Virus record (IMG/VR): IMGVR_UViG_3300027779_002128
Span: 1 to 64,000 of that record
Length of the DNA stretch: 64,000 bases
Source of the DNA: a virus
Reading direction: 5' to 3' (one strand)
A program made the translations under genes and the position numbers. The notes under the pieces were generated by a model. It saw nothing but the letters and a program-made list of their open reading frames with translations. It searched no databases and was not told where the DNA came from. Below, piece after piece: positions 1 through 64,000 of the stretch (position 1 is the first letter of the stretch; every line of letters begins with the position of its first letter).

Positions 1-508
1 AAATTTGCGTTCCGTTTTTTGTGCTATTGTATAGATCGGTTTTTACCCTCATACGCATATTTATTAATCTCTGCACAACCTAGCCTTATTTTTTCGCACA
101 CCACTAACTGTATTTGTGCAAAGTGTCTTACGGCTTACTTTACACCGCTCTAGAACTTTTGTACACTATAAGCAACACATAAGCATTTTGTACACTATAA
201 GCAACAGTTATCATGATCATGCAATACTGTAGTTGCTTTACGCATAATGCATAACACTACTTTATCTCCTAACACTTTAATGCACATATAAATGTATACA
301 TCTTACACTTTACTGCACATGCGTAATAACTTGTACAGTTTACACACGTCAAAGGATTGTAGCACAGAAGGACTCACGTAGACATCGTTAGATGCGAATT
401 GTTATTAGGCTGTAGACTTACTGGCTTGTAGGTAGGAAAAAAATTTGCGTTTACCGGTCGACCCTTATCCTCCGCTTCTTTCTGTAGGGTTGTTATTACT
501 CGTATTAA
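1..508. other. Intergenic region with short direct repeats
   Basis: No convincing gene is seen on either strand; the longest plus-strand reading frames with ATG are about 30 codons. The stretch is repeat-rich. A 21-bp direct repeat containing TTTTGTACACTATAAGC lies at 157-177 and 186-206. A 16-bp near-repeat, ACACTTTAATGCACAT, lies at 272-287 and again with one mismatch at 305-320. The 11-mer AAATTTGCGTT occurs at 1-11 and 441-451. On the plus strand TTTACA (139-144) and TACACT (162-167) are 17 bp apart, which fits a sigma70-type promoter. No plus-strand gene follows it in the window. The region sits just beyond the 3' end of the long minus-strand operon and may separate two transcription units. 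Confidence 0.5.
139..167 (+). promoter_or_regulatory. Possible sigma70-like promoter
   Basis: TTTACA at 139-144 and TACACT at 162-167 are separated by 17 bp, close to the TTGACA-17-TATAAT consensus. The -10 lies in the first copy of the 21-bp repeat. There is no plus-strand gene immediately downstream, so a real product would be an untranslated or antisense RNA. This is weak evidence. Confidence 0.25.
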
Positions 509-1009
509 CTAGCTAATTAACTCGCCCGTAATCTGCATTGTGTAGCGAGGGAGTATGCCTATGTTACTTGCCGCGTGGGGAACGTCTGCACTCCATAGTG
601 CGTAGTCGCCGGCTTTCCAATTGGTAACTGCTTTGCCGTTGAACTCTAAGTAGTGTCCTGGGTGCCAGTCTTCCATGAACACTAATGCTCTGTATGTGTT
701 GTCTCTTGTTACGCCGAATACACGTTCGTACGTTTCAAAGTGATCTGTGTGCGTAGGCATTATGTCTAGAGTATCCATTTTATAGAATACATAGCCTGTG
801 TTAGTTAAGCCTATCTTGTGTGCTACATAGTCTACCCAGTCTGGCATTGGATTACGACTGTCATACATGCCGCCGGAGAATGATGCATGATAGTAGCCTT
901 TGGCTTGCCATGTGTGTATCTCAGAGTCTTTAATAGGTTGCTTAGTGTAAGCGAAGTGAGTATGTTCGTCTGACCACACAGGAGTTATGTGTCCTTGCCT
1001 GGCTATCAT
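509..1009 (-). CDS. 2-oxoglutarate/Fe(II) oxygenase-like protein
   Basis: Probable non-haem iron, 2-oxoglutarate-dependent oxygenase of the double-stranded beta-helix fold. Counting from a TTG start at 1042 (177 residues), it shows an HTD motif (H98, D100), a distal histidine in DVPHAASN (H156) and an arginine ten residues later (R166). These fit the HxD...H iron triad and the co-substrate-binding Arg. The ATG at 1009 is preferred because it forms an ATGA overlap with the stop of the amidinotransferase gene and has AAGGT upstream, giving 166 residues; the TTG would instead give a 37-base overlap. It is the last gene of the minus-strand block. Its substrate is unknown. Coupling to the amidinotransferase suggests that both act on the same small molecule or residue, which is inference. 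Confidence 0.6.
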   Translation of the reverse strand: MIARQGHITPVWSDEHTHFAYTKQPIKDSEIHTWQAKGYYHASFSGGMYDSRNPMPDWVDYVAHKIGLTNTGYVFYKMDTLDIMPTHTDHFETYERVFGVTRDNTYRALVFMEDWHPGHYLEFNGKAVTNWKAGDYALWSADVPHAASNIGILPRYTMQITGELIS

Positions 1010-1974
1010 GATGCTGACCTTATAGTGTCTAGTGTTACGCAATGGAAGCCACCACCTAGTGTGCGTTGATGTCTAGTAGGCAACATAGCACAATCAATGC
1101 CATGCTTCTCTAGTTCTATTCGCAGACTGTGTTGGTTTTCTTCTAATGCTACTAACGTAGGGCTTATGCTTAACATGTTCATGTTAATCCACACACTAGC
1201 ATTGTTGTAGTCGCCGTAGTAACCTATGTCTGTTGGCTCTGGGCACATTATGTAATCCCAATGTCTAAATGGTTCAGGCAGTTGGTTTACGTCTTTAATT
1301 CTTGTAGGGTTAAGCAACATCAAGCCTTCTCGTAGGAAAGCAACTGTGCTGTCTATGTGCATGTAACTGTACACACCTTCTAGTGGGTGTATGTTTAATC
1401 CTGTGTGTTTTTGTAACCAGTCAGCGCCTGCACGGTTTCCTGAGTTACTTACTAGGTACAGTATATCATCATTAGCACGAATACAGTTAGCCGCATCGAA
1501 ACTTGGTGCTACTTCTGTTAATGCTAGAGTGTCTGGGTCGCCTAAACACTTGGTATTGTATAAGTCATCAGCATAGTATCTAGGTGCTTCAGTAATAGTT
1601 GGGAAGTGATGTGCTAGTGGATGATAGTTACATGCTCTTGCTCTAATAGGCATAGGGGTTGCTATAGCATGTTCGCCATGCAAGAACACTATATCCCTAG
1701 GACAGTAATCATAATACTTAACAACTTGATCGGAATCAAACGGTCTAAGTACTTCTATACTCTCACCTTCAAGAAACTTAACAAATGTTTCTAAGTCTTC
1801 GTCTGCTTCTTGCGTTACAATGTCTGGGTAAGGACCTGTGTGTATTGTGTTAGCATCTTCTACGTCTGCATAGTTGACCAATCGCATACTTAAATCTAAG
1901 TCCGGTACTCTTGCACCTCTTGCCCTTCCTACTATAACCTGTCTAAGTGTGTCCCACTCATTTTTTGCGTACAT
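1006..1974 (-). CDS. Glycine amidinotransferase-like enzyme (GATM family)
   Basis: A 322-residue member of the guanidino-group-modifying (pentein) superfamily, closest by eye to L-arginine:glycine amidinotransferase. The matching blocks are PSFDAANCIRA with Asp160, YMHIDSTV with His206 and Asp208, and LGGGFHCVTLD with Cys312. These correspond to the Asp-His-Cys catalytic set of human AGAT (D254, H303, C407). The family moves an amidino group from arginine to an amine through a Cys-amidino intermediate. In bacteria such enzymes occur in secondary metabolism. Here the gene lies directly after the B12-type radical SAM gene and overlaps the oxygenase gene by ATGA. The acceptor is unknown. Family assignment is confident; glycine as acceptor is not shown. 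Confidence 0.8.
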   Translation of the reverse strand: MYAKNEWDTLRQVIVGRARGARVPDLDLSMRLVNYADVEDANTIHTGPYPDIVTQEADEDLETFVKFLEGESIEVLRPFDSDQVVKYYDYCPRDIVFLHGEHAIATPMPIRARACNYHPLAHHFPTITEAPRYYADDLYNTKCLGDPDTLALTEVAPSFDAANCIRANDDILYLVSNSGNRAGADWLQKHTGLNIHPLEGVYSYMHIDSTVAFLREGLMLLNPTRIKDVNQLPEPFRHWDYIMCPEPTDIGYYGDYNNASVWINMNMLSISPTLVALEENQHSLRIELEKHGIDCAMLPTRHQRTLGGGFHCVTLDTIRSAS

Positions 1975-4257
1975 TTATTCCTCTAGCTTTACGGTAATCA
2001 TATCAGCATCAATGGCTTTGAAGTTTGCCGCTTGAGCTAAATGCTTGTTGTCTGCGTTAACACCGGCTGTAATAACATCTGGTACTGCTACGTTATGCGA
2101 ACCTCGTTCCCACTTGCCTTTGCCTTTGTAGTTGTGTTCAAAACTAAAGTCTATAGTTTTGTTTAAAAATGATTCTTCTTCTAGTAGCTCACCAAAGTCT
2201 GTTTGGCTTCTACCCTCAGTCTTGCTCCACTCAGGCTTTGCAAGTTTTCTAGCACGTTTGGCTGTGTTTGATTGCATACGTGAGTAGTCCTGTGCATAGA
2301 ACGGACCTTTACGTCCACCTTCACTCATAGGCTTCCTATCATCGAATGGATTGTCTACTTGGTTGTATTTGTATTTAAAGTTTGCTTTCCATGTACCGTC
2401 ATCAGCAATAACAAATTTATATGTACCGTGGAACTGATCTGCTGGACCAAACTGACTGCCGAATTCTTTGCTGTCTATGTCAGGGTTAAAGTCTACTGTA
2501 CATCTATAGCCGCCTCTGGTTAGCCACATCATTCTCAAGAAAGGCCATATCTCATTTACTAGACTGTCTGCGAATGGTGATATGTCTGGTTTAATTATGT
2601 TGTAGTCAAAGTCCTCATACTCAATCTCATGATATACATTTGGTTTATTAAGTCTAATAACATAGTGTTCTCTAGCTAGGTTGTGCCTAACAGGGTAACC
2701 AAACGGTACGTCAGTTGCGCCTACCATAAAGTCTATGAATGTATGGAACAGTTTAACCCTGTGCATAACATGTATGCCTGCAATAGTAAAGTCATTACTG
2801 ATCCAATGGTTCTGATACTTGTGATAACTAATGTTCCACTTATGAGGATTCTGTCCTACAATAGTTTCAGGACCTACTGCCATACCTACACCAGCACCAA
2901 TGTTGTTGATGTTCATGTTTCTGTTACGCCAAAGGAATGTCATTGTTCTTGCAAAGTCGTGATGTTGTTCTGTAGGAAAGCCTACGATCCAATTAGTCGC
3001 GGCATACACCCCATGCTTCTTACCTGACTTAAAGTTGTCTTCCATCTCTTTAATAGTTACGCCTTTAGCCATGTCGTCTAATACTTTCTGTGAACCTGAC
3101 TCGCAACCGTAGTTAAGCATAATACAACCACCGGCGGCTAAGTCCTTGAAGTAGTCATCGTCCATGCGTCCGTCACAACGAGCATACCCAGTCCATCTCA
3201 TCTTAATGTTCTTTTCTCTGAGTGCAATAGCAAATGCTCTAAGTTCATTTATGTTACCGTTAATCAAACTATCAATGAACCACATAATGTCTGCACCCTT
3301 CTCATAGTACAAGTATTCTGCTTCACGCAACACATCTATAGCAAGACGTTGTCTGTATTTCCAAAAGTGTGTTTCTTCGCAGAACGTACACTTAGCAGTA
3401 CAACCACGTGAGAACTCTGAGGTTACTCCGTTGGGTACTTTGTATTCGTTAAAGTCTAAACCTTCGTAGTCAGGCATAGGCATATCATTAATATTGATAC
3501 GCTCCATTTCTTCCTGTGTAATCTTATACATAGGACCTCGGTCTATACCATCTTCTTGATCTTGAAGTATAGCAAGTATAGCCGCTTCGCCTTCTCCTGT
3601 GCATATATAATCGTAGTAAGGTTGTATGTCAAACCAATCCTTCTGTACGTTAGATCCGCCTACAGCAATTTTAATGTGTGGCGCTCTCTTCTTAAGTTCT
3701 TTACACATCCACTTAGTTGGTTCTTCTGATATGTAGTATTGACTAAAGCCTACTACTTCGGGATTCTCTTCTATAATATGTTGCAAGCCTTCTTCGAGGA
3801 TAGGCTCTAGCAAAGGATGTATATCATTCATGTATGTTTCACCTAGCCAATGCCAACTGGCAGAAGGATCCCATAACCTAAAAGGAATTAGCTTTTCAGG
3901 TTGCCAAATGTTTTGATGTGCGTTGTAGGCTTTAACATTTAAGTCAAGTATGCTTGTTTCGTACCCAGCACTCTTACAAACGCCACTTAGTCTTGCTAAG
4001 TTAAACGGTGGAAACTCTGGTGCCCACTCAGGACACATAACTAATATTAATTTTGTTGTTCTTGTTTTGTAGTCTACATAAACTGACTTTGTGTTCTTCT
4101 GCTGTACCTTCTTAGAAAATGGTGAAATCATATCCATCATCTGTTGATGTCGTTGATCCTCCACACTCATCTCAGGCTTTTCGTACCTGTCTTCATCAGC
4201 CTTGTCTACTGCAATGTTAGTAAGATTAAAATCTACATGTTTTTTATGTTCGTCCAT
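1975..4257 (-). CDS. B12-binding-domain-type radical SAM protein
   Basis: A 760-residue radical SAM enzyme. Residues about 68-230 look like the Rossmann-type cobalamin-binding domain found in this class (PPFNLARLSGVCKSAGYET, then EVVGFSQYY, IAVGGSNVQ and CTGEGEAAI), although the classic DxHxxG cobalamin ligand is not visible. The 4Fe-4S motif is SRGCTAKCTFC with Cys286, Cys290 and Cys293, followed by a TIM-barrel region. A long C-terminal extension of about 300 residues is rich in charged and aromatic residues and is not recognised. Relatives carry out methylation, cyclisation or rearrangement. It sits between the amidinotransferase gene (1 base apart) and the 539-residue transferase-like gene. 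Its substrate is unknown. Confidence 0.75.
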   Translation of the reverse strand: MDEHKKHVDFNLTNIAVDKADEDRYEKPEMSVEDQRHQQMMDMISPFSKKVQQKNTKSVYVDYKTRTTKLILVMCPEWAPEFPPFNLARLSGVCKSAGYETSILDLNVKAYNAHQNIWQPEKLIPFRLWDPSASWHWLGETYMNDIHPLLEPILEEGLQHIIEENPEVVGFSQYYISEEPTKWMCKELKKRAPHIKIAVGGSNVQKDWFDIQPYYDYICTGEGEAAILAILQDQEDGIDRGPMYKITQEEMERININDMPMPDYEGLDFNEYKVPNGVTSEFSRGCTAKCTFCEETHFWKYRQRLAIDVLREAEYLYYEKGADIMWFIDSLINGNINELRAFAIALREKNIKMRWTGYARCDGRMDDDYFKDLAAGGCIMLNYGCESGSQKVLDDMAKGVTIKEMEDNFKSGKKHGVYAATNWIVGFPTEQHHDFARTMTFLWRNRNMNINNIGAGVGMAVGPETIVGQNPHKWNISYHKYQNHWISNDFTIAGIHVMHRVKLFHTFIDFMVGATDVPFGYPVRHNLAREHYVIRLNKPNVYHEIEYEDFDYNIIKPDISPFADSLVNEIWPFLRMMWLTRGGYRCTVDFNPDIDSKEFGSQFGPADQFHGTYKFVIADDGTWKANFKYKYNQVDNPFDDRKPMSEGGRKGPFYAQDYSRMQSNTAKRARKLAKPEWSKTEGRSQTDFGELLEEESFLNKTIDFSFEHNYKGKGKWERGSHNVAVPDVITAGVNADNKHLAQAANFKAIDADMITVKLEE

Positions 4258-4268
4258 ATCCCTCTACT

Positions 4269-5888
4269 TTAAAACTCAGCTACTAAATCGTAGTCTGTGG
4301 TGTTTAATTTTTTCAGTGACAAGAAATGATTATAGTTATAATCTATAATCGGTTTCAGTTTCACTTGTAGTTCTAGCCACTCATCGTCTGTTAAATTTGT
4401 TAAACGTAATATTTCTTGCTCTATTGCTACATGCCTATCGTTGTCATCTTTTATAGTATCGTAATCTTCATTAAACAATCCTTCGAATGTTTTATATCCA
4501 ACTACTCTCAAATACTTTAATGTTCCAGGCAATGCCGCAACAATAAATGGATGTCTATGAGCAATAGGCTTATAAACTTTCTCACTTATAAACACACCAT
4601 CTGTATGTATACAGCAACACGGTCTAGTTCCTGTATCTATTAAATTATGATAAAAGTTTGTTTCGTTAACAACACTAAAATAACTGTTATCAAAGTAACC
4701 AGCATCTTCAACGTTAATATCTACAGGATTATCTCTTCCACTAGTTCTATTTAGCACTAAAGGCAACCTATTCCAGAGTTTATAGATATTTTCTATGTAC
4801 GGATCATCTCTAAATTCTTTATCAATATTCTTATTATTTTTTATGTCCCACGAGCTTCTTGTAGAAAGGACTATGTCACTGTTCTTTATATCAAAACTTA
4901 CATAACTTTTCTCGATTAGATCGTGCTCAAATAAGAATCCTACCATACGAGCTCGTTGCCATCTAGGCATTCTATTAAAGCAAAGTAACTTCTTTTCTCG
5001 TTTGCCTATCTTAAACTCTTTCCCTGCCCATACTGGGTGCTTAGTAAAGTCTAATGTTCTATTACCTTCGAATCCAGCCTCCATGGAAGTCTTAGTTACG
5101 TTCTCAAAACGCATACCACTAATAATTTTCATCTTAGGTTGTATACCCATCAGCTGACACATGTGATTATAACTTGCTGTGCCGTCCAATGAACTAGTTA
5201 ACATGAACCATGTATTGCTTGGCATGTAATCAAGTTGGTCAATAAACCTATGTGCTTTGTGAATACTCTGCGGTTGTAAGGCTTCATCAGCATTAGAGAA
5301 AATAACTTTGTCTTTTCCTCTACCTAATGCTTTTTCTATTGCACTTAGTACTTCCATGTGGTTCACTCTATCGATTGCGTGGTCTTCATTAGCACCTGCG
5401 TATACTGGATATATTCTATGCCAGTACTCTACTAGCTCAGGATGTACGCCTAGTATTTGTTCTTGGAACATTCGATCAGCATGTTTACTAAAAGGTTTCA
5501 TAAAGGTTGCTGTTGTACCTTGTCTGTCTTGTTGTTCCCACCTGTCGTTTTGCCAGAAGTAACATTCGTAGGCCCGACTTGCTTCACGAATCCAAGACGC
5601 TATATGAGGAGCTGGTAGCAACTTAGGTAATACAAACACAGTAGACCATGATTTGTATTGGCGCGGATTCTTAGCGTCTAATATTAATACAACGTTTGGA
5701 CCCATTAGATTATTCTGTATGCGTGAGTTGGCGTTACTGTAGTCTTCCATAGTATTAAATTTTGCACCTAGCTTATGTAATGCATCTTTGAGAGGAAGGC
5801 TATCGCTATTCCACTCGCCCTCTACACAAATACACTCGCCGTGCTGACTAATGAAGCCTGCTTGCTCTGTTGCTTTTATATATTCCAT
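4269..5888 (-). CDS. Probable glycosyltransferase, SEK-KPI-PF family (copy 1)
   Basis: A 539-residue protein whose last 120 residues carry a block shared with three other genes here: an acidic ETN about 30 residues before SEKVYKPIAHRHPF (near residue 430), then GYKTF and an acidic NEDYD. The spacing of the upstream Glu and the EK resembles the nucleotide-sugar-binding end of GT10 fucosyltransferases (FENS...TEK...A...PVV), so a GT-B-type sugar transferase is likely. The N-terminal part is unlike its paralogues. It may be a second domain, since HRIYPVYAGANE near residue 160 and FSNADEALQPQ near 200 look GT-A or Rossmann-like. It overlaps the SGNH-like gene by 13 bases. Donor and acceptor are unknown. 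Confidence 0.5.
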   Translation of the reverse strand: MEYIKATEQAGFISQHGECICVEGEWNSDSLPLKDALHKLGAKFNTMEDYSNANSRIQNNLMGPNVVLILDAKNPRQYKSWSTVFVLPKLLPAPHIASWIREASRAYECYFWQNDRWEQQDRQGTTATFMKPFSKHADRMFQEQILGVHPELVEYWHRIYPVYAGANEDHAIDRVNHMEVLSAIEKALGRGKDKVIFSNADEALQPQSIHKAHRFIDQLDYMPSNTWFMLTSSLDGTASYNHMCQLMGIQPKMKIISGMRFENVTKTSMEAGFEGNRTLDFTKHPVWAGKEFKIGKREKKLLCFNRMPRWQRARMVGFLFEHDLIEKSYVSFDIKNSDIVLSTRSSWDIKNNKNIDKEFRDDPYIENIYKLWNRLPLVLNRTSGRDNPVDINVEDAGYFDNSYFSVVNETNFYHNLIDTGTRPCCCIHTDGVFISEKVYKPIAHRHPFIVAALPGTLKYLRVVGYKTFEGLFNEDYDTIKDDNDRHVAIEQEILRLTNLTDDEWLELQVKLKPIIDYNYNHFLSLKKLNTTDYDLVAEF

Positions 5889-6682
5889 TGGTCACCGTGC
5901 TCGTCCCAGGGCCACTGTGGGTCATCGAACACTTCTTGTAATGTTGTTTGTTTCATTATGTCGTCACTAAAGTCGGCGTATTGCTTACTAGCATCTCCTA
6001 ATGGAAAGCCAATGTGTACTAACCAATCTCTGTACACAGGCGCACTAGGGTGATAGTCTGCAAACTCACTGCCGTCATGTGTACTTTTATATGTGTAATG
6101 TACCGGCCACTTGCATTCGTTATAAGTCCATAAACACGGCTCTACAATGTCTAAGTCGTTGTACATATTCTGTATGCTATGTGTTTCTTCGTCTGAGAAG
6201 CCTGCATAGTATCCTTGACCGTTTAAACCTAATCCCATTAAGCCTACACTATCAAACTGTTCTTGCTTTAGTGATTGTGTTACTGTGTCTATAATTGCAC
6301 AATCACGCATAGTCATACCTTGCACATCTACATGTTCCTTAAAGTACTCTTCGCTGAACACATCGTCTCTACCAAATACATTACCTGGAGTACGCCATTG
6401 TCCTTTAATCCACTTGTCTTCTCTGTAGAAAGTACTCCAACAGATAACAACTAAGTCTTTGTTTGTTAAGGACATTTTTCTTTTTGCTTGACTAAGCATT
6501 GTTTGTATGTAACTGTTTCCTGCACCACACTTACCTAAGTTTGTAAACTCTGCATTAGGCATATCCTGTGCAAGTAAGTCGGCCCATGTTGCCCAGCGGT
6601 ACCTAGTAAAACTACAGCCAAGTGTTACTAATCTATCGTACTTAGACAAGTCTATATCAGCAATGTTTGTATTGTAGTACAT
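5876..6682 (-). CDS. SGNH/GDSL-type hydrolase-like protein
   Basis: A 268-residue protein with a block I nucleophile elbow LGCSFT (Ser24) after a beta strand, a GAGNSYI block (residues 53-59) and a C-terminal ADYHPS (Asp209, His211). These suit the SGNH esterase fold. Such enzymes remove or add O-acetyl groups on sugars or proteins. Its place between two putative glycosyltransferase genes (13-base overlap downstream, TAATG-like junction upstream) fits glycan acylation or deacylation. No signal peptide is visible, so cytoplasmic action is likely. The Asp-His spacing is shorter than the common DxxH, so catalytic competence is not certain. Confidence 0.6.
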   Translation of the reverse strand: MYYNTNIADIDLSKYDRLVTLGCSFTRYRWATWADLLAQDMPNAEFTNLGKCGAGNSYIQTMLSQAKRKMSLTNKDLVVICWSTFYREDKWIKGQWRTPGNVFGRDDVFSEEYFKEHVDVQGMTMRDCAIIDTVTQSLKQEQFDSVGLMGLGLNGQGYYAGFSDEETHSIQNMYNDLDIVEPCLWTYNECKWPVHYTYKSTHDGSEFADYHPSAPVYRDWLVHIGFPLGDASKQYADFSDDIMKQTTLQEVFDDPQWPWDEHGDQWNI

Positions 6683-8196
6683 TAAAAGTCTCTGTTCATT
6701 TGTGCATTTATTATAGTTTCTTGCAATGTTTCTTTATTATCAGGACTAGCCCAACTAACAGCTTGCAACGGCTTATTTAAATCTGATTTCTCTATGTGAG
6801 TTATTCTACCTAGCCTACTACGTTCAGCCATTCTCTTGTAGTTATGCTGTAAGATTGGCCACATCTTAATATACAATGCATGGCATTCATCTAAACTTAA
6901 CCCAGAGATGTAATCCATTATTTCTATTAGCTTTTCTGTTCTAACTAAGTGATCTTCTTCTAAGTCATATCCCTCGTCCCAGAAGTCTCCGAATGTTTTG
7001 TAACCTAACTTATGTAAGTATTGTATTGTATATGGAGGAGCAATTAATAAGAACGGTGTCTTAAATTGCATTGACTGTAATACTTTTTCTGATATGTTTG
7101 CAGTAGGTTGTCCGTAACGACTCTCGATACATATATCTACAAACGTTTCCCTGTACAATGGTTCCAGTGGTAAGTGTGTAGGGTTAACTACAACAGGGTT
7201 ACCAATGTTATCAAAGTCTGTGTTCTCTGGATAATGGTGCCCAGCACATTCATGTGCAAACGTTGAGCTTCTTGCACCAACATCATACGTTAGTGGAACA
7301 ACTTTGTTTAACATGTCTATGCCTTCTTTTAAGTTAGCAATAAACTTAGGCTCTCTATCAGGCTCTTGCTCTCCAGCACCGTTAACATTCATCCACGGGG
7401 TATCTAGTAACGTTTCAAGTGGCGTTTCGAAGAACCATATAATGTTACTGTTAATACCTTTAGTCTCGTACTGTTTTAGTATAGCACACATGATTGCTCT
7501 AATAGAAGTAAACCTCCAGCATGTGCAAACAAAATGTTTCTTGAAACTACGCTTAACAGTTATGTCTGCGTTGTTGTACATTATTAATTCGTTTAAGAAC
7601 GGATCGTCACATAGCAGTTTCATTTGCTTGGCATAAGAACTACATGCTTTTTCTACGCCATAGTCACCTGTGTGTACTATTACATTATACAATTTATTCT
7701 GTCCAGCAAAGTAACCAATAGTATCTAGTTCGGTTGAACGTACTCTATTGTGTGTGCCTGTTCCGTTTACATTCTCTCTAGGAAACTCTGTATAGAATCC
7801 GTAATTATAAGCAGACCCCCAGTAACCAGCAAGAGGATCATTTTCATAGTACATGCATATTGGTTCGTACAAAAATATGTGTAAGCCTTTTTTGTTTAGT
7901 AGCTCTACAGTACTAGCGCCAAGTTTTAATTCTATTAACTGTTTGATCTCACCGTTGGCTTGATAAAACAAACACGGAGCATCAATATCCTCATCTTTGT
8001 TCCAGCGTCTAAACTCTGTCCAAGTTCTAATACGTGGAATATCTCGTATAGTTGCTTTCATAATGTTTGGGTGACTGATTGCACCCTCAGGAAAATTATG
8101 ATATGCTAAACTACTTGTTACTTCTTCGTAGTTGATACTTAGCTCATCAGTAACTGCTTTGTTAGTAACTGTACTGGTTTTATCTAACTGTGCCAT
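6682..8196 (-). CDS. Probable glycosyltransferase, SEK-KPI-PF family (copy 2)
   Basis: A 504-residue protein with the shared C-terminal block: CIESRYGQP, then NISEKVLQSMQFKTPF (about residues 362-380), HKLGYKTF and EGYDLEED. It is the most diverged of the four copies, because KPI has become LQSM. The middle part has HFVCTCWRFTSIRA and a long variable region with IIWFFETPLETLL. It starts at a TAATG junction with the 409-residue paralogue, so three of the four family members are almost adjacent. A soluble GT-B-like sugar transferase is inferred from the motif resemblance to fucosyltransferase-type enzymes. Donor and acceptor are unknown. Confidence 0.5.
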   Translation of the reverse strand: MAQLDKTSTVTNKAVTDELSINYEEVTSSLAYHNFPEGAISHPNIMKATIRDIPRIRTWTEFRRWNKDEDIDAPCLFYQANGEIKQLIELKLGASTVELLNKKGLHIFLYEPICMYYENDPLAGYWGSAYNYGFYTEFPRENVNGTGTHNRVRSTELDTIGYFAGQNKLYNVIVHTGDYGVEKACSSYAKQMKLLCDDPFLNELIMYNNADITVKRSFKKHFVCTCWRFTSIRAIMCAILKQYETKGINSNIIWFFETPLETLLDTPWMNVNGAGEQEPDREPKFIANLKEGIDMLNKVVPLTYDVGARSSTFAHECAGHHYPENTDFDNIGNPVVVNPTHLPLEPLYRETFVDICIESRYGQPTANISEKVLQSMQFKTPFLLIAPPYTIQYLHKLGYKTFGDFWDEGYDLEEDHLVRTEKLIEIMDYISGLSLDECHALYIKMWPILQHNYKRMAERSRLGRITHIEKSDLNKPLQAVSWASPDNKETLQETIINAQMNRDF

Positions 8197-9425
8197 TAAT
8201 AATTTACCTTATGTGCAAAGTCATATTTATGTTTGCTTTGTAAGGTCCTAAAGTTTTTGTCGCAAATTTCTTTTACGTTATCTAACCATGTATAAAGTTC
8301 TTCGCCTTGTAATGCATCTAAGCGTTTTGTTTCTTCTATAATCATTTGCATACGTTTAATATCGTCTTGCTCAGCATCGTAACTTTCATTGATATAAGGA
8401 GCAAACGATTTGTACCCTATGCTTTTGAGAGCTGACATACTTCCGCATGGTGCTATTAATATAAACGGGTGCTTAAAACTTATAGGCTTAAATACTTTCT
8501 CACTAAAAAATATACCGTGCTCTTCATCACTTTCGAAGTAATGGGTTTCACTTACTAAACTAAAATATGTTTCAGCATACATCCAATCATCTGATTCAAT
8601 AAAGTCTGCTCTGTTTGTTACAAGCTCTTTGTGGTCAATATACTTAGGCGGCATGTTTACTAGCTCGTCCTTTATTGACATTAACTGTTTTGTAAGATTA
8701 ATGTTTTTAGTATCTTTGCATAGTTGTAATAGAACAGGGAACATCTCAGTCCAGTCTCGATCATCGTCACTAGGACCAAAGCTAATTAGACCACTGTCTA
8801 TTAATCCTTCTGCTAATAGCATAGAAACAAACAATGGTCTATGTGTGCGCCAACGTCTATTAAAGTTTAAAAATGATGTTGCATATTCTTTTTTCTCGAG
8901 TGTAGGCTTAAACTTAAGACGTTTATGACCTAGTAAATACTCTAGAGTATTGTTCGCACCCTTCTCAAAGTCTAAGATAATCTTTATTTTAATAGAGTCT
9001 TGGTTGTCTCTAGTAGCAACTATCTCTTGATTAAGTTTGTTTGCTTCAAAGGCACCTGTCATTAGTATAATCTTATGTGCAGGTATGCTGTAACGGTCCA
9101 CTAGACCGCTGTAAACGTCTTGTACGCAACTTAAGAAGGCTTCGTGACTATTTGCCACAACTAAGTAAAAATTGCTATTAGAACGCTTTAAACGAGCTAA
9201 AACAGTAGAGTCAAGTAACTCTTCTAGTTGTATTAATCCTAACGCAGGACTCTTACGAAACTCTATAATGTAGTAATCGTTTTCAGACTCGCTCCAATCA
9301 TGCATAAATGTAATCATAGGAGTATCACGCTCTTCAGACCATAATTTAATAACTTCGCCAAGTCTAGTAAGTTCTACATCAAAGAACGTTACCTTCGCTT
9401 CATGGTTAATCAATGCCAACTGCAA
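8196..9425 (-). CDS. Probable glycosyltransferase, SEK-KPI-PF family (copy 3)
   Basis: A 409-residue protein, nearly the minimal form of the family. FSLVSETHYF is followed by GIFFSEKVFKPISFKHPF (about residues 303-320), KSIGYKSF, NESYDAEQDD and a C-terminal helical tail. An upstream FLNFNRRWRTHRP (about residues 186-198) matches CFNRMPRWQRARM of copy 1 and may be the phosphate-contacting region. It overlaps the last 20 bases of the SPASM-like radical SAM gene and runs into copy 2 by TAATG, so the three genes are probably translationally coupled. The role in glycan assembly is inferred. Confidence 0.5.
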   Translation of the reverse strand: MQLALINHEAKVTFFDVELTRLGEVIKLWSEERDTPMITFMHDWSESENDYYIIEFRKSPALGLIQLEELLDSTVLARLKRSNSNFYLVVANSHEAFLSCVQDVYSGLVDRYSIPAHKIILMTGAFEANKLNQEIVATRDNQDSIKIKIILDFEKGANNTLEYLLGHKRLKFKPTLEKKEYATSFLNFNRRWRTHRPLFVSMLLAEGLIDSGLISFGPSDDDRDWTEMFPVLLQLCKDTKNINLTKQLMSIKDELVNMPPKYIDHKELVTNRADFIESDDWMYAETYFSLVSETHYFESDEEHGIFFSEKVFKPISFKHPFILIAPCGSMSALKSIGYKSFAPYINESYDAEQDDIKRMQMIIEETKRLDALQGEELYTWLDNVKEICDKNFRTLQSKHKYDFAHKVNY

Positions 9426-10407
9426 TTACCTCCGTGTCTGCATTATGTCTCTTAGGAATAATAATATCCGTTCCACACATGCAATGATACTTGGTGCATG
9501 TAATTGTTCTTGGCCCTACTCTGCTTATGTCATCTAGTATGTGGCCTACTTGTCCACTTAGTCCGCAACTTGCCAGACTCACTTCACCTACAGGAGATAT
9601 GAATACACAGTCACCTATGTCGCAACTCCAACCTGTAAAGAAGTTTTGCCTTTGAACAATAACATCGTTACTGTTGCAAACTGCTTCAGTGCCATCTTCG
9701 GTTAGTGTATAACTTGCAGTACCGCTCTCATGTTTGAAAGGATTTTCAATAGTACTTTCTTGTTCAGTTGAATGCTGTTCTATAAATTCTGTTTTCTTAA
9801 GATCCTTATATTCCCATGGACCAGCATTCACACTTAGCTCGTCGTACAGCGGAGTCCACTCTATAAAGTAGTTAGGCATAACTTTTTTTAAGTGCTCGCC
9901 AAATGCTACACATTCCCAGAACCTTTCATCGTGTAATAATATTTTTGAACTAAGGTAGTTTAGTTTGTCACATAAGTATATACTTGTTTCTGCGTACTGT
10001 TCTTTCTTTGATTGCTCAACATGGAAACTTGCAACAACATCATCAAACAAGTGTAAGTGTTTCTCCCACCATGCTCTTGGCCTACTTAAATTTGTGTTAA
10101 TAGCAATAGTGCATTCGGGTAGTACATTTTTTAAATGTTCACAGATAGGAATAAAGTTTTTCCATGCTGTTGGTTCACCGCCACTAAAGAAAAACTTAAA
10201 GTGCTTATAGTCTTGTGTCTTATACTTTGCAATAATCTTATCTAAGTTTTCTATATATTTTTCTAGGTTACCTTCGTTAGGACTATCTCCAATCCAGTTG
10301 CCAGGGTTGCAGTATGTACAACTAAAGTTACAGAAATTGTTTACCTGCCAGGTTACACTAAGGTACTTCTCAGGTGCTGAGATCTCTACTAGTTTCTTTG
10401 ACACCAT
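9406..10407 (-). CDS. Radical SAM protein with SPASM-like C-terminus
   Basis: A 333-residue radical SAM enzyme. The cluster-binding motif is NNFCNFSCTYC with Cys26, Cys30 and Cys33, followed by FFFSGGEPTAW, the GGE SAM-binding motif. Towards the C-terminus, WSCDIGDCVFISPVGEV, LASCGL and CTKYHCMCG form a cysteine-rich SPASM/twitch-like region that would hold auxiliary iron-sulfur clusters. Its layout differs from the four neighbours, whose extra cysteines are N-terminal. It overlaps the upstream radical SAM gene by 19 bases. SPASM enzymes often modify peptides, but some act on sugars or other small molecules; no precursor peptide gene is visible nearby. Confidence 0.8.
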   Translation of the reverse strand: MVSKKLVEISAPEKYLSVTWQVNNFCNFSCTYCNPGNWIGDSPNEGNLEKYIENLDKIIAKYKTQDYKHFKFFFSGGEPTAWKNFIPICEHLKNVLPECTIAINTNLSRPRAWWEKHLHLFDDVVASFHVEQSKKEQYAETSIYLCDKLNYLSSKILLHDERFWECVAFGEHLKKVMPNYFIEWTPLYDELSVNAGPWEYKDLKKTEFIEQHSTEQESTIENPFKHESGTASYTLTEDGTEAVCNSNDVIVQRQNFFTGWSCDIGDCVFISPVGEVSLASCGLSGQVGHILDDISRVGPRTITCTKYHCMCGTDIIIPKRHNADTEVIAVGID

Positions 10408-11672
10408 TCGTAAACCTCATGTAATTGTGGGATGACGCTAATCATATTTTCATCTCGGATCATATCATATTCATCGTTGTTATCGAAAAACTCTAAAAGT
10501 TTTTCTTTGTTTTCTTTTCCTGTCCACAGCGTTTGGACTAACATCTTAAAGTCATTCCTTAAGTCTGTATCTTCCTCTGCATGGAACTTGCCTATGTAAT
10601 GTTTTAGTTCTTTTATTATTTCTAGTCTAATAGCATTAGGTAATATTTGTATTGCCGCAAAGTCTGGGTATGTTAATACATTAACACGTGGTGGCAGTTC
10701 TCTACTTACAAACCCATTCTCATACATCCAATCATACATCTCACCATAGTTAAATATATTCCATATGCTTATAGTTGGAGTAATACCTACTTTAATATGC
10801 GGTGCTTTCTCTTTAATTGTAAGCATGTTGTTTTGTACTTTGTTCCAATTAAATCCCTTACGAATAAGTTCTCCTTGCTCACCAATTGAATCGATACTAG
10901 CCCATATCTCCATCTTAGGAAAATGGCTCCACAGTTCAATTAAGTCTCTGCCCTTATGGGATATCTTACTCATGTTAGTTGTATAGTTTAACTGTATGTT
11001 CTTCGCTAAGTCGTTTTCAATCCAGTAGTCTAAGCACTCATAGTGTTCAGGTGTTACTAGAATCTCGCCACCAGCAAAGTAACATTCCTCTACATCATCT
11101 AAGTAAGGTCTTAACTTATCCATGAACGAACCATCTGCGTTATTAGATATTAATGTTTTTGCTTTCTTATCATCTTCATGACCGAAACGTGTAATGAATA
11201 CATGCTCTTCAATCATCTTTAATTTTTCTTCACCATGCAAGTTTGAACAAGCAGGCCCACAACTACGACACTTAAAGTTACAGATATTACTAAAACGTAT
11301 GTCCATGTACTTTAACTTAAACTCGTCTATGCTACCATCACTGTTAGTTGACTCTATCATGTCTATATTATCTTTACCACGAACCATATTTTGACTTTGT
11401 CTTAAGGTCCATGTACCGTTATCTTCTAGTTCATAGCACCTAGAACATGCTTCATACGGTTCGTCATTGAGCATAGCATTACGCATTTTCTTATACTCAT
11501 CGGAGTTCATCATATCTAAAATGGACTCGCCTTCTTTTAGTTCACTAACCGGAGCATCACTATCAGCAACACAACACGGCATAACTTGTTTGTTTGGCCA
11601 TGCGTGGAAATGTATCCACGGTAGAACACAAAAATGTTTGCTGTCTTTTACTAGTTGTTTTGCTGTTTTCAT
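10389..11672 (-). CDS. Twitch-type radical SAM protein (1 of 4 in tandem)
   Basis: A 427-residue protein. The N-terminal part has HFCVLPWIHFHAWP, MPCC (Cys33, Cys34) and ACSRC (Cys76, Cys79), an auxiliary-cluster layout typical of twitch/SPASM-like proteins. The radical SAM core follows: FSNICNFKCRSC with Cys131, Cys135 and Cys138, CYFAGGEILVTPEHY and LNYTTN. It is clearly paralogous to the next two upstream genes. The start codon forms TAATG with the preceding gene. Similar proteins of unknown function are known in marine phages and bacteria. The substrate is unknown. Confidence 0.8.
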   Translation of the reverse strand: MKTAKQLVKDSKHFCVLPWIHFHAWPNKQVMPCCVADSDAPVSELKEGESILDMMNSDEYKKMRNAMLNDEPYEACSRCYELEDNGTWTLRQSQNMVRGKDNIDMIESTNSDGSIDEFKLKYMDIRFSNICNFKCRSCGPACSNLHGEEKLKMIEEHVFITRFGHEDDKKAKTLISNNADGSFMDKLRPYLDDVEECYFAGGEILVTPEHYECLDYWIENDLAKNIQLNYTTNMSKISHKGRDLIELWSHFPKMEIWASIDSIGEQGELIRKGFNWNKVQNNMLTIKEKAPHIKVGITPTISIWNIFNYGEMYDWMYENGFVSRELPPRVNVLTYPDFAAIQILPNAIRLEIIKELKHYIGKFHAEEDTDLRNDFKMLVQTLWTGKENKEKLLEFFDNNDEYDMIRDENMISVIPQLHEVYEWCQRN

Positions 11673-12916
11673 TATTTTCCCTGTAACCTTCTTAACTCAG
11701 GAAATGTTTTAAAGAAGTCTTCGCCTCTTATATCATCTAACCTAAATGTATTCTTGAAGAAGTCTTCCTTACATTCTTCCCAATTATCTTCACCATCAGC
11801 AAAGTCGGCCGCACTATTAGTTATCCGATCTATGCATCCTTTGTTACCTTTAAAGAAACTTCTTACATTCTCTCCAGCAACCTTCTTCAACGCACTAGGC
11901 ATTGCTTTTGCACTATAGTACTTAGGATTATCACATAAGTATAATGTGTGGTACCAATCATGATCAAAGTCTACTAGTCCTTGTAGTCTCATGTATTCAT
12001 AAAACTCAGGTATTGTCGCATAGTTCATTATACTGAATACTGTATTGATTTGGAAGTTCACATAATCAAGTGCTTTAAATGTTTTTAAGTTCTCTTCAAC
12101 CTTGCCCCAATTAGTTCCTGACCGCATTAGTTCAGCACGGTCTCCATAATGGTCAACTGAACAACTTAATTCTATGTTGTCAAAGTGTTTCCAAAGTTCT
12201 AATATATCATACTGCTTGTAGCTCAGTGTACTAGCATTTGTATTGTAACGCAATGTTACATCAGTCCTGCCTTTGCGTATCATGTCCTCTAGTATAACAT
12301 AATGCTCAGGAGTAATCAACGGTTCGCCACCAGCGAAGTAAGCCAGGTCTATATGTTCAACTTGATCTAATATCTCTTCTAGTACAGTTCCTTCGTTATC
12401 GTCAACGTGTATAATAATAGGTCCATCTGGATTATAAGTTTTCTTATCCTCCAATGCCCATTGCGAACTAAACTCTGTTCCACAACTACGACATTTAAAG
12501 TTACATATATTACTAAACCTTATATCAAAGTATTTCATTTTAAGTTCGTCTACATGTCCATCGGTGTGCGTCATTGCCAATGATTCATCGAATGAGTCAG
12601 AGAAGTTATCCATGCTGTATGTACGGAAGCTATGTGGGCCAGCCTTTTCATGACTATAACAAAAGTTACATATCTCAGACTTCTTACCTGCTAACATATT
12701 TAATCGTAAGTCTTTCATGTAGTCTGTGTTGAATGCTTCTTTAAGGCTCATGTCTCTAGCATTACCAATTGGATTAGTATAGTCGTTACTACAACAAGGG
12801 TATATGTCTCCTTTAGGTGTTGCATTCAAGTGTACCCAAGGGAACATACAAAACGTTTTACTATCTGTAAGCAATGCTTCTTTGTCTAAGTCCTGTAGTT
12901 TTATGTAATCACTCAT
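11672..12916 (-). CDS. Twitch-type radical SAM protein (2 of 4 in tandem)
   Basis: A 414-residue paralogue of its neighbours. N-terminal cysteines are in TFCMFPWVHLNATP, YPCC (Cys41, Cys42) and ICNFC (Cys83, Cys86). The radical SAM motif is FSNICNFKCRSC with Cys138, Cys142 and Cys145. AYFAGGEPLITPEHY carries the GGE motif, followed by LRYNTNAST. Eight bases overlap the next upstream gene and the stop couples to the downstream start by TAATG. Conservation of every cluster ligand suggests an active enzyme rather than a decaying copy. Confidence 0.8.
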   Translation of the reverse strand: MSDYIKLQDLDKEALLTDSKTFCMFPWVHLNATPKGDIYPCCSNDYTNPIGNARDMSLKEAFNTDYMKDLRLNMLAGKKSEICNFCYSHEKAGPHSFRTYSMDNFSDSFDESLAMTHTDGHVDELKMKYFDIRFSNICNFKCRSCGTEFSSQWALEDKKTYNPDGPIIIHVDDNEGTVLEEILDQVEHIDLAYFAGGEPLITPEHYVILEDMIRKGRTDVTLRYNTNASTLSYKQYDILELWKHFDNIELSCSVDHYGDRAELMRSGTNWGKVEENLKTFKALDYVNFQINTVFSIMNYATIPEFYEYMRLQGLVDFDHDWYHTLYLCDNPKYYSAKAMPSALKKVAGENVRSFFKGNKGCIDRITNSAADFADGEDNWEECKEDFFKNTFRLDDIRGEDFFKTFPELRRLQGK

Positions 12917-14192
12917 ATAAATTTCTCAGTTCAGGAAACACTTCTACAAAACTTTCATTCCTTAATTTATCTAGCCTAGTAGTTTCTGCAACAAACTCAG
13001 CCCTAACATTATTAAAATCAGTACCAGAAGAGTCAACCAAATCAGGAAACGCAATTATATTTGATATTGTGTTTTTAAAATCATACTGTCTCTTTTTGTA
13101 TGTTAATATTAGTCTGTCATTACTGCTAACATATTTTACTATATTTTCTATGCCTTGTCTACCTTTATCTTTTAATTCTTGCGGTAAGTTAAACACACTA
13201 ATCCATTCAGGATTAGATACAGGATTCAGTTGCCAGTCGCCTCCAGGCATAAGTCCTGTGCTTAACATTTTCTTATAAAATTCTTCTAGTGTAGTATAGT
13301 TTAACATACTAACAGTTGAACTAATTTGTAAATTAACATTAGGCTCTAGTAATAATGTTTTAATATTTGCTTCTATATCCTTCCACTTAGTTCCACTTCT
13401 AATATATTCTGCTCTGTCGTCACAGTGATCAATACTACTGTAAATATTTACAGGATGATCAAACTGTTCCCACAGCTCTAATACGTTATACTTTTTAAAC
13501 TTTAGTTTACTTAGGTTAGTGTTGTAACTTAGTTTAACATCAGCTCTACCTTGCTTAATTAATTCTTCGAGCATCTTGTAATGGTAGTCGTCAACTAACG
13601 GCTCCCCACCAGCAAAGTAACATTCTTCCATGTACGGTATGTGCTCTAGCAACTCGTCAAATATATCTTTGTTACGTTCAGGCATCATATCTGTTGTTAA
13701 GTTTATGCCTTGCTTCTTATCTTCGGCTTCCCACAAACTACTATAGCCAGAGTTACAAGAACGGCACTTCATATTACATACGTGGCTAAGTCTAAAGTCA
13801 AAATATTTCATTTCAAAATCTGCTAAGTGACCGTCTCTTGCTGTACGCCTTAAGACTTTCTTTTTCCATTTGCCATACTTCTCATTTGCAGTATTCCTAA
13901 AACTATATGTGCCAGTGCCACTGTCTTCTATCTTATGACAGCCATTACATACTTCGTGCCTCTTACCTGCTATCATGTCTAGTCGTAATTGTTTCATGAA
14001 GTCTGAATTAACCATTTCTTCAATTGACAAATTCTTTCTCCCTATAGAATGAGAATACTTCATGTTGCCAATACAACATGGCAATGGCTTACCATCAGGA
14101 GTTACATGCATATGAACAAATGGTAACATGCAAAATGCATTGTTGTCCTTTGAATGTGGAATGTAGTTATCTATGTGATTCTTTTTTGGCAT
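12909..14192 (-). CDS. Twitch-type radical SAM protein (3 of 4 in tandem)
   Basis: A 427-residue paralogue. It has AFCMLPFVHMHVTPDG, LPCC (Cys39, Cys40), VCNGC (Cys82, Cys85), LSHVCNMKCRSC (Cys139, Cys143, Cys146), CYFAGGEPLVDDYHY and LSYNTNLS. The insertion between the cysteine pair and the core (RNTANEKYGKWKKK) is basic. It starts at a TAATG junction with the 480-residue member. The tandem order and shared layout indicate duplication followed by divergence, perhaps with each enzyme acting at a different site of the same substrate (inference). Confidence 0.8.
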   Translation of the reverse strand: MPKKNHIDNYIPHSKDNNAFCMLPFVHMHVTPDGKPLPCCIGNMKYSHSIGRKNLSIEEMVNSDFMKQLRLDMIAGKRHEVCNGCHKIEDSGTGTYSFRNTANEKYGKWKKKVLRRTARDGHLADFEMKYFDFRLSHVCNMKCRSCNSGYSSLWEAEDKKQGINLTTDMMPERNKDIFDELLEHIPYMEECYFAGGEPLVDDYHYKMLEELIKQGRADVKLSYNTNLSKLKFKKYNVLELWEQFDHPVNIYSSIDHCDDRAEYIRSGTKWKDIEANIKTLLLEPNVNLQISSTVSMLNYTTLEEFYKKMLSTGLMPGGDWQLNPVSNPEWISVFNLPQELKDKGRQGIENIVKYVSSNDRLILTYKKRQYDFKNTISNIIAFPDLVDSSGTDFNNVRAEFVAETTRLDKLRNESFVEVFPELRNLYE

Positions 14193-15634
14193 TACTTTAC
14201 TTCTACTAATTGTATATCGCTGGCATTAAGTTCACCGCACATGTTATAAAAGCCTTCCATCTCTGGGAAAGTCTCTAGGAAGTTTGTGTCTCTACGTCTG
14301 TCGTACTCGTTAAACCATTTGTAGAAATCAATTCTACCTCTGCGTATTTTCTCATCGTCGTACGGTGTGGTAGCAAAATAATCTCTTACTCGTCTAAAAC
14401 GTTCATACTCTAATTCACTAAACATTGTTCTATCATCTTCAACAAGGTTGTCCTTAACAAAAGATAAGATGTCATCGAAGTAAGGTAAGAACTCTTCTTT
14501 AGGTAATATGTGCATGTCATACTGCAACGGTTCTTTGAGGTACGGTGTATCAAATCTAATCTTTCTTACGTTAGGTTCACTGCCTAAGTTATTTGGTATA
14601 ATGTCTTCGTACGTCTTGCGCCACTCTAATACTTTTTTCAAGTACTCTTTAAATGTTGTAACACTTAGCACATTGAATGTTACCATGTGTGTTATATGAC
14701 TTTTAACGCCACGCAAGTATATGTCTTGATTCTTTTCCCAAAGTTCAATGTCTAAACCTGTTCTAATATATTCAGCACGTTTGCCCCATGTATCAATGGA
14801 ACTAAACATTTTAAAGCCACGTATTTTATTGTTCTCTGTTAGTTCTTTAACTACTTCTACTAATCTCTCTACACGTCTGCTAGTGTATCCTAAGTTAGTG
14901 TTAACGTTAATTTCTATATTTGGCTTTGGGTTCTCACTAAGTTCTTCGAACAGTCTCCAAGTAGTTTTATGCAAGATCGGTTCGCCGCCTGTTATCCTAA
15001 GTATGTTTAATGTTTCGCTTACCTCAGGCCACCACTTCCACCATGCTTCGACGTACGGAGAATCCTCATCGTAAATATCAAACCAGTCTATGTCAGCTTG
15101 GTGATTGCTAACCATATTGTACGGACCATGCTTCTTAATCTCTGCTCTATATAAGCTACTATGCATTGGATGACAGTACCCACACTTAAAGTTACACTCG
15201 TTACTGAATGCAATTTCTACATACTCTGGATTAATTTTATAGTCAGGTGGATTATATATAATCTCATTTAATCTATCTTCTGTGTATATGCTACTGTTAC
15301 GAATATGCCTGTCCGAAACATGCTTCTCTTCGCCTTCAGCTTTGTTCTCATCCATCTCTTCTACGTTCCAGCAGTACTGACAGCCACTTGGCTTATCACC
15401 GTTGAGCATTTGAATACGTTCATCAATTTTCTGCGGTGTGTTATGTAGTACACTTGGGTCGTACTTTAATTCTTGTAAAGGTATGTCATGTGGCTTAGGG
15501 TGGTAGCAACTATGCGTCTGCCCTCTATGTAAGTAAATAGTTGTGTGGTGCCACTTAGCCAGACAGAATGTCTCACTAATCTCATTAGTAAGCAGTTCGT
15601 CTATTTCTTCTATTCGCCCTATTCTATCACTCAT
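14192..15634 (-). CDS. Twitch-type radical SAM protein (4 of 4, most diverged)
   Basis: A 480-residue first gene of the radical SAM run. The N-terminal cysteines are in TFCLAKWHHTTIYL, HSCYH (Cys43) and GCQYC (Cys85, Cys88), so the CC pair of the paralogues is reduced to one cysteine. The core motif is FSNECNFKCGYC (Cys147, Cys151, Cys154), then LRITGGEPILHKTTW and INVNTNLGY. It is longer than the others because of insertions around the GGE motif and before the C-terminus. The gene begins right after a UUCG hairpin (15647-15670) and a TATAAT box, so its expression may be set separately from the dehydrogenase gene upstream. Confidence 0.8.
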   Translation of the reverse strand: MSDRIGRIEEIDELLTNEISETFCLAKWHHTTIYLHRGQTHSCYHPKPHDIPLQELKYDPSVLHNTPQKIDERIQMLNGDKPSGCQYCWNVEEMDENKAEGEEKHVSDRHIRNSSIYTEDRLNEIIYNPPDYKINPEYVEIAFSNECNFKCGYCHPMHSSLYRAEIKKHGPYNMVSNHQADIDWFDIYDEDSPYVEAWWKWWPEVSETLNILRITGGEPILHKTTWRLFEELSENPKPNIEINVNTNLGYTSRRVERLVEVVKELTENNKIRGFKMFSSIDTWGKRAEYIRTGLDIELWEKNQDIYLRGVKSHITHMVTFNVLSVTTFKEYLKKVLEWRKTYEDIIPNNLGSEPNVRKIRFDTPYLKEPLQYDMHILPKEEFLPYFDDILSFVKDNLVEDDRTMFSELEYERFRRVRDYFATTPYDDEKIRRGRIDFYKWFNEYDRRRDTNFLETFPEMEGFYNMCGELNASDIQLVEVK

Positions 15635-15646
15635 ATTATACCTAGT

Positions 15647-15670
15647 ATAGCAGGAGCGAACCCCTGCTAT
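15647..15670 (-). terminator. UUCG-loop hairpin, possible terminator or processing site
   Basis: On the minus strand ATAGCAGG and CCTGCTAT form an 8-bp stem, extended by a G-U and a G-C pair, closing a TTCG tetraloop. It lies 6 bases past the stop of the dehydrogenase gene. No T-run follows on the minus strand, but TATAAT occurs just before the next gene start at 15634. It could stall transcription, protect an mRNA end or mark an RNA-processing site. UUCG hairpins of this kind are common in T4-like phages. Confidence 0.6.
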
Positions 15671-15676
15671 GTTTTA

Positions 15677-16987
15677 TTATCCCTGTTTAATTCTCGTATT
15701 ACCGTAATGCACAACCTTCACGCCTTCGATATTAGGAATCTGTCTCCACGGGTCTAACACAATACTACCGACTGGAAACTGTAACTCAGTTCCGTTGCCT
15801 GTAGAAACAGACAATGCTGTGTCGCAATCTGTTCTATTATGTTTGCCGTTGTACCATCCTGGTACGTTATCTAGTTGGTCACCATAAGTGATACCTGGAT
15901 TGTGTGCTAGTAAGTATACTGCTGGCTCACTAAGTTTATCGTCTAACGGCACGTCACCAGTTTTCTCATCATAGTAATGTAATTCAAATCCTGCTTTTTG
16001 TATGTAGTGTCCTACTAGCATACTGGCCGAACCTGCATCATATTCTACTAAAGGCTTGTAAGCCTTACCGACTATAATGATTGGCAATCCGTTTACTATA
16101 TCACCTGCTAACTCCATTAAACGTTTTGCCATGTTCTCTGCTTGTACTTCTCGTGAAAGCATCACAGCATCAAACAAGTCGTAACCTAACCCTAAGTTCT
16201 CAGCCATCCACCGTAGTGCGATATTATCTCTTGGGTGACAAGCACCACCATCGCCCATACCCGGCTTCATATATCCAGGTCCCATGATACGTCTATCACT
16301 TGAAGCTAATGCATCACAAACAACTTCCGCGTTTATGTTACCTTGCTTTTCTGCAACGTCTTGAATCATATTTACTAAGGATACTTTTGCTGATATAAAT
16401 GTATTGTAAAATACTTTAATGCACTCACATTCATCCCAGGTACCTATAATATACCTTGGATCGTTCTGCATTATTGTTTTATAAAAGTCTACAAGTTGTT
16501 TTGCATCACCTGTTTCACTTCCATCTGCGGTTCCAATCATTACCATTTCTGGATTAACCATATCCCATTTTACTGTACCCATTGCAATTAAGTATGGGTT
16601 GTAAATAAAACGAGCATTAGTTAAGAGTGGAATAAACTCACGTCTAACAGTACCTGGTAGTACTGTGCTAATAAGGACTATTAGTTGTTCATTGGTTGCT
16701 ACCGCATTTACTTTCCTAAGGATATCTTTAACTATACTGTAATCGAAATCCTTATTAGGTAAATGGCTGGTAGGTGCTTTTCCATCATACTGTGGGTCAT
16801 GCGGTGTAGGCACAGCAACAAAGACAATTTCTTGTCCTCTTACTGCATCTTCCACTGTATCAACCATTGCAAAGTTTTCAGGCTCTACAGGGTTAATGTC
16901 AAACCCAACAACATCATGTACTTCAGCGACCATTTCGGCGCAGGCTTGTCCTAACTTGCCAACTCCGATAAATCCGACTGAGGCCAT
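15677..16987 (-). CDS. UDP-glucose/GDP-mannose dehydrogenase family protein
   Basis: A 436-residue NAD-dependent nucleotide-sugar dehydrogenase that would oxidise a hexose to a uronic acid by two steps. The N-terminal Rossmann fold has GFIGVGKLG (residues 5-13) and LISTVLPGTVRREF. The central domain has FYNTFISAKVSLVNM, and the active site is GMGDGGACHPRDN with the catalytic cysteine Cys250. The C-terminal domain begins near IIIVGKAYKP. The usual GGxCFPKD is here GGACHPRD, a conservative departure. AGGAGATAAA precedes the ATG. A GATAAATA octamer lies 41 bases upstream, so a late promoter may drive it. It probably supplies uronic acid to the transferases of this block. Confidence 0.85.
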   Translation of the reverse strand: MASVGFIGVGKLGQACAEMVAEVHDVVGFDINPVEPENFAMVDTVEDAVRGQEIVFVAVPTPHDPQYDGKAPTSHLPNKDFDYSIVKDILRKVNAVATNEQLIVLISTVLPGTVRREFIPLLTNARFIYNPYLIAMGTVKWDMVNPEMVMIGTADGSETGDAKQLVDFYKTIMQNDPRYIIGTWDECECIKVFYNTFISAKVSLVNMIQDVAEKQGNINAEVVCDALASSDRRIMGPGYMKPGMGDGGACHPRDNIALRWMAENLGLGYDLFDAVMLSREVQAENMAKRLMELAGDIVNGLPIIIVGKAYKPLVEYDAGSASMLVGHYIQKAGFELHYYDEKTGDVPLDDKLSEPAVYLLAHNPGITYGDQLDNVPGWYNGKHNRTDCDTALSVSTGNGTELQFPVGSIVLDPWRQIPNIEGVKVVHYGNTRIKQG

Positions 16988-17027
16988 TTTTATCTCCTGT
17001 TGTTAGTAGTATTTTTAAACTACGCTG

Positions 17028-17819
17028 TTATTTATCAGGATTGAATTCAGGTTTTATATGTATTTGGTTAGCTTCATATAGAATATTCATGCTGTTCCAG
17101 AAGTCGTAAAATTGTTGAGGGGTAAGTATGCAAGGATTATCGCTGTCGTCGTCACCTAAATATTTTTCAATAGAGACAACACCTTTGTATGCTACAGCAA
17201 TACCTGGGAATATTCCAGCTTCACGACTCTCGTATGCTATTGCAACATCAGGGAAAGCCTGTTGTAAATCATCTATGTGTGCTAGTTCAAGCTCTTCTAT
17301 TTTAGGCGGAAACTCGCTACTAGCATAGTATACAGTTAGTTTATCTCTACCTGACTCTTTATAATATCGCATAACATCATGTACATGCTGATGACTATAT
17401 ATAACATGATCAAAGTTATCTTTAGCATAGCGTATCAAGTCTTCAATCGGTTCTATAGCATCATAATGAAGTTTAAGTATGTGTGCATTGCAATGCTCGT
17501 TGACCCAGGCCGCGGCCTGATCATCAGTAACACTCCATATAAGCGGTATGCCAATATCTTTGCAAAAGTCTGTTATTGCTATTGCGTTGCTAGGAGTAAG
17601 TTCTGAACGTTTGGCTACATCAATGTATGCCATTGTCCCCCACTTACTTGCAATAGGAACATACTTTTTATTTTTAGGAACAGTTAATGTGGGTGTACTT
17701 TTACTAAGAACGATTGCATCGGCATTGCCTGTTGCGGCTGATACTACTCGTTGTTTTAATACCTCAATGTCGTTCTCATGCCCTATTCCGATATTTGCAT
17801 AAAGTTTAATTGCCACCAC
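17028..17819 (-). CDS. NeuB-like (sialic acid synthase family) protein
   Basis: A 263-residue TIM-barrel protein resembling N-acetylneuraminate/legionaminate synthases, which condense phosphoenolpyruvate with an N-acetylated sugar. The opening ANIGIGHENDIEVLKQRV matches the AEIGxNHxGD family start. TDFCKDIGIPLIWSVTDD fits the kelGi...STpfD block. IAYESREAGIFPGIAVAYKG followed by VVSIEKYL fits the SDHT...AavalGAxxIEKH block. It is shorter than typical NeuB (about 340), lacking the C-terminal SAF antifreeze-like domain, and several consensus residues are changed. The true substrate could therefore differ. The start is GTG (17819 or 17816), overlapping the upstream gene by 14 bases. Confidence 0.65.
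   Translation of the reverse strand: MVAIKLYANIGIGHENDIEVLKQRVVSAATGNADAIVLSKSTPTLTVPKNKKYVPIASKWGTMAYIDVAKRSELTPSNAIAITDFCKDIGIPLIWSVTDDQAAAWVNEHCNAHILKLHYDAIEPIEDLIRYAKDNFDHVIYSHQHVHDVMRYYKESGRDKLTVYYASSEFPPKIEELELAHIDDLQQAFPDVAIAYESREAGIFPGIAVAYKGVVSIEKYLGDDDSDNPCILTPQQFYDFWNSMNILYEANQIHIKPEFNPDK
17029..17036 (-). promoter_or_regulatory. Late-promoter-like octamer GATAAATA
   Basis: GATAAATAAC on the minus strand matches the T4 late -10 element TATAAATA at seven of eight positions. It overlaps the NeuB-like stop codon and lies 41 bases before the dehydrogenase start at 16987. The same octamer precedes several other genes here. Confidence 0.45.
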
Positions 17820-18819
17820 CTATCAAGCCCTTCTCAAGCAAGTCTTGAATTTGTTTTTCTCTAATCATTACACCCCAGCGTTTAGGGTTAACAAATGTCT
17901 TCTTAAAGAACTCACACATCTTAGGGTCCGGATTAAACAACATCATTTGATTTACGTTGTCGTTAAGCCTATCACCTAGTTCACATACTTCGGTGTATAA
18001 TGCGTCCTTATCCCATAATAGTTTACTATACTTACATTTTTGATCAGCATTAGTATTAAAGTTAATAGCAACCTCATCATAGAAGAATGATTTAAACCAG
18101 TCATAGTCTGATATTAAATTAACCTCCCAGTCGCTAGTTACAGCCATCTCACAGCCTAGTCTTGCTCCATAGATAGCCCATAAGCCATTTTCTATATCAC
18201 TACCAATGTTGCACCATGTTTGTAGTCTATTATAATTTCCATACCATATTTTTTCTTGGAACTCGTCTGCCCTAACTCTCTTCCCTTGATCCAAACTCAT
18301 TTTAACACCTTCCCTAAACCCTGCTCTAAATGCCTGGAAAGGACTTGCTGTTTGGTGTACTTCTGAGAATGTGTCGTTAAGTTGTATGTAGTTTAACTTC
18401 CAACAAAACTCCATGCCCTCACCGTCATCCGATGCTTCATGGGTGCTAATTGTTTTAGTGTATTCCGTAGGCCAACATTTAAGTCCGCCGTTACCATATA
18501 CTAATCCATTTAAAATGTTTTTACCGTTCCAACTAAATATGCTCTGGCTAATATCGTTACCGTCATGATCAGTGTCTGGGAAGTCTAATGCTTGTTCAAA
18601 GAAGTCTGGCATAACAATGTTGTCGCCGTCTACTGTGATAAATCGTTCTGTTTCTGCTTGATTGGCGCATTCTTTATGTGCGGCATCAAACCCTTTAACG
18701 CCGTGTACTCGTTTAGCCCAAGGTACTTTGTTTAATAAGTCAGCCCAATGCTCTTCGCAATTAGGTTCGTCATATGAGATATAAAATATATCTAATTCTG
18801 TGACATCTTGTTTTGGCAT
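17806..18819 (-). CDS. GT-A-type glycosyltransferase-like protein
   Basis: A 337-residue protein that opens with a beta strand (LDIFYISYDEPNCEEHWADLL) and then WAKRVHGVKGFDAAHKECANQAETERFITVDGDNI. A DGDN motif after a hydrophobic strand is the expected metal and nucleotide-sugar site of GT-A transferases. The C-terminal half is probably acceptor-specific and is not recognised. It starts at a TAATG junction with the 400-residue SEK-KPI-PF protein and overlaps the NeuB-like gene, so the three are likely co-translated. Family is moderately sure; donor and acceptor are unknown. Confidence 0.55.
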   Translation of the reverse strand: MPKQDVTELDIFYISYDEPNCEEHWADLLNKVPWAKRVHGVKGFDAAHKECANQAETERFITVDGDNIVMPDFFEQALDFPDTDHDGNDISQSIFSWNGKNILNGLVYGNGGLKCWPTEYTKTISTHEASDDGEGMEFCWKLNYIQLNDTFSEVHQTASPFQAFRAGFREGVKMSLDQGKRVRADEFQEKIWYGNYNRLQTWCNIGSDIENGLWAIYGARLGCEMAVTSDWEVNLISDYDWFKSFFYDEVAINFNTNADQKCKYSKLLWDKDALYTEVCELGDRLNDNVNQMMLFNPDPKMCEFFKKTFVNPKRWGVMIREKQIQDLLEKGLIGGGN

Positions 18820-20021
18820 TATGTATGTGTCTCTTTGCGTTTGTTGTAGAGCAAGTTGTTGGTACCGGTAGCAAATGCAAAGAAGTCATCAGCATAACTG
18901 TTAAAACCGGGAATAACATCTGTAATGTTATTTATTGTTTGTTGATGTATTTTCATAGCATGTTCTTGATTATATGTAATGCGTCCTTGTATATATTCTA
19001 AATCTAAGTTCTCTATGTTATTTAATACTTTTTGCGTATTATCGACGCAAGTTTTGAACTCACTTAACGTATTTCTATTATAGGGGTAAATATCTTTGTT
19101 GACACCCGCATGAGGCAACCATTCTGTAGTAGCGTCTGGCTGGTATAGTTTAAATCCTAACGTTGTTAGTTTATTTACAAATTGAGGATGTATGTACACA
19201 AACGGATACCCAAGCACAATAGGCTTAAACGTTTTCTCTGTTACATGAGCTAAACTGGATGCACTAGTCTCTGCAACTATTTCGACTGCAACATCGTTGT
19301 ATAGCTCTGGAGGAAGCATGTCAAAATCCTTACGTCCAGTCTCATTTAGCCACGGTCTATCTATAACTTTAGCAACATTGTTAACCATGCTTCTCATAGC
19401 ATCAAACGAATGGGGTTGATTATCGTAAACAGTTGTCCACGCTTCAAAAAGTTTTACCTCTGAATGCTCAGACCAATGTTCCATTTGTTCATATGTCATA
19501 CAAGCATATTTTAAACTATCGCTTATACTAGAGTGCAAAAAATAGTAAAGTGCAGGGAATCTTGATGGCTTCCACAGCTTACCAGGAAGAAATAATACTT
19601 TTGAATTAGACGGTTTCCATGTAAGATTTTCAATATTGTCTTTAGTGTATGTACTTATAGCTTGATGCAAAAACCACCATATGCTTAACACGTTATCATA
19701 TTGTTCGGCATGTTGAAACGTTGAATTAGTTAGAATTAAATAGTTACTAACAAACTTAGTGCTGTTAATATGTTTAGTTAAACAGTCGCACCAAAGTCGC
19801 ATACCATCGGAATCTGCATTTTCTTCGATATTTAATAACACTATTACTTGTAAATTTTCTGCTAGTGCAATATCAATAATTTTGTTTACTAGCACAGCCG
19901 CCGCGTGGCCTATGTCAACATCATCATTAGTGGCCGCCGTGGGTATATGGGCAACCGCACAGTCATCAAAAAACTGTATATTAAAAGGATAACCACCTTC
20001 TTGCCAAGAGACACGTCTCAT
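18819..20021 (-). CDS. Probable glycosyltransferase, SEK-KPI-PF family (copy 4)
   Basis: A 400-residue protein with the shared C-terminal block: VEIVAETSASS, then HVTEKTFKPIVLGYPF (about residues 257-273), TTLGFKLY and a trailing helical segment. This copy has TEK in place of SEK, which is closest to the fucosyltransferase-type TEK motif. The gene lies about 9 kb from the other three copies, next to the GT-A-like genes. It is therefore a separate duplication rather than part of the tandem run. The N-terminal half (HIPTAATNDDVDIGHAAAV, IVLLNIEENADSDG) looks like a Rossmann fold. Function in sugar transfer is inferred. Confidence 0.5.
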   Translation of the reverse strand: MRRVSWQEGGYPFNIQFFDDCAVAHIPTAATNDDVDIGHAAAVLVNKIIDIALAENLQVIVLLNIEENADSDGMRLWCDCLTKHINSTKFVSNYLILTNSTFQHAEQYDNVLSIWWFLHQAISTYTKDNIENLTWKPSNSKVLFLPGKLWKPSRFPALYYFLHSSISDSLKYACMTYEQMEHWSEHSEVKLFEAWTTVYDNQPHSFDAMRSMVNNVAKVIDRPWLNETGRKDFDMLPPELYNDVAVEIVAETSASSLAHVTEKTFKPIVLGYPFVYIHPQFVNKLTTLGFKLYQPDATTEWLPHAGVNKDIYPYNRNTLSEFKTCVDNTQKVLNNIENLDLEYIQGRITYNQEHAMKIHQQTINNITDVIPGFNSYADDFFAFATGTNNLLYNKRKETHT

Positions 20022-20747
20022 TTAACTACGTTGGTACTTGTCGAATAATTTTACTGTGTACACACTACAATGTCGTAAGTCACCTAAAAGTTTTCGTGTA
20101 ACTTTCTTTTCTGTAATTAGTTCTGCAAGACTTATAATTTCATAATGAAACATTGTGTGTGGATCGTGCTCGGCTGTTAAGAAGAACTTTAATAATCGTT
20201 GCCCTTTAATAGTTGCACTAATTGGGTACACATCTTTGTACACTTCTTTTGATTTGTTACTTAAACTAACAACCAATTCGTCTACATTTACAGAACATTT
20301 AATATCAAATGATGTACTCTTGCCGTAATCAATTTCGTTAAGGAAATCTTTTTCTGCTTCTGTGTATATTGTGTTGATGCTTTTTAGTTCAATGCTGTAT
20401 AAGTTATCTACTTTAGGATCAATATTTACTCTGTACTTATGAGACTCCGTTTGATTACTTGTTAAGATAGTTAACTGCTCTTGAGAAAAGTTAAACGTTT
20501 GCCAGCCTTCTTGTATGTGTGTATCTGTGTTTTGTGTTAGACAAACTATCTCACCACTTTTATCAAAGTATAATTTCCACTCTTTGTCTTTTTGAGCTTG
20601 TATTAGATTTTCAGCACCACCTGCCTTTTCTTTTTCAGCAAGGAAACGTTTCCTTCTTTCTAGTGCGGCATTAGATACAACGTTATCTTGTTGTGCTTCT
20701 TCTACCACAGCCTTCTTAGTAGTCTTTGTTTTCTTTTTAGTAGGCAT
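20022..20747 (-). CDS. Hypothetical protein with lysine-rich N-terminus
   Basis: A 241-residue protein I do not recognise. Residues 1-16 are very basic (MPTKKKTKTTKKAVVEE), followed by a charged helical stretch to about residue 55 and then a mixed beta-rich domain (EWKLYFDKSGEIVCLTQ, FDIKCSVNVDELVVSLSN). The remainder reads as a compact globular domain without transmembrane segments. Phage structural or scaffold-associated proteins often have such basic tails, but nothing here fixes a role. It overlaps the start of the upstream glycosyltransferase gene by 11 bases and is directly followed by copy 4 of the SEK-KPI-PF family. Confidence 0.75.
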   Translation of the reverse strand: MPTKKKTKTTKKAVVEEAQQDNVVSNAALERRKRFLAEKEKAGGAENLIQAQKDKEWKLYFDKSGEIVCLTQNTDTHIQEGWQTFNFSQEQLTILTSNQTESHKYRVNIDPKVDNLYSIELKSINTIYTEAEKDFLNEIDYGKSTSFDIKCSVNVDELVVSLSNKSKEVYKDVYPISATIKGQRLLKFFLTAEHDPHTMFHYEIISLAELITEKKVTRKLLGDLRHCSVYTVKLFDKYQRS

Positions 20748-21600
20748 AAGAATCCTCCATTTGTTTAATCATTTTGTCTGTTAGCCACTCGTCTTCTACA
20801 TAATGGAATGGTAGTTGTTGTTGGAAGTTTCCTACCTTAAAATTCTTACAATCTTTATAGTATGTAGGCAAACTATCGGTCCATGTTTCGCTAAGTGCGG
20901 CACCTTTTACTTCTTGTATATGACTTTTCATATGTATAAATGTAGGTACTGCTTCAATATTTTCTCTACAACATTCTTGTTCAATTCCCAGTAGTTGCAT
21001 TGCTAAAGCAAATGCTACGTCTCCACTGAGCCAATCAGGCTTGCCTTTTGGCATATACCTGTGAAAGAATCTTTGCCAATGCTGGAATATAATTTCAGTC
21101 ATTGCGAATAGCTCACTTGCTAGATCACTTTGTTTAAAGTAAAAGAATGCTGTGTAGACATTAGGTAAGCCATTTGCAACAAAGTATTTTCTGTAGTAAT
21201 CACTGTTAACAACCTCGCCTCGGTATGTTCTAACTTTAGTTGTTACCCAAACATCACGTTGACCCATAATATCCCACCAATGACTTACATCTGTAGGGAA
21301 TAACATATCAGTATCTAATACTACAGTCTCATCATACGGAGTCATATAGTAATACTTCCACTTGTTATTAATTTTCCATTCGGCATTTTCTGCGTCGTCT
21401 GACCAAGGTATGTCAACAATATTATCAAATACTTTTGTATGCTTAGGCTTAATTAGTTCTCTAGTCGCTGGGTCTACACACACCGTTAGATTGCTTACAA
21501 CCGTCTGTGTTGCTTTTAAATTCAATGCTAGTGCATACGCCTGCTTTAAGTAATCAGTCGTGCTGTTGTTTTGTGCTATTACTATATAACCCTTACTCAT
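20737..21600 (-). CDS. GT-A-like glycosyltransferase (paralogue A)
   Basis: A 287-residue protein starting IVIAQNNSTTDYLKQAYALA, with the DxD-type site PYDETVVLDTDML near residue 95. The 318-residue gene just upstream has the same opening (VIMFAHNNTEIDYIKLAYVNS) and site (PYDETILLDVDYL), so the two are paralogues. The pattern fits nucleotide-diphospho-sugar transferases related to GT8. DWLSGDVAFALAMQLLG further on is probably part of the acceptor region. It overlaps the DUF1289 gene by 8 bases. Sugar and acceptor are unknown. Confidence 0.6.
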   Translation of the reverse strand: MSKGYIVIAQNNSTTDYLKQAYALALNLKATQTVVSNLTVCVDPATRELIKPKHTKVFDNIVDIPWSDDAENAEWKINNKWKYYYMTPYDETVVLDTDMLFPTDVSHWWDIMGQRDVWVTTKVRTYRGEVVNSDYYRKYFVANGLPNVYTAFFYFKQSDLASELFAMTEIIFQHWQRFFHRYMPKGKPDWLSGDVAFALAMQLLGIEQECCRENIEAVPTFIHMKSHIQEVKGAALSETWTDSLPTYYKDCKNFKVGNFQQQLPFHYVEDEWLTDKMIKQMEDSYAY

Positions 21601-21787
21601 TTGCTATTCTCTCTAATACTTTATTCTTTTCATCGTCAGTCATTGTATACCAGTCTCGCATCTCGGTAGCAGTTCTAAAACAACCGATACAATACTCTCC
21701 GCTCTCATCAAAAGTACAAACTTTGATACACGGACTTATTACTGTTGAGGGAGGCCTAGCCTTTCCCCTTCTCAAATCTTCTTCCAA
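21593..21787 (-). CDS. DUF1289-family small cysteine protein
   Basis: About 64 residues. ISPCIKVCTFDESGEYCIGCFRTATEMRDWYTMTDDEKNKVLERI matches the DUF1289 pattern: SPCxxVC, then CxGCxRT and a W...M(S/T)DxEK helix. Four cysteines suggest a small metal- or iron-sulfur-binding module. The family is mostly proteobacterial and its function is unknown. No ATG is available upstream of the domain; a TTG at 21787 or at 21775 is the probable start. The gene overlaps the 56-residue gene upstream by 16 bases and the GT-A-like gene downstream by 8. Confidence 0.75.
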   Translation of the reverse strand: MEEDLRRGKARPPSTVISPCIKVCTFDESGEYCIGCFRTATEMRDWYTMTDDEKNKVLERIANE

Positions 21788-21942
21788 TCCTCTTTAAACA
21801 AACAGAACCTACTATGTCCGCTAGATGTTTTATAAACAAATTGTGCCGCTAACAGTTGTATTACTTTGCCTTCAAACTTTCCATTAAGACGACATGTGTG
21901 TTCTATCTTATCGCCTAGCTCAGGTTTCTTACGGCTACTCAT
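21772..21942 (-). CDS. Small hypothetical protein (56 residues)
   Basis: ATG at 21942 to TGA at 21772 reads MSSRKKPELGDKIEHTCRLN, then a short strand-rich stretch (KFEGKVIQLLAAQFVYK) and ends in FCLFKEDWKKI. The start forms an ATGA overlap with the stop of the upstream 318-residue glycosyltransferase-like gene, and the stop lies inside the DUF1289 gene, so the run is tightly coupled. The length and composition suggest a small SH3-like or OB-like binding protein, but no family was recognised. It is too short to stand out as a long reading frame, yet the coupling supports it as real. Confidence 0.65.
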   Translation of the reverse strand: MSSRKKPELGDKIEHTCRLNGKFEGKVIQLLAAQFVYKTSSGHSRFCLFKEDWKKI

Positions 21943-22895
21943 GTTCCTACAGTTTCTATTTCTTGTGCCTTAGCAATTTTCTTTGTAGGTGCTTTAGGCT
22001 GTGTAATAAACTTAATTAGTTCATCACCGATTCTATTTATAGCCCACTTATTCATAACATGTAGATCAACTCCCTTCCATCTAGTAAGAATAAAGTCGCC
22101 CGGACTCCTGACTTTTTCTAAATATAATAATAGATCGTTGCTCGCCAATGCTCTATCAACATCATCAAGATCAAATGTTTTATATAATTTGTGTGGTAAC
22201 TGTGCTACGCCTTTGTCTTGGTAGCCTCCAATCATGTGGGCGGCAATACTAAAACTATAATCGTTTCTATACATGCTTCCTTGCCACTTGTATAAGTCTC
22301 TGTAAAAATCTTTGTTGTTCTTAACATGCTTTACAAAATTAAAAAATGTTTCTGCATACGTTGACTTTTTAAAATAAACTACTGTAGCCCAATACATTGT
22401 TATACCAGTTGGACCGAGTCTATCTAGTTCCTCAAAGTTTCTTTCTGATAGTACGTCCTGAAACTCCCAATTCATCATTAGTTCATTGTTATGTCCCCAA
22501 CATTGATTGAGAGCATCACTCTGTATTAAGTAATCTACATCTAGTAAAATTGTTTCATCATATGGAGAGATATCATATGCATCGCACCTGTTAACATTGT
22601 AAAACTGTAACTGTTTTGATGTATGACTAGTGTCTTTATACATGCGTATGTTACTTTGCTTGAACTCCATGTCTTTATCAACTACAACTATATTTTTAAA
22701 TGCTTGTTGCATTTTTCTAATACCAATAGTTTTTTTGCCATGCTCGAGACTATGAGGATCAGTTACTACAGTAATTTGTGTTCGATCTAATCCCATGTGT
22801 TCTTGTATCAATAGACTGTTAACGTATGCTAACTTAATGTAATCTATTTCAGTATTGTTATGGGCGAACATTATCACCCCACGACTATTCGCCAC
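21939..22895 (-). CDS. GT-A-like glycosyltransferase (paralogue B)
   Basis: A 318-residue paralogue of the 287-residue gene downstream. It has VIMFAHNNTEIDYIKLAYVNS at the start, then a DPHSLEHGKKTIG segment and the DxD-type motif PYDETILLDVDYL near residue 115. VYFKKSTYAETFFNFVKHV and YSFSIAAHMIGG are the probable acceptor-side helices. The start is GTG at 22895 with AGGAAG upstream, inside the last 11 bases of the 123-residue gene. The C-terminal tail (APTKKIAKAQ) is basic. It is the first sugar-related gene after the structural block. Confidence 0.6.
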   Translation of the reverse strand: MANSRGVIMFAHNNTEIDYIKLAYVNSLLIQEHMGLDRTQITVVTDPHSLEHGKKTIGIRKMQQAFKNIVVVDKDMEFKQSNIRMYKDTSHTSKQLQFYNVNRCDAYDISPYDETILLDVDYLIQSDALNQCWGHNNELMMNWEFQDVLSERNFEELDRLGPTGITMYWATVVYFKKSTYAETFFNFVKHVKNNKDFYRDLYKWQGSMYRNDYSFSIAAHMIGGYQDKGVAQLPHKLYKTFDLDDVDRALASNDLLLYLEKVRSPGDFILTRWKGVDLHVMNKWAINRIGDELIKFITQPKAPTKKIAKAQEIETVGT

Positions 22896-23256
22896 TGTCG
22901 CTTCCTGGATTATTTAAGTCTAGTACAGACGATACATTTCTTGCTTTTCTAATTTTTTCATATTCTATGTAATAGTCATTAGTAACTTCAAAGTATCTGC
23001 TCATAATCTCTGCATAGAAGTTTGACAAATCGATTGCAATAGGATGATTATATACATCTAATAGAATAGCTTCAGTGTGTTTATCGTCAAGCAATACTTT
23101 AACAAAAGTAATTAGTTCACGGTCAATAGTAAACGTACCACCGTTAATACTGTAACTAAGCAAACTTTCTGTCTTTGCTTTCAATACATCTTTCTGATTG
23201 TTAAGTGTTTGCCTATAATTAGAAAATTCTAATGCTGTTTGTAGTTTAGCCGCCAT
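22885..23256 (-). CDS. Small hypothetical protein behind a late promoter
   Basis: A 123-residue, mainly helical, acidic protein (MAAKLQTALEFSNYRQTLNNQKDVLKA...). No family was recognised. TATAAATA, a perfect T4 late -10 element, lies 15 bases before the ATG, and a bidirectional terminator separates the gene from the structural gene upstream. This makes it the first cistron of the transcription unit that leads into the sugar block. It may be a minor virion protein or an assembly factor. Confidence 0.75.
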   Translation of the reverse strand: MAAKLQTALEFSNYRQTLNNQKDVLKAKTESLLSYSINGGTFTIDRELITFVKVLLDDKHTEAILLDVYNHPIAIDLSNFYAEIMSRYFEVTNDYYIEYEKIRKARNVSSVLDLNNPGSDSGE

Positions 23257-23271
23257 ATTTTAACTCTCGTG

Positions 23272-23279
23272 TATTTATA
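23272..23279 (-). promoter_or_regulatory. T4-type late promoter TATAAATA
   Basis: On the minus strand AGTATAAATACACG contains the exact T4 late consensus octamer. It lies between the terminator at 23294-23330 and the start at 23256, the ideal place for a late promoter that restarts transcription into the accessory block. Confidence 0.7.
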
Positions 23280-23293
23280 CTGATATTTAAGCC

Positions 23294-23330
23294 AAAAAAA
23301 AGCCAGTCAATGAATAAACTGGCTTTTTTA
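23294..23330 (-). terminator. Bidirectional intrinsic terminator
   Basis: GCCAGT (23302-23307) and ACTGGC (23318-23323) form a 6-bp stem with a 10-base loop, extended by flanking A and T runs that pair on either side. The A-run and T-run serve as T-tracts on either strand. It lies 16 bases after the stop of the 321-residue gene and ends the structural unit. Confidence 0.8.
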
Positions 23331-23345
23331 TAGTTGTGTATTAAA

Positions 23346-24311
23346 TTACGAGCCTGTTACAGATCCAACGCTATCTACTGGAACACCAAAGCTAAATCCT
23401 GAGCCACTTGCATCTGGTTGCCATCTTCTAGCATTTAAAGTTAATGTACCTGTTGCTGGTGCATCGATTACGTTATCTGATGCATCAACTAATGTTGTTT
23501 TAAATGTAACTACAGTTGGATTAGTTGTTGAATTTACTTTACCAAACACTTTAATATAGTCATTACTGTATGGTGAACTTGCACCGTAGTAAGACCAAAG
23601 CTCTGCAAAACTTGTTGTTAGTTCGTAAAAACCTTTTCCTTGACTTGTTCCTGCGTCAGCACTTGCTGTATCATATTTTAGATAGAAATTACCCATACCA
23701 CTTAATCTGTTAACATGTGCTGTATACTGAGCACCAGATGATCCTGTGTAACTTCCTGAAACTCCAAGTTGGCCACCACCGTTAAAGAAACCTCTAGCTT
23801 CTGCTTCATTGGAAAACGTCCATGTAGTTTCTTGATTTAGTGTACCAGTCCACGATGTTGTACGAGTTGCACTTGCATCTGTTGATACTGTTGTAGTTGA
23901 AGGACCGAAACGATCATTCCAGCAATCTTGGATATTTAACATTAAGTTAGTCCATGTTGCCGCTACAATATTAGTACTTGTTGTGACGTCTGTGTTAACG
24001 TTAGCTCTTAAAGAAACCCCTAAGAATGCACACATAGCCTGTACGTCATCCTGTAGGTCTTTAAAACCACCTGCGCCTGCTGTTGTTATAGAGCTACCTG
24101 CTGATGCTGATGCAACGCCGGCTCCGCCTTGTCCCCAACCATACGTTGATGCCGCGGTATATGTTCCTAATGTAACATCTTGTGCGTTAGACATTAATGC
24201 GTTTACGTTAGTACGAGCATTGGTGAAGTCTAAATCATCAATGGTATCGCCAGTATTAACGCCTGTCATAGTAGTACCACCTGATACTGTTATACTTGAT
24301 CCTGATGCCAT
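23346..24311 (-). CDS. Putative virion structural protein (tail appendage)
   Basis: A 321-residue protein rich in Ser, Thr, Gly and Ala, with beta-strand-like repeats and few charges, as expected for a virion or tail-fibre protein. Recognisable stretches are VNALMSNAQDVTLGTYTAA, LMLNIQDCWNDRFGPS, EARGFFNGGGQLGVSGSY and a C-terminal WQPDASGSGFSFGVP. The final section resembles the type of small tail protein seen in marine T4-like phages, but the exact family is not known to me. It is preceded by AGGAGA and by GATAAATA, and followed by a strong terminator. It is probably part of the fibre or collar system because it follows three large fibre genes. Confidence 0.55.
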   Translation of the reverse strand: MASGSSITVSGGTTMTGVNTGDTIDDLDFTNARTNVNALMSNAQDVTLGTYTAASTYGWGQGGAGVASASAGSSITTAGAGGFKDLQDDVQAMCAFLGVSLRANVNTDVTTSTNIVAATWTNLMLNIQDCWNDRFGPSTTTVSTDASATRTTSWTGTLNQETTWTFSNEAEARGFFNGGGQLGVSGSYTGSSGAQYTAHVNRLSGMGNFYLKYDTASADAGTSQGKGFYELTTSFAELWSYYGASSPYSNDYIKVFGKVNSTTNPTVVTFKTTLVDASDNVIDAPATGTLTLNARRWQPDASGSGFSFGVPVDSVGSVTGS

Positions 24312-24346
24312 TTAATTCTCCTAATAATTCTATTTATTATATAGTG

Positions 24347-24354
24347 TATTTATC
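24347..24354 (-). promoter_or_regulatory. Late-promoter-like octamer GATAAATA
   Basis: TAGATAAATACAC on the minus strand overlaps the stop region of the 845-residue fibre gene and lies 35 bases before the ATG at 24311. A second AT-rich octamer, TAATAAATA, follows at 24331-24339. Both resemble T4 late promoters. Confidence 0.5.
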
Positions 24355-26891
24355 TAGTTTACGCCGATGACTGCTTCAATAACTCCAGCATCACCGTCTT
24401 CTTTGTTTTCTAAAGCTCTACCAATAACTGCTCTAGCGTCATATTGATCACTGCCTAAAGCCCAGGCCAACCCTGGTACATCACTTGATACGAGCCTTTC
24501 GCCCTTGTTAATTTTTCCTATAACCCTAACTGGACATCTTCCTGCCATTGCTACTGGTAAACCCTCTGCACCACTGTTCATTAAGTATGCTGGGTCTGTA
24601 GATATCACACCAAACACATCTGTGTCTGCGTGATTCTCTGTTTGTGTTATTTCTGCACTTCCGCCCAGTTTCACAACTGTGCCTGATTCGTAGTCAGCGT
24701 CTGCTGAATATATTTCAGCCAAATCCGCATATCTTGCCGTTGTTGCTACGCCACTAAATACGCCGGCTGTTAAAGTATTAGTACTAGGAATATACTGCAA
24801 TCCTGTATCTGTTTTTAATTCTTGGTAGCTTGTTGCACCAGTACTAAACGTAATAGAGTGGGAACCAGCCGCTGAATTTTCAGCAGTTAATTTAAGTGTG
24901 TTTGCCTTAGTAGCAATACCGGTCATTGTACCAGAAACTGTTGCATTAGTAAATGCACTTGTTCCTGAACTTGTAACATCACCTGTTAAGGCTCCAACTA
25001 ATGCAGTCGAAGTAATACTTGTCATGCCTGTTAGTGTTGTATCTAAACTTGTTGTTACATCACTGCCTGAAGCAACTGATGTTAATCCAGCACCTGTTTT
25101 AATGCCTAATGTTTCAGCATCTAAGTTAATAGAAAATGTGCCACTGTCTCCAACAACTGTTAAGTCATCATCTGATGCTGTTACTTGTGAGTCAACGTAT
25201 GCTTTAACTGATTGCTGAGTTGGGATAAGTGTAGCACTATTAGATACCATGTTATCTTCGTCAACAAAAGCTGTTGCTGTAATTGAACCATCGCTTAATG
25301 ATCCAAATGTTAATACGCCCGTTGCCGCGATATCTGTTGTTGATAGTGTATTGGATAGTGGAATGTATGACAAACCAGCATCACTTTCTAATTCATATTG
25401 TGTATCATCTGTTGAAGCGTTAACGAATGTTAAGTATCTAGCATTGCCTAATGAACCTTGGTTGTCAATAAGTACTTTAGATGATGCACCTGTAATAGAA
25501 CTTGAACCTGATAGTATTAATGAACCGTTACTGATTGTTAAGTCTGTTCCAGAGCTTAATGTTATATCACTGTTAAATGTTGTTCCGCCTACAAATGTTG
25601 TTGTACCGTTTACTGTAATAACGTCTGCACCAGCATCACCTAAGTTAACTGCACCGTTTAGTGTAGTAACTCCAGAAATTGTTGCACTTGATAATGATGA
25701 TAAACTAGAAACTGTTACTGCTGTTGCATTAATTGTTGCTATAGTGGCTGTGCCATCTACAGTAAGTGATTGTGTATCAATTGCATTACCATATATATTT
25801 TCAACTTTTTGTGCATCTGTGCCTAGTGTTTGCGTGTTAACACCGTTAAGTGTCAATGTACCGTTAATAGTAGTATCGCCGCCTAGTATAGAACCTGCTG
25901 TAACAACAATGTTTGCAAATGTGGCTGTGCTTGTAGTACCTGTAACATCACCTGATACACCAATACTTCCGGCTACTGTTAAGTCACCTGTCACACTAGC
26001 CGCGCCTGGAATATTTAATTGAGTGTTAACTGTTAGTGTATCAACAAATCCAGTTGAGACAGGATTAGATGCATCACCTAATGCTGTTGCATATAGTGTT
26101 GCAAAGTTTGATGTTTGTGATGCTTCGTATTCTGCACGTTGGTTAGAACCAGGTAATATAATACCTGCTGTTCTACCTGTTCTTGCTGAAGCAATACCAC
26201 CAGACCCTGTAAGTTCTGGATAGTAATCAATTGTTTCAGAACCAATTGGTGTTGCAGTTGGGTTAGCAATAGTAAATGATGCATGGTCGGAATACAATGT
26301 CATTATTGTTTCTTTCTGACCGTTTACTGTTGTAGTACCTACGTTGCTACCAGATCCTGATTTAATGTAAACTAGTGCTAAGACAGGAAGGGTTAAACCT
26401 CCAGATGTCTTTAAAAATAGTGTTCTTAGTCTAGTACCGTAATGAGCTGGTGAGCCGTTTGTTGCATTTGATGAGTAAGAAGTTGTTACTTCTCCTGGGT
26501 AACTTGCTTCTACAAATGAAGTACCGTTGTGTATTTCTAATTTATTTGTATCCTGATTAAAAAACTGTGTGCCTGCGCCTTCACCCTCTGTTGGCCTACT
26601 GCCAGTGGCGCCAACCACAACACCTGTTCTTTTCCAGTCTGTTCCGTCCCATACTCTTAATAAGCTCTCACCTTTGTCAAACCAAATTTGACCAATAAGT
26701 TTAGTGCCTGGAGTTGGTTCTGCAACGCCGGCAAAATTCTCAAGATGCCTAATAGTGTTCTGGGCAAAGTATTGTCCATAGTTTGCTGAGTTACGTCCAA
26801 CTAATGCAAGCGAAAACTGTGTAGTTTCTACTGCATTATCGGCAACGGTATATGTTAATGTACCGTCTTTGTTTGTTATTTCATATGCCAT
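24354..26891 (-). CDS. Tail fibre protein with processed-type C-terminal domain
   Basis: An 845-residue tail fibre-like protein. Residues 1 to about 215 (ALVGRNSANYGQYFAQN, GQIWFDKGESLLRVWDGTDW, HYGTRLRTLFL) are homologous to the N-terminus of the 782-residue fibre and are the likely baseplate-attachment part. The middle (about 220-715) is a long Thr/Ser/Gly/Ala repeat of the type TINGTLTLNGV. The last 130 residues (ARYADLAEIYSADADYESGTVV, GVISTDPAYLMN, PVAMAGRCPVRVIGKI) resemble the C-terminal chaperone or autocleavage domains (peptidase G2-like) of some phage fibres. A GATAAATA octamer lies 40 bases upstream. Confidence 0.75.
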   Translation of the reverse strand: MAYEITNKDGTLTYTVADNAVETTQFSLALVGRNSANYGQYFAQNTIRHLENFAGVAEPTPGTKLIGQIWFDKGESLLRVWDGTDWKRTGVVVGATGSRPTEGEGAGTQFFNQDTNKLEIHNGTSFVEASYPGEVTTSYSSNATNGSPAHYGTRLRTLFLKTSGGLTLPVLALVYIKSGSGSNVGTTTVNGQKETIMTLYSDHASFTIANPTATPIGSETIDYYPELTGSGGIASARTGRTAGIILPGSNQRAEYEASQTSNFATLYATALGDASNPVSTGFVDTLTVNTQLNIPGAASVTGDLTVAGSIGVSGDVTGTTSTATFANIVVTAGSILGGDTTINGTLTLNGVNTQTLGTDAQKVENIYGNAIDTQSLTVDGTATIATINATAVTVSSLSSLSSATISGVTTLNGAVNLGDAGADVITVNGTTTFVGGTTFNSDITLSSGTDLTISNGSLILSGSSSITGASSKVLIDNQGSLGNARYLTFVNASTDDTQYELESDAGLSYIPLSNTLSTTDIAATGVLTFGSLSDGSITATAFVDEDNMVSNSATLIPTQQSVKAYVDSQVTASDDDLTVVGDSGTFSINLDAETLGIKTGAGLTSVASGSDVTTSLDTTLTGMTSITSTALVGALTGDVTSSGTSAFTNATVSGTMTGIATKANTLKLTAENSAAGSHSITFSTGATSYQELKTDTGLQYIPSTNTLTAGVFSGVATTARYADLAEIYSADADYESGTVVKLGGSAEITQTENHADTDVFGVISTDPAYLMNSGAEGLPVAMAGRCPVRVIGKINKGERLVSSDVPGLAWALGSDQYDARAVIGRALENKEDGDAGVIEAVIGVN

Positions 26892-26931
26892 CAGAGGATT
26901 CCCTCATTAAATTATCTGTTTTCATTATTGT

Positions 26932-26939
26932 TATTTATC
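26932..26939 (-). promoter_or_regulatory. Late-promoter-like octamer GATAAATA
   Basis: GATAAATAAC on the minus strand lies 40 bases before the 845-residue fibre gene start at 26891, inside the 81-base gap after the 1038-residue gene. No terminator hairpin was seen in this gap. Confidence 0.5.
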
Positions 26940-26972
26940 ATCTTCTATTAAGTGCGTACATATTTAAATTCT

Positions 26973-29900
26973 CTAAATGCCGAAGCCACCGAAGTCTATT
27001 ACAATATTAGAGAAATCAATGTCGTCGATATTGATTGGGTTAGCTTCTAACCAGGCTATTGCCGCCGCAATGTCAACATCTTCAACTACAGCATTTACTG
27101 TTGGTTGAATGGCAACTGGTGCTACATAGCCACAGGTTGATGAGTTGTATGCTATTACACTATTATAACTTCCGCCATTTCCATCAGCATAAGTTCCCAT
27201 TAATGTTGTACCGACGCAATGCTGAGTAACATAAGTTCCATAAGGACTATATACTGTGTTGATACTGATTCCACCTTCTTGACTATTGTCAATTGTAGTA
27301 TCGTCGGTAATTACAACAACAGTTGTTGTAATTCCGTTTTCGATGACAGTTCCACCATCTACTGCTGTTGATTTAGGTGTTCCATTTGCGTAATAGTAGC
27401 CAGATGCCATTGCCATTGCATAACTATCATAGCCAACTGCTATCCACCAACCGTCAGTTACTGTATCTATAATAACTGTTGTAGTCTTTAAAGATCCATC
27501 ATAGTTATACAAGCCAGTAGCTATAGCTTCAACGTAATTATCATAACCTGCTGTTGTCCACCAGTATACTGGTACAAATACAGGTGGTATCAATGTTCCA
27601 TCTTCGTAGTACAAGCCAGTTGCCATTGCTAGTGCATGGGTAGCGAAGCCTAATTCAATCCACCAATATGTAGTTACTGTAGTGCCAATCCATCCCGGAA
27701 TGTTAGTTGCCATAGCTGTTAAAGTAATAGTTCCACCAGTTATTGTTGCCTTACTATCTGTGTTGTAGAACTGCCAAGTAAACACACAAGATGAAGTATG
27801 TATACTGCTAAAAAGGTTTTCTGCATCTACATTTAATGTACATGTACTGCCTGAGAAACTTGTTGAAGCTATAGCGTCTCCCATAGCTATTCTCTGTCCT
27901 GGCCCCCAATAACTATAGTTAACGTTGTTGTCATAGAAGATATCAGGTTGCCATAATATGTCTTCTTGACTAGTAAAGCTCGTAATTTCCCCAACTCCGG
28001 TTATCTTTGGAATCCAGGCGCCTTCTAAAGGTATTGGAGATGCATAAGACAATGCTCCGGAATTATTACCAATATATGATCCTTGTCTACCAACAGTAAA
28101 TGTTGAATCACTATTTAATGTTACACTTACTGCAACTGTTCCATTATAGCCTGATTCCAAAGAATGGCCGCCTGATGCCAATGCTGAGATTGATGATAAG
28201 GTTACAGTAGGTAAGGTAACTGGCTCTGCATGTATATTTGTAATTGTTAATGTACCTGAACTATGATAAAGTATGCCGTCCCTATAAACACTAATAACAC
28301 CAGTTTCATCTGCATAATGAGTAGCTCGTGTAGTTGATGTTACTGTAAACGATCCTGTGTAAACGTTTTGTGCAGTAAATGATGTTGTAAAACTACCACT
28401 GGTTGCAGTAACTGATGCGGCCGGAAACGTTGTGTCCCAGGTATAATTATTTTGTGTAAAGTTCACACCAACAAGTGTCATCGTAAATGCCGAGCCTTCG
28501 TCAAGCGTACTTACATTTACACCTGTTTGACTTGTTACTATCGTTGGCTCACCTGTATTAGTTACTGTACAAGTTTTTGTAATTGCAGTCGCATCATTCC
28601 ATGCAGGTGTGCCAGCAACTGGTGTAGCTGTTAGGCTTATAGTCCTTGTTGCAGAGCTATTGCTAGGCTGTGTTTGCCATGTAAATGTCATCGAATTTGC
28701 TGTTATTGGTCTATCTGAGTTCCAAATAGACGGAGATTGGTAATCTGTGTACCAGCCATCTGATATAGTAACATACTGTCCAATTGCATGTTGTGTATTT
28801 AATGTTGCTGTAATTGTTTTATACTCGTCAGTAACAGTTGTCTCACCTAACGTCCAACTTACAAGCGTTGGTACAGCATTGTCTACTACTGTTTTATCAA
28901 TAGTAATTGATTGCTGAATAACTTTTGAACCACTTATTGCAGTACCTGTTGTACCATCAGGTTGTGTGTATGTAGCCGATGCTGATACAGTCAGCTTATA
29001 TTGAGTCTCTCCTACACTTGAATATGTATATGTTTTTTGTACTCTATGTGCTACACCATCTAACGAATCGCCAAATTCAGAAGTTACGTTAGTCCAACTG
29101 CTTCCACCGTCTGTACTTTTTTCTACTACATGGCTGTAAGCAAATGGTGATGTTACTTTCCACCCAGGCGACATAGGAATACTTGCACTATATGAAAAGT
29201 TTGTTCTTATCTGAGGATTACTTGTTGCTGTACCATCAGTGTACTCTACTATAGTACCACTCCCATTTATCCCGCCACCTGGTAAAGCAAAGACGCTACC
29301 AGCTATCGCTACGCCTGGCGCCACTGCCGCACTAGTTACAATTACTTTAAAACTTGCTACTTGTTGTTGACTTGTTTGTTTAATTCCTAAGTCTTCTCCG
29401 TCAGCACCAACTCCTGAAGTAGTTGCAATAGCAACAGCTACATAAGTTTTAGTACCGATAGCATCGTCAGAAGTAGTAAAGGTTGATTGGAATGTTACAG
29501 CTTGGGAGAGTACCGAGGATGTACTTTTACCAAAGTCATTAGCAACTTCTTGTTTAATTTGGTTTAAACCAGTTAATGTAAGTCCGGTTATGAGCCCTAA
29601 ACTGTAGTGATCGTATGACCACCTGCCGTCTGATGTTTGGGTGCCTCCGGCGTCGCCCCAGCCAGGAGACGTTTGGTGTCCGTATGAATTTGTGCTTACT
29701 AAAGTGTATCCACCTCCTGTAGTTTCGTACCAGTTTACTGTTGGGTTTACTTTGTTAGGTACAGGGGTATATAGTAAAACTGGTTGGGATTCAGGTGGTG
29801 TAACATTGATATCAACTGTCATAACAACGTCACCGCTGTTCTGATATATACTTGTAGGTGACTCCGTACTGGAAAGAAGATTAAAAGTTTGACCAGTGGG

Positions 29901-30089
29901 TACGTTGTCTGGAAGTTGTGTTAGGTTATTAAATGAACTAAAACTTAGCGATGGACCTTCAACAGTTGATACGGAATTTGTTGAAGAATTAAGGTATGGC
30001 ACACCTTTATAACTACTGATGCCATCGGTACCTTTAAGATGTGCTTTTATTTCTGAGAGGCTAATTCCACCAGTTTTACTTATTGCCAT
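26973..30089 (-). CDS. Large tail-associated structural protein with Trp-rich repeats
   Basis: A 1038-residue protein. The start AISKTGGISLSEIKAHLKGTDGISSYKGVPYL has the ISLSEIK... form common at the N-termini of phage tail appendage proteins. The body (about 60-790) is a long run of Ig-like or fibronectin-like beta repeats with many Thr and Ser. Near residues 800-910 three imperfect repeats occur: YWWIELGFATHALAMATGLY, YWWTTAGYDNYVEAIATGLY and GWWIAVGYDSYAMAMASGYY. An AAIAWLEANPINIDDIDFSNIVI segment ends the protein. It overlaps the 782-residue fibre gene by 14 bases, with CAGGAGT ahead of its start. A host-binding or adhesin role is likely but inferred. Confidence 0.65.
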   Translation of the reverse strand: MAISKTGGISLSEIKAHLKGTDGISSYKGVPYLNSSTNSVSTVEGPSLSFSSFNNLTQLPDNVPTGQTFNLLSSTESPTSIYQNSGDVVMTVDINVTPPESQPVLLYTPVPNKVNPTVNWYETTGGGYTLVSTNSYGHQTSPGWGDAGGTQTSDGRWSYDHYSLGLITGLTLTGLNQIKQEVANDFGKSTSSVLSQAVTFQSTFTTSDDAIGTKTYVAVAIATTSGVGADGEDLGIKQTSQQQVASFKVIVTSAAVAPGVAIAGSVFALPGGGINGSGTIVEYTDGTATSNPQIRTNFSYSASIPMSPGWKVTSPFAYSHVVEKSTDGGSSWTNVTSEFGDSLDGVAHRVQKTYTYSSVGETQYKLTVSASATYTQPDGTTGTAISGSKVIQQSITIDKTVVDNAVPTLVSWTLGETTVTDEYKTITATLNTQHAIGQYVTISDGWYTDYQSPSIWNSDRPITANSMTFTWQTQPSNSSATRTISLTATPVAGTPAWNDATAITKTCTVTNTGEPTIVTSQTGVNVSTLDEGSAFTMTLVGVNFTQNNYTWDTTFPAASVTATSGSFTTSFTAQNVYTGSFTVTSTTRATHYADETGVISVYRDGILYHSSGTLTITNIHAEPVTLPTVTLSSISALASGGHSLESGYNGTVAVSVTLNSDSTFTVGRQGSYIGNNSGALSYASPIPLEGAWIPKITGVGEITSFTSQEDILWQPDIFYDNNVNYSYWGPGQRIAMGDAIASTSFSGSTCTLNVDAENLFSSIHTSSCVFTWQFYNTDSKATITGGTITLTAMATNIPGWIGTTVTTYWWIELGFATHALAMATGLYYEDGTLIPPVFVPVYWWTTAGYDNYVEAIATGLYNYDGSLKTTTVIIDTVTDGWWIAVGYDSYAMAMASGYYYANGTPKSTAVDGGTVIENGITTTVVVITDDTTIDNSQEGGISINTVYSPYGTYVTQHCVGTTLMGTYADGNGGSYNSVIAYNSSTCGYVAPVAIQPTVNAVVEDVDIAAAIAWLEANPINIDDIDFSNIVIDFGGFGI

Positions 30090-32424
30090 TAGCTGATGAC
30101 TCCTGCTTTAACTTAGCCACCTCCGCCTGCAATTCGTTAATTGCATTGATAAGTAAACCAATTGTGTTGCCATATGCAACACTAAGCATGCCATCTTCTT
30201 GTTCGTGAACTGCTTCAGGTAAAACTTTTTGTAAGTCTTGTGCAATTAATCCTGTGCCTCTAATACCGGTGTTTATTTTATCAAATGTAACACCTGTTAG
30301 TTCTGCACATTTTTCTAATGCGTTTTCAATTGGCATTACGTTTTCTTTTAGTCTACTATCAGAGAATGCTGTAATATCGTCAGACGCTAATATTGAACCG
30401 CCTGCTCCAAAAGTAACACTACCACTTGCGCCTGCAAACGATAATGAACCTGTGTAAGCAATATCGGATGCACCCATACTAATACCGCCACTTGAGACAA
30501 TTGCCGCATTAAATGTTTTTTGTCCACCAATTGATTGTGACCCTGCTTTTGTTACAAAGTCTGTTGTGTCTGGATCTGAAAGAGAGCCTGTGTTTGCTAT
30601 TTGTCCACTAGCATTAATAGATATGCCTGAGCCTGCTGTAAACAAACCTCTAATGTCTGCTGGTGTTACTTCTATGCTATCTGCGTTTACAGTAATACCT
30701 GTGCCACCTATAACATTAAGTGTTCTACTTGCGTCAATAGTTCCGCCACCAGTTAAGCCTGTGCCAGCACTAATGCTTACGCTCGAATGATCTATATGTT
30801 CGTTTGCTACAAAGTTATTTAAACCATCATGATCGATCTCTGAAGCGTCTGCTGTAATTTGTCCGCCTGCATCAATATCAACACCATTTGCACCTGAGAG
30901 CAAACCTCTAATGTCTGCGTCGCTAGGTCCTGTGTAAGTTATTGTACCGCCGGATTTAGAAAGACTGCCTAAGCCGCCTGCATCAACTACTGCAATTGCA
31001 CCTGCTACTTGTCCTGATGATGAATATCTGTTTGTACTACCTTCTGTTAAATCGTCTGTAGTAAAACCACTTAAAGTAACAGCTATATCATCTGCATTAA
31101 CAGTAATACCTGTGCCTGCGCCAATGTCTATTGTAAATGTTGTTTCTGTTACACCGTTAACGACTGCTGTTGTATTAGCACTTACTGTTCCACCTCTTGC
31201 AAATATGTTTGAAATAGTACTTACAGGGTCTCTCCAAAATAACGCACCAGAACCATTTGTAAATAATTGCTGTCCGCTAGTTCCGTCTGCTGTTGGATAT
31301 ACCTGTGTACCAAGTTTAAATGCTGATGTATCTAATGATGTAAAGTAGCCTGCTCCTGCTCTGGCTCCTGTTGTACCTAAGTTACCAGCACTAGAAAATG
31401 TTAATGCCCCACCGACGTTAACGTTTGTTGCATACGCATTAGTAAATGGTGTTCCTAAACTACCTATTGCTGTTGTACCTGATGTAGATACAATGCTACC
31501 TGTTGTTAATGCTGATATGTGACCTTCTGCATATTTTTTAGAGCTTGACCCTAAGTCAATAGTGTCCGTAGTTGCTGGTAGTAAGTCTGCACCACTGTGG
31601 AATACAGCACTTGCAGATACATTAGATGAATCTGAACCATAACTACCAATATTTAACTTGTATGCGGCATCACTTCTAAGTGCTCTAGATGATGTGCCTA
31701 TTGTTGATGTATTATCTGTTCTTAAATTAATACCTGGACTTATAGTTGATCCTATACCTCCAGTTTGTGTTAACTGTGAGTAATAATTTATCGATGCGCC
31801 TTCTGTTGTACTTGCGGCATCACCTGCTGTAAATTGAGTATGGCCACTAAACAACGCAACAATGTGTTCTTCAGAAGTATAAGTAGGTGTGCTACCTCCA
31901 CTGTTTGTTAACATTATGGCAGTAACAGCTCTTGGCACTGACGCTGAATCTACTAAAAATATATTTCTTAATTTTGTTCCGTACCTTGATGGTGACGAAA
32001 CTGCTGACACGCCTGAGAATGATGTATTTGTTTCTCCAGGTATGCCAACCATTTTATATCCTGTTCCATCATTGATATAAAATTTAGAATTTGTTTTATC
32101 GTAATATTGTGTTGCTGATGCATTTTCACCAGACGGTACACCAGATGCACTTACTAGCGGTGTTAGTGGAACCCATTGTCCGCCTACACTATCGTACACT
32201 CTTAAAACTTTTTTAGTAGAATCGTACCATATTTGTCCGTTAGTTTGTTTTGTTGGAGCGGTCCCATGTGCAAAGTTATCTAATAAATCAACAAATGCAT
32301 TAGCAATCGGCTGTCCGTAGTTAGCATAATTTCTACCTACTAACTGAATTGCAAAGTCGTCATTAAGAGCACCATCAGGAATGGTAATACTTGAGCCTGC
32401 TCTGTTATCTATAATATATGGCAC
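30076..32424 (-). CDS. Tail fibre with S74 intramolecular chaperone
   Basis: A 782-residue tail fibre. The N-terminal 215 residues (QLVGRNYANYGQPIANAF, NGQIWYDSTKKVLRVYDS, RYGTKLRNIFLVD) match the 845-residue fibre and would bind the baseplate. The shaft is a Gly/Thr/Ser-rich beta repeat (GTGLTGGGTIDASRTLNVIG). The C-terminus, from about residue 687, has SDSRLKENVMPIENALEKC and GLIAQDLQKVLPEAV, the signature of the endosialidase-type intramolecular chaperone (peptidase S74), which trimerises the fibre and then is released. The start codon is GTG with GAGGAT upstream. The receptor is unknown. Confidence 0.85.
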   Translation of the reverse strand: MPYIIDNRAGSSITIPDGALNDDFAIQLVGRNYANYGQPIANAFVDLLDNFAHGTAPTKQTNGQIWYDSTKKVLRVYDSVGGQWVPLTPLVSASGVPSGENASATQYYDKTNSKFYINDGTGYKMVGIPGETNTSFSGVSAVSSPSRYGTKLRNIFLVDSASVPRAVTAIMLTNSGGSTPTYTSEEHIVALFSGHTQFTAGDAASTTEGASINYYSQLTQTGGIGSTISPGINLRTDNTSTIGTSSRALRSDAAYKLNIGSYGSDSSNVSASAVFHSGADLLPATTDTIDLGSSSKKYAEGHISALTTGSIVSTSGTTAIGSLGTPFTNAYATNVNVGGALTFSSAGNLGTTGARAGAGYFTSLDTSAFKLGTQVYPTADGTSGQQLFTNGSGALFWRDPVSTISNIFARGGTVSANTTAVVNGVTETTFTIDIGAGTGITVNADDIAVTLSGFTTDDLTEGSTNRYSSSGQVAGAIAVVDAGGLGSLSKSGGTITYTGPSDADIRGLLSGANGVDIDAGGQITADASEIDHDGLNNFVANEHIDHSSVSISAGTGLTGGGTIDASRTLNVIGGTGITVNADSIEVTPADIRGLFTAGSGISINASGQIANTGSLSDPDTTDFVTKAGSQSIGGQKTFNAAIVSSGGISMGASDIAYTGSLSFAGASGSVTFGAGGSILASDDITAFSDSRLKENVMPIENALEKCAELTGVTFDKINTGIRGTGLIAQDLQKVLPEAVHEQEDGMLSVAYGNTIGLLINAINELQAEVAKLKQESSANGNK

Positions 32425-32435
32425 AGTTTATCCTC

Positions 32436-33101
32436 TTAACTTAATTGTATTCTAATTGTATAGATTACTTCTATAACTCTGTTTTTGCTTTTTTGTACTG
32501 GATGAAATATAACATGTGTAAGCATTGCACTGGTATCAATACTAGTAGACCATAAACCTGTTGGTGTCGTTGGCTTTGAAAATAATGCTAATTCATCGAA
32601 TACATAGTTGCCTTCGTTTGACACACTACTATCAAATGCATCTGCATCTGATGGTTCGCTGTATCCTAACGTACATGTAATTTTTAAATCTGTATAACTA
32701 ACGCCATTGATAATATCAATTTTGTTTGTTGCTCTTTCACTAACTGGGTTTTCAGCATCAGTACTTACTGGTTTAGCAAATGTTCTACTATATAAATTAG
32801 CACCTGACTCGTAACCTTCTGTTACTCTAGGTGTTTTATATACAACTTTGCCTGCTGTATCAACACTAGTTGCACCGTTACCGAATGCCATGTAATGTAT
32901 AAATGCATCATCGGCGTTTGTTAGTGCTTGGGCAACAATGTATGCCATGTTCCCATAGTGAATAGCGTTTCGTTTGTTTACTAGTTCTTGACCAGTTTCT
33001 TTATCACGAATTAAAATATGTCCGCTAACGTTTAAACCTAGATTGTCATCTGGCTTGTCTTGCGGCTTCTTTTCTGTTTCTTTTAGTTTATCGTTGCTCA
33101 T
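32436..33101 (-). CDS. Conserved virion structural protein (tail accessory)
   Basis: From ATG at 33101 it has 221 residues (MSNDKLKETEKK...); a GTG at 33116 would add five. The body (SGHILIRDKETGQELVNKRNAIHYGNMAYIVAQAL) and IHYMAFGNGATSVD look like proteins found near fibre genes in marine T4-like phages, where such short proteins often join fibres to the baseplate. There is a central STxx-rich area and an ending VIYTIRIQLS with alternating beta pattern. A GATAAATA octamer lies only 5 bases before the ATG. The role is inferred from position. Confidence 0.6.
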   Translation of the reverse strand: MSNDKLKETEKKPQDKPDDNLGLNVSGHILIRDKETGQELVNKRNAIHYGNMAYIVAQALTNADDAFIHYMAFGNGATSVDTAGKVVYKTPRVTEGYESGANLYSRTFAKPVSTDAENPVSERATNKIDIINGVSYTDLKITCTLGYSEPSDADAFDSSVSNEGNYVFDELALFSKPTTPTGLWSTSIDTSAMLTHVIFHPVQKSKNRVIEVIYTIRIQLS

Positions 33102-33106
33102 ACCTT

Positions 33107-33114
33107 TATTTATC
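33107..33114 (-). promoter_or_regulatory. Late-promoter-like octamer GATAAATA
   Basis: GTGATAAATAAAGG on the minus strand lies between the giant gene and the 221-residue gene, 5 bases before ATG at 33101. At this spacing the transcript would be leaderless or nearly so, unless translation starts elsewhere. Confidence 0.45.
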
Positions 33115-33137
33115 ACTTTATTAAAGCACCTTTTAAT

Positions 33138-36100
33138 TTAAAGTTTATGTAAAAATTTCATAATACTTGTTGCGTTTGCCAAGTCGGCATTTCCTCTATC
33201 TGCTAAACTTAATGCTGACTGACCTGATATTGTTGCTGAGTCAAAGTCATCGGACCCATCTTGCCCAGCATACACAAAACTTCTTAGTGTTGCTGTTCCA
33301 TTTTCAACAAACAATGTGTTGTCTAAAGTATCTGCATAACTGGCAGTTATTGCCCAAACACTACTAGCATTTGCTGAAACTTTTACAACTTCAAATAAGG
33401 CTACGTTTGCGTTTGCAAATACTCTAATACCTTCTTGTAATGCAATGTTGGCAACACCTGTGCCTATTGCTGTTAATGTTGCTGTTGTACTTGTTACGTT
33501 TGTAATTGTTACACCTACGTCTGCTGTTGTAATATTACCTGCCGCTATTTTATCCCATGCTCCAGATACAGTCCAGTCGTTATCAGTTGTATCGCCAGGT
33601 GTATTGTCTACTGCTTCGTCCCATGTACTTGGGCTACTGTATCTTGTTCCTGTATCAAGCCATACATTGCTAGATGGGTTTAAGTTATTAAAGTGCTCTG
33701 TTGCTTCTGCACTATATACTGGTTGCCCTATTGGATGAGTTCCTGTAGATGTTCCAAACGCACCCCTAGTTAATGCACTTAATACTTTACCGTTTCTTCT
33801 GCCGTATTGTATTCTCTCTGGTCCAACCCATATACTGCCTGGGATAATCGAAGTTGGGTTTGGCAAGAATGATGCATTGTCAACAGTTATACTTGTTGAT
33901 GAAATAGTCATTGCTTTTGTTATCTTTGTTGTTGCTGTACTACTTATACGCAAGAAGTCAACATCACCAAATAAACTGTGATGCATTCTGTATGTAACTT
34001 CTCTAGCACTTGGCGACACTTTTGTTGTTTCTCTTTCTTGTACAACTGTTAATGCTGTATCATAAGAGCCTGTTCCACCTACTGTAGTTGCGGCATCCCA
34101 ACCGTTAGTTGAATCTACTGCAAAGAAGTTATCAGAATCATCAGGGTCAACACCTGCTGTAGCAGTAACTATTGTATTGGTTAACTTATAATTAAAGTTC
34201 TGACCTCTAACGCTAACAACAGTTCCACTAGCAACATCATTCTTTAACATGCTGTTAACTGTAACTGTTGTTCCAGAAATACTTGCAACTTCGCCGACAT
34301 CCTTGCCGGCTATTGTTATAATTTGTCCAACCAATACATTTGATACACTTACAAACGGAAGTTTATTATCATTTACATAAACTGCAGAGCTTGTTGTCTC
34401 TGTTAATGTTTCAGTAAGTGCTAAATGTATTTCAGTATACCCTGCACCACCTGTTGAAACTGTTATTGCTGTTACTGTGCCTGCCGCATTTACACTTGCT
34501 GTTGCAACTGCTGTTGTTGTAGGTAAGTTACCAAGTGCATCTGTAATAACTACTGTAGGTGTTTTGTATCCAATACCGCCTCTTGTAATTACAACGCTTG
34601 AATTATCTTCTTTTAAAGATGTGGTACTGTGGAAAAGTGTTGCATTAGCAACATCAAGTCCGTCAAATACACTAACATTGCCTGCGGCTCCTCTTGAGAA
34701 GTCCGAAGTAGTAACTGTGAAAATAACACTTTCTAAAGGATCAAGTAATGCAAGTTCTTCTGGTCTTTCCTCACCATACGCAACTCTCTGGAATGTTATT
34801 CCATCAAATCCATCATACGACTCGCCATTTTTTCTTAGTGTTACTGGGTTAGCATTTGAATCAAACACACCTTCGTAACTTACTATTTGTTTAGAGTTAT
34901 CCCATTTAGTATCACCTATTCCGTATGTTGTAACAGGACCGTAGTTTGTTAAGTCTCTGCTATCAGTAAATACTGTATCGTCGTTGTCAGTGTTTTCATC
35001 AAACAAGTCCGAGTCAAATCCAAAGTCTGTTTGTATTGCACTCATATAATCTGCTTGATCAACTATGCTAGAGAACTTAGTAGCATCTAATGTTTCGCCT
35101 CTGAAGTTTCCGCCAACTTTATCTTTAATTAATGCTAATGTGTTTTTAAGTTTTCCGTTAGTAACTAAGCCTGCCATAACAGTACCGTTGCCTACAATAG
35201 TTGTATTTCTTGCGGCTGTTACATCATTGTAGTGTGTATTAACTTCTGCAATAAACTGAGCCTGTACTTCTGCATCAAACTTAAATAATTTGTCTGCGGC
35301 TCTAACACTTGCATTTGCTGATACTTCTTGTTTTGTTTGTACTGACAAGTTAGCAATGTTATATCCAATGCTTGTTTGCAATGATACATTAGCAACGTCC
35401 CATGCTCGTTCAGTTAATTGATAGTTAGTCCTATCAAAACTAATTGTAGTATTTGCACGTCTAATTGGGTCACTAGTTGTATAACCATCTGCTGTTGCAG
35501 TAACATAATCAATGTACTGTCTTGAGTTAGACATAATGTTTACATCTTGATCGACTCCTTCATCAAGTATTCTAACTGTTCCTGTTACTAAGTCAACAAA
35601 TGGTGGTCTGTCATAATCACTAATATTATTTTGGCCTATTGAATCAATTGGAGTTGATTTGCCGTCTTTATATTCTCTAATTTTTGCACTGAATGGTTTA
35701 ACTTCGTTCATGTAATCTAATACTTTCTGGAAGTTGTCTGCTTTAAATCCGTTCAATGTTATTAAGTCATTTTCTTCTTTGTTAATATATAAGTACGAAG
35801 TTTTAAATGCCCAGCTCAATTGTTTCTGTTCCATGTATGCATGTTTCATCATTTCAAAGAACAACTCATTCCAATGAACAGTACTAACAAATACATTATC
35901 TTTTAATGCTGTTAGTATAAGTCTTAGCTCACTGCTTAATGTTGGATTAGTATTATCTGTGTAAACAGTTGTTGGTAGTTTCACTGTGTCATTAACTACA
36001 CTTACTAGTTTAAACTTCTTAGTTGGTCCGTTGTACATCCACAGTTGGGAAGTATCATTTTGATTACTTTTAACTTGTACTACACCACCGTCTTTAACAC

Positions 36101-39100
36101 TAGTAATACCTTTTAGTTCAGACACACTTGTTACATTAAAGATAGGCTTTAACGTATCAGTATATCTTATAGCTTCGTTAGTAACAGGGTCAGTTCTCTG
36201 TACATCAAACCAATCTGTAGTTGTTAAGTATGCTCTTGCTGTTGGTAAACTTGCGTCCCAACCAGGGTTAACTGAGTTAGTTCTAATGTTTGAAAGTATT
36301 CTATTTAATACACTTACCATAACACGTCTAGCGGCCTTAACATCTTTAAACATTGTTTGTCTTGGTCTAAAGGCTATGCCGTATTTCTCAACGTCACTTA
36401 GTTTAGGATCTGGTACTGGTGATGCTTCAGCATTCTCACCACATAAGCTATCAATAAGTTTATCTGTTAAGTGGTCTGGTACTGAGCTATCAGTGTCGCC
36501 TTCTCTCATTAATTTCCATGCAGTATGCGAGATACCTTCTGGATTTAAGTTTCTACTTAGATTAATTTGTAAGTGTGATTCTTCTTCACGTATGTCTGAA
36601 ATGTTATGCAACAACATGCTTTTATCACTAACAAAACTTATCATGTCTAATCCATAACCTACTGGATCGGCAATATATTTTGCAATAGTTCTAATATCTA
36701 GTTGTCTATTTTCGTTACGCTTTGCTCGGTCGTCTAGTTCACGTCTATTAGTTACCCAATAGTAATAGTACATTGTGTATTCACCAGTCTTTGCATCTTG
36801 TCTTCTTTCAGTAACAAAACGATTGGACCAACGTGGTTGTCCATCACCTGTCCAGTTAACAGGTTTGGCTTTACTTTCAACCCACTCACATACTGTAACT
36901 TGGCTTCCAGGGAAAGCAGAACCCCAATTGGCATTTCTTTCTTTGTCAGTTCCTTGCTCATACCAGTTGTATCTAATTGTACTAGTGTCCCACCAAACTT
37001 TACCTATATTGTTTTTGCCAAAGTTTGTTCTTGCATTATTATAACTTACAGGGTCATACTCACTTATGAATGATATTTCATTTGATATGAATCCAGGTAG
37101 TATACCTTTGAACGGATCCCAGAAGTCTAAGTCGTTTATTTTATTTCCTGTATCTGGGTCGTATACTAATGCATTGTTTATAAACTCTACATCAACTAAC
37201 GGTGTTTGCCATCTAGTAGGAATACCATTTTCTAAGTATGCCCAACCGCCTTCAACAAAGTCAGCCATAGTGTAAACAGTATTAGTATAGTTTGTAACAC
37301 CACTTGCGTTATCAATAATTGCTTGTTTTAAGTTTGAATAATTATCAACCCATGCTTTAGGTTCTTCCATTAATGTTGTTGTTGGACTTGTATTGCTAAT
37401 AGTTGGTTCTAAATCAGCAATAACATTCCTCTTGTTAAACCGCTTACTTGCAAAGTAATTTACTGGAGCACTTTGTTTTGCTGTGCCGTTAAGTGTTACT
37501 TCGTTTCCAAAGATATCTGATATGTCGTAAGCAAACAATTCACTCATACGTGAACTTGAGCCATCACCAAATATACTGTTGTTATCGTTTAAGCCATATG
37601 GATCAACACCGTTAGGCATTAATTTATTAAACATTCCTAGTTTACCTGTGCCGTAAGCATCTAACCTAGAAGGCGGAGATATAGGAGCAATTTTTTCTGC
37701 ACATATTAATGTTAAAATTGCTGTGTTAGTAAACATACCATCTGCCGCTTCTGGATATCTTTCTTGTAATTGTTGTGTTGTTAATAATCCTAATTCATCG
37801 TTAGTATCATACAATTCTTGAATGTCTGCTATTGCTTGCTCGTCTGTATATTCGGTTGCGCCACTGTCTGCTTCAAGTATAGCTGTAATACATAGCATGC
37901 CATTATTATAATCACCAATTGGTATACCTAGTTTTTCTAAGGTTCCTGGGGTTGGTGAATCTATGTTCCATCCAGGGAATGTATCAGATACAAACGTTAC
38001 TTCACCTGAGTCACCGAATGGAGTATATTCTGATCTTGCTTCTGACGGTAGATACCCTGCACCATTTAATGCATTATTAAGAGCTCTTGACAATGAACGC
38101 GGTGCAAAAGTTTCGCTTACTGTGTCTGGCAAACCTAGTAAGTCTTTAGCATTTCCTCTTTCGGTACAGTTTGGAATTTCTTGTGCTGTTAAGAATACTC
38201 TAGCACCTTCTCCGCCTGCTTGTTCGTCTGGGTTATAGTAACCGTAGTTATATTTCTTAGGATCTCTTTCTATTACTTTTGTCTTAAGAATAAGTTTGCC
38301 TAAGTTGAATTGTTCTTTTGCCCAAAGTTGCGGGCTTTCAAGATAGGCGGCTTTACTTGCACTCCTTAAATCAACGCATACATACGTTGTTGGGTCGTAT
38401 GCACCTGGAGTACCTGAGTATGGCTGGAAATGTGCTCCATCCCATACAAATTCTGGATATTTTTCCCAGTCAGGGTGCTTAAAGCCTTTATCGTAACCTA
38501 GTGTATTAGTTAGTTCAATTATTAATGCATTCAGTTGTGCTATTTCAAGGTCGGTCAGTCCTTGGACCGTATTCTGTTTTGCAACAAGTCTGTCAAGTAT
38601 TAATTTATCATTAACAGACAGATTTTCGCTATTTCTGAGAGCTAGTTCCTTAGTAGAGCTAAATGGTGCGTACTGATATTCAGGATGATCCGGTCCGTAT
38701 AATGTTAATTCAGGCTGGGTAGGGTCGCCGTAACCAAGTGTACGTGATGCATCGTAAGTCACTTGCTCTACTTGTTCAGCTAAAGTTTCTAATGATGTAT
38801 TCTGTCTTAAGGCACCTTGTAATGCATAATCGTATTCTAGTGGAATACCCATTGTTAGGTCTGTTGGGAATTCTTTATATAAACCTCTGTCTATAATTCG
38901 TATGGCTGTAATAGCACCGGTTGTATTAACATCTGTAACAATAAATTTAGCAACTCTTAAAGGCCCGTTGCCTCTTTTATCTTCCTTAGGATTACCGTTG
39001 GCGTCAAGAGTAACATTCTGTCCTACTGCTATCGTAAGTTTAGCATCATTCTTAGGAGTAGTAGGATTAATTGTGTCAACTAATTTGCCGTTTGCGGTCA

Positions 39101-42100
39101 AATCTGCGTACCATGCCTTTCTACCTGTGACTGTAATTTTAGCGCCTGCACCAAATAAGTTTGTTACAATGCCGCTTGATAAGAACGAAGCATCTTCAAT
39201 TACAAATTTATTATCATATACACTTGCTTTACCCTCAACAGTTTTAGGTATCCAATATAGTTTCTTCTGCGGACTAACAAAGTAAACAGTCATCTCGTCT
39301 GTTAATGTAACTGCTGTATCAAGTGTAACTGTTTTAGTTGCTACATTTACCGCAGTAACATAACCAAATATAGTCATTGTTCCGCCATTGTTCCAAGACA
39401 TTACTTGTCCTGCTTTAACATACTGGTTACCATTAACATCGTTAAGTGAATCAAGTACAAATGTTGTTGAACTTGATACTGCACCATTAACTGTTATATA
39501 GTAATCATTAAGTGTTGTGCCTGGGAAGTATGATAATTGCACATAACTCTCTGCTCTAATATGGCTTGTATTACCAGGAGCAAGAGCAATCTCAACTCTC
39601 GGCATTGTTGAAGTTATTGCAGGGTCCTTGTATGATACATCACCACTGGTTACATTCCATGTCTTTGATTCGCCTAATTGTACTTCACCTATAGCTCTTA
39701 CATAGCGACTACTAATTTCAGTATCACCAGTGAGCTTACCGTTACCATCTGTAATTTGTATAATTTCGTTTATAGAAGCAACTGTGCCTGCTGTCAGTGT
39801 TACATTAGACGTCCATGCCGCATCTATTTCAACTACAGTAGGTATTGGACTTGTATCTTTAATTGTAAGTGCTGGTGGGTTATCTATATCGTATCCTGCA
39901 CCTTGGTTAATAACAATTACTTCAGCAATGCCGCCATTTTCGTCTAATTTAGTTACTGTTGCCGCTCCACCAACACCTGGTGTGCTAATGCTTTCGTTAA
40001 ATATAACTGTTAAGTTTGCAGGGTTAGTGTAACCGGAACCAGCTGATACTATACACACTTCGTCGCTTAATGGTGCTAGAACATTTGTTTCAGGTGTGCC
40101 ACCAATTAATCTCAGTCTATCACCTACCATGTAATTACTACCGCCTGTACTTCTGTTCGTAGTCTCTAGCGGTATTCTTGCAGGTGTCTCATATACGTCT
40201 GCGTTATTTGATCCTGGTCTTCTATAAAATTTCTCAAGACTGCCATCTGCTAGTCTTCTATAATCGTTAACAGTTATAGGACCTGCAACAGATCCACCAC
40301 CACCACCACCAACTGATACTGATGCGTTACCCTCGCCACCTTTGGTTAACTCTTTAGTTGGTGATATAAATGGTGCAACAAATGTTTCGCTTACTGTAGT
40401 TGATTGATCAAAACCTCTGTTAATATGGAAGTCGCCAACTTGTTTAAATGTTCCGCCGCCACATCCGTTTGCAATTGTAAATGGTAAACTGGTACAACTT
40501 ATTAATGCTAGTGTGTTAGTAGCATCGTCGATTTCAGCAGTAATACCCATATTAGCACAATTAACTTGTGTTTTAATATCTATGCCTGTTGATCCTCTCT
40601 TAACAATTCTTCTGCCGTTAATTAGAAGTTCGGTGCCATCTGCAATGCCAATAAGATCATTAAGGTCTATATCAGTTTCTGGTGTTGGCTTTCTTAAATA
40701 TGCTTGAGCAGTAGGGCCGCCATTGTAGTAGTTGCCGTTATTATCTATTGCTCTCGGTGTGATGTTAATAATAGGCATAGAATTGTATATTATATTATCT
40801 ACATCTGCTAATGCTAGTTCTTGTCGTTGCGTTTTAAGATACGTTTCAACATCTGACCCTGTAGGATTCCCGCCAGCAGTTTCGTCTGTTGATGTGTTTG
40901 TACCGGGCTCATCAAATGACGGCCCAGTATACTCAGTAGTATCATTTGCACTATCGTTTTTCCACTGGTTGCCAGCTTCAGTACTTGTAATATTATTTAC
41001 AGTAGTACCACCTAGTGATACAGTACTTCCTATTTTCCTAGGTGCATACTTAACATATTTTGTTGTCTTGTTTAAATCGTTACTGTTTTCTAAGTTTTTG
41101 CCCCACGGTTCGTCGGATGCTTCAGACGATTTTAATACATACGGAGTTCGACTTACTGTTGTTAACTTTTTAGCAAAAGGTATTATTAGTCCGCCACTTA
41201 CTCGTTGGGCTTGTCCACTTACTACTGTGTCTGCATCTAACTCACTTGAAGTGAATGCATAATTTTGTGGATCTAATACTTTTGCTTTTACTGGCAACTT
41301 AGCACTATATGGTAAGAAGTTAAATCCTGTTAAATGTTGTTGTCCTGGAGTTGTACTATTACCGACGCCTAAGCCTATACCACTTAAATCGATATATGGT
41401 ATCCAAATTCTCTCACCATTTGGCAAAGTAACCCACTCGCCGTCGAGCTGGAATTTGGACCAATTTACATAGCCTGGTGCAACACCTGGCGTATCTATGC
41501 CGCCACCGTTAGCCGTAATATCTGGACAATTTTCTCCTGACGGACATACACCTATATCAGACCAAAGGGTTAGTTGGCAAGAAGACCAGTTTGATGTATT
41601 GCCAACTGCACAATTTTGTACGTCAGCTAAAGCCTCATAGCGTCTTGCTTGAGAGTCTGTAGCAAAGGCGGCATATTTGTTAACCCAGGTACTGTTACCT
41701 GAAGTAGTATCTGCGTTGCCTGTTGTTGCAGGAGTTTCAACAGCACACGATCTTCCTGTGAATGTAAATCTTCCTTGTTTAACACCAACTGAGTGACTTT
41801 GGGTTGATTCACCCGCCTGTGTTTCTTCACTTGTAATTGTAAAGTTTGATACTCCTGTAGTACAAGTCCATGTCATATCAAAGTATCCAGGCCCTTTGTT
41901 ATTACCTGCTATCATTCGTACGAAGTAGTACTTGCCTGCTTCCATGTCAACATATCTATCACCAGGTTTGTTAGACTGATTATTATCGTCAGTTGTCATC
42001 CACCCAGTTCTTAATAGACAGTTATCTCTGTGATAGTTATACTTGTCAGATTTATCAAACCCATCTCCTTTAAAGTATTCATGTCTAGTATCAGCCCCTA

Positions 42101-45100
42101 CGCCTGCTAAGTCGTCAACTCCCATTCTAACTGGTTTTCCGTTATGAGATGTTGTTGTGTATTCACTTGATATCCACGCCCAAATACCATCGTCGGAATA
42201 ACCGTTACATAAGTAACGTCCAGTGTACGGTGCTTTAAAGTAACCTTTAAGTTCTGTTGAGCTGTACTTTGCTAATGTTGTTCGCTGTATTGTGCTAATA
42301 GTTGTTTTAGCTAATTCTCTAACACCTGGCCCTGTTGCAACTTTATCATGATTGTGACAATGTTGCCATTCCCCCCACTTTGCGTCTGGCATGCTGTTAT
42401 ATGCACCCGAGTTATAAGGATTAGGTAAACGCATATACGGATAGTATATGTTATCACAATGAACTTTCTTTTGGTATCCAGTTTTATTACGATCAAATCG
42501 TTCGTTGTCGGACTTATGTTGCCCAAAGTAACCCCAACTGTTAGTGCCTTGCCATGTACTTTTAACAGCACCTTGAGTATATGCAGTACTGTGTCCTTCA
42601 ACACATGCGGCTGTTGGCGGATTTATAAGGTCGCTGTCAACTACAGCACCAGTAAACTCAATAATTGCTTGCCATAAAACTGCTGTTGTTTGTGTATCTG
42701 CTCTAGTAACAGTAGAATCTGGTCTAATAAATATAGTAACATATTCGCCTAAACTACATTTCACAGCTGAACTTATAAAACCAATACCTGATACACCAAT
42801 ATCATGTTGTAACCACTTTGCTCTATTGTCGGCGTGATCAGACTTTTTAGTACTATCTAAGTCTGTATCGCCACTAAACTGTAACATTCCTGTGGTTGTG
42901 TTTATATGGTTTGCCGATACTCGTTGATCGCTTTCTGATGCAACTGGTCCCGGATTTGAACTAGCATCAAAAGCCCAATCTTCTCTGCTTTGGCGTTGGC
43001 TTATTAAATTAGAGTCTACAATATCATTACGCTTTAAGTTTGTGTTGCCAATAAAGTCTACACCGTATTGTGATACTTGATCGCCTTTTGTTCCTCTAGC
43101 GTCTCCAGATACTTGAGTACTTTCTAGTACTCTTGCGTTCATCCACCAATTCAGCTCTTTTGTTGGTCGCTTATTAGCACCATTAGGATTCTTTACCCAG
43201 CCACCGTTAGATACACCAGTCTCAGCACCAGTGAAAGGATTAATTACAGAGTCATCGACTAATCCAGCTTTGCCTTCTGTAGCATAAAAGTATGGTTCGG
43301 TGTTTTGCACCATTACTACACTTCCGTGTTCTAATTGTGTGGAACTTTCTAAGAAGTCAAAGAACACTCTAATAGAATTGTTTCCTGAAATATTTACATT
43401 TACATATTGCCAGTTACTGGTGTCAAATTTGTCTGCGTATGTACCTGCAGAAGTACCTGCAGAAAAGTCAAACGACTCATTGTCTGTATATGTTACACTA
43501 CCAGTTTGGTCAATACCAACGTCTGCCGCTTCTTCTTTAGTTAATACTATGTCTTCACCTCTGCGTTGAGCATTAGTGTTATCAATAATTGCATACTCTA
43601 GCTGACCTAGTTCAGCCGCACAAGAACTTGAATCATTAGCAGGTGATGTAAGTTCTGGTAGTGTTGCACAAGGTCCTGGTAAGCCAGCTAAGAACTCACC
43701 GTTTAACATTGGCCCTAGTGGTGTAGTGGGAATTGTATGGGCATTAGTTGTACCAGGTGCTAACTGTCCTGTTTTTCCTACGTTAACTTCACCATCAGCA
43801 ATTTGGTCACCTATACCTAATTCAACAGTTACACCTTCGTCATCACTGTCTGTACTTCCGCCTGCTACAGTAGTAGGTCTAAATAAATCTAAAATACTAT
43901 CTTCATTATAATCTGTTGGCAACCTATCAGCAATAGTGTTATTCCATCCTCTGCCTGCCCAACCTGTATCTGGTATTAGTCTGCTAGTATGTGCATTGCC
44001 AGGAAGTTCAGTAAGTCTAATATATTTTACCCTAGTTACTGTACCTGTGTAATTAGATAATACAGGGGTCGGTTGACCTGCGGCATTAAGTATGCTATAA
44101 TTCCAACTTGTGAGCTGGTTTGTATATACATGTTCTTCGGTCCAGAAACAAGCAACAAATAATTCTTCAGGGCGTATACCTGTAATACCTATATCTTCAT
44201 TAGTTGAAGTTACATATTCTGGTAATGTTATAGTTCCTGGCACCCTACCTAATATCTCTGCTTCTTCTTCAGATATTATGTTACCGTCGGTGTCTGTAAA
44301 TATTTCAATTTTATAAGCAACTGCTTCTGGACTCACAGTAAATTTCTTACTGTACATAAATCTAGGCATTAATCCGCTGTATGGTGTTTTGTCTGTCTCG
44401 ACATAACTTGCTACATCTGGATAATCAGTTGGTAAATGTGTATCATTTAGAGTATAGTAACCTCTACCATAACCGAATACTGTGTCTCCACCATTAACAC
44501 CAGGTAAGTACCCTGGTCCTTCAGGTCCATCTGATGGCTTCCACATATTTGGTTTAAGCCCTGGTGTCCACATAAAGAATTTGTTATGACCTGTGTCACT
44601 AACTGTAACAGTATTGCCTGTAATTTTTAATCCTGAAATAGCATTAATATTTGCTACAGGATCTGAATTGTTGCCGCCTGTAACTGCAAATGGTTCTTCT
44701 ATAGTTTGTAAACCAATAAATGCGGCTGGCTCAACTGGAGGTAAATTAACTACACTAACAGTTGATTCTACTCTCATAGGATCTAGTCTATTAGTAATTC
44801 TGTTACTAGCATCCACAGTTGGTGTAATGCCGTTTATGTAATAATATTCAGTTCGTTTGTAGTTACCAAAACTGCTCCATAAATTAACAGTTCCGTAATA
44901 GTCTATTGGTGAGTCAACTATCTCTGGATTAATTTTATCAACTAGTATGTAATAGACGTCACCGTTTGCCGAACCTGCACCATCGTTTTGTACAGCTTCG
45001 TAAACTTCAAATAAGTTTAGTTCACTAACAGCTAATCTAAATGTCGGTATAGTAACAGTACTTGAATTAGCAAGTGTTTTAGTAACTGTAGATAACATGT

Positions 45101-48100
45101 TATAGCTAATACGTTTTGTACCTGGCGCTGTAGCTGATACTGAGTTGTTAGTTGGTATTACATTTAGTAATAAATTTGCGTTATTTTCTGCTGTAGCATC
45201 TGCAAAGTATCCGCTTAATGTAGTAGAACTTGTATTGCCAACTAGCTCGGCCCAACGTGCCACTTCGAATACTGTGTTGTTTGACATAGTAATGTCGGCA
45301 CTTGCTTTATAACTCTTAGAGTTGTGACTAACAATAGCGCCAGACCAGTATGCTATATTTTCTAATGGATCTGAGCTAACTGTAAATCCTACAGACGCTT
45401 CCCACGTTGTATATTGTGCTACTGTCTGTGCTTGGTGGTTAGACGGCACAGCTGATTTATTACTATTCGCACTCGGGGTAGTAGTTTCTTGTGTTGAGGA
45501 ATATGCTCTATATTTTCCTAATGGTGCATTCCAAATATAGTATATTAATGTATCTGGATCAGTATATGCTAATCCATGAATTGGCCCACTATTAAGTGGT
45601 CCTGGATTAAACTCGTTATCAATAACATTTTCGCCTGCACTTGCATACGAAATACTCTTTTCAGATACTAATGCTCCGCCACTTATTTCGTTAACTAAAG
45701 ATGGATCATTAATGTATGCTCCGTAGTTACTAATGTACTTAGAAGATAATCCGTTAAACACCGTTGTGTCTGGATTATTCATTATAACAAATCCAACTTC
45801 TGAACCTCTATCTTTTTGTCTTACATGTTCTCTTCTTAAACCAATTGCTCTGTTAATAGAACTTTCAACTGCTTTAGCACTATTAATGTTGTCAATTTTA
45901 AAGGTGCTACCGTTAACATTTACTTCGTCAAATCCAAGTGTTGTAACCAGAGGGTATCTGTCCGAGTCTCTACCACGTTGTCTTGCAACTGATATTCCAA
46001 CCGGTGGATAAGTGTTAGCTGGTGTTACTGCTGGCAAGGCGTCTGTATGAATTTTTATTTTTGCGCCTTCTGATCTAACAAACTGTGGTGGAACAATATT
46101 GCTGTTAGCACTATATGTTACAATTATCTCATTTAGTTTTGGATCATTTGTAACGTCTACAACGTTTGTTGCTGTAGCACTATTAGTACCGTCGTATGCT
46201 GTTGCACCTGTTAACGTTGCTATTTTATGTTCGTAGTATGTTGCTGTTCCTGTTATAGGTGCCCATCTTCCGCCTATGTTAATAGTGTTAGGCGTTAATG
46301 AATCTATAATATAAGTTTTGTTATATGCTTTAGGGTCAGCAAAATGTACTGCTATAGATTTGTTTGATGACGCATATATTGGAGAGATTCCGTGAGGAGC
46401 CACTGTTTTAATTTGTATGCCATCACCGTAAATTGAACCTGATGAGAACCCAGGTATATATGGTGCTTTGATTATAACATTGTCTGTGTCTATAACAGTA
46501 TCAATATTGTATGCACCACTAAATGTATTTGTAAATACTCTAATAGTATCACCGACTGTAAGACAGTGATTTGCAATTGTTAGTTTAGATTTATTTAAAT
46601 GCCTAATAGTAACATTTTGAGAATACCCAATTGTTGAGCCTGATGTAATGTCTTCAAACTCAAATCTTCTATAACCAGTGTCTGTTACTGTGAAGTGAGT
46701 TGCACCATTAGGGGTAAACGTTGTTACTACTTTTGCTTCGTAACCTATGTTTTTTAAGTTTGTGATTACGTTTGCTACACCAAAAGCAGGATGCTGTAAA
46801 ATAAAAGTTCCTGTAGTTGTGTTGTACGATATTAATTTAAATCTACGATTTTGTATAACTTTTATAGCATCATATGTTGCTTGTTCACTTACGGTTCTCG
46901 GGGTAGTTATTTTAAATGCTAAACTATCTTTCATGTCGCTTAAGAATCGAATACCAACTTTAGTTGCATTATTGCTAGCCGCGGCATATAGTTTTGCTAT
47001 TGGTGATGTAGCTGGTGTTGTTTTAGTTGCTGTTGCTGTTGCATTGCCACTAACTGTTACTGCAACTGATGTAGCACTATAACCACTACCTCTGTTGTAC
47101 ATAACAATACTGTCAACTAATGCATTTAGTGTTGATGTTAGTAACGCTGTTACAGTTGCATCACCTTGTACAGTAATTGTTGGTGCTGTTGTATATCCTG
47201 CACCTGCATTTGTTACTGTTACTGCTGTAATAGTTCCATCAGAATTAATTGTAGCTGTTGCTGTTGCAACATTTGCCAATCCGAATGTTGGACTACTTGA
47301 ATCTGGGTCAGTATTTTCTGGGTCGCTAATTATTAATATTGGTGCCGCATATCCTAAACCACCGTTACCTATTGTAACTGCTGTGCTTATAGGACCAATA
47401 ATTGTTGCTAGTGCTGATGCAGTATCGCTTGTAGGACTAGCTGTAAGTGTAACTGTTGGAGCACTAGCATAACCAGAACCTCCACTGCTAACTGTGATAC
47501 TCTCGACCCTAATTGGATCTACAACAACTTGATTTGTTCCACCAGCAGTAAGTGTCGCAGGATTCTGAGTTTCTATACCAACATTGTCTACTAACTGAAA
47601 TGCGTCTAAATTGCTTATGCTTGTTATGTCACCAGTTGCTACAACTTTATCACTCTTGTTTATAGGGGTTAACGTAACACCATTAATAATTTTACCTAAG
47701 TGAGGATTAACTGCTGTAATTGTTTTGCTTACTTGAGGCCCAATACTTTCAATACGAGCCTGAATCATTTGCGGAGCACTAAAGTCTGTAATCTGAGATT
47801 GTTTTTCTTGTACTACATTTTCGTTAGTCCACACAACCACTTGATTGTTTATGTTTGCATTGTCTAGAGACAAGTAGTAATCTAAATACTTGCCAGAATC
47901 TGTTGTACCAATTTCATTGGTATCTAAGTAGTTAAATAAACTGTCATTAGTTAGTAATGATACTTTCCCGCCTGCATTTCTTTTTAGGTAGTGAACTGAT
48001 GCGTCTGTTGGCGTTAGTTTATAAACATTCCAGTCGTTATCTTCACTGTATGCAATATGTACTAAGTCGTTTGTTGTAGGCTTAAATATTAAATCACTGC

Positions 48101-51100
48101 TGTATAGCTCTGGCAGACTAGCGATATCAAATGACTGGAAGGTAACATTACCCTTGTTCACATAACCAGCATTTTTAATGGTAGCATACTTAGGATCTGT
48201 TAAACCAGATGCATTAACTAATTTAGTTGTTGGCCACAAGTTGTTTTCTTTAACACCTGTAGGCTTTTTAATAAACCTTGTTGAGTCATCAATATCAATT
48301 AATATTGTGTCATCGTTTTTATCGTCGGCTGTAACTGCGTAGTTTCTTTTAGTTCCCATTCTAACAGCAATACCGTCTTGTGCTGTTACTTTAATGTTTA
48401 ATACAGCACCAGGTATATCAGTTTTCAATGATGTAGCTAGTGTTACTGTTGGATCTTCTATAACCTTAATTACAGTTCCACTTGCAATAACTTTAACTAT
48501 TTGCTGTTGCTTACCATCAGCATCTGCTGTAGTAGGTGGATTCATGATAGTTGACTTAACACTCTCCGGAAGTCTCTTAACATCTGGGAATGTAACACTG
48601 GCACCATTTGCGGCAATAGTAAACATTGTTCCGTTTACTGTTGTGTACTGCTGATCAGCAGTACTAGAATTATTGTCGTGATCACCGAATGCTAATGAGT
48701 TGTGATTGTTACTTATTAACACATTGCCGATATATAAATCAACAAACTTATAGTTACCGTCTTCGCCAACTTCTAGATTGTTTGTATCAATCGCCGTGCT
48801 TAATGTAATTGTAAAACTGTTGTTTTGTTCTGGGTATACAATAACACCATCTGCTCTAGTGGCAGTAGTATCTAAACTTGGATACGTTGCTGTTGTTGTT
48901 ACAGAACTAATGCTACCTGAATCATATGTAAAATATGAAGAAGCAACCGCTGTACCGTCTATTGTTACGGCTACATCGTTAATTGTTGTTTGCGTAGTTG
49001 AACCAGCCATTGCACTTGATACTGCATATCTTTGTATAGGTTGGTAATGTACATTGGCATTAGAATTATCAGTACCAAAGTTGTCTGCATTGTCTAAGTA
49101 AAAATCTTTACCGGCAAATATTGCAGTATATTTTGTTACTGTTGAACTTCCACTAATAACTTCTGATGGTACTAAACTAACTTTTACATTAGCATTAATG
49201 GCTAAGTTATCATTAATCGCTGTTAGTACATTTGCTGTAGTAATAGCACTTCCACCATTTGTTACTGTAATTACTTGTGCGGTATTTGAACTTAACGCAT
49301 CAGCAATAGTAATTGATGCAGTTGTTTGTGTAAAGTCAAAGTAGTTGCTTATAGGTGCAATAGTTTTATTAATTGTTGAACTACCTGAACTAAGTACTAT
49401 ATTACTTGCTAGTACTTTTGCAGTAGGTATTGCCCCGTAACCACTTCCTGAGTTTGTAACAGTTATTTTTTGTAGTTTACTTGTTGCTGTATCTAGTGTT
49501 GCTGTAGCTGTTGCTTGTACTCCACCTATTCCTGGTCCGGAGATTTCAATACTAGGCACAATGTTATATGCATAAGTGGCATCTACAACATCGACTCTTT
49601 CAACAATGTTAGTAACATTTTCTGGAAAGTCTAAAGTAATTAATTGCGGGTCTTGAGTTATTTCTGTTTTAACAAGTTTTAGCTCAATGCTTTGATCATT
49701 TTCAGTGTCGCCGAAGTCGCCCACTCTAAGAGCCCATTCATCAAATATGCTAACGTTACCTGATACTACTGCACTACTTCTAGCAATTCTTCCTAAACTT
49801 TCTTTAGTACCTTTGCCTTGTATCATGCCTCTGTAGAAATCAAACTGCTCATCATCTTGAATATCAAGTTCAGTTAAGTAGTCCCGTTCAGTGTAACCAA
49901 ATAATGATCTACTTGCTTGGTATACTTGCTTCTCTACTGGAATAAATCCAAACTCGTGATAACGTCCTAGGCTCTCTGCCATGTTATCTAAGTTAGGTAA
50001 TAATTCTTCACCATCAATAATAAATCCTTGACTTAAGAATTTGCCTTCCCAGTTTGCTGTTCGTTGTCCTTTAAGTTTAATACGTTTGTGTCGTTGATTA
50101 AACGTGTCATTAAAAATAACATCACTAAAGTTTGTTTCGTTATCAAATACCAATGCATGTTCAATCTCTTTAGTAAACAACATTAAACTATAAATTTGGC
50201 TTCCAGTTGGTGGACTTACTTCTATGTAATCATTTTCTCTAAGAATAGTACAATGCGTAGGATCTATTCCTTCGCCTATTTGATCTAGTATTGCAAACTG
50301 CTCTCTGTCTGTTCTATTAATTTTTGCAATGAATCCTCTAGGAGCAATAAACTTAACATTGCCGGCTAGTGGAGATAGTTCAATAGTGTTACCTATTTGC
50401 CATACGCCAGTTGTCCAGAACAAAAATTGTTTTGCACTATAGGCCCAATCTTTAACAGCGGCAATGTCGCTGTCAAACTGGCTAAAATCAAAACCTTGAC
50501 TGGCTTGGAATCTACCTAAGTTAATCATTAGATCAACAACTTCTTGTACTGTTGTGTACTCAGTTTCATATGGAATACGTTTTATTACTTCAGTTGAATC
50601 TAAATACTGTACTGCTGTTGCAGAATCAATCTGAGGTAGTTTAGCAAGCCTTTGCCATAACTTAGTATCAAATATTGTACCTGATGTTATACTTAACGGT
50701 GCTTGATAAAAATTATTTCTATATTGTACAATATTGCCAGTGCTGTAAGTTACACCTTGTTTCCATACAGAAAATGTTTCAGGATCTCCGCCAACTTCTA
50801 TTCTCAGAGATTTTCCTGTTTTAATACCTTCTATTACTTCAAAGTATCCTCTGTTCTTATCAAATCCTCTAACTCTATATCCAGTTGAAGTTTGTTCAAC
50901 AACAACACCTGAGTAGAAGTTTCTTGACTTGTAGTTACTACTATGCAATGTTGTTGTAATATTTTCTTTAGGAATAATTAAACTTGTAGCATTACCGGAA
51001 TTACTATATTGGTCTGTTCTTGCAGAAAGTGTGTCTTTGTCAATAAAGCCACTCATTCTATGTGCAAGTTTAACATTAAGTGAACGCAACGGTGTAGCAA

Positions 51101-54100
51101 AGTTTAGTGTAGTATCTAACCCTTGGAACTTTAACCAACTATTAATAAACTGCGTGTAACCAATGTTAGTGTGCATTTTACCAGTAGTTTTATTTACATC
51201 ACCGTGAATTTTAAAATCTGTTGTGTTTAAGAACTTCCAACGTTTATTAGTATTTTTACTTAAGAACTGTGTATTGTTAACTGCTGGTCTTGACAACGTT
51301 GTAGGGTCTGAGAATACAGTTGCAAAACGACCTGGCTTAGCTAATAGTAATGCTTCTGCTAAGGCAAACGGATATGTTGAACTGTACTTAAATGCATTTT
51401 CTACTGGTGCGCCATCACCAAATTTCCATACACCGTCTAAGCCTGTGCCTTTTGCTAATGTAGTAGATTTAGTACTTGTTAATGCCGCTGTTGCTGATGA
51501 ATTAGTTTTGCCAGAAAATGTGCTGTTGTCTTTACCAGAAACAGATACTGTTACTTTAGCTCTAACACCGCCGCCACCTGTTATTGTTGCTGTTGCATAA
51601 GTATAACCAGAACCAGGAGTTGTTACGGTCACACTTGTTAATTTTTTATTTGTAATTACTGCTGTAGCCGCCGCGTTGTTACCGTCTCCTGTTATTACTA
51701 CACTTGGTGCAGAAGTATATAATCCACCTTTATCTGTAACATTTATTGAAGTTACAGCACCTACTTGTTCTGAAACACTTCTGTACTCTCCTTTCCATCT
51801 ATCTGTACTAATAATACCGCCACCTACATGATAAGGGAAAGCAGGTGTGCCGTCAGCATTGATGGTTGCTACATAGTGATAAATTGGTGTTGCACTATCC
51901 GGTGTTACAGCTAATCTCATGTTGTAGCTAGTTGTATATCCACTAGAACCGGCACTTGCACTTATTTTAAAGTCTTTTATATATTGTCCAGTTGGCTTTC
52001 CGCCTGGTCCAGTTGTTTCGTCTGCGTTGCCAGTTCCCCTTGCTCTTGTATCTAATTCCCAACCGCTTTTTATTCTAACAATACTACTTGTATTGTCTGA
52101 TGCATCACTATAACCATATGGTCCGTAAATTGGTAAACCATCAAATGCCCAACCCACAATAGGTGAAGCAGAGTCTGTTGCCCATGCTGTTAAGCCAATT
52201 ACTTCTGGTGTTATAGTGTAATGTGTTTTTACACCAGCCGTTGTAATAGTAGAATTGCCTAAGCCACTCTCTTGTCCTTTGTTATAAATCCATGTTGCTG
52301 TGTCGTACGTCTTATTGTTGTCCCACCACTTGCCACTGTCTAGACTCATTAACGGATCACCGTTAACTAGTACACCAACGGCGCCTGCTTTTGTTTGACT
52401 AGATGCATTCCAAGATGATGAATCATTTAATTGTGTTAATCTAGGAAAAGCAAATGTTGTTTTTTGCTCTGTAGTTTTACTAGTTGTAGTAGGTAAGTTA
52501 TTACTTTCAACATACAATTTGTTATTATCTGTACTAACACTAATACCATCTAATGCTCTAAAACTACCTGTTCTAAACGCAAACAAACTGTCTGCTGTTC
52601 CTGTAGTGTTAGCCCAGTCTACTGTAATAGACGAACTATCTGTTGTTTTAATTCTGTAAGGGCTTATAAGTTTAGCACTAGAATCTATAGGTAAAACTTT
52701 ACTTAACCCAATACGTCTGTATGGATTATTAACTGTATAACTAGTTGTGTTTTTTCTAGGTCCTTGTCTAATAATACCTTGTTCTAAGTCAGCCCACAGT
52801 ACTATATTAGTTGAGCCATAATTAATAGACGGGGTACTTTTACTAACATCGGTATCAGCATACACATAATATTGTGCATCAAACCATAACGGCTTTTCTG
52901 TAAAGCCTAGCATTTCCCACGGATGAGTGTTAGGTCTTACTGTATCGTAATAGTACTCGTAAAATCCTCTCCAATGTCCTGGTAAGTCTGTTGAGCTATA
53001 GTTCCATGTCCATTCATCAGTAGAATCATAAAATTCATTTACAACTGGATCTAGTTTGTTGCTAATATTCCATGCTGAGAAGTAATGTCTTAATAAATCG
53101 TGAAACTCGTTGTGAGTATATCCGTTAGTTCTAAATGCACCACATCTTATATCTATACTGTTGTACGCTGGTAGACTGTTAGCTGTTCTAAATTCTGCTT
53201 TTGCAGAGTTGTAAATTCTAGTTTCAAATTCTAAAAGAATATCGTCTCTAAAATCACCAAATGCTTTTTGTCTACTTCCGTCATGTCCTATTAGTGTTGA
53301 TATGCTCGTTTTAAAACTTGTATCTGTTGCTATTATTGGTTGGTGTAAAGGTAGTATACCCATTGTACTTGGAGTCGGTGGGCACTGAGCACTATCTCTT
53401 TCTGCGTTATACAGTTTAGTACATAGTGTGTCGCCTGCTGTTACTGTAGTTACTAATGTTATTTCTATTGGGTTATAACTTGAAATAGTATAATCTTTTT
53501 CAACAGTTAATAATTTATTATTTAAGTATACTAGCAGACTGTTCTCAATTAAGTCTAAGTCTAAATACTTAGTTAATGTGTAAGCAGTTGTACCTAGTGT
53601 AATAATAAAGTCTTGTTTAGTATAGTTGTCTCCAAAAGGCAAGATATATGTTTTACTGAATACATCTTTGCCAATCTTAAAACTGGTAACGTTTCTTAAT
53701 ACTTGCTCGAGAATATATTCATTGGACAAACCTGTTACAGATTTATCTGAGTAATATTTTTCTATCTCATGTCTTACGCGATTTTTAAATTTAACATATT
53801 CATTTGCATTAAATCTTAATGCATCAACTAAGTTGCCTGGCTGGTCGTCAAGTAGAAATGCGCCAAGCAAAATGTCTTGATTGGTTTGCACTATATTGTT
53901 TTCAATACCAGCAACTTTAGGACCGTCTTGGTAGTTGTTACTACCTAATGATTTTCCTGTAAACCCTTCTTGTCCTTCAATATGATCTTTAAATTGTCCT
54001 GTGTACTCTGGTGCACTAATATATGTTATGTCAGTATTCTTAGTGTTATGTCCCCAACTTAATGGTATTTCGTATTTACTAATACCAGTTGTGCTAACTA

Positions 54101-54701
54101 ATCCTTTGTCTGAGTACGCACTAATTTCTATAAAGTCACCTGCTTTAAAAGTTCTTGTTGATGCAAATCTTATAAAACCTTCTCTGTTTACTTCACCGTA
54201 TGTGAAATCAGTAACTGCTACTGCATTTACTTTTATAATAATGTCGTATCCGCTAACTGTTGATGTCATTGTATTTGGGTAGCAACCTATCCAAAATTCG
54301 TCTGTTACAAGATCAACATTAACTTGAGTATAATCGTATGTTGTAATAATTCTTTGTTGCGTAGGATTATCAACAGTTTTCCATGCGTTGTGATATTCAG
54401 GAGCGTCTTTATCTAGTTTGTAATAATAATATCCCTTGATACTTGATGCACTAGTTGTTGTTGCAGATTGATTATATTCTGCTGTTAGTGAACCGTCGTA
54501 TGTACCGTGGTAGTAAGTTGTGCCTAAAACCAGTCCGTTTGGCATATAAAAGTTTTGGCCAAAGAACACATGCAGATGTGAGGTACCGTTACCTCCATCA
54601 TGTGTATTTGATTTAGCTTCTGTGGCATATAACGGGTAATGTCCGTCGATTGCAAACGGTCCTGCTGTGTTACCTGCCCCAACGAAATTTACAGTTGCCA
54701 T
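33138..54701 (-). CDS. Giant virion structural protein (7187 residues)
   Basis: A single open frame of 21.5 kb. It begins VNFVGAGNTAGPFAIDGHYPL and repeats the C-terminal module of the upstream 789-residue protein. Domains visible by eye: a YHYH domain near residues 770-960 (FDGLPIYGPYGY, then YHYVATINADG); a PA14-like domain near 4130-4280 (GYFKAPYTGRYLCNGYSDDG); GxGYxxxP repeats near 990-1060, 1710-1760, 2395-2560, 4880-4950 and 6700-6770; a glycine run near 4800; the block VWWDTSTIRYNWYE near 5900; and GPERIQYGRRNGKVLSALTRG near the end, a type seen in phage baseplate proteins. It lies directly after the gp6-like and 789-residue genes, so a baseplate or tail-appendage role is likely. Exact function is unknown. 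The start is a TAATG junction with CAGGAGG upstream. Confidence 0.85.
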   Translation of the reverse strand: MATVNFVGAGNTAGPFAIDGHYPLYATEAKSNTHDGGNGTSHLHVFFGQNFYMPNGLVLGTTYYHGTYDGSLTAEYNQSATTTSASSIKGYYYYKLDKDAPEYHNAWKTVDNPTQQRIITTYDYTQVNVDLVTDEFWIGCYPNTMTSTVSGYDIIIKVNAVAVTDFTYGEVNREGFIRFASTRTFKAGDFIEISAYSDKGLVSTTGISKYEIPLSWGHNTKNTDITYISAPEYTGQFKDHIEGQEGFTGKSLGSNNYQDGPKVAGIENNIVQTNQDILLGAFLLDDQPGNLVDALRFNANEYVKFKNRVRHEIEKYYSDKSVTGLSNEYILEQVLRNVTSFKIGKDVFSKTYILPFGDNYTKQDFIITLGTTAYTLTKYLDLDLIENSLLVYLNNKLLTVEKDYTISSYNPIEITLVTTVTAGDTLCTKLYNAERDSAQCPPTPSTMGILPLHQPIIATDTSFKTSISTLIGHDGSRQKAFGDFRDDILLEFETRIYNSAKAEFRTANSLPAYNSIDIRCGAFRTNGYTHNEFHDLLRHYFSAWNISNKLDPVVNEFYDSTDEWTWNYSSTDLPGHWRGFYEYYYDTVRPNTHPWEMLGFTEKPLWFDAQYYVYADTDVSKSTPSINYGSTNIVLWADLEQGIIRQGPRKNTTSYTVNNPYRRIGLSKVLPIDSSAKLISPYRIKTTDSSSITVDWANTTGTADSLFAFRTGSFRALDGISVSTDNNKLYVESNNLPTTTSKTTEQKTTFAFPRLTQLNDSSSWNASSQTKAGAVGVLVNGDPLMSLDSGKWWDNNKTYDTATWIYNKGQESGLGNSTITTAGVKTHYTITPEVIGLTAWATDSASPIVGWAFDGLPIYGPYGYSDASDNTSSIVRIKSGWELDTRARGTGNADETTGPGGKPTGQYIKDFKISASAGSSGYTTSYNMRLAVTPDSATPIYHYVATINADGTPAFPYHVGGGIISTDRWKGEYRSVSEQVGAVTSINVTDKGGLYTSAPSVVITGDGNNAAATAVITNKKLTSVTVTTPGSGYTYATATITGGGGVRAKVTVSVSGKDNSTFSGKTNSSATAALTSTKSTTLAKGTGLDGVWKFGDGAPVENAFKYSSTYPFALAEALLLAKPGRFATVFSDPTTLSRPAVNNTQFLSKNTNKRWKFLNTTDFKIHGDVNKTTGKMHTNIGYTQFINSWLKFQGLDTTLNFATPLRSLNVKLAHRMSGFIDKDTLSARTDQYSNSGNATSLIIPKENITTTLHSSNYKSRNFYSGVVVEQTSTGYRVRGFDKNRGYFEVIEGIKTGKSLRIEVGGDPETFSVWKQGVTYSTGNIVQYRNNFYQAPLSITSGTIFDTKLWQRLAKLPQIDSATAVQYLDSTEVIKRIPYETEYTTVQEVVDLMINLGRFQASQGFDFSQFDSDIAAVKDWAYSAKQFLFWTTGVWQIGNTIELSPLAGNVKFIAPRGFIAKINRTDREQFAILDQIGEGIDPTHCTILRENDYIEVSPPTGSQIYSLMLFTKEIEHALVFDNETNFSDVIFNDTFNQRHKRIKLKGQRTANWEGKFLSQGFIIDGEELLPNLDNMAESLGRYHEFGFIPVEKQVYQASRSLFGYTERDYLTELDIQDDEQFDFYRGMIQGKGTKESLGRIARSSAVVSGNVSIFDEWALRVGDFGDTENDQSIELKLVKTEITQDPQLITLDFPENVTNIVERVDVVDATYAYNIVPSIEISGPGIGGVQATATATLDTATSKLQKITVTNSGSGYGAIPTAKVLASNIVLSSGSSTINKTIAPISNYFDFTQTTASITIADALSSNTAQVITVTNGGSAITTANVLTAINDNLAINANVKVSLVPSEVISGSSTVTKYTAIFAGKDFYLDNADNFGTDNSNANVHYQPIQRYAVSSAMAGSTTQTTINDVAVTIDGTAVASSYFTYDSGSISSVTTTATYPSLDTTATRADGVIVYPEQNNSFTITLSTAIDTNNLEVGEDGNYKFVDLYIGNVLISNNHNSLAFGDHDNNSSTADQQYTTVNGTMFTIAANGASVTFPDVKRLPESVKSTIMNPPTTADADGKQQQIVKVIASGTVIKVIEDPTVTLATSLKTDIPGAVLNIKVTAQDGIAVRMGTKRNYAVTADDKNDDTILIDIDDSTRFIKKPTGVKENNLWPTTKLVNASGLTDPKYATIKNAGYVNKGNVTFQSFDIASLPELYSSDLIFKPTTNDLVHIAYSEDNDWNVYKLTPTDASVHYLKRNAGGKVSLLTNDSLFNYLDTNEIGTTDSGKYLDYYLSLDNANINNQVVVWTNENVVQEKQSQITDFSAPQMIQARIESIGPQVSKTITAVNPHLGKIINGVTLTPINKSDKVVATGDITSISNLDAFQLVDNVGIETQNPATLTAGGTNQVVVDPIRVESITVSSGGSGYASAPTVTLTASPTSDTASALATIIGPISTAVTIGNGGLGYAAPILIISDPENTDPDSSSPTFGLANVATATATINSDGTITAVTVTNAGAGYTTAPTITVQGDATVTALLTSTLNALVDSIVMYNRGSGYSATSVAVTVSGNATATATKTTPATSPIAKLYAAASNNATKVGIRFLSDMKDSLAFKITTPRTVSEQATYDAIKVIQNRRFKLISYNTTTGTFILQHPAFGVANVITNLKNIGYEAKVVTTFTPNGATHFTVTDTGYRRFEFEDITSGSTIGYSQNVTIRHLNKSKLTIANHCLTVGDTIRVFTNTFSGAYNIDTVIDTDNVIIKAPYIPGFSSGSIYGDGIQIKTVAPHGISPIYASSNKSIAVHFADPKAYNKTYIIDSLTPNTINIGGRWAPITGTATYYEHKIATLTGATAYDGTNSATATNVVDVTNDPKLNEIIVTYSANSNIVPPQFVRSEGAKIKIHTDALPAVTPANTYPPVGISVARQRGRDSDRYPLVTTLGFDEVNVNGSTFKIDNINSAKAVESSINRAIGLRREHVRQKDRGSEVGFVIMNNPDTTVFNGLSSKYISNYGAYINDPSLVNEISGGALVSEKSISYASAGENVIDNEFNPGPLNSGPIHGLAYTDPDTLIYYIWNAPLGKYRAYSSTQETTTPSANSNKSAVPSNHQAQTVAQYTTWEASVGFTVSSDPLENIAYWSGAIVSHNSKSYKASADITMSNNTVFEVARWAELVGNTSSTTLSGYFADATAENNANLLLNVIPTNNSVSATAPGTKRISYNMLSTVTKTLANSSTVTIPTFRLAVSELNLFEVYEAVQNDGAGSANGDVYYILVDKINPEIVDSPIDYYGTVNLWSSFGNYKRTEYYYINGITPTVDASNRITNRLDPMRVESTVSVVNLPPVEPAAFIGLQTIEEPFAVTGGNNSDPVANINAISGLKITGNTVTVSDTGHNKFFMWTPGLKPNMWKPSDGPEGPGYLPGVNGGDTVFGYGRGYYTLNDTHLPTDYPDVASYVETDKTPYSGLMPRFMYSKKFTVSPEAVAYKIEIFTDTDGNIISEEEAEILGRVPGTITLPEYVTSTNEDIGITGIRPEELFVACFWTEEHVYTNQLTSWNYSILNAAGQPTPVLSNYTGTVTRVKYIRLTELPGNAHTSRLIPDTGWAGRGWNNTIADRLPTDYNEDSILDLFRPTTVAGGSTDSDDEGVTVELGIGDQIADGEVNVGKTGQLAPGTTNAHTIPTTPLGPMLNGEFLAGLPGPCATLPELTSPANDSSSCAAELGQLEYAIIDNTNAQRRGEDIVLTKEEAADVGIDQTGSVTYTDNESFDFSAGTSAGTYADKFDTSNWQYVNVNISGNNSIRVFFDFLESSTQLEHGSVVMVQNTEPYFYATEGKAGLVDDSVINPFTGAETGVSNGGWVKNPNGANKRPTKELNWWMNARVLESTQVSGDARGTKGDQVSQYGVDFIGNTNLKRNDIVDSNLISQRQSREDWAFDASSNPGPVASESDQRVSANHINTTTGMLQFSGDTDLDSTKKSDHADNRAKWLQHDIGVSGIGFISSAVKCSLGEYVTIFIRPDSTVTRADTQTTAVLWQAIIEFTGAVVDSDLINPPTAACVEGHSTAYTQGAVKSTWQGTNSWGYFGQHKSDNERFDRNKTGYQKKVHCDNIYYPYMRLPNPYNSGAYNSMPDAKWGEWQHCHNHDKVATGPGVRELAKTTISTIQRTTLAKYSSTELKGYFKAPYTGRYLCNGYSDDGIWAWISSEYTTTSHNGKPVRMGVDDLAGVGADTRHEYFKGDGFDKSDKYNYHRDNCLLRTGWMTTDDNNQSNKPGDRYVDMEAGKYYFVRMIAGNNKGPGYFDMTWTCTTGVSNFTITSEETQAGESTQSHSVGVKQGRFTFTGRSCAVETPATTGNADTTSGNSTWVNKYAAFATDSQARRYEALADVQNCAVGNTSNWSSCQLTLWSDIGVCPSGENCPDITANGGGIDTPGVAPGYVNWSKFQLDGEWVTLPNGERIWIPYIDLSGIGLGVGNSTTPGQQHLTGFNFLPYSAKLPVKAKVLDPQNYAFTSSELDADTVVSGQAQRVSGGLIIPFAKKLTTVSRTPYVLKSSEASDEPWGKNLENSNDLNKTTKYVKYAPRKIGSTVSLGGTTVNNITSTEAGNQWKNDSANDTTEYTGPSFDEPGTNTSTDETAGGNPTGSDVETYLKTQRQELALADVDNIIYNSMPIINITPRAIDNNGNYYNGGPTAQAYLRKPTPETDIDLNDLIGIADGTELLINGRRIVKRGSTGIDIKTQVNCANMGITAEIDDATNTLALISCTSLPFTIANGCGGGTFKQVGDFHINRGFDQSTTVSETFVAPFISPTKELTKGGEGNASVSVGGGGGGSVAGPITVNDYRRLADGSLEKFYRRPGSNNADVYETPARIPLETTNRSTGGSNYMVGDRLRLIGGTPETNVLAPLSDEVCIVSAGSGYTNPANLTVIFNESISTPGVGGAATVTKLDENGGIAEVIVINQGAGYDIDNPPALTIKDTSPIPTVVEIDAAWTSNVTLTAGTVASINEIIQITDGNGKLTGDTEISSRYVRAIGEVQLGESKTWNVTSGDVSYKDPAITSTMPRVEIALAPGNTSHIRAESYVQLSYFPGTTLNDYYITVNGAVSSSTTFVLDSLNDVNGNQYVKAGQVMSWNNGGTMTIFGYVTAVNVATKTVTLDTAVTLTDEMTVYFVSPQKKLYWIPKTVEGKASVYDNKFVIEDASFLSSGIVTNLFGAGAKITVTGRKAWYADLTANGKLVDTINPTTPKNDAKLTIAVGQNVTLDANGNPKEDKRGNGPLRVAKFIVTDVNTTGAITAIRIIDRGLYKEFPTDLTMGIPLEYDYALQGALRQNTSLETLAEQVEQVTYDASRTLGYGDPTQPELTLYGPDHPEYQYAPFSSTKELALRNSENLSVNDKLILDRLVAKQNTVQGLTDLEIAQLNALIIELTNTLGYDKGFKHPDWEKYPEFVWDGAHFQPYSGTPGAYDPTTYVCVDLRSASKAAYLESPQLWAKEQFNLGKLILKTKVIERDPKKYNYGYYNPDEQAGGEGARVFLTAQEIPNCTERGNAKDLLGLPDTVSETFAPRSLSRALNNALNGAGYLPSEARSEYTPFGDSGEVTFVSDTFPGWNIDSPTPGTLEKLGIPIGDYNNGMLCITAILEADSGATEYTDEQAIADIQELYDTNDELGLLTTQQLQERYPEAADGMFTNTAILTLICAEKIAPISPPSRLDAYGTGKLGMFNKLMPNGVDPYGLNDNNSIFGDGSSSRMSELFAYDISDIFGNEVTLNGTAKQSAPVNYFASKRFNKRNVIADLEPTISNTSPTTTLMEEPKAWVDNYSNLKQAIIDNASGVTNYTNTVYTMADFVEGGWAYLENGIPTRWQTPLVDVEFINNALVYDPDTGNKINDLDFWDPFKGILPGFISNEISFISEYDPVSYNNARTNFGKNNIGKVWWDTSTIRYNWYEQGTDKERNANWGSAFPGSQVTVCEWVESKAKPVNWTGDGQPRWSNRFVTERRQDAKTGEYTMYYYYWVTNRRELDDRAKRNENRQLDIRTIAKYIADPVGYGLDMISFVSDKSMLLHNISDIREEESHLQINLSRNLNPEGISHTAWKLMREGDTDSSVPDHLTDKLIDSLCGENAEASPVPDPKLSDVEKYGIAFRPRQTMFKDVKAARRVMVSVLNRILSNIRTNSVNPGWDASLPTARAYLTTTDWFDVQRTDPVTNEAIRYTDTLKPIFNVTSVSELKGITSVKDGGVVQVKSNQNDTSQLWMYNGPTKKFKLVSVVNDTVKLPTTVYTDNTNPTLSSELRLILTALKDNVFVSTVHWNELFFEMMKHAYMEQKQLSWAFKTSYLYINKEENDLITLNGFKADNFQKVLDYMNEVKPFSAKIREYKDGKSTPIDSIGQNNISDYDRPPFVDLVTGTVRILDEGVDQDVNIMSNSRQYIDYVTATADGYTTSDPIRRANTTISFDRTNYQLTERAWDVANVSLQTSIGYNIANLSVQTKQEVSANASVRAADKLFKFDAEVQAQFIAEVNTHYNDVTAARNTTIVGNGTVMAGLVTNGKLKNTLALIKDKVGGNFRGETLDATKFSSIVDQADYMSAIQTDFGFDSDLFDENTDNDDTVFTDSRDLTNYGPVTTYGIGDTKWDNSKQIVSYEGVFDSNANPVTLRKNGESYDGFDGITFQRVAYGEERPEELALLDPLESVIFTVTTSDFSRGAAGNVSVFDGLDVANATLFHSTTSLKEDNSSVVITRGGIGYKTPTVVITDALGNLPTTTAVATASVNAAGTVTAITVSTGGAGYTEIHLALTETLTETTSSAVYVNDNKLPFVSVSNVLVGQIITIAGKDVGEVASISGTTVTVNSMLKNDVASGTVVSVRGQNFNYKLTNTIVTATAGVDPDDSDNFFAVDSTNGWDAATTVGGTGSYDTALTVVQERETTKVSPSAREVTYRMHHSLFGDVDFLRISSTATTKITKAMTISSTSITVDNASFLPNPTSIIPGSIWVGPERIQYGRRNGKVLSALTRGAFGTSTGTHPIGQPVYSAEATEHFNNLNPSSNVWLDTGTRYSSPSTWDEAVDNTPGDTTDNDWTVSGAWDKIAAGNITTADVGVTITNVTSTTATLTAIGTGVANIALQEGIRVFANANVALFEVVKVSANASSVWAITASYADTLDNTLFVENGTATLRSFVYAGQDGSDDFDSATISGQSALSLADRGNADLANATSIMKFLHKL

Positions 54702-54832
54702 TAGTACGAGCCTCCTGTTGTACTTGTACTAGTATTTATCGTTGTAGAATTCGTGGTATTTTCAGATGAAGTTAGTGTTCCATTGTAGTTTCCATGGAAG
54801 TATGTTGTGCCTAAAACCAGTCCGTTTGGCAT
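54517..54832. repeat. 29-bp perfect direct repeat spanning a gene boundary
   Basis: Positions 54517-54545 (in the giant gene) and 54804-54832 (in the upstream gene) are identical over 29 bases, with 287 bp between the copies. It encodes PNGLVLGTT in both proteins. The flanking DNA is diverged but still encodes similar residues, so the DNA identity is the conserved core of a duplicated module about 85 residues long. Confidence 0.85.
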
Positions 54833-57070
54833 GTAAAATGTCTTTCCGAAGAATACATGTTCATGCGTTGTGCTGTCGCCAGCCGCCTGTGCTAGTGCTT
54901 CTTTTGAGTATAAAGGATAGTAACCATTTATAGAATATGGACCGCCTGTATTTGATGCGCCTAGTGTTACGCCTGTTGAAGTATTAGTACCGTATGGCGT
55001 ATAACTAAAACTTTCAGTTTCAATAAAGTTTTCAAAAAGTATTTCGCTTTGTGCATTGTATTGTTTGTACACTAAATATGTTCCTAATTGTGGATCAACT
55101 GTTGTACTTTTACTGATGTTTGTTGAATCAGTAATTGGCACATCTTCAGCATAGCCAAATATTTTGCTACCGTTAAATGTTGAAGTAGGATATACCGCAA
55201 TATCATCTAGTGCATTTCCATCACTGCTATATAAATTGAATAACGGTGCTTGGTTGTTTACTATTTTTTCTTGACATAATTGCCATTGCAATCCTGTCCA
55301 TTTAAATTCTTTGCCTAAGTATGTTTCGCCACCTACGACAGAAACTGTTTGATTCGTTGATGCTATTAACGGCTTAAATATTGCAGACCCTTCTTTAGCG
55401 CCAGATGGGTTAGTGTCTGGGTCGCCTAGTTGTTCTAGCCTGTACTGAGAATCTATATAATAACCAGTACCACCAGTTGTCATAGTAACACCTGTTACTG
55501 CTCCACTGCTAACTGTTGCTGTCGCTGTTGCTCCAGTACCGTATGTGTCTGTTATTGTAATAACTGAACTACCAGTGTAACCTGTTCCGCCTGCTGTAAC
55601 TGTTATTGCACTCATACTACTTGTTCTACCTTGGCCTGATAACGTAACACTAAATGTTGCGCCTGTACCTATGGATGCTGTTACTACCGGCTTCATTGCT
55701 ACTTTAGTTAACTTGTATACATATTTTGCAATTTCTTTTGTTTCATTGATAAAAATTAAACTGCTATAGTTTAGTTTGTTTAATCCATCTATTAATGTTG
55801 TTTTTGGTGAACCATCTAATTCTTTGTATGTAACATTATATGCCACTGCATCTATATCTGCAATAGACTTAAGAGTGCCGTGATTGTATAATTCTAAATC
55901 TTTATCAAATTCTATGACTGGTCTAGAAGCTCTAAACTTCCTGCTAGGCAAAGAGTCACTGGCGTCTAAAAAGTTATTTCTGTGATACCAAAAGTTTATT
56001 CTACTCCATACATTATTATTTAATGCATTTCTTTCTTGCACAATATAATCCATTGGTGCCCTATCTGCCACTTGTACTGTAAATTTTAATGCACTATAAT
56101 TAGCATGTGCTTTAATTTCAGTAACAAGTTCAACAATGTTTCTTGGTTGAGTAGTTGCATGATTCAATGTAATAGTTGTTGTACCGTCACTTAATATTGT
56201 TGCACCGTTGTATCTGTTTAATGTACCAACGATGATTGTTTTAATTTCTTTTTGCAATGCTGGTGCATTTGCTCCAGCAATATAAGTTAATGGAATACTA
56301 ACGTCTGTTGTAATTGCATCACCTGTTTGTGCCGCTGTGTATGTTACTATATCTGTAACTGTACCAGCAATTTTCCAAACTAAGTCAATATTTTTACTTG
56401 TATACATAGTTGACGTATACCTAGCACTTAGGTTAACTATTTTTTTAGTTAATGTAATAGCTGATCCGACGCCTTGTACAACATATTCAATGTTGTGCTT
56501 TGTTGCTGGAGCTACATAGTCTCCTGAGAATGTAACAACCATACCGTTACGGAATGCTTTACCGCTAGTAGGTGTAAATTCTTTCTTGCCAACAATATCT
56601 GTATCAACATCTATATAATTTGTTACAGTACCGGTAACTACAATTGCAGTAGGACCGTACGGATACCAATAGTACTCTTGATAGTTTATAAACTTATCAA
56701 TGTTAATTGGAGGTAAAAATGATGAGTACTTTTCTGAAAAAATCTTGTTATGGTTAAGTGTATTAACTCCGTATGTTTGCAGAGTATCTACAAGCTCGTC
56801 GTAAAAGAATAAGTTTTCACTTTTTCCTGTGGTTGTATTAATTGTATTAACTGCTGGGCTTAGTCCGTAAAACTTTTTAACTGTTGTTGGCTCAGCAAGA
56901 AACTTTCCAGCAACATTAACATCGTCACTGCTTGGAGAGCCAATATAGCCTTGTATAGAATCAACATTTGATTTACTAAATAATTGTTCTACTGTACTCT
57001 CAAAAAAGTTCTTAATAGCAGTCGTTTGGAGGACTGCTGGCAACTTTTGATACACTTTCTTTTCAGACAT
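54701..57070 (-). CDS. Virion structural protein of the giant-protein family (baseplate-adjacent)
   Basis: A 789-residue protein. The N-terminal section (VYQKLPAVLQTTAIKNFFES, TVEQLFSKSNVDSIQGYIGS, LNHNKIFSEKYSSFLPPINI, YYWYPYGPTAIVV) has the form seen in large structural proteins of marine T4-like phages that follow gp6. Residues about 460-540 contain two GTGYxxxS/T repeats (ITVTAGGTGYTGSSVITITD). The last 100 residues (GASNTGGPYSINGYYPLYSK, EHVFFGKTFYMPNGLVLGTT) repeat the N-terminus of the giant protein. The position after gp6 matches that of T4 gp7, but direct homology to gp7 is not shown. It is joined to the giant gene by TAATG. Confidence 0.65.
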   Translation of the reverse strand: MSEKKVYQKLPAVLQTTAIKNFFESTVEQLFSKSNVDSIQGYIGSPSSDDVNVAGKFLAEPTTVKKFYGLSPAVNTINTTTGKSENLFFYDELVDTLQTYGVNTLNHNKIFSEKYSSFLPPINIDKFINYQEYYWYPYGPTAIVVTGTVTNYIDVDTDIVGKKEFTPTSGKAFRNGMVVTFSGDYVAPATKHNIEYVVQGVGSAITLTKKIVNLSARYTSTMYTSKNIDLVWKIAGTVTDIVTYTAAQTGDAITTDVSIPLTYIAGANAPALQKEIKTIIVGTLNRYNGATILSDGTTTITLNHATTQPRNIVELVTEIKAHANYSALKFTVQVADRAPMDYIVQERNALNNNVWSRINFWYHRNNFLDASDSLPSRKFRASRPVIEFDKDLELYNHGTLKSIADIDAVAYNVTYKELDGSPKTTLIDGLNKLNYSSLIFINETKEIAKYVYKLTKVAMKPVVTASIGTGATFSVTLSGQGRTSSMSAITVTAGGTGYTGSSVITITDTYGTGATATATVSSGAVTGVTMTTGGTGYYIDSQYRLEQLGDPDTNPSGAKEGSAIFKPLIASTNQTVSVVGGETYLGKEFKWTGLQWQLCQEKIVNNQAPLFNLYSSDGNALDDIAVYPTSTFNGSKIFGYAEDVPITDSTNISKSTTVDPQLGTYLVYKQYNAQSEILFENFIETESFSYTPYGTNTSTGVTLGASNTGGPYSINGYYPLYSKEALAQAAGDSTTHEHVFFGKTFYMPNGLVLGTTYFHGNYNGTLTSSENTTNSTTINTSTSTTGGSY
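54733..54740 (-). promoter_or_regulatory. Late-promoter-like octamer GATAAATA
   Basis: CGATAAATACTAG on the minus strand lies 31 bases before the giant-gene start at 54701, inside the 3' end of the 789-residue gene, where it encodes Thr-Ile-Asn-Thr. It is also followed by CAGGAGG, so the giant gene may have its own late transcript. Confidence 0.5.
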
Positions 57071-57073
57071 TTA

Positions 57074-60000
57074 CTATGATCCTAATGTTTGGTTATCTAA
57101 TCTACTTACAATTTCTATATCGCTAACTGTAGCGGTGCTTATGAATAGTTCGTTTGGCTCTGCTTTAACTTGGAACATCTCGCCAAATTTTCCTGTACTA
57201 GTTTTAGGTAATATAACAATACTACCTATGTTACTACCTAGTTGCTGATGAATGTATGAGCTTAATTCAGTAAAGTAAAAAGACTCACCAAATTCCCAAT
57301 TAGTTACAGCAAAATATATATTAATAGCATTAATAACCTTAGCTTTTAGTTCGTTGTCGCTAATTTGATCCGACAACTTAATTACTTTAAACTTCGCTTG
57401 GCATACTGCATCTGCAGAAGAACCAAACAATAATTTAAACTTGGCACTACGATACACTAATGTATCACTCGCACTCTTATAAGAATCGAGAATTGCAAAC
57501 TCAGATGATAATTCGTCGCTTGTAGGTTCTAGCGGGAAAGTACCAATTTGTCTTGCTTGCCATTCTAAAACGTCTGTGTAATAACTTGTAGTTAATACTA
57601 CCATCTCAACAACATTACTAATACTTGGATCAATTCTAACATCACTTGGTGCTACATGGTTCCATCGTATTGTTCCTGGTGCTATAAAAGGAGCATCACT
57701 ATTCTGTGTTTTACCTCTACCGTTTTTAACAAAGTAGTCAGTAGTTAAATTTAACTTAACTTGCGTTAATGATGTACTTAGCGGAGTTAATTGATATGTT
57801 TTCATATCGTCTGCTGTTGTAACAATTAAACCTTTTGTGTTAACTAAATCTTCAAACTGTGTGGCAACTGTTTTGTTTTTAACAACTATCCACTGAGAAC
57901 TGCTCAACGATACATCTTTTCTATATGATGTAGGCGATACAGTATCTCTGGCATCGTTAATTAATAATGTATCTTCACGCCTAAAATCTCTAATAACGCC
58001 TGTGTACGGCTTATCGTATTTGTATCCATCAAAGTCTGTGTAATATGAAAAGAACACATAATCTGTTGCGTCAACATATTCTAAGAACTGTATTGGTCTA
58101 TCTGGTACTAAGTCGTTGTCAGTATCTAACGGAGCAACAATAACTTTTCTGTTATCAGTATAACCGTCTGATTCTTTAAAACTGTCCACTACTTCCCATT
58201 CAATAGGCTTATCTAATTTCTCTCTGCTGTTTTCGTAATGAACAACAATTTTATCTCTATAAGGCGGATTAGCAGTATCATCTCTGGAATAATGATAATC
58301 GCCATTTTGTACTCTTGCGTATTCTAGTTTACCTACGCCTGTAACAGTATCGTATGATTTTAAATGCAATCTACCGAGGTCCGGTGTGCTGTCAACTGCT
58401 GAGCCGTCTGCTCCCCATGACTTAACTGTTTCTGTTGCTCCTGCACCTGTGCCTGCAACTCCGTTAGCAGTAACAACTTGAGCTCTTGATTTGAAAATCT
58501 TTTCTGTTCCAGCTGATCCTTCATTAGGTACTTGTCTATAAACCATGTATGGGATAGATTCTGTAGTATCCACAAATTTTATACCGAATGTAGTATCGTT
58601 AAATGGTATATCAATTTTGCTAGGTAAACTTTGTATAGTTCCGATATTGTTTGCAATAACTACATTAGTTTCAGAAGTAATACCACCTACTTGATGGTAA
58701 GTATTTAGTGTTACTATTGCTTCGTCAACATATTTATTATTAACAACTTGGTCAGCAACATTTGTTCCGTAAGTTTTAAGTATACCAAAGTTACTAACCC
58801 ACTGGGTGTCAACGTCAGTTGCCTTTGTATCTCTAGTTCTTAATGGTAAGTTTATTGCTAAGCCTATTGGTGTTATAGCAATACCATGTTCTGTATTGGT
58901 CCATTGCGTTCCACTCCATTCGAATGTTTCCGATGTGCCTGGCTTAGTATTTGTGCTGGTAATAATAACTGTATCTTTATTACTTTTATTATCACTGCCT
59001 AAAGTTTTTACCGATTTAACGTTGTAAAACTTAAGGTCTGCCTCACTTTGTACAACGTATTCTGCTCCACGTATCGTCATTTTATACTTATAGTTATTAA
59101 TATCAATAGCACTATATTCCATTAGTATAACCCAACTGTTTGGGCCTGCTTGTACAGAATTTAAACTATAACTGCCTGTTTTACTTGCTGTTGTAAGCTC
59201 TGTGCTAGGTATTTTATACCAAGTATCAGTTTGTAAGTTATAACCTATTCCGAATGTTTCTCTGTTCTTTATGGCTGTTTCGAAGCCAGAAGCTCCACCA
59301 ATTTCTGCTGTGCTAAATAGTTTTCTCATTGAAACAATAACTTCACGCACTTCCCATGATGAGTTAACTTCTTCACTTAATGTAATTGGCCCTATGCTGG
59401 TACTTAGTCCTGCACTTAAGGCTCCACGGTTTTCTATGTTAACAATTCTTACCCACTTATAGCCTGCTAAATCAGATGGGTTAACAAATTTTAAGAAAGT
59501 GTTTTCTTTAAACATTGATGTTTTTGCTAAAGTGTTAACTAATACGTTTCTATTACCATCAGTAAATTGTTCACTGATATAACCAGTCTTACTTGTTTCT
59601 GTTAACGGTAATGCATTCCATAATACAGCATCATGTGCCGTGTACCTAAAGTTTGCATAAGCTCCGCCTGTAGCAGTATTTGTCCAAACGTTTCTCATTT
59701 TATAATAAACAAAGTTATTAACTTTTCTATCTTTTAATGCGGCAGGGATAACACTAGCAACAACTTCTAGAGCTGTTGTGGCGTCATTAACTGTAATTTC
59801 TTGTTTATAGTTACTGTTGTTAGCATAAACAAATGCATCATCGGCAAATGTGTCAATGTTATGATATGTACCAGTTGGGTCATTTATATCAATATAACGA
59901 CTATGGCCTGAATGCGTTCTGTTTATTGCTTTAATTTTTGTTACATTACTACTTTGTGTTTCTGGAAATACATTGTAGTCTTGAGCACTAACCATTCTAT

Positions 60001-61285
60001 TCTGCGTGTAAAATGTTTTAGGAGCTCTATCTTTAATGGCCGCCAAACTTTCTGCAGGACTACTGTTACCTACAGCGTATTGTAAACTGTAAGTTAACGA
60101 TAAGTTATATTTCTTACCTGCTTCGTTTGTATAAGGTACTGATATTGATAGCCCTCTTGCTTCTTCTGGATCCATAGTGTATCTCGAAGGATCACTAGTT
60201 CTGTACCATAGTCTGTAAATTCCTGTAGGCACGTTTCCAAATTCACCGTCTGGGAAACGTAATCTTATTCCGTTGCTGTCGCCTATGTTTTCTACAGAGT
60301 ATAAATTTCTTGAGTCTAAACTTTTACTGTTATAGTTTAGAGTTTGTCCAACTGTGTTAGGAATTTTCTCCCACTTAGACAACACTTGACCGCCTGTGTT
60401 TACTTCTTGTAAGTACACATCTGATTCGTTAATATTTTCAATTAGCACATCTTGTGTTCTACTTTCAACTGGTGTTGTAAAATTGTAGTCTGTAAATGCC
60501 AACGATCCTTGTCTAAACATAACAAAGAACCCTGTGTTGCTACTGCTTGTTCCTTTGCCATCATTTCTATAAATTAGATTAAACAAGTTTGTCGGATCTG
60601 GGTGCCTTTCATAAAAATGACTGTTGTCCTTAAAATCTGGATTAACAATATTAAACTGTTTAGTTGCCCCATTAATGTTTACAGAGTTATTATATGTTAT
60701 AGGAGAGTTGAAAGGTGTATTAAGTTGATACAACTCTGTGTTAATGCTGTTAACTGTTCCTGTTTTAATAGGAGATGAGAATCTATTAGTGCTACTCATT
60801 GCAGAGTTCAGTACTGTAATAAACTGTTCATAGTTGTCTGAGTTATTTACATCATCCCAGAGGATTGTTTTATTCATTAAATTAACGCCTAAACTGTCTG
60901 TAAGAGGCTCTGTTGTTTTTACACCTGTAAGTTTCATTACTCCACTGGCAGGAATGTTTCTTTTAGGATTGTAACCTAGCATTCTTGCAAGTTTAAACAC
61001 TGAGTCTTTTCGTTCTGCTGTCTCTAAGAAGTTTTCTCTAGTGTTCACGTCCATTCTGAATGCTAATGACTGCGACAGGTATGCCAGCAATTCTATAATT
61101 GCTATAAATTCTGAGCTCTCAATATAGTCGTTAAAGTTTTCTGGGAAATTTGTTTTAACGTAGTCGACCATTGCACCACGCATGGTGTCAAAGTCGTATG
61201 CTTGATAATCTACCTGACTGTATGCCTTGTAAGCAATTTTCCAATCTTCTGCGGCAAATAAATTGTTTTGTCTACTTTTAGCCAT
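57074..61285 (-). CDS. 6: Baseplate wedge protein, gp6-like (enlarged)
   Basis: A 1403-residue relative of T4 gp6, the baseplate wedge subunit that forms the ring around the hub. The N-terminal part (MVDYVKTNFPENFNDYIESS, ELLAYLSQSLAFRMDVNTRE, NFLETAERKDSVFKLARMLG, YNPKRNIPASG) and the C-terminal part (INIYFAVTNWEFGESFYFTE, LSSYIHQQLGSNIGSIVILP) are typical of gp6. T4 gp6 is about 660 residues, so the middle holds a large extra region of about 700 residues, mostly beta-rich and unrecognised. It is joined to gp25 by TAATG, the usual T4-like gp25-gp6 order. Confidence 0.85.
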   Translation of the reverse strand: MAKSRQNNLFAAEDWKIAYKAYSQVDYQAYDFDTMRGAMVDYVKTNFPENFNDYIESSEFIAIIELLAYLSQSLAFRMDVNTRENFLETAERKDSVFKLARMLGYNPKRNIPASGVMKLTGVKTTEPLTDSLGVNLMNKTILWDDVNNSDNYEQFITVLNSAMSSTNRFSSPIKTGTVNSINTELYQLNTPFNSPITYNNSVNINGATKQFNIVNPDFKDNSHFYERHPDPTNLFNLIYRNDGKGTSSSNTGFFVMFRQGSLAFTDYNFTTPVESRTQDVLIENINESDVYLQEVNTGGQVLSKWEKIPNTVGQTLNYNSKSLDSRNLYSVENIGDSNGIRLRFPDGEFGNVPTGIYRLWYRTSDPSRYTMDPEEARGLSISVPYTNEAGKKYNLSLTYSLQYAVGNSSPAESLAAIKDRAPKTFYTQNRMVSAQDYNVFPETQSSNVTKIKAINRTHSGHSRYIDINDPTGTYHNIDTFADDAFVYANNSNYKQEITVNDATTALEVVASVIPAALKDRKVNNFVYYKMRNVWTNTATGGAYANFRYTAHDAVLWNALPLTETSKTGYISEQFTDGNRNVLVNTLAKTSMFKENTFLKFVNPSDLAGYKWVRIVNIENRGALSAGLSTSIGPITLSEEVNSSWEVREVIVSMRKLFSTAEIGGASGFETAIKNRETFGIGYNLQTDTWYKIPSTELTTASKTGSYSLNSVQAGPNSWVILMEYSAIDINNYKYKMTIRGAEYVVQSEADLKFYNVKSVKTLGSDNKSNKDTVIITSTNTKPGTSETFEWSGTQWTNTEHGIAITPIGLAINLPLRTRDTKATDVDTQWVSNFGILKTYGTNVADQVVNNKYVDEAIVTLNTYHQVGGITSETNVVIANNIGTIQSLPSKIDIPFNDTTFGIKFVDTTESIPYMVYRQVPNEGSAGTEKIFKSRAQVVTANGVAGTGAGATETVKSWGADGSAVDSTPDLGRLHLKSYDTVTGVGKLEYARVQNGDYHYSRDDTANPPYRDKIVVHYENSREKLDKPIEWEVVDSFKESDGYTDNRKVIVAPLDTDNDLVPDRPIQFLEYVDATDYVFFSYYTDFDGYKYDKPYTGVIRDFRREDTLLINDARDTVSPTSYRKDVSLSSSQWIVVKNKTVATQFEDLVNTKGLIVTTADDMKTYQLTPLSTSLTQVKLNLTTDYFVKNGRGKTQNSDAPFIAPGTIRWNHVAPSDVRIDPSISNVVEMVVLTTSYYTDVLEWQARQIGTFPLEPTSDELSSEFAILDSYKSASDTLVYRSAKFKLLFGSSADAVCQAKFKVIKLSDQISDNELKAKVINAINIYFAVTNWEFGESFYFTELSSYIHQQLGSNIGSIVILPKTSTGKFGEMFQVKAEPNELFISTATVSDIEIVSRLDNQTLGS

Positions 61286-61659
61286 TAACTAATACCTTCA
61301 TTTATTTGTTGAGTATAAGTTAGGTATAATGTTTCAACGGAACCAAACGGTATCACGTCTATTATAACTTCAGCACTTATAGAGTTATCCAATACAAGCA
61401 CTTTTACTTCTTTCTCACCGACCCTTGGGTCTTTTTTTAATATTCTTTGTATATCTTCCTTGGCAAGTTTTTCAACGTTACTATCTGCTGGGTCCATTAA
61501 TAAGTCCCAAATAATACACCCAAAGTTTGGTCTCATTGCCCGTTCACCCTTTTTAGTGTATAGCTCGTTTTGTAAATCACGGAGTACTGTATCGGCACCA
61601 GTTGTAGTAAATGGTGCTTTAGTTTTACCTATTGTATTAAATCCGATTAATCTAGCCAT
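61285..61659 (-). CDS. 25: Baseplate wedge protein gp25 (lysozyme-like fold)
   Basis: From ATG at 61659 it has 124 residues (MARLIGFNTIGK...); an upstream ATG at 61680 would give 131. The body DTVLRDLQNELYTKKGERAM, RPNFGCIIWDLLMDPADS and PFGSVETLYLTYT match the gp25/GPW family, the small wedge protein that starts sheath assembly. A GATAAATA octamer lies 5 bases before 61659 and inside the longer frame, which favours the shorter start. No Shine-Dalgarno is clear for either start. Its stop joins the gp6 start by TAATG. Confidence 0.9.
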   Translation of the reverse strand: MARLIGFNTIGKTKAPFTTTGADTVLRDLQNELYTKKGERAMRPNFGCIIWDLLMDPADSNVEKLAKEDIQRILKKDPRVGEKEVKVLVLDNSISAEVIIDVIPFGSVETLYLTYTQQINEGIS

Positions 61660-61664
61660 ACTGT

Positions 61665-61672
61665 TATTTATC
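61665..61672 (-). promoter_or_regulatory. Late-promoter-like octamer GATAAATA
   Basis: CTGATAAATAACAGT on the minus strand lies 5 bases before ATG at 61659 of gp25. The same 5-base gap occurs at the 221-residue gene (33.1 kb) and, with TGTAAATA, at the small plus-strand gene at 62123. Confidence 0.5.
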
Positions 61673-61680
61673 AGAATCAT

Positions 61681-61814
61681 TATAACAAGTTTTAATTTAC
61701 CAAAAAGGGTAGCAACCTGTATGTAATATGCTTAAATACAAGTAAGCACATTCTTGTGTGAAACAAACGATATACATTATCGTTCCATGTAAACCCACGT
61801 GCAAGGGGATATGA
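61681..61814. other. Divergent intergenic spacer
   Basis: This 134-base spacer lies between the gp25 gene (minus) and the first plus-strand small gene. It is AT-rich, with no clear -35/-10 pair by eye. AAGGGG at 61803-61808 is the ribosome-binding site for the gene at 61815. It probably holds promoters for both directions. Confidence 0.4.
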
Positions 61815-62057
61815 ATGCGTCATCTTTCAAACGTGTTTAATGAGATTTGGGCAGTAGCAGAAGAGCGTAACCGATCAGGCAATCGTTTTATTAAGATTTA
61901 CGAATCTAAAAAGCGATATGTTACGTTTGGGATTTATGATTCCAGGACAAAGCGTTATTGTATGTTTAATACAATAAACCTTGTTGGTAACTTTCGGTAT
62001 AACTCAAAGGTTGTGCCGCCAGAATTCTCAGAAATGAGACATTTGGTTAACTCTTAG
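61815..62057 (+). CDS. Small basic hypothetical protein (plus strand)
   Basis: An 80-residue protein with AAGGGG six bases before its ATG: MRHLSNVFNEIWAVAEERNR, then SGNRFIKIYESKKRYVTFGI, a basic strand pattern, and MFNTINLVGNFRYNSKVVPP. An overlapping ATG at 61811 gives only nine codons, so 61815 is the start. A strong UUCG terminator follows the stop. It resembles small early or regulatory phage proteins, but no family was recognised. Its orientation is opposite to all surrounding structural genes. Confidence 0.75.
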   Translation: MRHLSNVFNEIWAVAEERNRSGNRFIKIYESKKRYVTFGIYDSRTKRYCMFNTINLVGNFRYNSKVVPPEFSEMRHLVNS

Positions 62058-62062
62058 AAGTG

Positions 62063-62081
62063 AGGGCAGTTCGTCTGCCCT
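62063..62081 (+). terminator. UUCG-loop intrinsic terminator
   Basis: AGGGCAG (62063-62069) and CTGCCCT (62075-62081) form a perfect 7-bp stem with loop TTCGT, followed by a T-rich stretch ending in TTTTT at 62095-62099. It starts 5 bases after the stop of the 80-residue gene. It also shows that a longer frame opening at 62060 would start inside the terminator and is unlikely. Confidence 0.85.
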
Positions 62082-62109
62082 TGTTTCTCCTTCCTTTTTA
62101 TCGTTTAAG

Positions 62110-62117
62110 TGTAAATA
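62110..62117 (+). promoter_or_regulatory. Late-promoter-like octamer TGTAAATA
   Basis: TGTAAATAGTACT is one base off TATAAATA and lies 5 bases before the ATG at 62123, the same gap as at gp25 and at the gene starting at 33101. There is no Shine-Dalgarno between it and the ATG. Confidence 0.35.
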
Positions 62118-62122
62118 GTACT

Positions 62123-62305
62123 ATGCAACAAAACCATGAAATGACCGAAGCAGAACTTTATAGGAAAGCTGTAATTAATCTTGAAGGACGGTGTAAGGCA
62201 CTAGAACAAGAGGTTAAAACAGAGAATTCGTTAAAATATACTGCATATAAAAGGATTGCTGATTTAACTGCGGAACTTAATTTACTAAAAAGTAAGACTA
62301 GTTAA
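62123..62305 (+). CDS. Small coiled-coil protein (plus strand)
   Basis: A 60-residue protein: MQQNHEMTEAELYRKAVINL, then EGRCKALEQEVKTENSLKYT and LTAELNLLKSK, with heptad-like Leu, Ile and Val spacing throughout, so a short coiled coil is likely. The stop overlaps that of the convergent structural gene (62302) at TTAA. The ATG at 62123 is preferred because the upstream frame would run through the terminator at 62063-62081. No ribosome-binding site is visible and function is unknown. Confidence 0.5.
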   Translation: MQQNHEMTEAELYRKAVINLEGRCKALEQEVKTENSLKYTAYKRIADLTAELNLLKSKTS

Positions 62306-64000
62306 GCAGGTCCATCTTCGGACGTCTTTTTAACGTAAAATTCTTCACGTTTTGCCTTGAGCATGTCTGCCAACACGCTCCACGGTACCCCACCTTCGGG
62401 TAAATCACCTAAGTTTATATCCATTTCATCCGGTGATTGAAACAACTGAGACTCGTATAGCCTTTGTGCTACAAGTACAGGGTCTATTGTGCCGCCTGGC
62501 TTGTCTAATACCCATTTCTGCATTTCTCTTGCTACGTTTTTATGTTGATCTGTATCATTTAACATAGTTGCAACTCTACTGCCAGCAAATACTTCTGGGC
62601 TAATGCTGTTAGCAAAACTAGTAATAGCAAGTTTACCATGATCATGCAGTGGTACTTTTAAATCGCCTGATATAGTATTGTATGTGTTGTTAAGGTCAGC
62701 AACTAGTCCTAATGTTGCTCCTACAGGGCCTATGCCTCCACTAAAGTCAACAAGTTTATTACCGAATGCGTCTTCAAAAATCATTTCGCCATCAACTGGC
62801 ATAGATATACCGTGTGATGCTAAAATGTTTTTTAAGTCTTGTGCGTCTTTAGCCATTGCAACAGCATCGTTAATTAGCCCTTGCATTTCTCCCATCTGGC
62901 CTTTTAATAATTCTAAGTCGAATCCAAGTTTGTCTAAACCGAACTGATTGAGTTGTGCCTGTAACGCAGATAGTTCTTTCTTCAAGCCTATTATTTTCTC
63001 CATTAATGCATTTGATGTTGGGAATCTAATAGGAGGTAATGCGGCTTTTATACCAGCAATTAATCCACCGAGGCCCATTATTTCTAATAATTTGGTTTCA
63101 TTCATTGTAGTGAAATTGTTAAATATTCCGCTCATTTTGTCGTATACTGGCGTGCCTTCTAATGCCGACAATGCCGTTCCTATAGGATCTTTTGCGGCAT
63201 CCATTACTGCTTGGGCGCCACTTAGTGCTTCTTTGCCAGCGGCTGTTGTGGCATCAAGGGCATCGTTAACTCCAGTAATTACATTTCCATCTTTGTCTTT
63301 ATAACTGGTTCCTACATTAGAACCTTCTGGTGTCTGCACAGTATCTGGTTGTTTCTGATCTGATGTACTTGCCCCTTCAGGTAACTTTTCTGTAATGGTC
63401 GGGTCTGCTGATGCCTTTTTATTTGACTCCGCTATAGGGTCAGCATTATAATGTGCCATATACGGCTCTTTTGTAAGCATTGCTGTTACAATAGAGTCTA
63501 TTTGGTCTACTTTGCCTGTTCTTTCGCCTGCTGTTGGTGCCATTGCCTCTGGCGTATCGTTTTCTTCTTGGGAATCCTCTGTCGGCTGTTTAGCTGGTTT
63601 ATTTTTTGGGTCTTTCCACTCTGGTGGCTTAACTGCCGCATCTTTAAATTTGTTTGTTCCTATTTGAGGAGCCACTGTAGCAACTACTGCCGGGATAGGT
63701 AGCATTGCTGGCGCACTATTTAACTGTACTGTAGCACCTACAATTGCTGTTATGGCTGGCGACACAATAGTTGAACCTAATAGACCACTTGCCATAAATG
63801 CGCCTGTGTTTGCCATTAGTGATATTCCGGAGCCCCAAGGTGCGGCCACTCCTGCTGTAAATACATCAAACTTGGCACCACTGTTTGCAATCCTTCCTGC
63901 GGCACTAAAGTCTATGTCGCCGCCTACAGCAGTTAGTTGTGCTCCTCTCTGGCCTAATGCAGACCATTCTCCTGCCGCTTCAAATCTTATATTACCACCT
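62302..64000 (-). CDS. Virion structural protein, cut by window edge; perhaps gp5/spike-like
   Basis: The frame has no stop up to the window edge, so the true start lies to the right. A GTG at 63849 is inside the reading frame, and residues continue upstream of it (GGNIRFEAAGEWSALG, GGDIDFSAAGRIANSG). These GG-I-x-A-x-G repeats look like strands of a beta-helical needle, as in gp5/VgrG-type spikes. The downstream part has a proline- and acid-rich linker (KDPKNKPAKQPTEDSQEEND), a helical coil (KKELSALQAQLNQFGLDKLG) and PLHDHGKLAITSF near the C-terminus. Position before gp25 is where T4-like genomes carry gp5, so a hub or spike role is plausible. No lysozyme catalytic motif is visible. Confidence 0.6.
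   Translation of the reverse strand, partial: GGNIRFEAAGEWSALGQRGAQLTAVGGDIDFSAAGRIANSGAKFDVFTAGVAAPWGSGISLMANTGAFMASGLLGSTIVSPAITAIVGATVQLNSAPAMLPIPAVVATVAPQIGTNKFKDAAVKPPEWKDPKNKPAKQPTEDSQEENDTPEAMAPTAGERTGKVDQIDSIVTAMLTKEPYMAHYNADPIAESNKKASADPTITEKLPEGASTSDQKQPDTVQTPEGSNVGTSYKDKDGNVITGVNDALDATTAAGKEALSGAQAVMDAAKDPIGTALSALEGTPVYDKMSGIFNNFTTMNETKLLEIMGLGGLIAGIKAALPPIRFPTSNALMEKIIGLKKELSALQAQLNQFGLDKLGFDLELLKGQMGEMQGLINDAVAMAKDAQDLKNILASHGISMPVDGEMIFEDAFGNKLVDFSGGIGPVGATLGLVADLNNTYNTISGDLKVPLHDHGKLAITSFANSISPEVFAGSRVATMLNDTDQHKNVAREMQKWVLDKPGGTIDPVLVAQRLYESQLFQSPDEMDINLGDLPEGGVPWSVLADMLKAKREEFYVKKTSEDGPA

What the first reader, a model, noticed from the sequence alone, without database searches (positions are those of the whole stretch)
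509..1974. Amidinotransferase plus 2OG oxygenase, a coupled pair at the end of the block
GATM-like catalytic residues (Asp160, His206, Cys312) and an HxD...H...R oxygenase overlap by ATGA. Together they could install and then hydroxylate a guanidino group on a phage product. Amidinotransferases are rarely noted in phages, and the link to a glycan or radical SAM locus is a new combination to me.
Basis: partly seen in the sequence, partly recalled or inferred. Interest (0 to 1): 0.75.

Follow-up and report, generated by a model that had tools for sequence, protein, structure and literature searches.

The report
Phage guanidine-transferase and oxygenase gene pair
A large phage carries an enzyme of the family that moves a guanidine-forming group from arginine onto an amine, side by side with an iron-dependent oxygenase, and the same two genes travel together, usually with an aminotransferase and sugar-transferase genes, in hundreds of wild phages, so they probably build an unusual guanidine-bearing sugar.

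Summary
Window 1006-1974(-) encodes a 322-aa amidinotransferase (AT) with Asp160/His206/Cys312. Window 509-1009(-) encodes a 166-aa 2OG/Fe(II) oxygenase with an invariant H87xD89...H145...R155. The two overlap by ATGA. The AT is closest to StrB1, the inosamine-phosphate amidinotransferase (PDB 1BWD; E 1.3e-69, model TM 0.93), rather than to GATM.

The pair is a conserved phage module. At least 418 viral-contig relatives of the AT exist. In 52 non-redundant AT loci, 46 also encode the oxygenase, and it abuts the AT in 36 (18 in each gene order). A scan seeded only with the oxygenase found the AT in 74 of 75 loci and a short DegT aminotransferase in 67 of 75. In at least 13 loci the oxygenase is fused to a protein of the putative glycosyltransferase family also present in this window. 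The phage ATs form one clade (100/100).

Best reading (about 0.5): aminotransferase makes an amine, AT guanidinylates it, oxygenase tailors it, glycosyltransferases attach it. Product, substrate and order of steps are inferred.

I found no description of the DegT-AT-2OG module.

The parts
1006..1974 (-). Amidinotransferase (StrB1/GATM family), 322 aa; catalytic D160, H206, C312; arginine-site D94, R113, D208, H311
   Evidence: phmmer to 1BWD StrB1 E 1.3e-69; AlphaFold2 pLDDT 93.9; Foldseek to 1BWD TM 0.93/0.87, E 8.6e-36; residues invariant across 29 phage homologues
509..1009 (-). 2OG/Fe(II) oxygenase, 166 aa, ATG start at 1009; H87xD89, H145, R155
   Evidence: Invariant triad and R in 39 homologues; AlphaFold2 pLDDT 90.5; VIA Z 14.0 to 2OG oxygenase PiuC, 12.9 SnoN, 12.7 P4H
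1006..1009 (-). ATGA stop/start overlap of the two genes
1975..4257 (-). B12-binding radical SAM protein, 760 aa, directly upstream of the amidinotransferase, also in its closest relatives
   Evidence: Pfam B12-binding 2e-12 and Radical_SAM 7.6e-16; synteny in L004-L007, L011, L014, L016
4269..5888 (-). 'GTx' family protein, putative glycosyltransferase (no Pfam or PDB sequence match)
   Evidence: GTx profile E 1.9e-97; family found fused to the 2OG domain in other phages; negative
5876..6682 (-). SGNH/GDSL-like hydrolase (weak), recurrent neighbour
   Evidence: Pfam Lipase_GDSL_2 0.013, below cut-off; cluster 23
6682..8196 (-). 'GTx' family protein, putative glycosyltransferase
   Evidence: GTx profile E 1.3e-98
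8196..9425 (-). 'GTx' family protein, putative glycosyltransferase
   Evidence: GTx profile E 3.2e-93
9406..15634 (-). Five radical SAM / N-terminal SPASM ('twitch') proteins
   Evidence: Pfam; NF033640 E 3.2e-109 for 11672-12916
15677..16987 (-). Nucleotide-sugar dehydrogenase
   Evidence: Pfam UDPG_MGDP_dh 2.7e-18; TIGR03026 3.3e-45
17028..17819 (-). NeuB-like sialic/pseudaminic acid synthase homologue
   Evidence: Pfam NeuB 1.1e-15

Best explanation
The two genes are the core of a mobile phage module (short DegT aminotransferase + amidinotransferase + 2OG oxygenase + glycosyltransferase) that makes and attaches a guanidino-bearing amino sugar or aminocyclitol. Shown by sequence, model or statistics: the protein family, the active-site residues, the fold and the gene coupling. 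Inferred: DegT aminates a keto-sugar; the AT transfers the amidino group of arginine, via Cys312, onto that amine (ornithine released); the 2OG oxygenase hydroxylates (or epimerises/desaturates) this sugar or its acceptor; and the GTx or GT25-type enzymes transfer it to a phage or host glycan. In this window the module sits downstream, on the same strand, of the baseplate and tail-fibre genes, so a virion (tail-fibre) target is somewhat favoured over the host envelope.
For: AT is StrB1-like in sequence and model with all catalytic residues. StrB1 itself amidinates an aminocyclitol made by a DegT enzyme (established knowledge of the streptomycin pathway), and a bacterial relative at about 40% identity lies beside a DegT aminotransferase and a 'streptomycin biosynthesis protein'. 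Oxygenase-only seeding finds AT in 74/75 and DegT in 67/75 loci. The short DegT keeps the PLP Asp84 and Lys108, invariant in 69 sequences, and matches Pfam DegT and, weakly, LegC/PseC/DesI sugar aminotransferases. A GTx- or GT25-type gene lies within four genes of the AT in 46/52 non-redundant loci. 2OG-GTx fusions occur in at least 13 loci. The window block also has a nucleotide-sugar dehydrogenase and NeuB and follows tail-fibre and baseplate genes. Pocket residues S203/M205 differ from StrB1 (A224/T226); a small residue at 203 (Asn300 in GATM, from memory) would allow an acceptor larger than glycine.
Against: No substrate is shown. GTx has no Pfam or PDB match, so its glycosyltransferase role rests on context. 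DegT is not in this 75.6-kb record; it may lie beyond the contig end, as in relatives L005, L006, L007, L011 and L016. The usual NDP-sugar 4,6-dehydratase that would supply a keto-sugar was not shown to recur. In L008-L018 the AT-2OG-GTx set lies beside replication-type genes rather than tail genes.
Confidence: 0.5

Rival explanations
1. Small-molecule route: the AT guanidinylates glycine, lysine, a polyamine or another free amine and the oxygenase hydroxylates the product, giving a soluble compound (host-metabolism gene or bioactive guanidine), not a glycan.
For: The family includes GATM (glycine) and HsvA (polyamine), both matched. M205 at the position before the catalytic His matches HsvA, Bradyrhizobium and Pantoea ATs. 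A gene annotated as a guanidine N-hydroxylase sits beside an AT in Rahnella. KEGG-based viromics names such genes glycine amidinotransferase.
Against: DegT plus glycosyltransferases are constant neighbours and the 2OG domain fuses to GTx. Sequence profile score is far higher for StrB1 (279 bits) than for HsvA (161) or GATM (158).
Confidence: 0.25
2. The oxygenase acts on a protein (for example hydroxylating Asp/Lys/Pro of a tail fibre) to create the glycan attachment site, while the AT separately modifies the sugar; they cooperate but not on one substrate.
For: 18 of 38 family members weakly match the Asp/Asn hydroxylase Pfam model, best E 1e-4. Structural neighbours include prolyl hydroxylases. 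GT25-type enzymes, the collagen hydroxylysine kind (own knowledge), recur. The module lies near tail genes in this window.
Against: Structural neighbours also include the antibiotic tailoring enzymes SnoN/SnoK at similar Z. The Pfam scores are at or below cut-off and the window protein has no such match. No acceptor motif was identified.
Confidence: 0.2
3. The AT takes part in DNA base modification (amidine on 7-deazaguanine, as in archaeosine-type phage DNA).
For: Phage DNA with an amidine base exists, and Campylobacter phages carry both radical-SAM clusters and an AT.
Against: Archaeosine is made by ArcS/Gat-QueC/QueF-L enzymes (own knowledge), not by GATM/StrB-type proteins. Only weak partial QueE-like radical-SAM hits appear in the window, and the neighbours are sugar genes.
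Confidence: 0.03

Closest known systems
StrB1, inosamine-phosphate amidinotransferase (PDB 1BWD)
   Same: Fold (TM 0.93), 41% identity in the structural alignment, catalytic D/H/C and arginine-site residues; in bacteria a DegT aminotransferase is a neighbour
   Different: Phage clade is separate and fully supported (100/100); acceptor-pocket residues S203/M205 instead of A/T; partnered with a 2OG oxygenase and phage glycosyltransferases
GATM, SxtG, HsvA amidinotransferases
   Same: Same superfamily and catalytic residues
   Different: Score over 100 bits lower than StrB1; known acceptors are glycine, a saxitoxin intermediate and polyamines
Campylobacter phage CP220/CPt10 cluster (PMC2853527)
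   Same: Amidinotransferase among radical-SAM and sugar-transferase-like genes in a phage; exchangeable module
   Different: AT only about 28% identical; neighbour gene gp085 shows no 2OG-oxygenase motif
Synechococcus phage S-SCSM2R genes 305-310
   Same: Same module: DegT ('AHBA synthase'), radical SAM, 2OG oxygenase, AT, glycosyltransferases
   Different: Order 2OG-AT instead of AT-2OG; AT 59% and 2OG 28% identical
Bluensidine/streptidine pathways (own knowledge)
   Same: DegT amination then StrB-type guanidinylation; bluensidine also carries a carbamoyl group, and 36 of the AT loci carry a NodU-type carbamoyltransferase
   Different: No inositol dehydrogenase or kinase identified near the phage genes; carbamoyltransferase not seen in this window

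Membership tests
Amidinotransferase (GATM/StrB1) family | Whole-length homology to characterised members | tested here: met
   1BWD E 1.3e-69 over 4-320; HsvA, SxtG, GATM also matched; model TM 0.93. No curated Pfam or NCBIfam model reached its cut-off
Amidinotransferase (GATM/StrB1) family | Cys-His-Asp catalytic set and arginine-binding residues | tested here: met
   D94, R113, D160, H206, D208, H311, C312 align with StrB1 D108, R127, D179, H227, D229, H331, C332 and are invariant in phage sequences
Amidinotransferase (GATM/StrB1) family | Transfers amidino group from arginine to an amine (not hydrolysis) | not testable with these tools
   Needs enzyme assay
Inosamine-phosphate amidinotransferase (StrB1 proper) | Acceptor is scyllo-inosamine phosphate; inositol pathway genes nearby | tested here: inconclusive
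   DegT found in related loci but no inositol dehydrogenase/kinase identified; pocket residues differ
Creatine pathway glycine amidinotransferase (GATM) | Closest to GATM, with glycine-restricting Asn300/Met302 | tested here: not met
   Closest to StrB1; equivalent positions are S203/M205 (GATM residue roles from memory)
2OG/Fe(II) oxygenase superfamily | HxD...H iron triad plus Arg about ten residues on, in a double-stranded beta-helix | tested here: met
   H87, D89, H145, R155 invariant in 39 sequences; fold Z 14.0 to PiuC
Aspartyl/asparaginyl hydroxylase subfamily (PF05118) | Match above the curated cut-off | tested here: inconclusive
   18 of 38 members match weakly; L041 member E 0.0013, 19.0 bits against a cut-off of 22.6; the window member has no PF05118 match

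The most novel reading that the evidence does not exclude
Phages carry a widespread, previously undescribed cassette that makes guanidinylated (in some lineages also carbamoylated, bluensidine-like) sugars and attaches them to tail fibres or other virion proteins: a new positively charged class of virus-made glycan.
Probability: 0.27. Interest if true: 0.8.

Novelty: new variant of a known kind. Interest (0 to 1): 0.52.

Why it matters
Guanidino sugars are known mainly from aminoglycoside antibiotics. A phage-specific enzyme clade present in at least 418 viral contigs, locked to an oxygenase and an aminotransferase, suggests that phages evolved their own guanidino-sugar chemistry. It gives a testable hypothesis for what the many unexplained aminotransferase, oxygenase and glycosyltransferase genes of large phages jointly make, and a source of new amidinotransferase specificities. 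A cationic glycan on a virion could affect adsorption, stability or recognition by host defences.

Tried and rejected
Pfam, PHROGs and NCBIfam on the AT and 2OG gave no named hit above cut-off; direct PDB sequence search and models were needed. A PDB profile search with the 2OG family alone gave only chance-level hits, so the fold search was used. The GTx family gave nothing in PDB or Pfam or in the phage collection, so 'glycosyltransferase' stays putative. DegT search of the own record was empty. The GTDB contig scan with the AT found only two short partial matches, which shows no close bacterial relative among those patterns, not absence. CP220 gp085 upstream of its AT was checked as a possible 2OG oxygenase and rejected. 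A scan with one DegT protein returned only itself. A scan with the CP220 AT found only CP220 itself and one relative. Literature searches combining amidinotransferase with guanidino/glycosyltransferase/carbamoyltransferase or O-antigen returned no paper. The DNA-modification reading was considered and found unlikely. A phylum-wide bacterial search could not be centred.

Full report
What was checked. The overlap is ATGA. The window is the first 64 kb of a 75,631-base virus record, so 'the end of the block' is also the end of the contig: bases 1-508 hold no long open frame. The rest of the record carries a T4-type late sigma factor, gp46/gp47-like nuclease and baseplate genes. The gp46-like protein is 52% identical to that of large Pseudomonas phages such as PA5oct. 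The record is therefore most likely a fragment of a large myophage.

The amidinotransferase. phmmer against the PDB gives StrB1 (1BWD) at E 1.3e-69, then HsvA, SxtG and human GATM. With a profile of 29 phage homologues the bit scores are 279, 161, 150 and 158 respectively. The AlphaFold2 model (pLDDT 93.9) superposes on 1BWD with TM 0.93/0.87 at 41% identity. D94, R113, D160, H206, D208, H311 and C312 align with StrB1 D108, R127, D179, H227, D229, H331 and C332, and are invariant in the phage family. It is therefore an amidinotransferase-family protein with an intact active site; the activity itself is not shown. Curated Pfam and NCBIfam models miss it, and PHROGs knows it only as phrog_25854 of unknown function. 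In a maximum-likelihood tree 26 phage sequences form one group (100/100) apart from six bacterial plasmid relatives and CP220. The best plasmid relatives found are about 40% identical, and a GTDB contig scan gave no close one.

The oxygenase. No library names it, but H87, D89, H145 and R155 are invariant in 39 sequences. The model (pLDDT 90.5) is a standard 2OG oxygenase: VIA Z 14.0 to PiuC, 12.9 to SnoN, 12.7 to P4H. Related members weakly match the Asp/Asn hydroxylase model. The substrate class cannot be read from this.

The pair is a module. An AT-seeded scan of viral contigs gave 80 loci, and a profile scan counts 418 relatives. Among 52 non-redundant loci (AT under 95% identical), 46 encode the same oxygenase and 42 a short DegT aminotransferase within 8 kb. 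In 36 the oxygenase and AT abut or overlap, 18 in each order. The reverse test, seeding only with the oxygenase, gave 75 loci not already held under another id: 74 encode the AT, 67 DegT and 66 both. These loci are those nearest to the window's oxygenase, are partly redundant and partly overlap contigs of the first scan; that is a limit. The short DegT (about 195 aa) keeps the PLP aspartate and lysine in all 69 sequences. In at least 13 loci the oxygenase domain is the N-terminus of a protein whose C-terminus is the GTx family, three members of which lie at 4269-9425 of this window. GTx has no database match, so its glycosyltransferase nature is inferred. In another lineage the neighbours are GT25-type enzymes (PHROG glucosyltransferase) and a NodU-type carbamoyltransferase. 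A GTx or GT25-type gene lies within four genes of the AT in 46 of 52 loci.

Mechanism. The logic recalls streptidine biosynthesis: a DegT aminotransferase makes an amine on a keto-sugar or cyclitol and a StrB-type enzyme guanidinylates it. A Streptomyces plasmid relative sits in exactly such a setting. In the phage module an oxygenase and glycosyltransferases follow. I think a guanidino sugar is made and attached to a glycan (0.5). In this window the genes end a same-strand run that starts with baseplate and tail-fibre genes, which favours the virion as target, but other loci lie beside replication-type genes. Rivals are a soluble guanidino metabolite and a protein-hydroxylating oxygenase.

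What is known. CP220 and CPt10 (2010) were described with a cluster of five radical-SAM genes and a putative glycine amidinotransferase, proposed as an exchangeable module (PMC2853527). S-SCSM2R is annotated with the whole set. A green-sulfur-bacteria virus study lists a glycine amidinotransferase (PMC8226683).

Noticed in passing
window 33138-54701 (-): A single open frame of 7187 aa lies between baseplate-type and tail-fibre-type genes; among the largest phage proteins I know of. It was not analysed.
   Followed up: no
window 9406-15634 (-): Five consecutive radical-SAM/SPASM proteins, at least three with the SPASM-like domain at the N-terminus; one matches NCBIfam NF033640 'twitch' family at 3e-109.
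   Followed up: partly
L118, L130, L131, L134, L142, L143, L147, L149, L154, L157; L020, L021, L025: The 2OG domain is fused to the N-terminus of a GTx-family protein.
   Followed up: yes
window 4269-9425 and 18819-20021 (-): A family of putative glycosyltransferases (conserved E...SEK...PF motif) with no Pfam, PHROG or PDB match, recurrent in these phages.
   Followed up: partly
L044:8728-10260 and 35 other loci: NodU-type carbamoyltransferase in 36 AT loci; with the AT this recalls bluensidine (guanidino plus carbamoyl) chemistry.
   Followed up: partly
L052:8920-9507 and 68 homologues: Half-length (about 195 aa) DegT-type aminotransferase that keeps the PLP Asp and Lys.
   Followed up: yes
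L060:1358-2560: PHROG families named 'ferrochelatase' (phrog_3531, phrog_2954) match the N-terminal half of a tandem 2OG-oxygenase-like protein, so that PHROG name may be a misannotation.
   Followed up: no
window 157-206: Perfect 21-nt direct repeat TTTTGTACACTATAAGCAACA, two copies 29 nt apart, in the non-coding contig end.
   Followed up: no
L165:6528-9011: Rahnella conjugative plasmid has an AT homologue next to a GntA-annotated guanidine N-hydroxylase; its catalytic-region residues deviate (H206 kept, D208 is G, T314 is S).
   Followed up: no

Follow-up and report, generated by a model that had tools for sequence, protein, structure and literature searches.

The question raised by this stretch of viral DNA is what a long row of sugar-transfer and radical-chemistry genes, lying directly behind genes for tail fibres, does for the phage that carries it, and whether the row is one undescribed system. 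The stretch that we analysed (the window, 64,000 bp) comprises bases 1-64000 of an IMG/VR virus record of 75,631 bp, itself a 75.6-kb fragment. On its minus strand, gp25-like and baseplate genes are followed by a 7187-aa protein, by fibre/S74 genes and then immediately by a cassette of 21 same-strand genes (509-23256); the last gene ends at 509, and the contig stops 508 bp past it. A sequence-only reading had described a one-direction locus of overlapping genes that follows the tail fibres. All the genes it listed are present; they lie on the minus strand and overlap slightly or are separated by short gaps, and S74/fibre genes adjoin them, so the gene set stood, but the 5′-most start, placed at 22895, should be 23256 (unk21). 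One baseplate protein (57074-61285) shares 39% identity with its counterparts in the jumbo myophages PA5oct and SCTP-2, and the contigs that bear relatives of the cassette reach 364 kb; the window contig is therefore probably a fragment of a T4-related jumbo phage.

Comparison with more than 100 related viral contigs showed that the island is real, not a random gene collection, and that it is a composite of three separable layers: a radical SAM (rSAM) core, a glycosyltransferase (GT) insert and a guanidino module (Table 1). The proposal of a single unit was not upheld, as the amidinotransferase/2OG/DegT module and the GT/SGNH/UGDH insert have been gained or lost independently of the rSAM core.

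Table 1. Positions of the cassette genes and adjoining features in the window
Feature	Layer	Position	Strand	Remark
2OG-Fe(II) oxygenase-like, 177 aa	module 3 (guanidino)	509..1042	-	HxD..H..R invariant, 21 homologues
StrB1-like amidinotransferase (AmidTr)	module 3 (guanidino)	1006..1974	-	best PDB relative 1bwd, E=1.3e-69
B12-binding radical SAM enzyme (B12-rSAM)	core	1975..4257	-	both Pfam domains above cut-off
GTa, glycosyltransferase-like	insert	4269..5888	-	sequence kinship with GTc family
SGNH hydrolase-like protein	insert	5876..6682	-	GCSFT / GxGN / D..HPS blocks by eye
GTb, glycosyltransferase-like	insert	6682..8196	-	clusters with GTc family
GTc, glycosyltransferase, GT-B fold	insert	8196..9425	-	AlphaFold pLDDT 89.8
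rSAM1, radical SAM enzyme	core	9406..10407	-	Pfam Radical_SAM 42.6 bits
Twi2, N-twitch rSAM	core	10389..11672	-	NF033640 374.8 bits
Twi3, N-twitch rSAM	core	11672..12916	-	NF033640 365.6 bits
Twi4, N-twitch rSAM	some loci only	12909..14192	-	NF033640 361.3 bits
Twi5, N-twitch rSAM	core	14192..15634	-	NF033640 296.2 bits
UDP-sugar dehydrogenase (UGDH)		15677..16987	-	Pfam above cut-off; phrog_9148 E=3e-96
NeuB-like barrel without two metal-binding His		17028..17819	-	Pfam NeuB 58 bits
GTA1, glycosyltransferase, GT-A fold with DxD		17806..18819	-	AlphaFold pLDDT 82.3
GTd, glycosyltransferase-like		18819..20021	-	TEKTFKPI..PF motif by eye
unk7, unknown protein		20022..20747	-	conserved among close relatives only
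GTA2, GT-A-like glycosyltransferase		20737..21600	-	D98 of DTD motif invariant; phrog_1903
DUF1289 protein		21593..21787	-	Pfam E=3e-18
GTA3, GT-A-like glycosyltransferase		21939..22895	-	DVD motif by eye; syntenic in 10 contigs
unk21, small conserved protein, first cassette gene		22885..23256	-	dN/dS 0.03; always between fibres and GTA3
T4-type late promoter motif TATAAATA		23272..23279	-	15-16 nt upstream of unk21 (23256)
Fibre/S74 block adjoining cassette		23346..33116	-	S74 chaperone domain; relatives keep order
7187-aa virion structural protein, candidate acceptor		33138..54701	-	phrog_10938 E=1e-182

Radical SAM chemistry had been proposed without a number of enzymes; we found six, namely B12-rSAM, rSAM1 and four N-twitch proteins. 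Twi2 to Twi5 all clear the NF033640 cut-off of 170 bits by a wide margin and carry CxxxCxxC, and the Cys set of Twi5 is invariant in 19 homologues. With 39.8 bits on the same model, rSAM1 is a radical SAM protein outside the N-twitch family. B12-rSAM, whose CxxxCxxC is invariant in 19 homologues, has at least 308 viral relatives and clears no NCBIfam subfamily cut-off.

Thirteen related contigs were fetched as long pieces for comparison of gene order, and their order is that of the window: baseplate, giant protein, fibres, unk21, GTA3, GTA2, GTA1, Twi5, Twi3, Twi2, rSAM1, a variable insert, B12-rSAM, AmidTr and 2OG. Among 65 distinct B12-rSAM loci, counts of which are not independent events, Twi3>Twi2>rSAM1 was kept in 38/38 loci carrying these genes and Twi5>Twi3>Twi2>rSAM1 in 26/26; gene absences are soft, because contigs often end inside a locus. 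Some loci hold GTA1-Twi5-Twi3-Twi2-rSAM1-B12rSAM alone, and we therefore take that set as the true core. Within it the position of B12-rSAM is less fixed than that of the other genes, since in a minority of loci (L250, L261, L265, L266, L268, L283) it precedes Twi5 instead of following rSAM1. Two contigs have 12-13 N-twitch matches apiece. The scattering of genes among relatives, named beforehand as the thing to look for, was not seen in the core, whose order is conserved on contigs of up to 360 kb.

In the window, and in each of the ten fetched contigs that include the fibre side, the core directly adjoins the fibre/baseplate block; on long contigs two or three GT-A-type glycosyltransferases connect the two. 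Two contigs, G031 and G033, carry the core without a fibre block, and fibre adjacency is no proof of substrate; both points count against decoration of fibres. Between the window and its nearest relative, dN/dS is 0.03-0.10 for most core genes and higher for GTc and GTa (0.18 and 0.23) and for one fibre (0.41). Core genes are thus under purifying selection, with the chemistry stable and the transferases and fibres fast-changing.

All core-bearing relatives are metagenomic. The phage isolate collection yielded only partial B12-rSAM relatives (21-27% identity), N-twitch matches at only 22-27% in two Vibrio phages, and no match for GTA1, GTA2 or unk22; no isolate in it carries the core. A cellular origin was considered and set aside, as a genome scan with B12-rSAM gave relatives of at most 34% identity and partial length only. 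A twitch homologue lies nearby in 1 of 80 cellular B12-rSAM loci.

The GT-B-fold glycosyltransferases, the SGNH protein and the UDP-sugar dehydrogenase constitute a fast-evolving insert. PDB profile searches returned nothing credible for GTc, GTA1 or the 2OG protein, and for the two transferases we therefore turned to predicted folds. AlphaFold and Foldseek bore out the transferases that had been proposed, giving a GT-B fold for GTc (nearest glycogen synthase and trehalose-6-P synthase, E=1.5e-4, prob 0.99, TM 0.35-0.40) and a GT-A fold for GTA1 (nearest SunS and GT2-type enzymes, E=2.4e-5), in which D64 and D66 are invariant; as the TM-scores are low (0.31-0.40), we claim the fold class alone. 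A full-length homologue of GTd was not found in the fetched loci. The SGNH-like protein is conserved in relatives; its motif can be seen by eye but has no Pfam match.

With regard to precursor supply, the two enzymes named in the sequence-only reading fared differently. Pfam and phrog matches confirm the UDP-sugar dehydrogenase, which has NAD-binding and central domains (Pfam) and a GGACHPRD motif with the catalytic Cys (by eye), is 62% identical to its counterpart in Synechococcus phage Bellamy, and scores 154.6 bits on TIGR03026, under the cut-off of 189.8. The NeuB-like protein passes the Pfam cut-off, but none of the three phage copies aligned with SpsE (1vli) retains either metal-binding histidine. 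NeuB-type precursor synthesis was accordingly given up, the catalytic metal ligands being gone and the gene being limited to a few close relatives. Sialic-acid-like synthesis was also tried as the core idea and dropped, as a NeuB scan of viral contigs yielded no relatives.

Support for guanidino chemistry came from the amidinotransferase, whose best solved relative is StrB1. It scores 238 bits to StrB1 versus 121, 113 and 102 to HsvA, SxtG and AGAT (human glycine amidinotransferase), and its catalytic Asp, His and Cys (FDAAN, HIDST, GGGFHC) align with those of 1bwd, a pentein fold. The oxidative modifier also proposed agrees with the invariant motif of the 2OG-like protein, which matches no Pfam or PDB family. 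The third member of the module, a DegT/StrS mini-aminotransferase of ~200 aa (PF01041), is present in relatives, where it lies between B12-rSAM and AmidTr in many loci and elsewhere in the window group; it is absent from the window's own contig, which may end before reaching it. Across 80 loci, the genes found closest to the amidinotransferase are the 2OG oxygenase (74) and DegT/StrS (68). The 65 B12-rSAM loci have all three genes in 24 cases, none in 35 and a partial set in 6 (all-or-none in 59/65), and all three occur in 44/55 AmidTr loci. The module is also found in cyanophage-type loci away from the rSAM core; this, like the missing DegT gene of the window contig, counts against decoration. 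In streptomycin synthesis, aminotransfer (StsC) is followed by amidinotransfer (StrB1). The all-or-none grouping of a StrB1-like enzyme, a 2OG oxygenase and a StrS/DegT enzyme points, as far as sequence can, to guanidination of an amino-sugar or cyclitol and not to arginine/creatine metabolism, and the acceptor of the phage amidinotransferase would be a sugar or cyclitol.

The late promoter claimed for the locus was recovered, in that TATAAATA precedes the first gene and ATAAATA is both strand-biased and enriched near starts. The TATAAATA pattern alone is depleted (2 seen versus 9.5 expected), and only the wider ATAAATA class was counted as informative: the 7-mer favours the coding strand 13:1, and 7 copies lie 5-60 nt from starts, versus 0.35 expected. 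Motifs of this class precede the giant protein, the fibre genes, UGDH (GATAAATA, 41 nt upstream) and GTb; their presence before both fibre genes and cassette speaks for decoration. A promoter/terminator scan gave nothing beyond shuffles. None of the 21 cassette proteins has a signal or clear transmembrane segment (GTc has one marginal internal stretch), and the cassette holds no flippase, polymerase, ligase, initiating transferase or export gene. Given this content and the fibre adjacency, a cytosolic acceptor is favoured, the simplest being the virion proteins then being made.

Our working proposal, to which we assign slightly less than an even chance, is that the cassette encodes a cytosolic enzyme line, expressed late, which modifies the fibre and baseplate proteins of the phage itself. 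During assembly, GTA1, GTA2, GTA3 and the GT-B enzymes would build a short glycan on the fibre or giant baseplate proteins, with UGDH as the source of a uronic-acid nucleotide sugar, and the six radical SAM enzymes would serially edit the sugar or the protein backbone, making C-C, C-N or C-methyl changes. In loci that have it, the StrS-type aminotransferase would create an amine, the StrB1-like enzyme would move the amidino group of arginine onto that amine, and the 2OG-Fe oxygenase would hydroxylate the product. At the end of the pathway the virion surface would carry a guanidinylated, radical-edited residue, with effects on receptor binding or on resistance to host defences. A sugar/radical modification pathway with fibre linkage and a late expression signal, as first proposed, is supported. 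The giant protein has YHYH and GLEYA domains above cut-off and a weak CBM5/12 match; such adhesin/lectin-type domains speak for decoration. Also in its favour are the fibre adjacency, the kept order and the purifying selection of the core, the want of signal and membrane segments, the grouping of AmidTr, DegT and 2OG with the StrB1 and PF01041 kinship of the first two, and the GT folds; the low TM-scores of the GT matches count against it. The fuller version, in which five to six rSAMs and a streptomycin-type pair make a guanidinylated and radical-edited modification of a kind not seen before, glycan or peptide, on giant baseplate/fibre proteins, widespread in aquatic jumbo phages, we regard as rather doubtful.

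The same enzymes might instead remodel the host envelope polysaccharide (serotype conversion or superinfection exclusion), as cyanophage LPS-gene clusters do. In phages Bellamy and HTVC008M the UGDH relatives have as neighbours genes for a carbamoyltransferase, a NadE-like protein and an epimerase, as is typical of polysaccharide loci, and peripheral GTs are able to act on host lipid carriers. The want of assembly, initiating and transmembrane proteins, the late promoters and the fibre linkage argue the other way, and we consider envelope remodelling unlikely.

We judge as similarly improbable a RiPP-like maturation, in which the twitch and B12 rSAMs modify a virion polypeptide directly and the GTs merely add surrounding sugars. 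Most SPASM/twitch rSAMs act on peptides or proteins, and the nearest folds to GTA1 are the peptide S-glycosyltransferases SunS/ThuS. The top NCBIfam model for B12-rSAM is a RiPP C-methyltransferase (TIGR03975), but its 92.8 bits are far under the family cut-off of 281.85, the small-molecule enzymes AprD4 and TokK are comparably near, and no precursor peptide or leader gene was seen.

A diffusible aminoglycoside-like small molecule acting on the host or a competitor is suggested by the set of StrS, StrB1, GT, B12-rSAM and 2OG enzymes, which resembles aminoglycoside gene sets. The cassette, however, yielded no key cyclitol gene and no exporter or resistance gene, and the fibre linkage is fixed, making this very improbable.

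The least probable reading is the one that has been published for similar genes, ordinary auxiliary metabolism (arginine/glycine/creatine, anaerobic fitness), for although the CP220/CPt10 cluster was interpreted as a metabolic fitness module (PMC2853527) and the amidinotransferase appears as K00613 in viral AMG lists (PMC8226683), the enzyme is far nearer StrB1 than glycine amidinotransferase, and its gene is linked to those for a StrS-type aminotransferase and for glycosyltransferases.

How much of the locus is new, on the virion-decoration proposal or any other, can be judged from known phages. In the Campylobacter phages CP220/CPt10, an rSAM row with an amidinotransferase was noted in 2010 and called metabolic (Timms 2010, PMC2853527). 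These phages resemble the window in being T4-related and in having a set of rSAM genes (five in their case), an amidinotransferase, GT-A genes and a tail-fibre gene, theirs ~12 kb downstream. They differ in that the amidinotransferase is only 26% identical and B12-rSAM has no match; the rSAMs are only remote relatives, with a single CP220 rSAM matching a window protein (E about 1e-3) and 20-27% identity to the rSAMs of relatives. The authors read the cluster as a swappable metabolic module, in contrast to the fixed-order core here (PMC2853527). Synechococcus phage S-SCSM2R (PQ898602) has a 2OG-DegT-rSAM-GT25-2OG-amidinotransferase locus, in which a 59% identical amidinotransferase lies next to a 2OG oxygenase, a DegT enzyme and GTs, but the N-twitch/B12 rSAM core is missing. 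The large cultured Vibrio phages K566/K567 carry several N-twitch rSAMs in tandem, but at 21-27% identity, and the 41 kb fetched have no B12-rSAM or amidinotransferase match. Finally, the marine T4-like genome TARA_ERS488813_N000010, reported in 2017 with 12 rSAM genes, resembles the window by description, in having many rSAM genes in one such genome; the section of the paper concerned treats them as Fe-S metabolism (PMC5332604). Outside phages, streptomycin synthesis pairs StrS/StsC with StrB1, an aminotransfer and then an amidinotransfer by enzymes of the same families; the phage DegT is just ~200 aa, and other streptomycin genes were not seen.

In the literature searched there was no report of the twitch family in phages, of rSAM, amidinotransferase and glycosyltransferase together in marine phages, or of a link between inosamine, guanidino and phage. 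Since no isolate in the collection carries the core either, the rSAM core, with its fixed order and fibre linkage, and the AmidTr-DegT-2OG module appear undescribed within the literature and phage collections searched. The earlier suggestion of an undescribed system may hold for these two, but not for rSAM-amidinotransferase clusters (PMC2853527) or, by the account in PMC5332604, for many rSAMs in a phage. The core and the module belong to a known kind, the phage surface-modification gene cluster.

Viral amidinotransferases have been classed under glycine/arginine metabolism (PMC8226683). As a StrS-type aminotransferase and a 2OG oxygenase accompany the gene, its arginine/creatine filing would, if our proposal is true, be corrected. 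A dedicated radical-chemistry pathway for decorating the host-recognition apparatus would then be common to hundreds of uncultured large phages. It would amount to a virion modification of a new class, besides offering unusual rSAM enzymes.

The three cassette genes GTa, GTb and GTc fall within a single expanded GT-B-like family, which has no Pfam model and carries the signature SEK.FK.I..HPF. A fourth glycosyltransferase-like gene, GTd, was placed in the same family by motif. Among the 80 loci with an amidinotransferase, 29 encode proteins of this family, which number 72 altogether. Set between glycosyltransferase genes is a lone DUF1289 gene; this family is common in proteobacteria, and the gene is a possible hint to the host. 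The non-coding contig end contains a near-perfect direct repeat, ttgcttatagtgtacaaaa.

Across the whole window, GATAAATA lies upstream of the giant virion protein, fib845, unk22 and the UDP-sugar dehydrogenase gene, and this placement suggests a late promoter class, DATAAATA. Promoter-like positions excepted, TATAAATA is depleted in the whole window (2 found versus 9.5 expected). The giant protein contains YHYH and GLEYA domains, together with a weak CBM5/12 match, and its homologues (5300–7160 aa) occupy the corresponding position in relatives.

Coordinates of the features described (window unless a locus is named)
Feature	Position	Remark
Direct repeat	137-206	
GTa, GTb, GTc	4269-9425	
GTd	18819-20021	
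DUF1289 gene	21593-21787	
Giant ORF, 7187 aa	33138-54701	virion structural/baseplate protein; phrog_10938, E=1e-182
Mini DegT/StrS aminotransferase	L004:14554-15171	
Tandem of several N-twitch radical SAM genes	L295 (Vibrio phage K566):19980-26716	part annotated hypothetical

A mini DegT/StrS aminotransferase of ~200 aa, compared with 360 positions in the Pfam model, is conserved in L004 and 67 further loci. It retains the PLP lysine region and is possibly among the smallest of its family.

N-twitch (NF033640) radical SAM genes are extremely expanded in two related viral contigs, with 12 matches in the 77-kb G009 (L120–L123) and 13 in the 117-kb G020 (behind L068). Vibrio phage K566 is cultured, and could offer a laboratory handle on this family.
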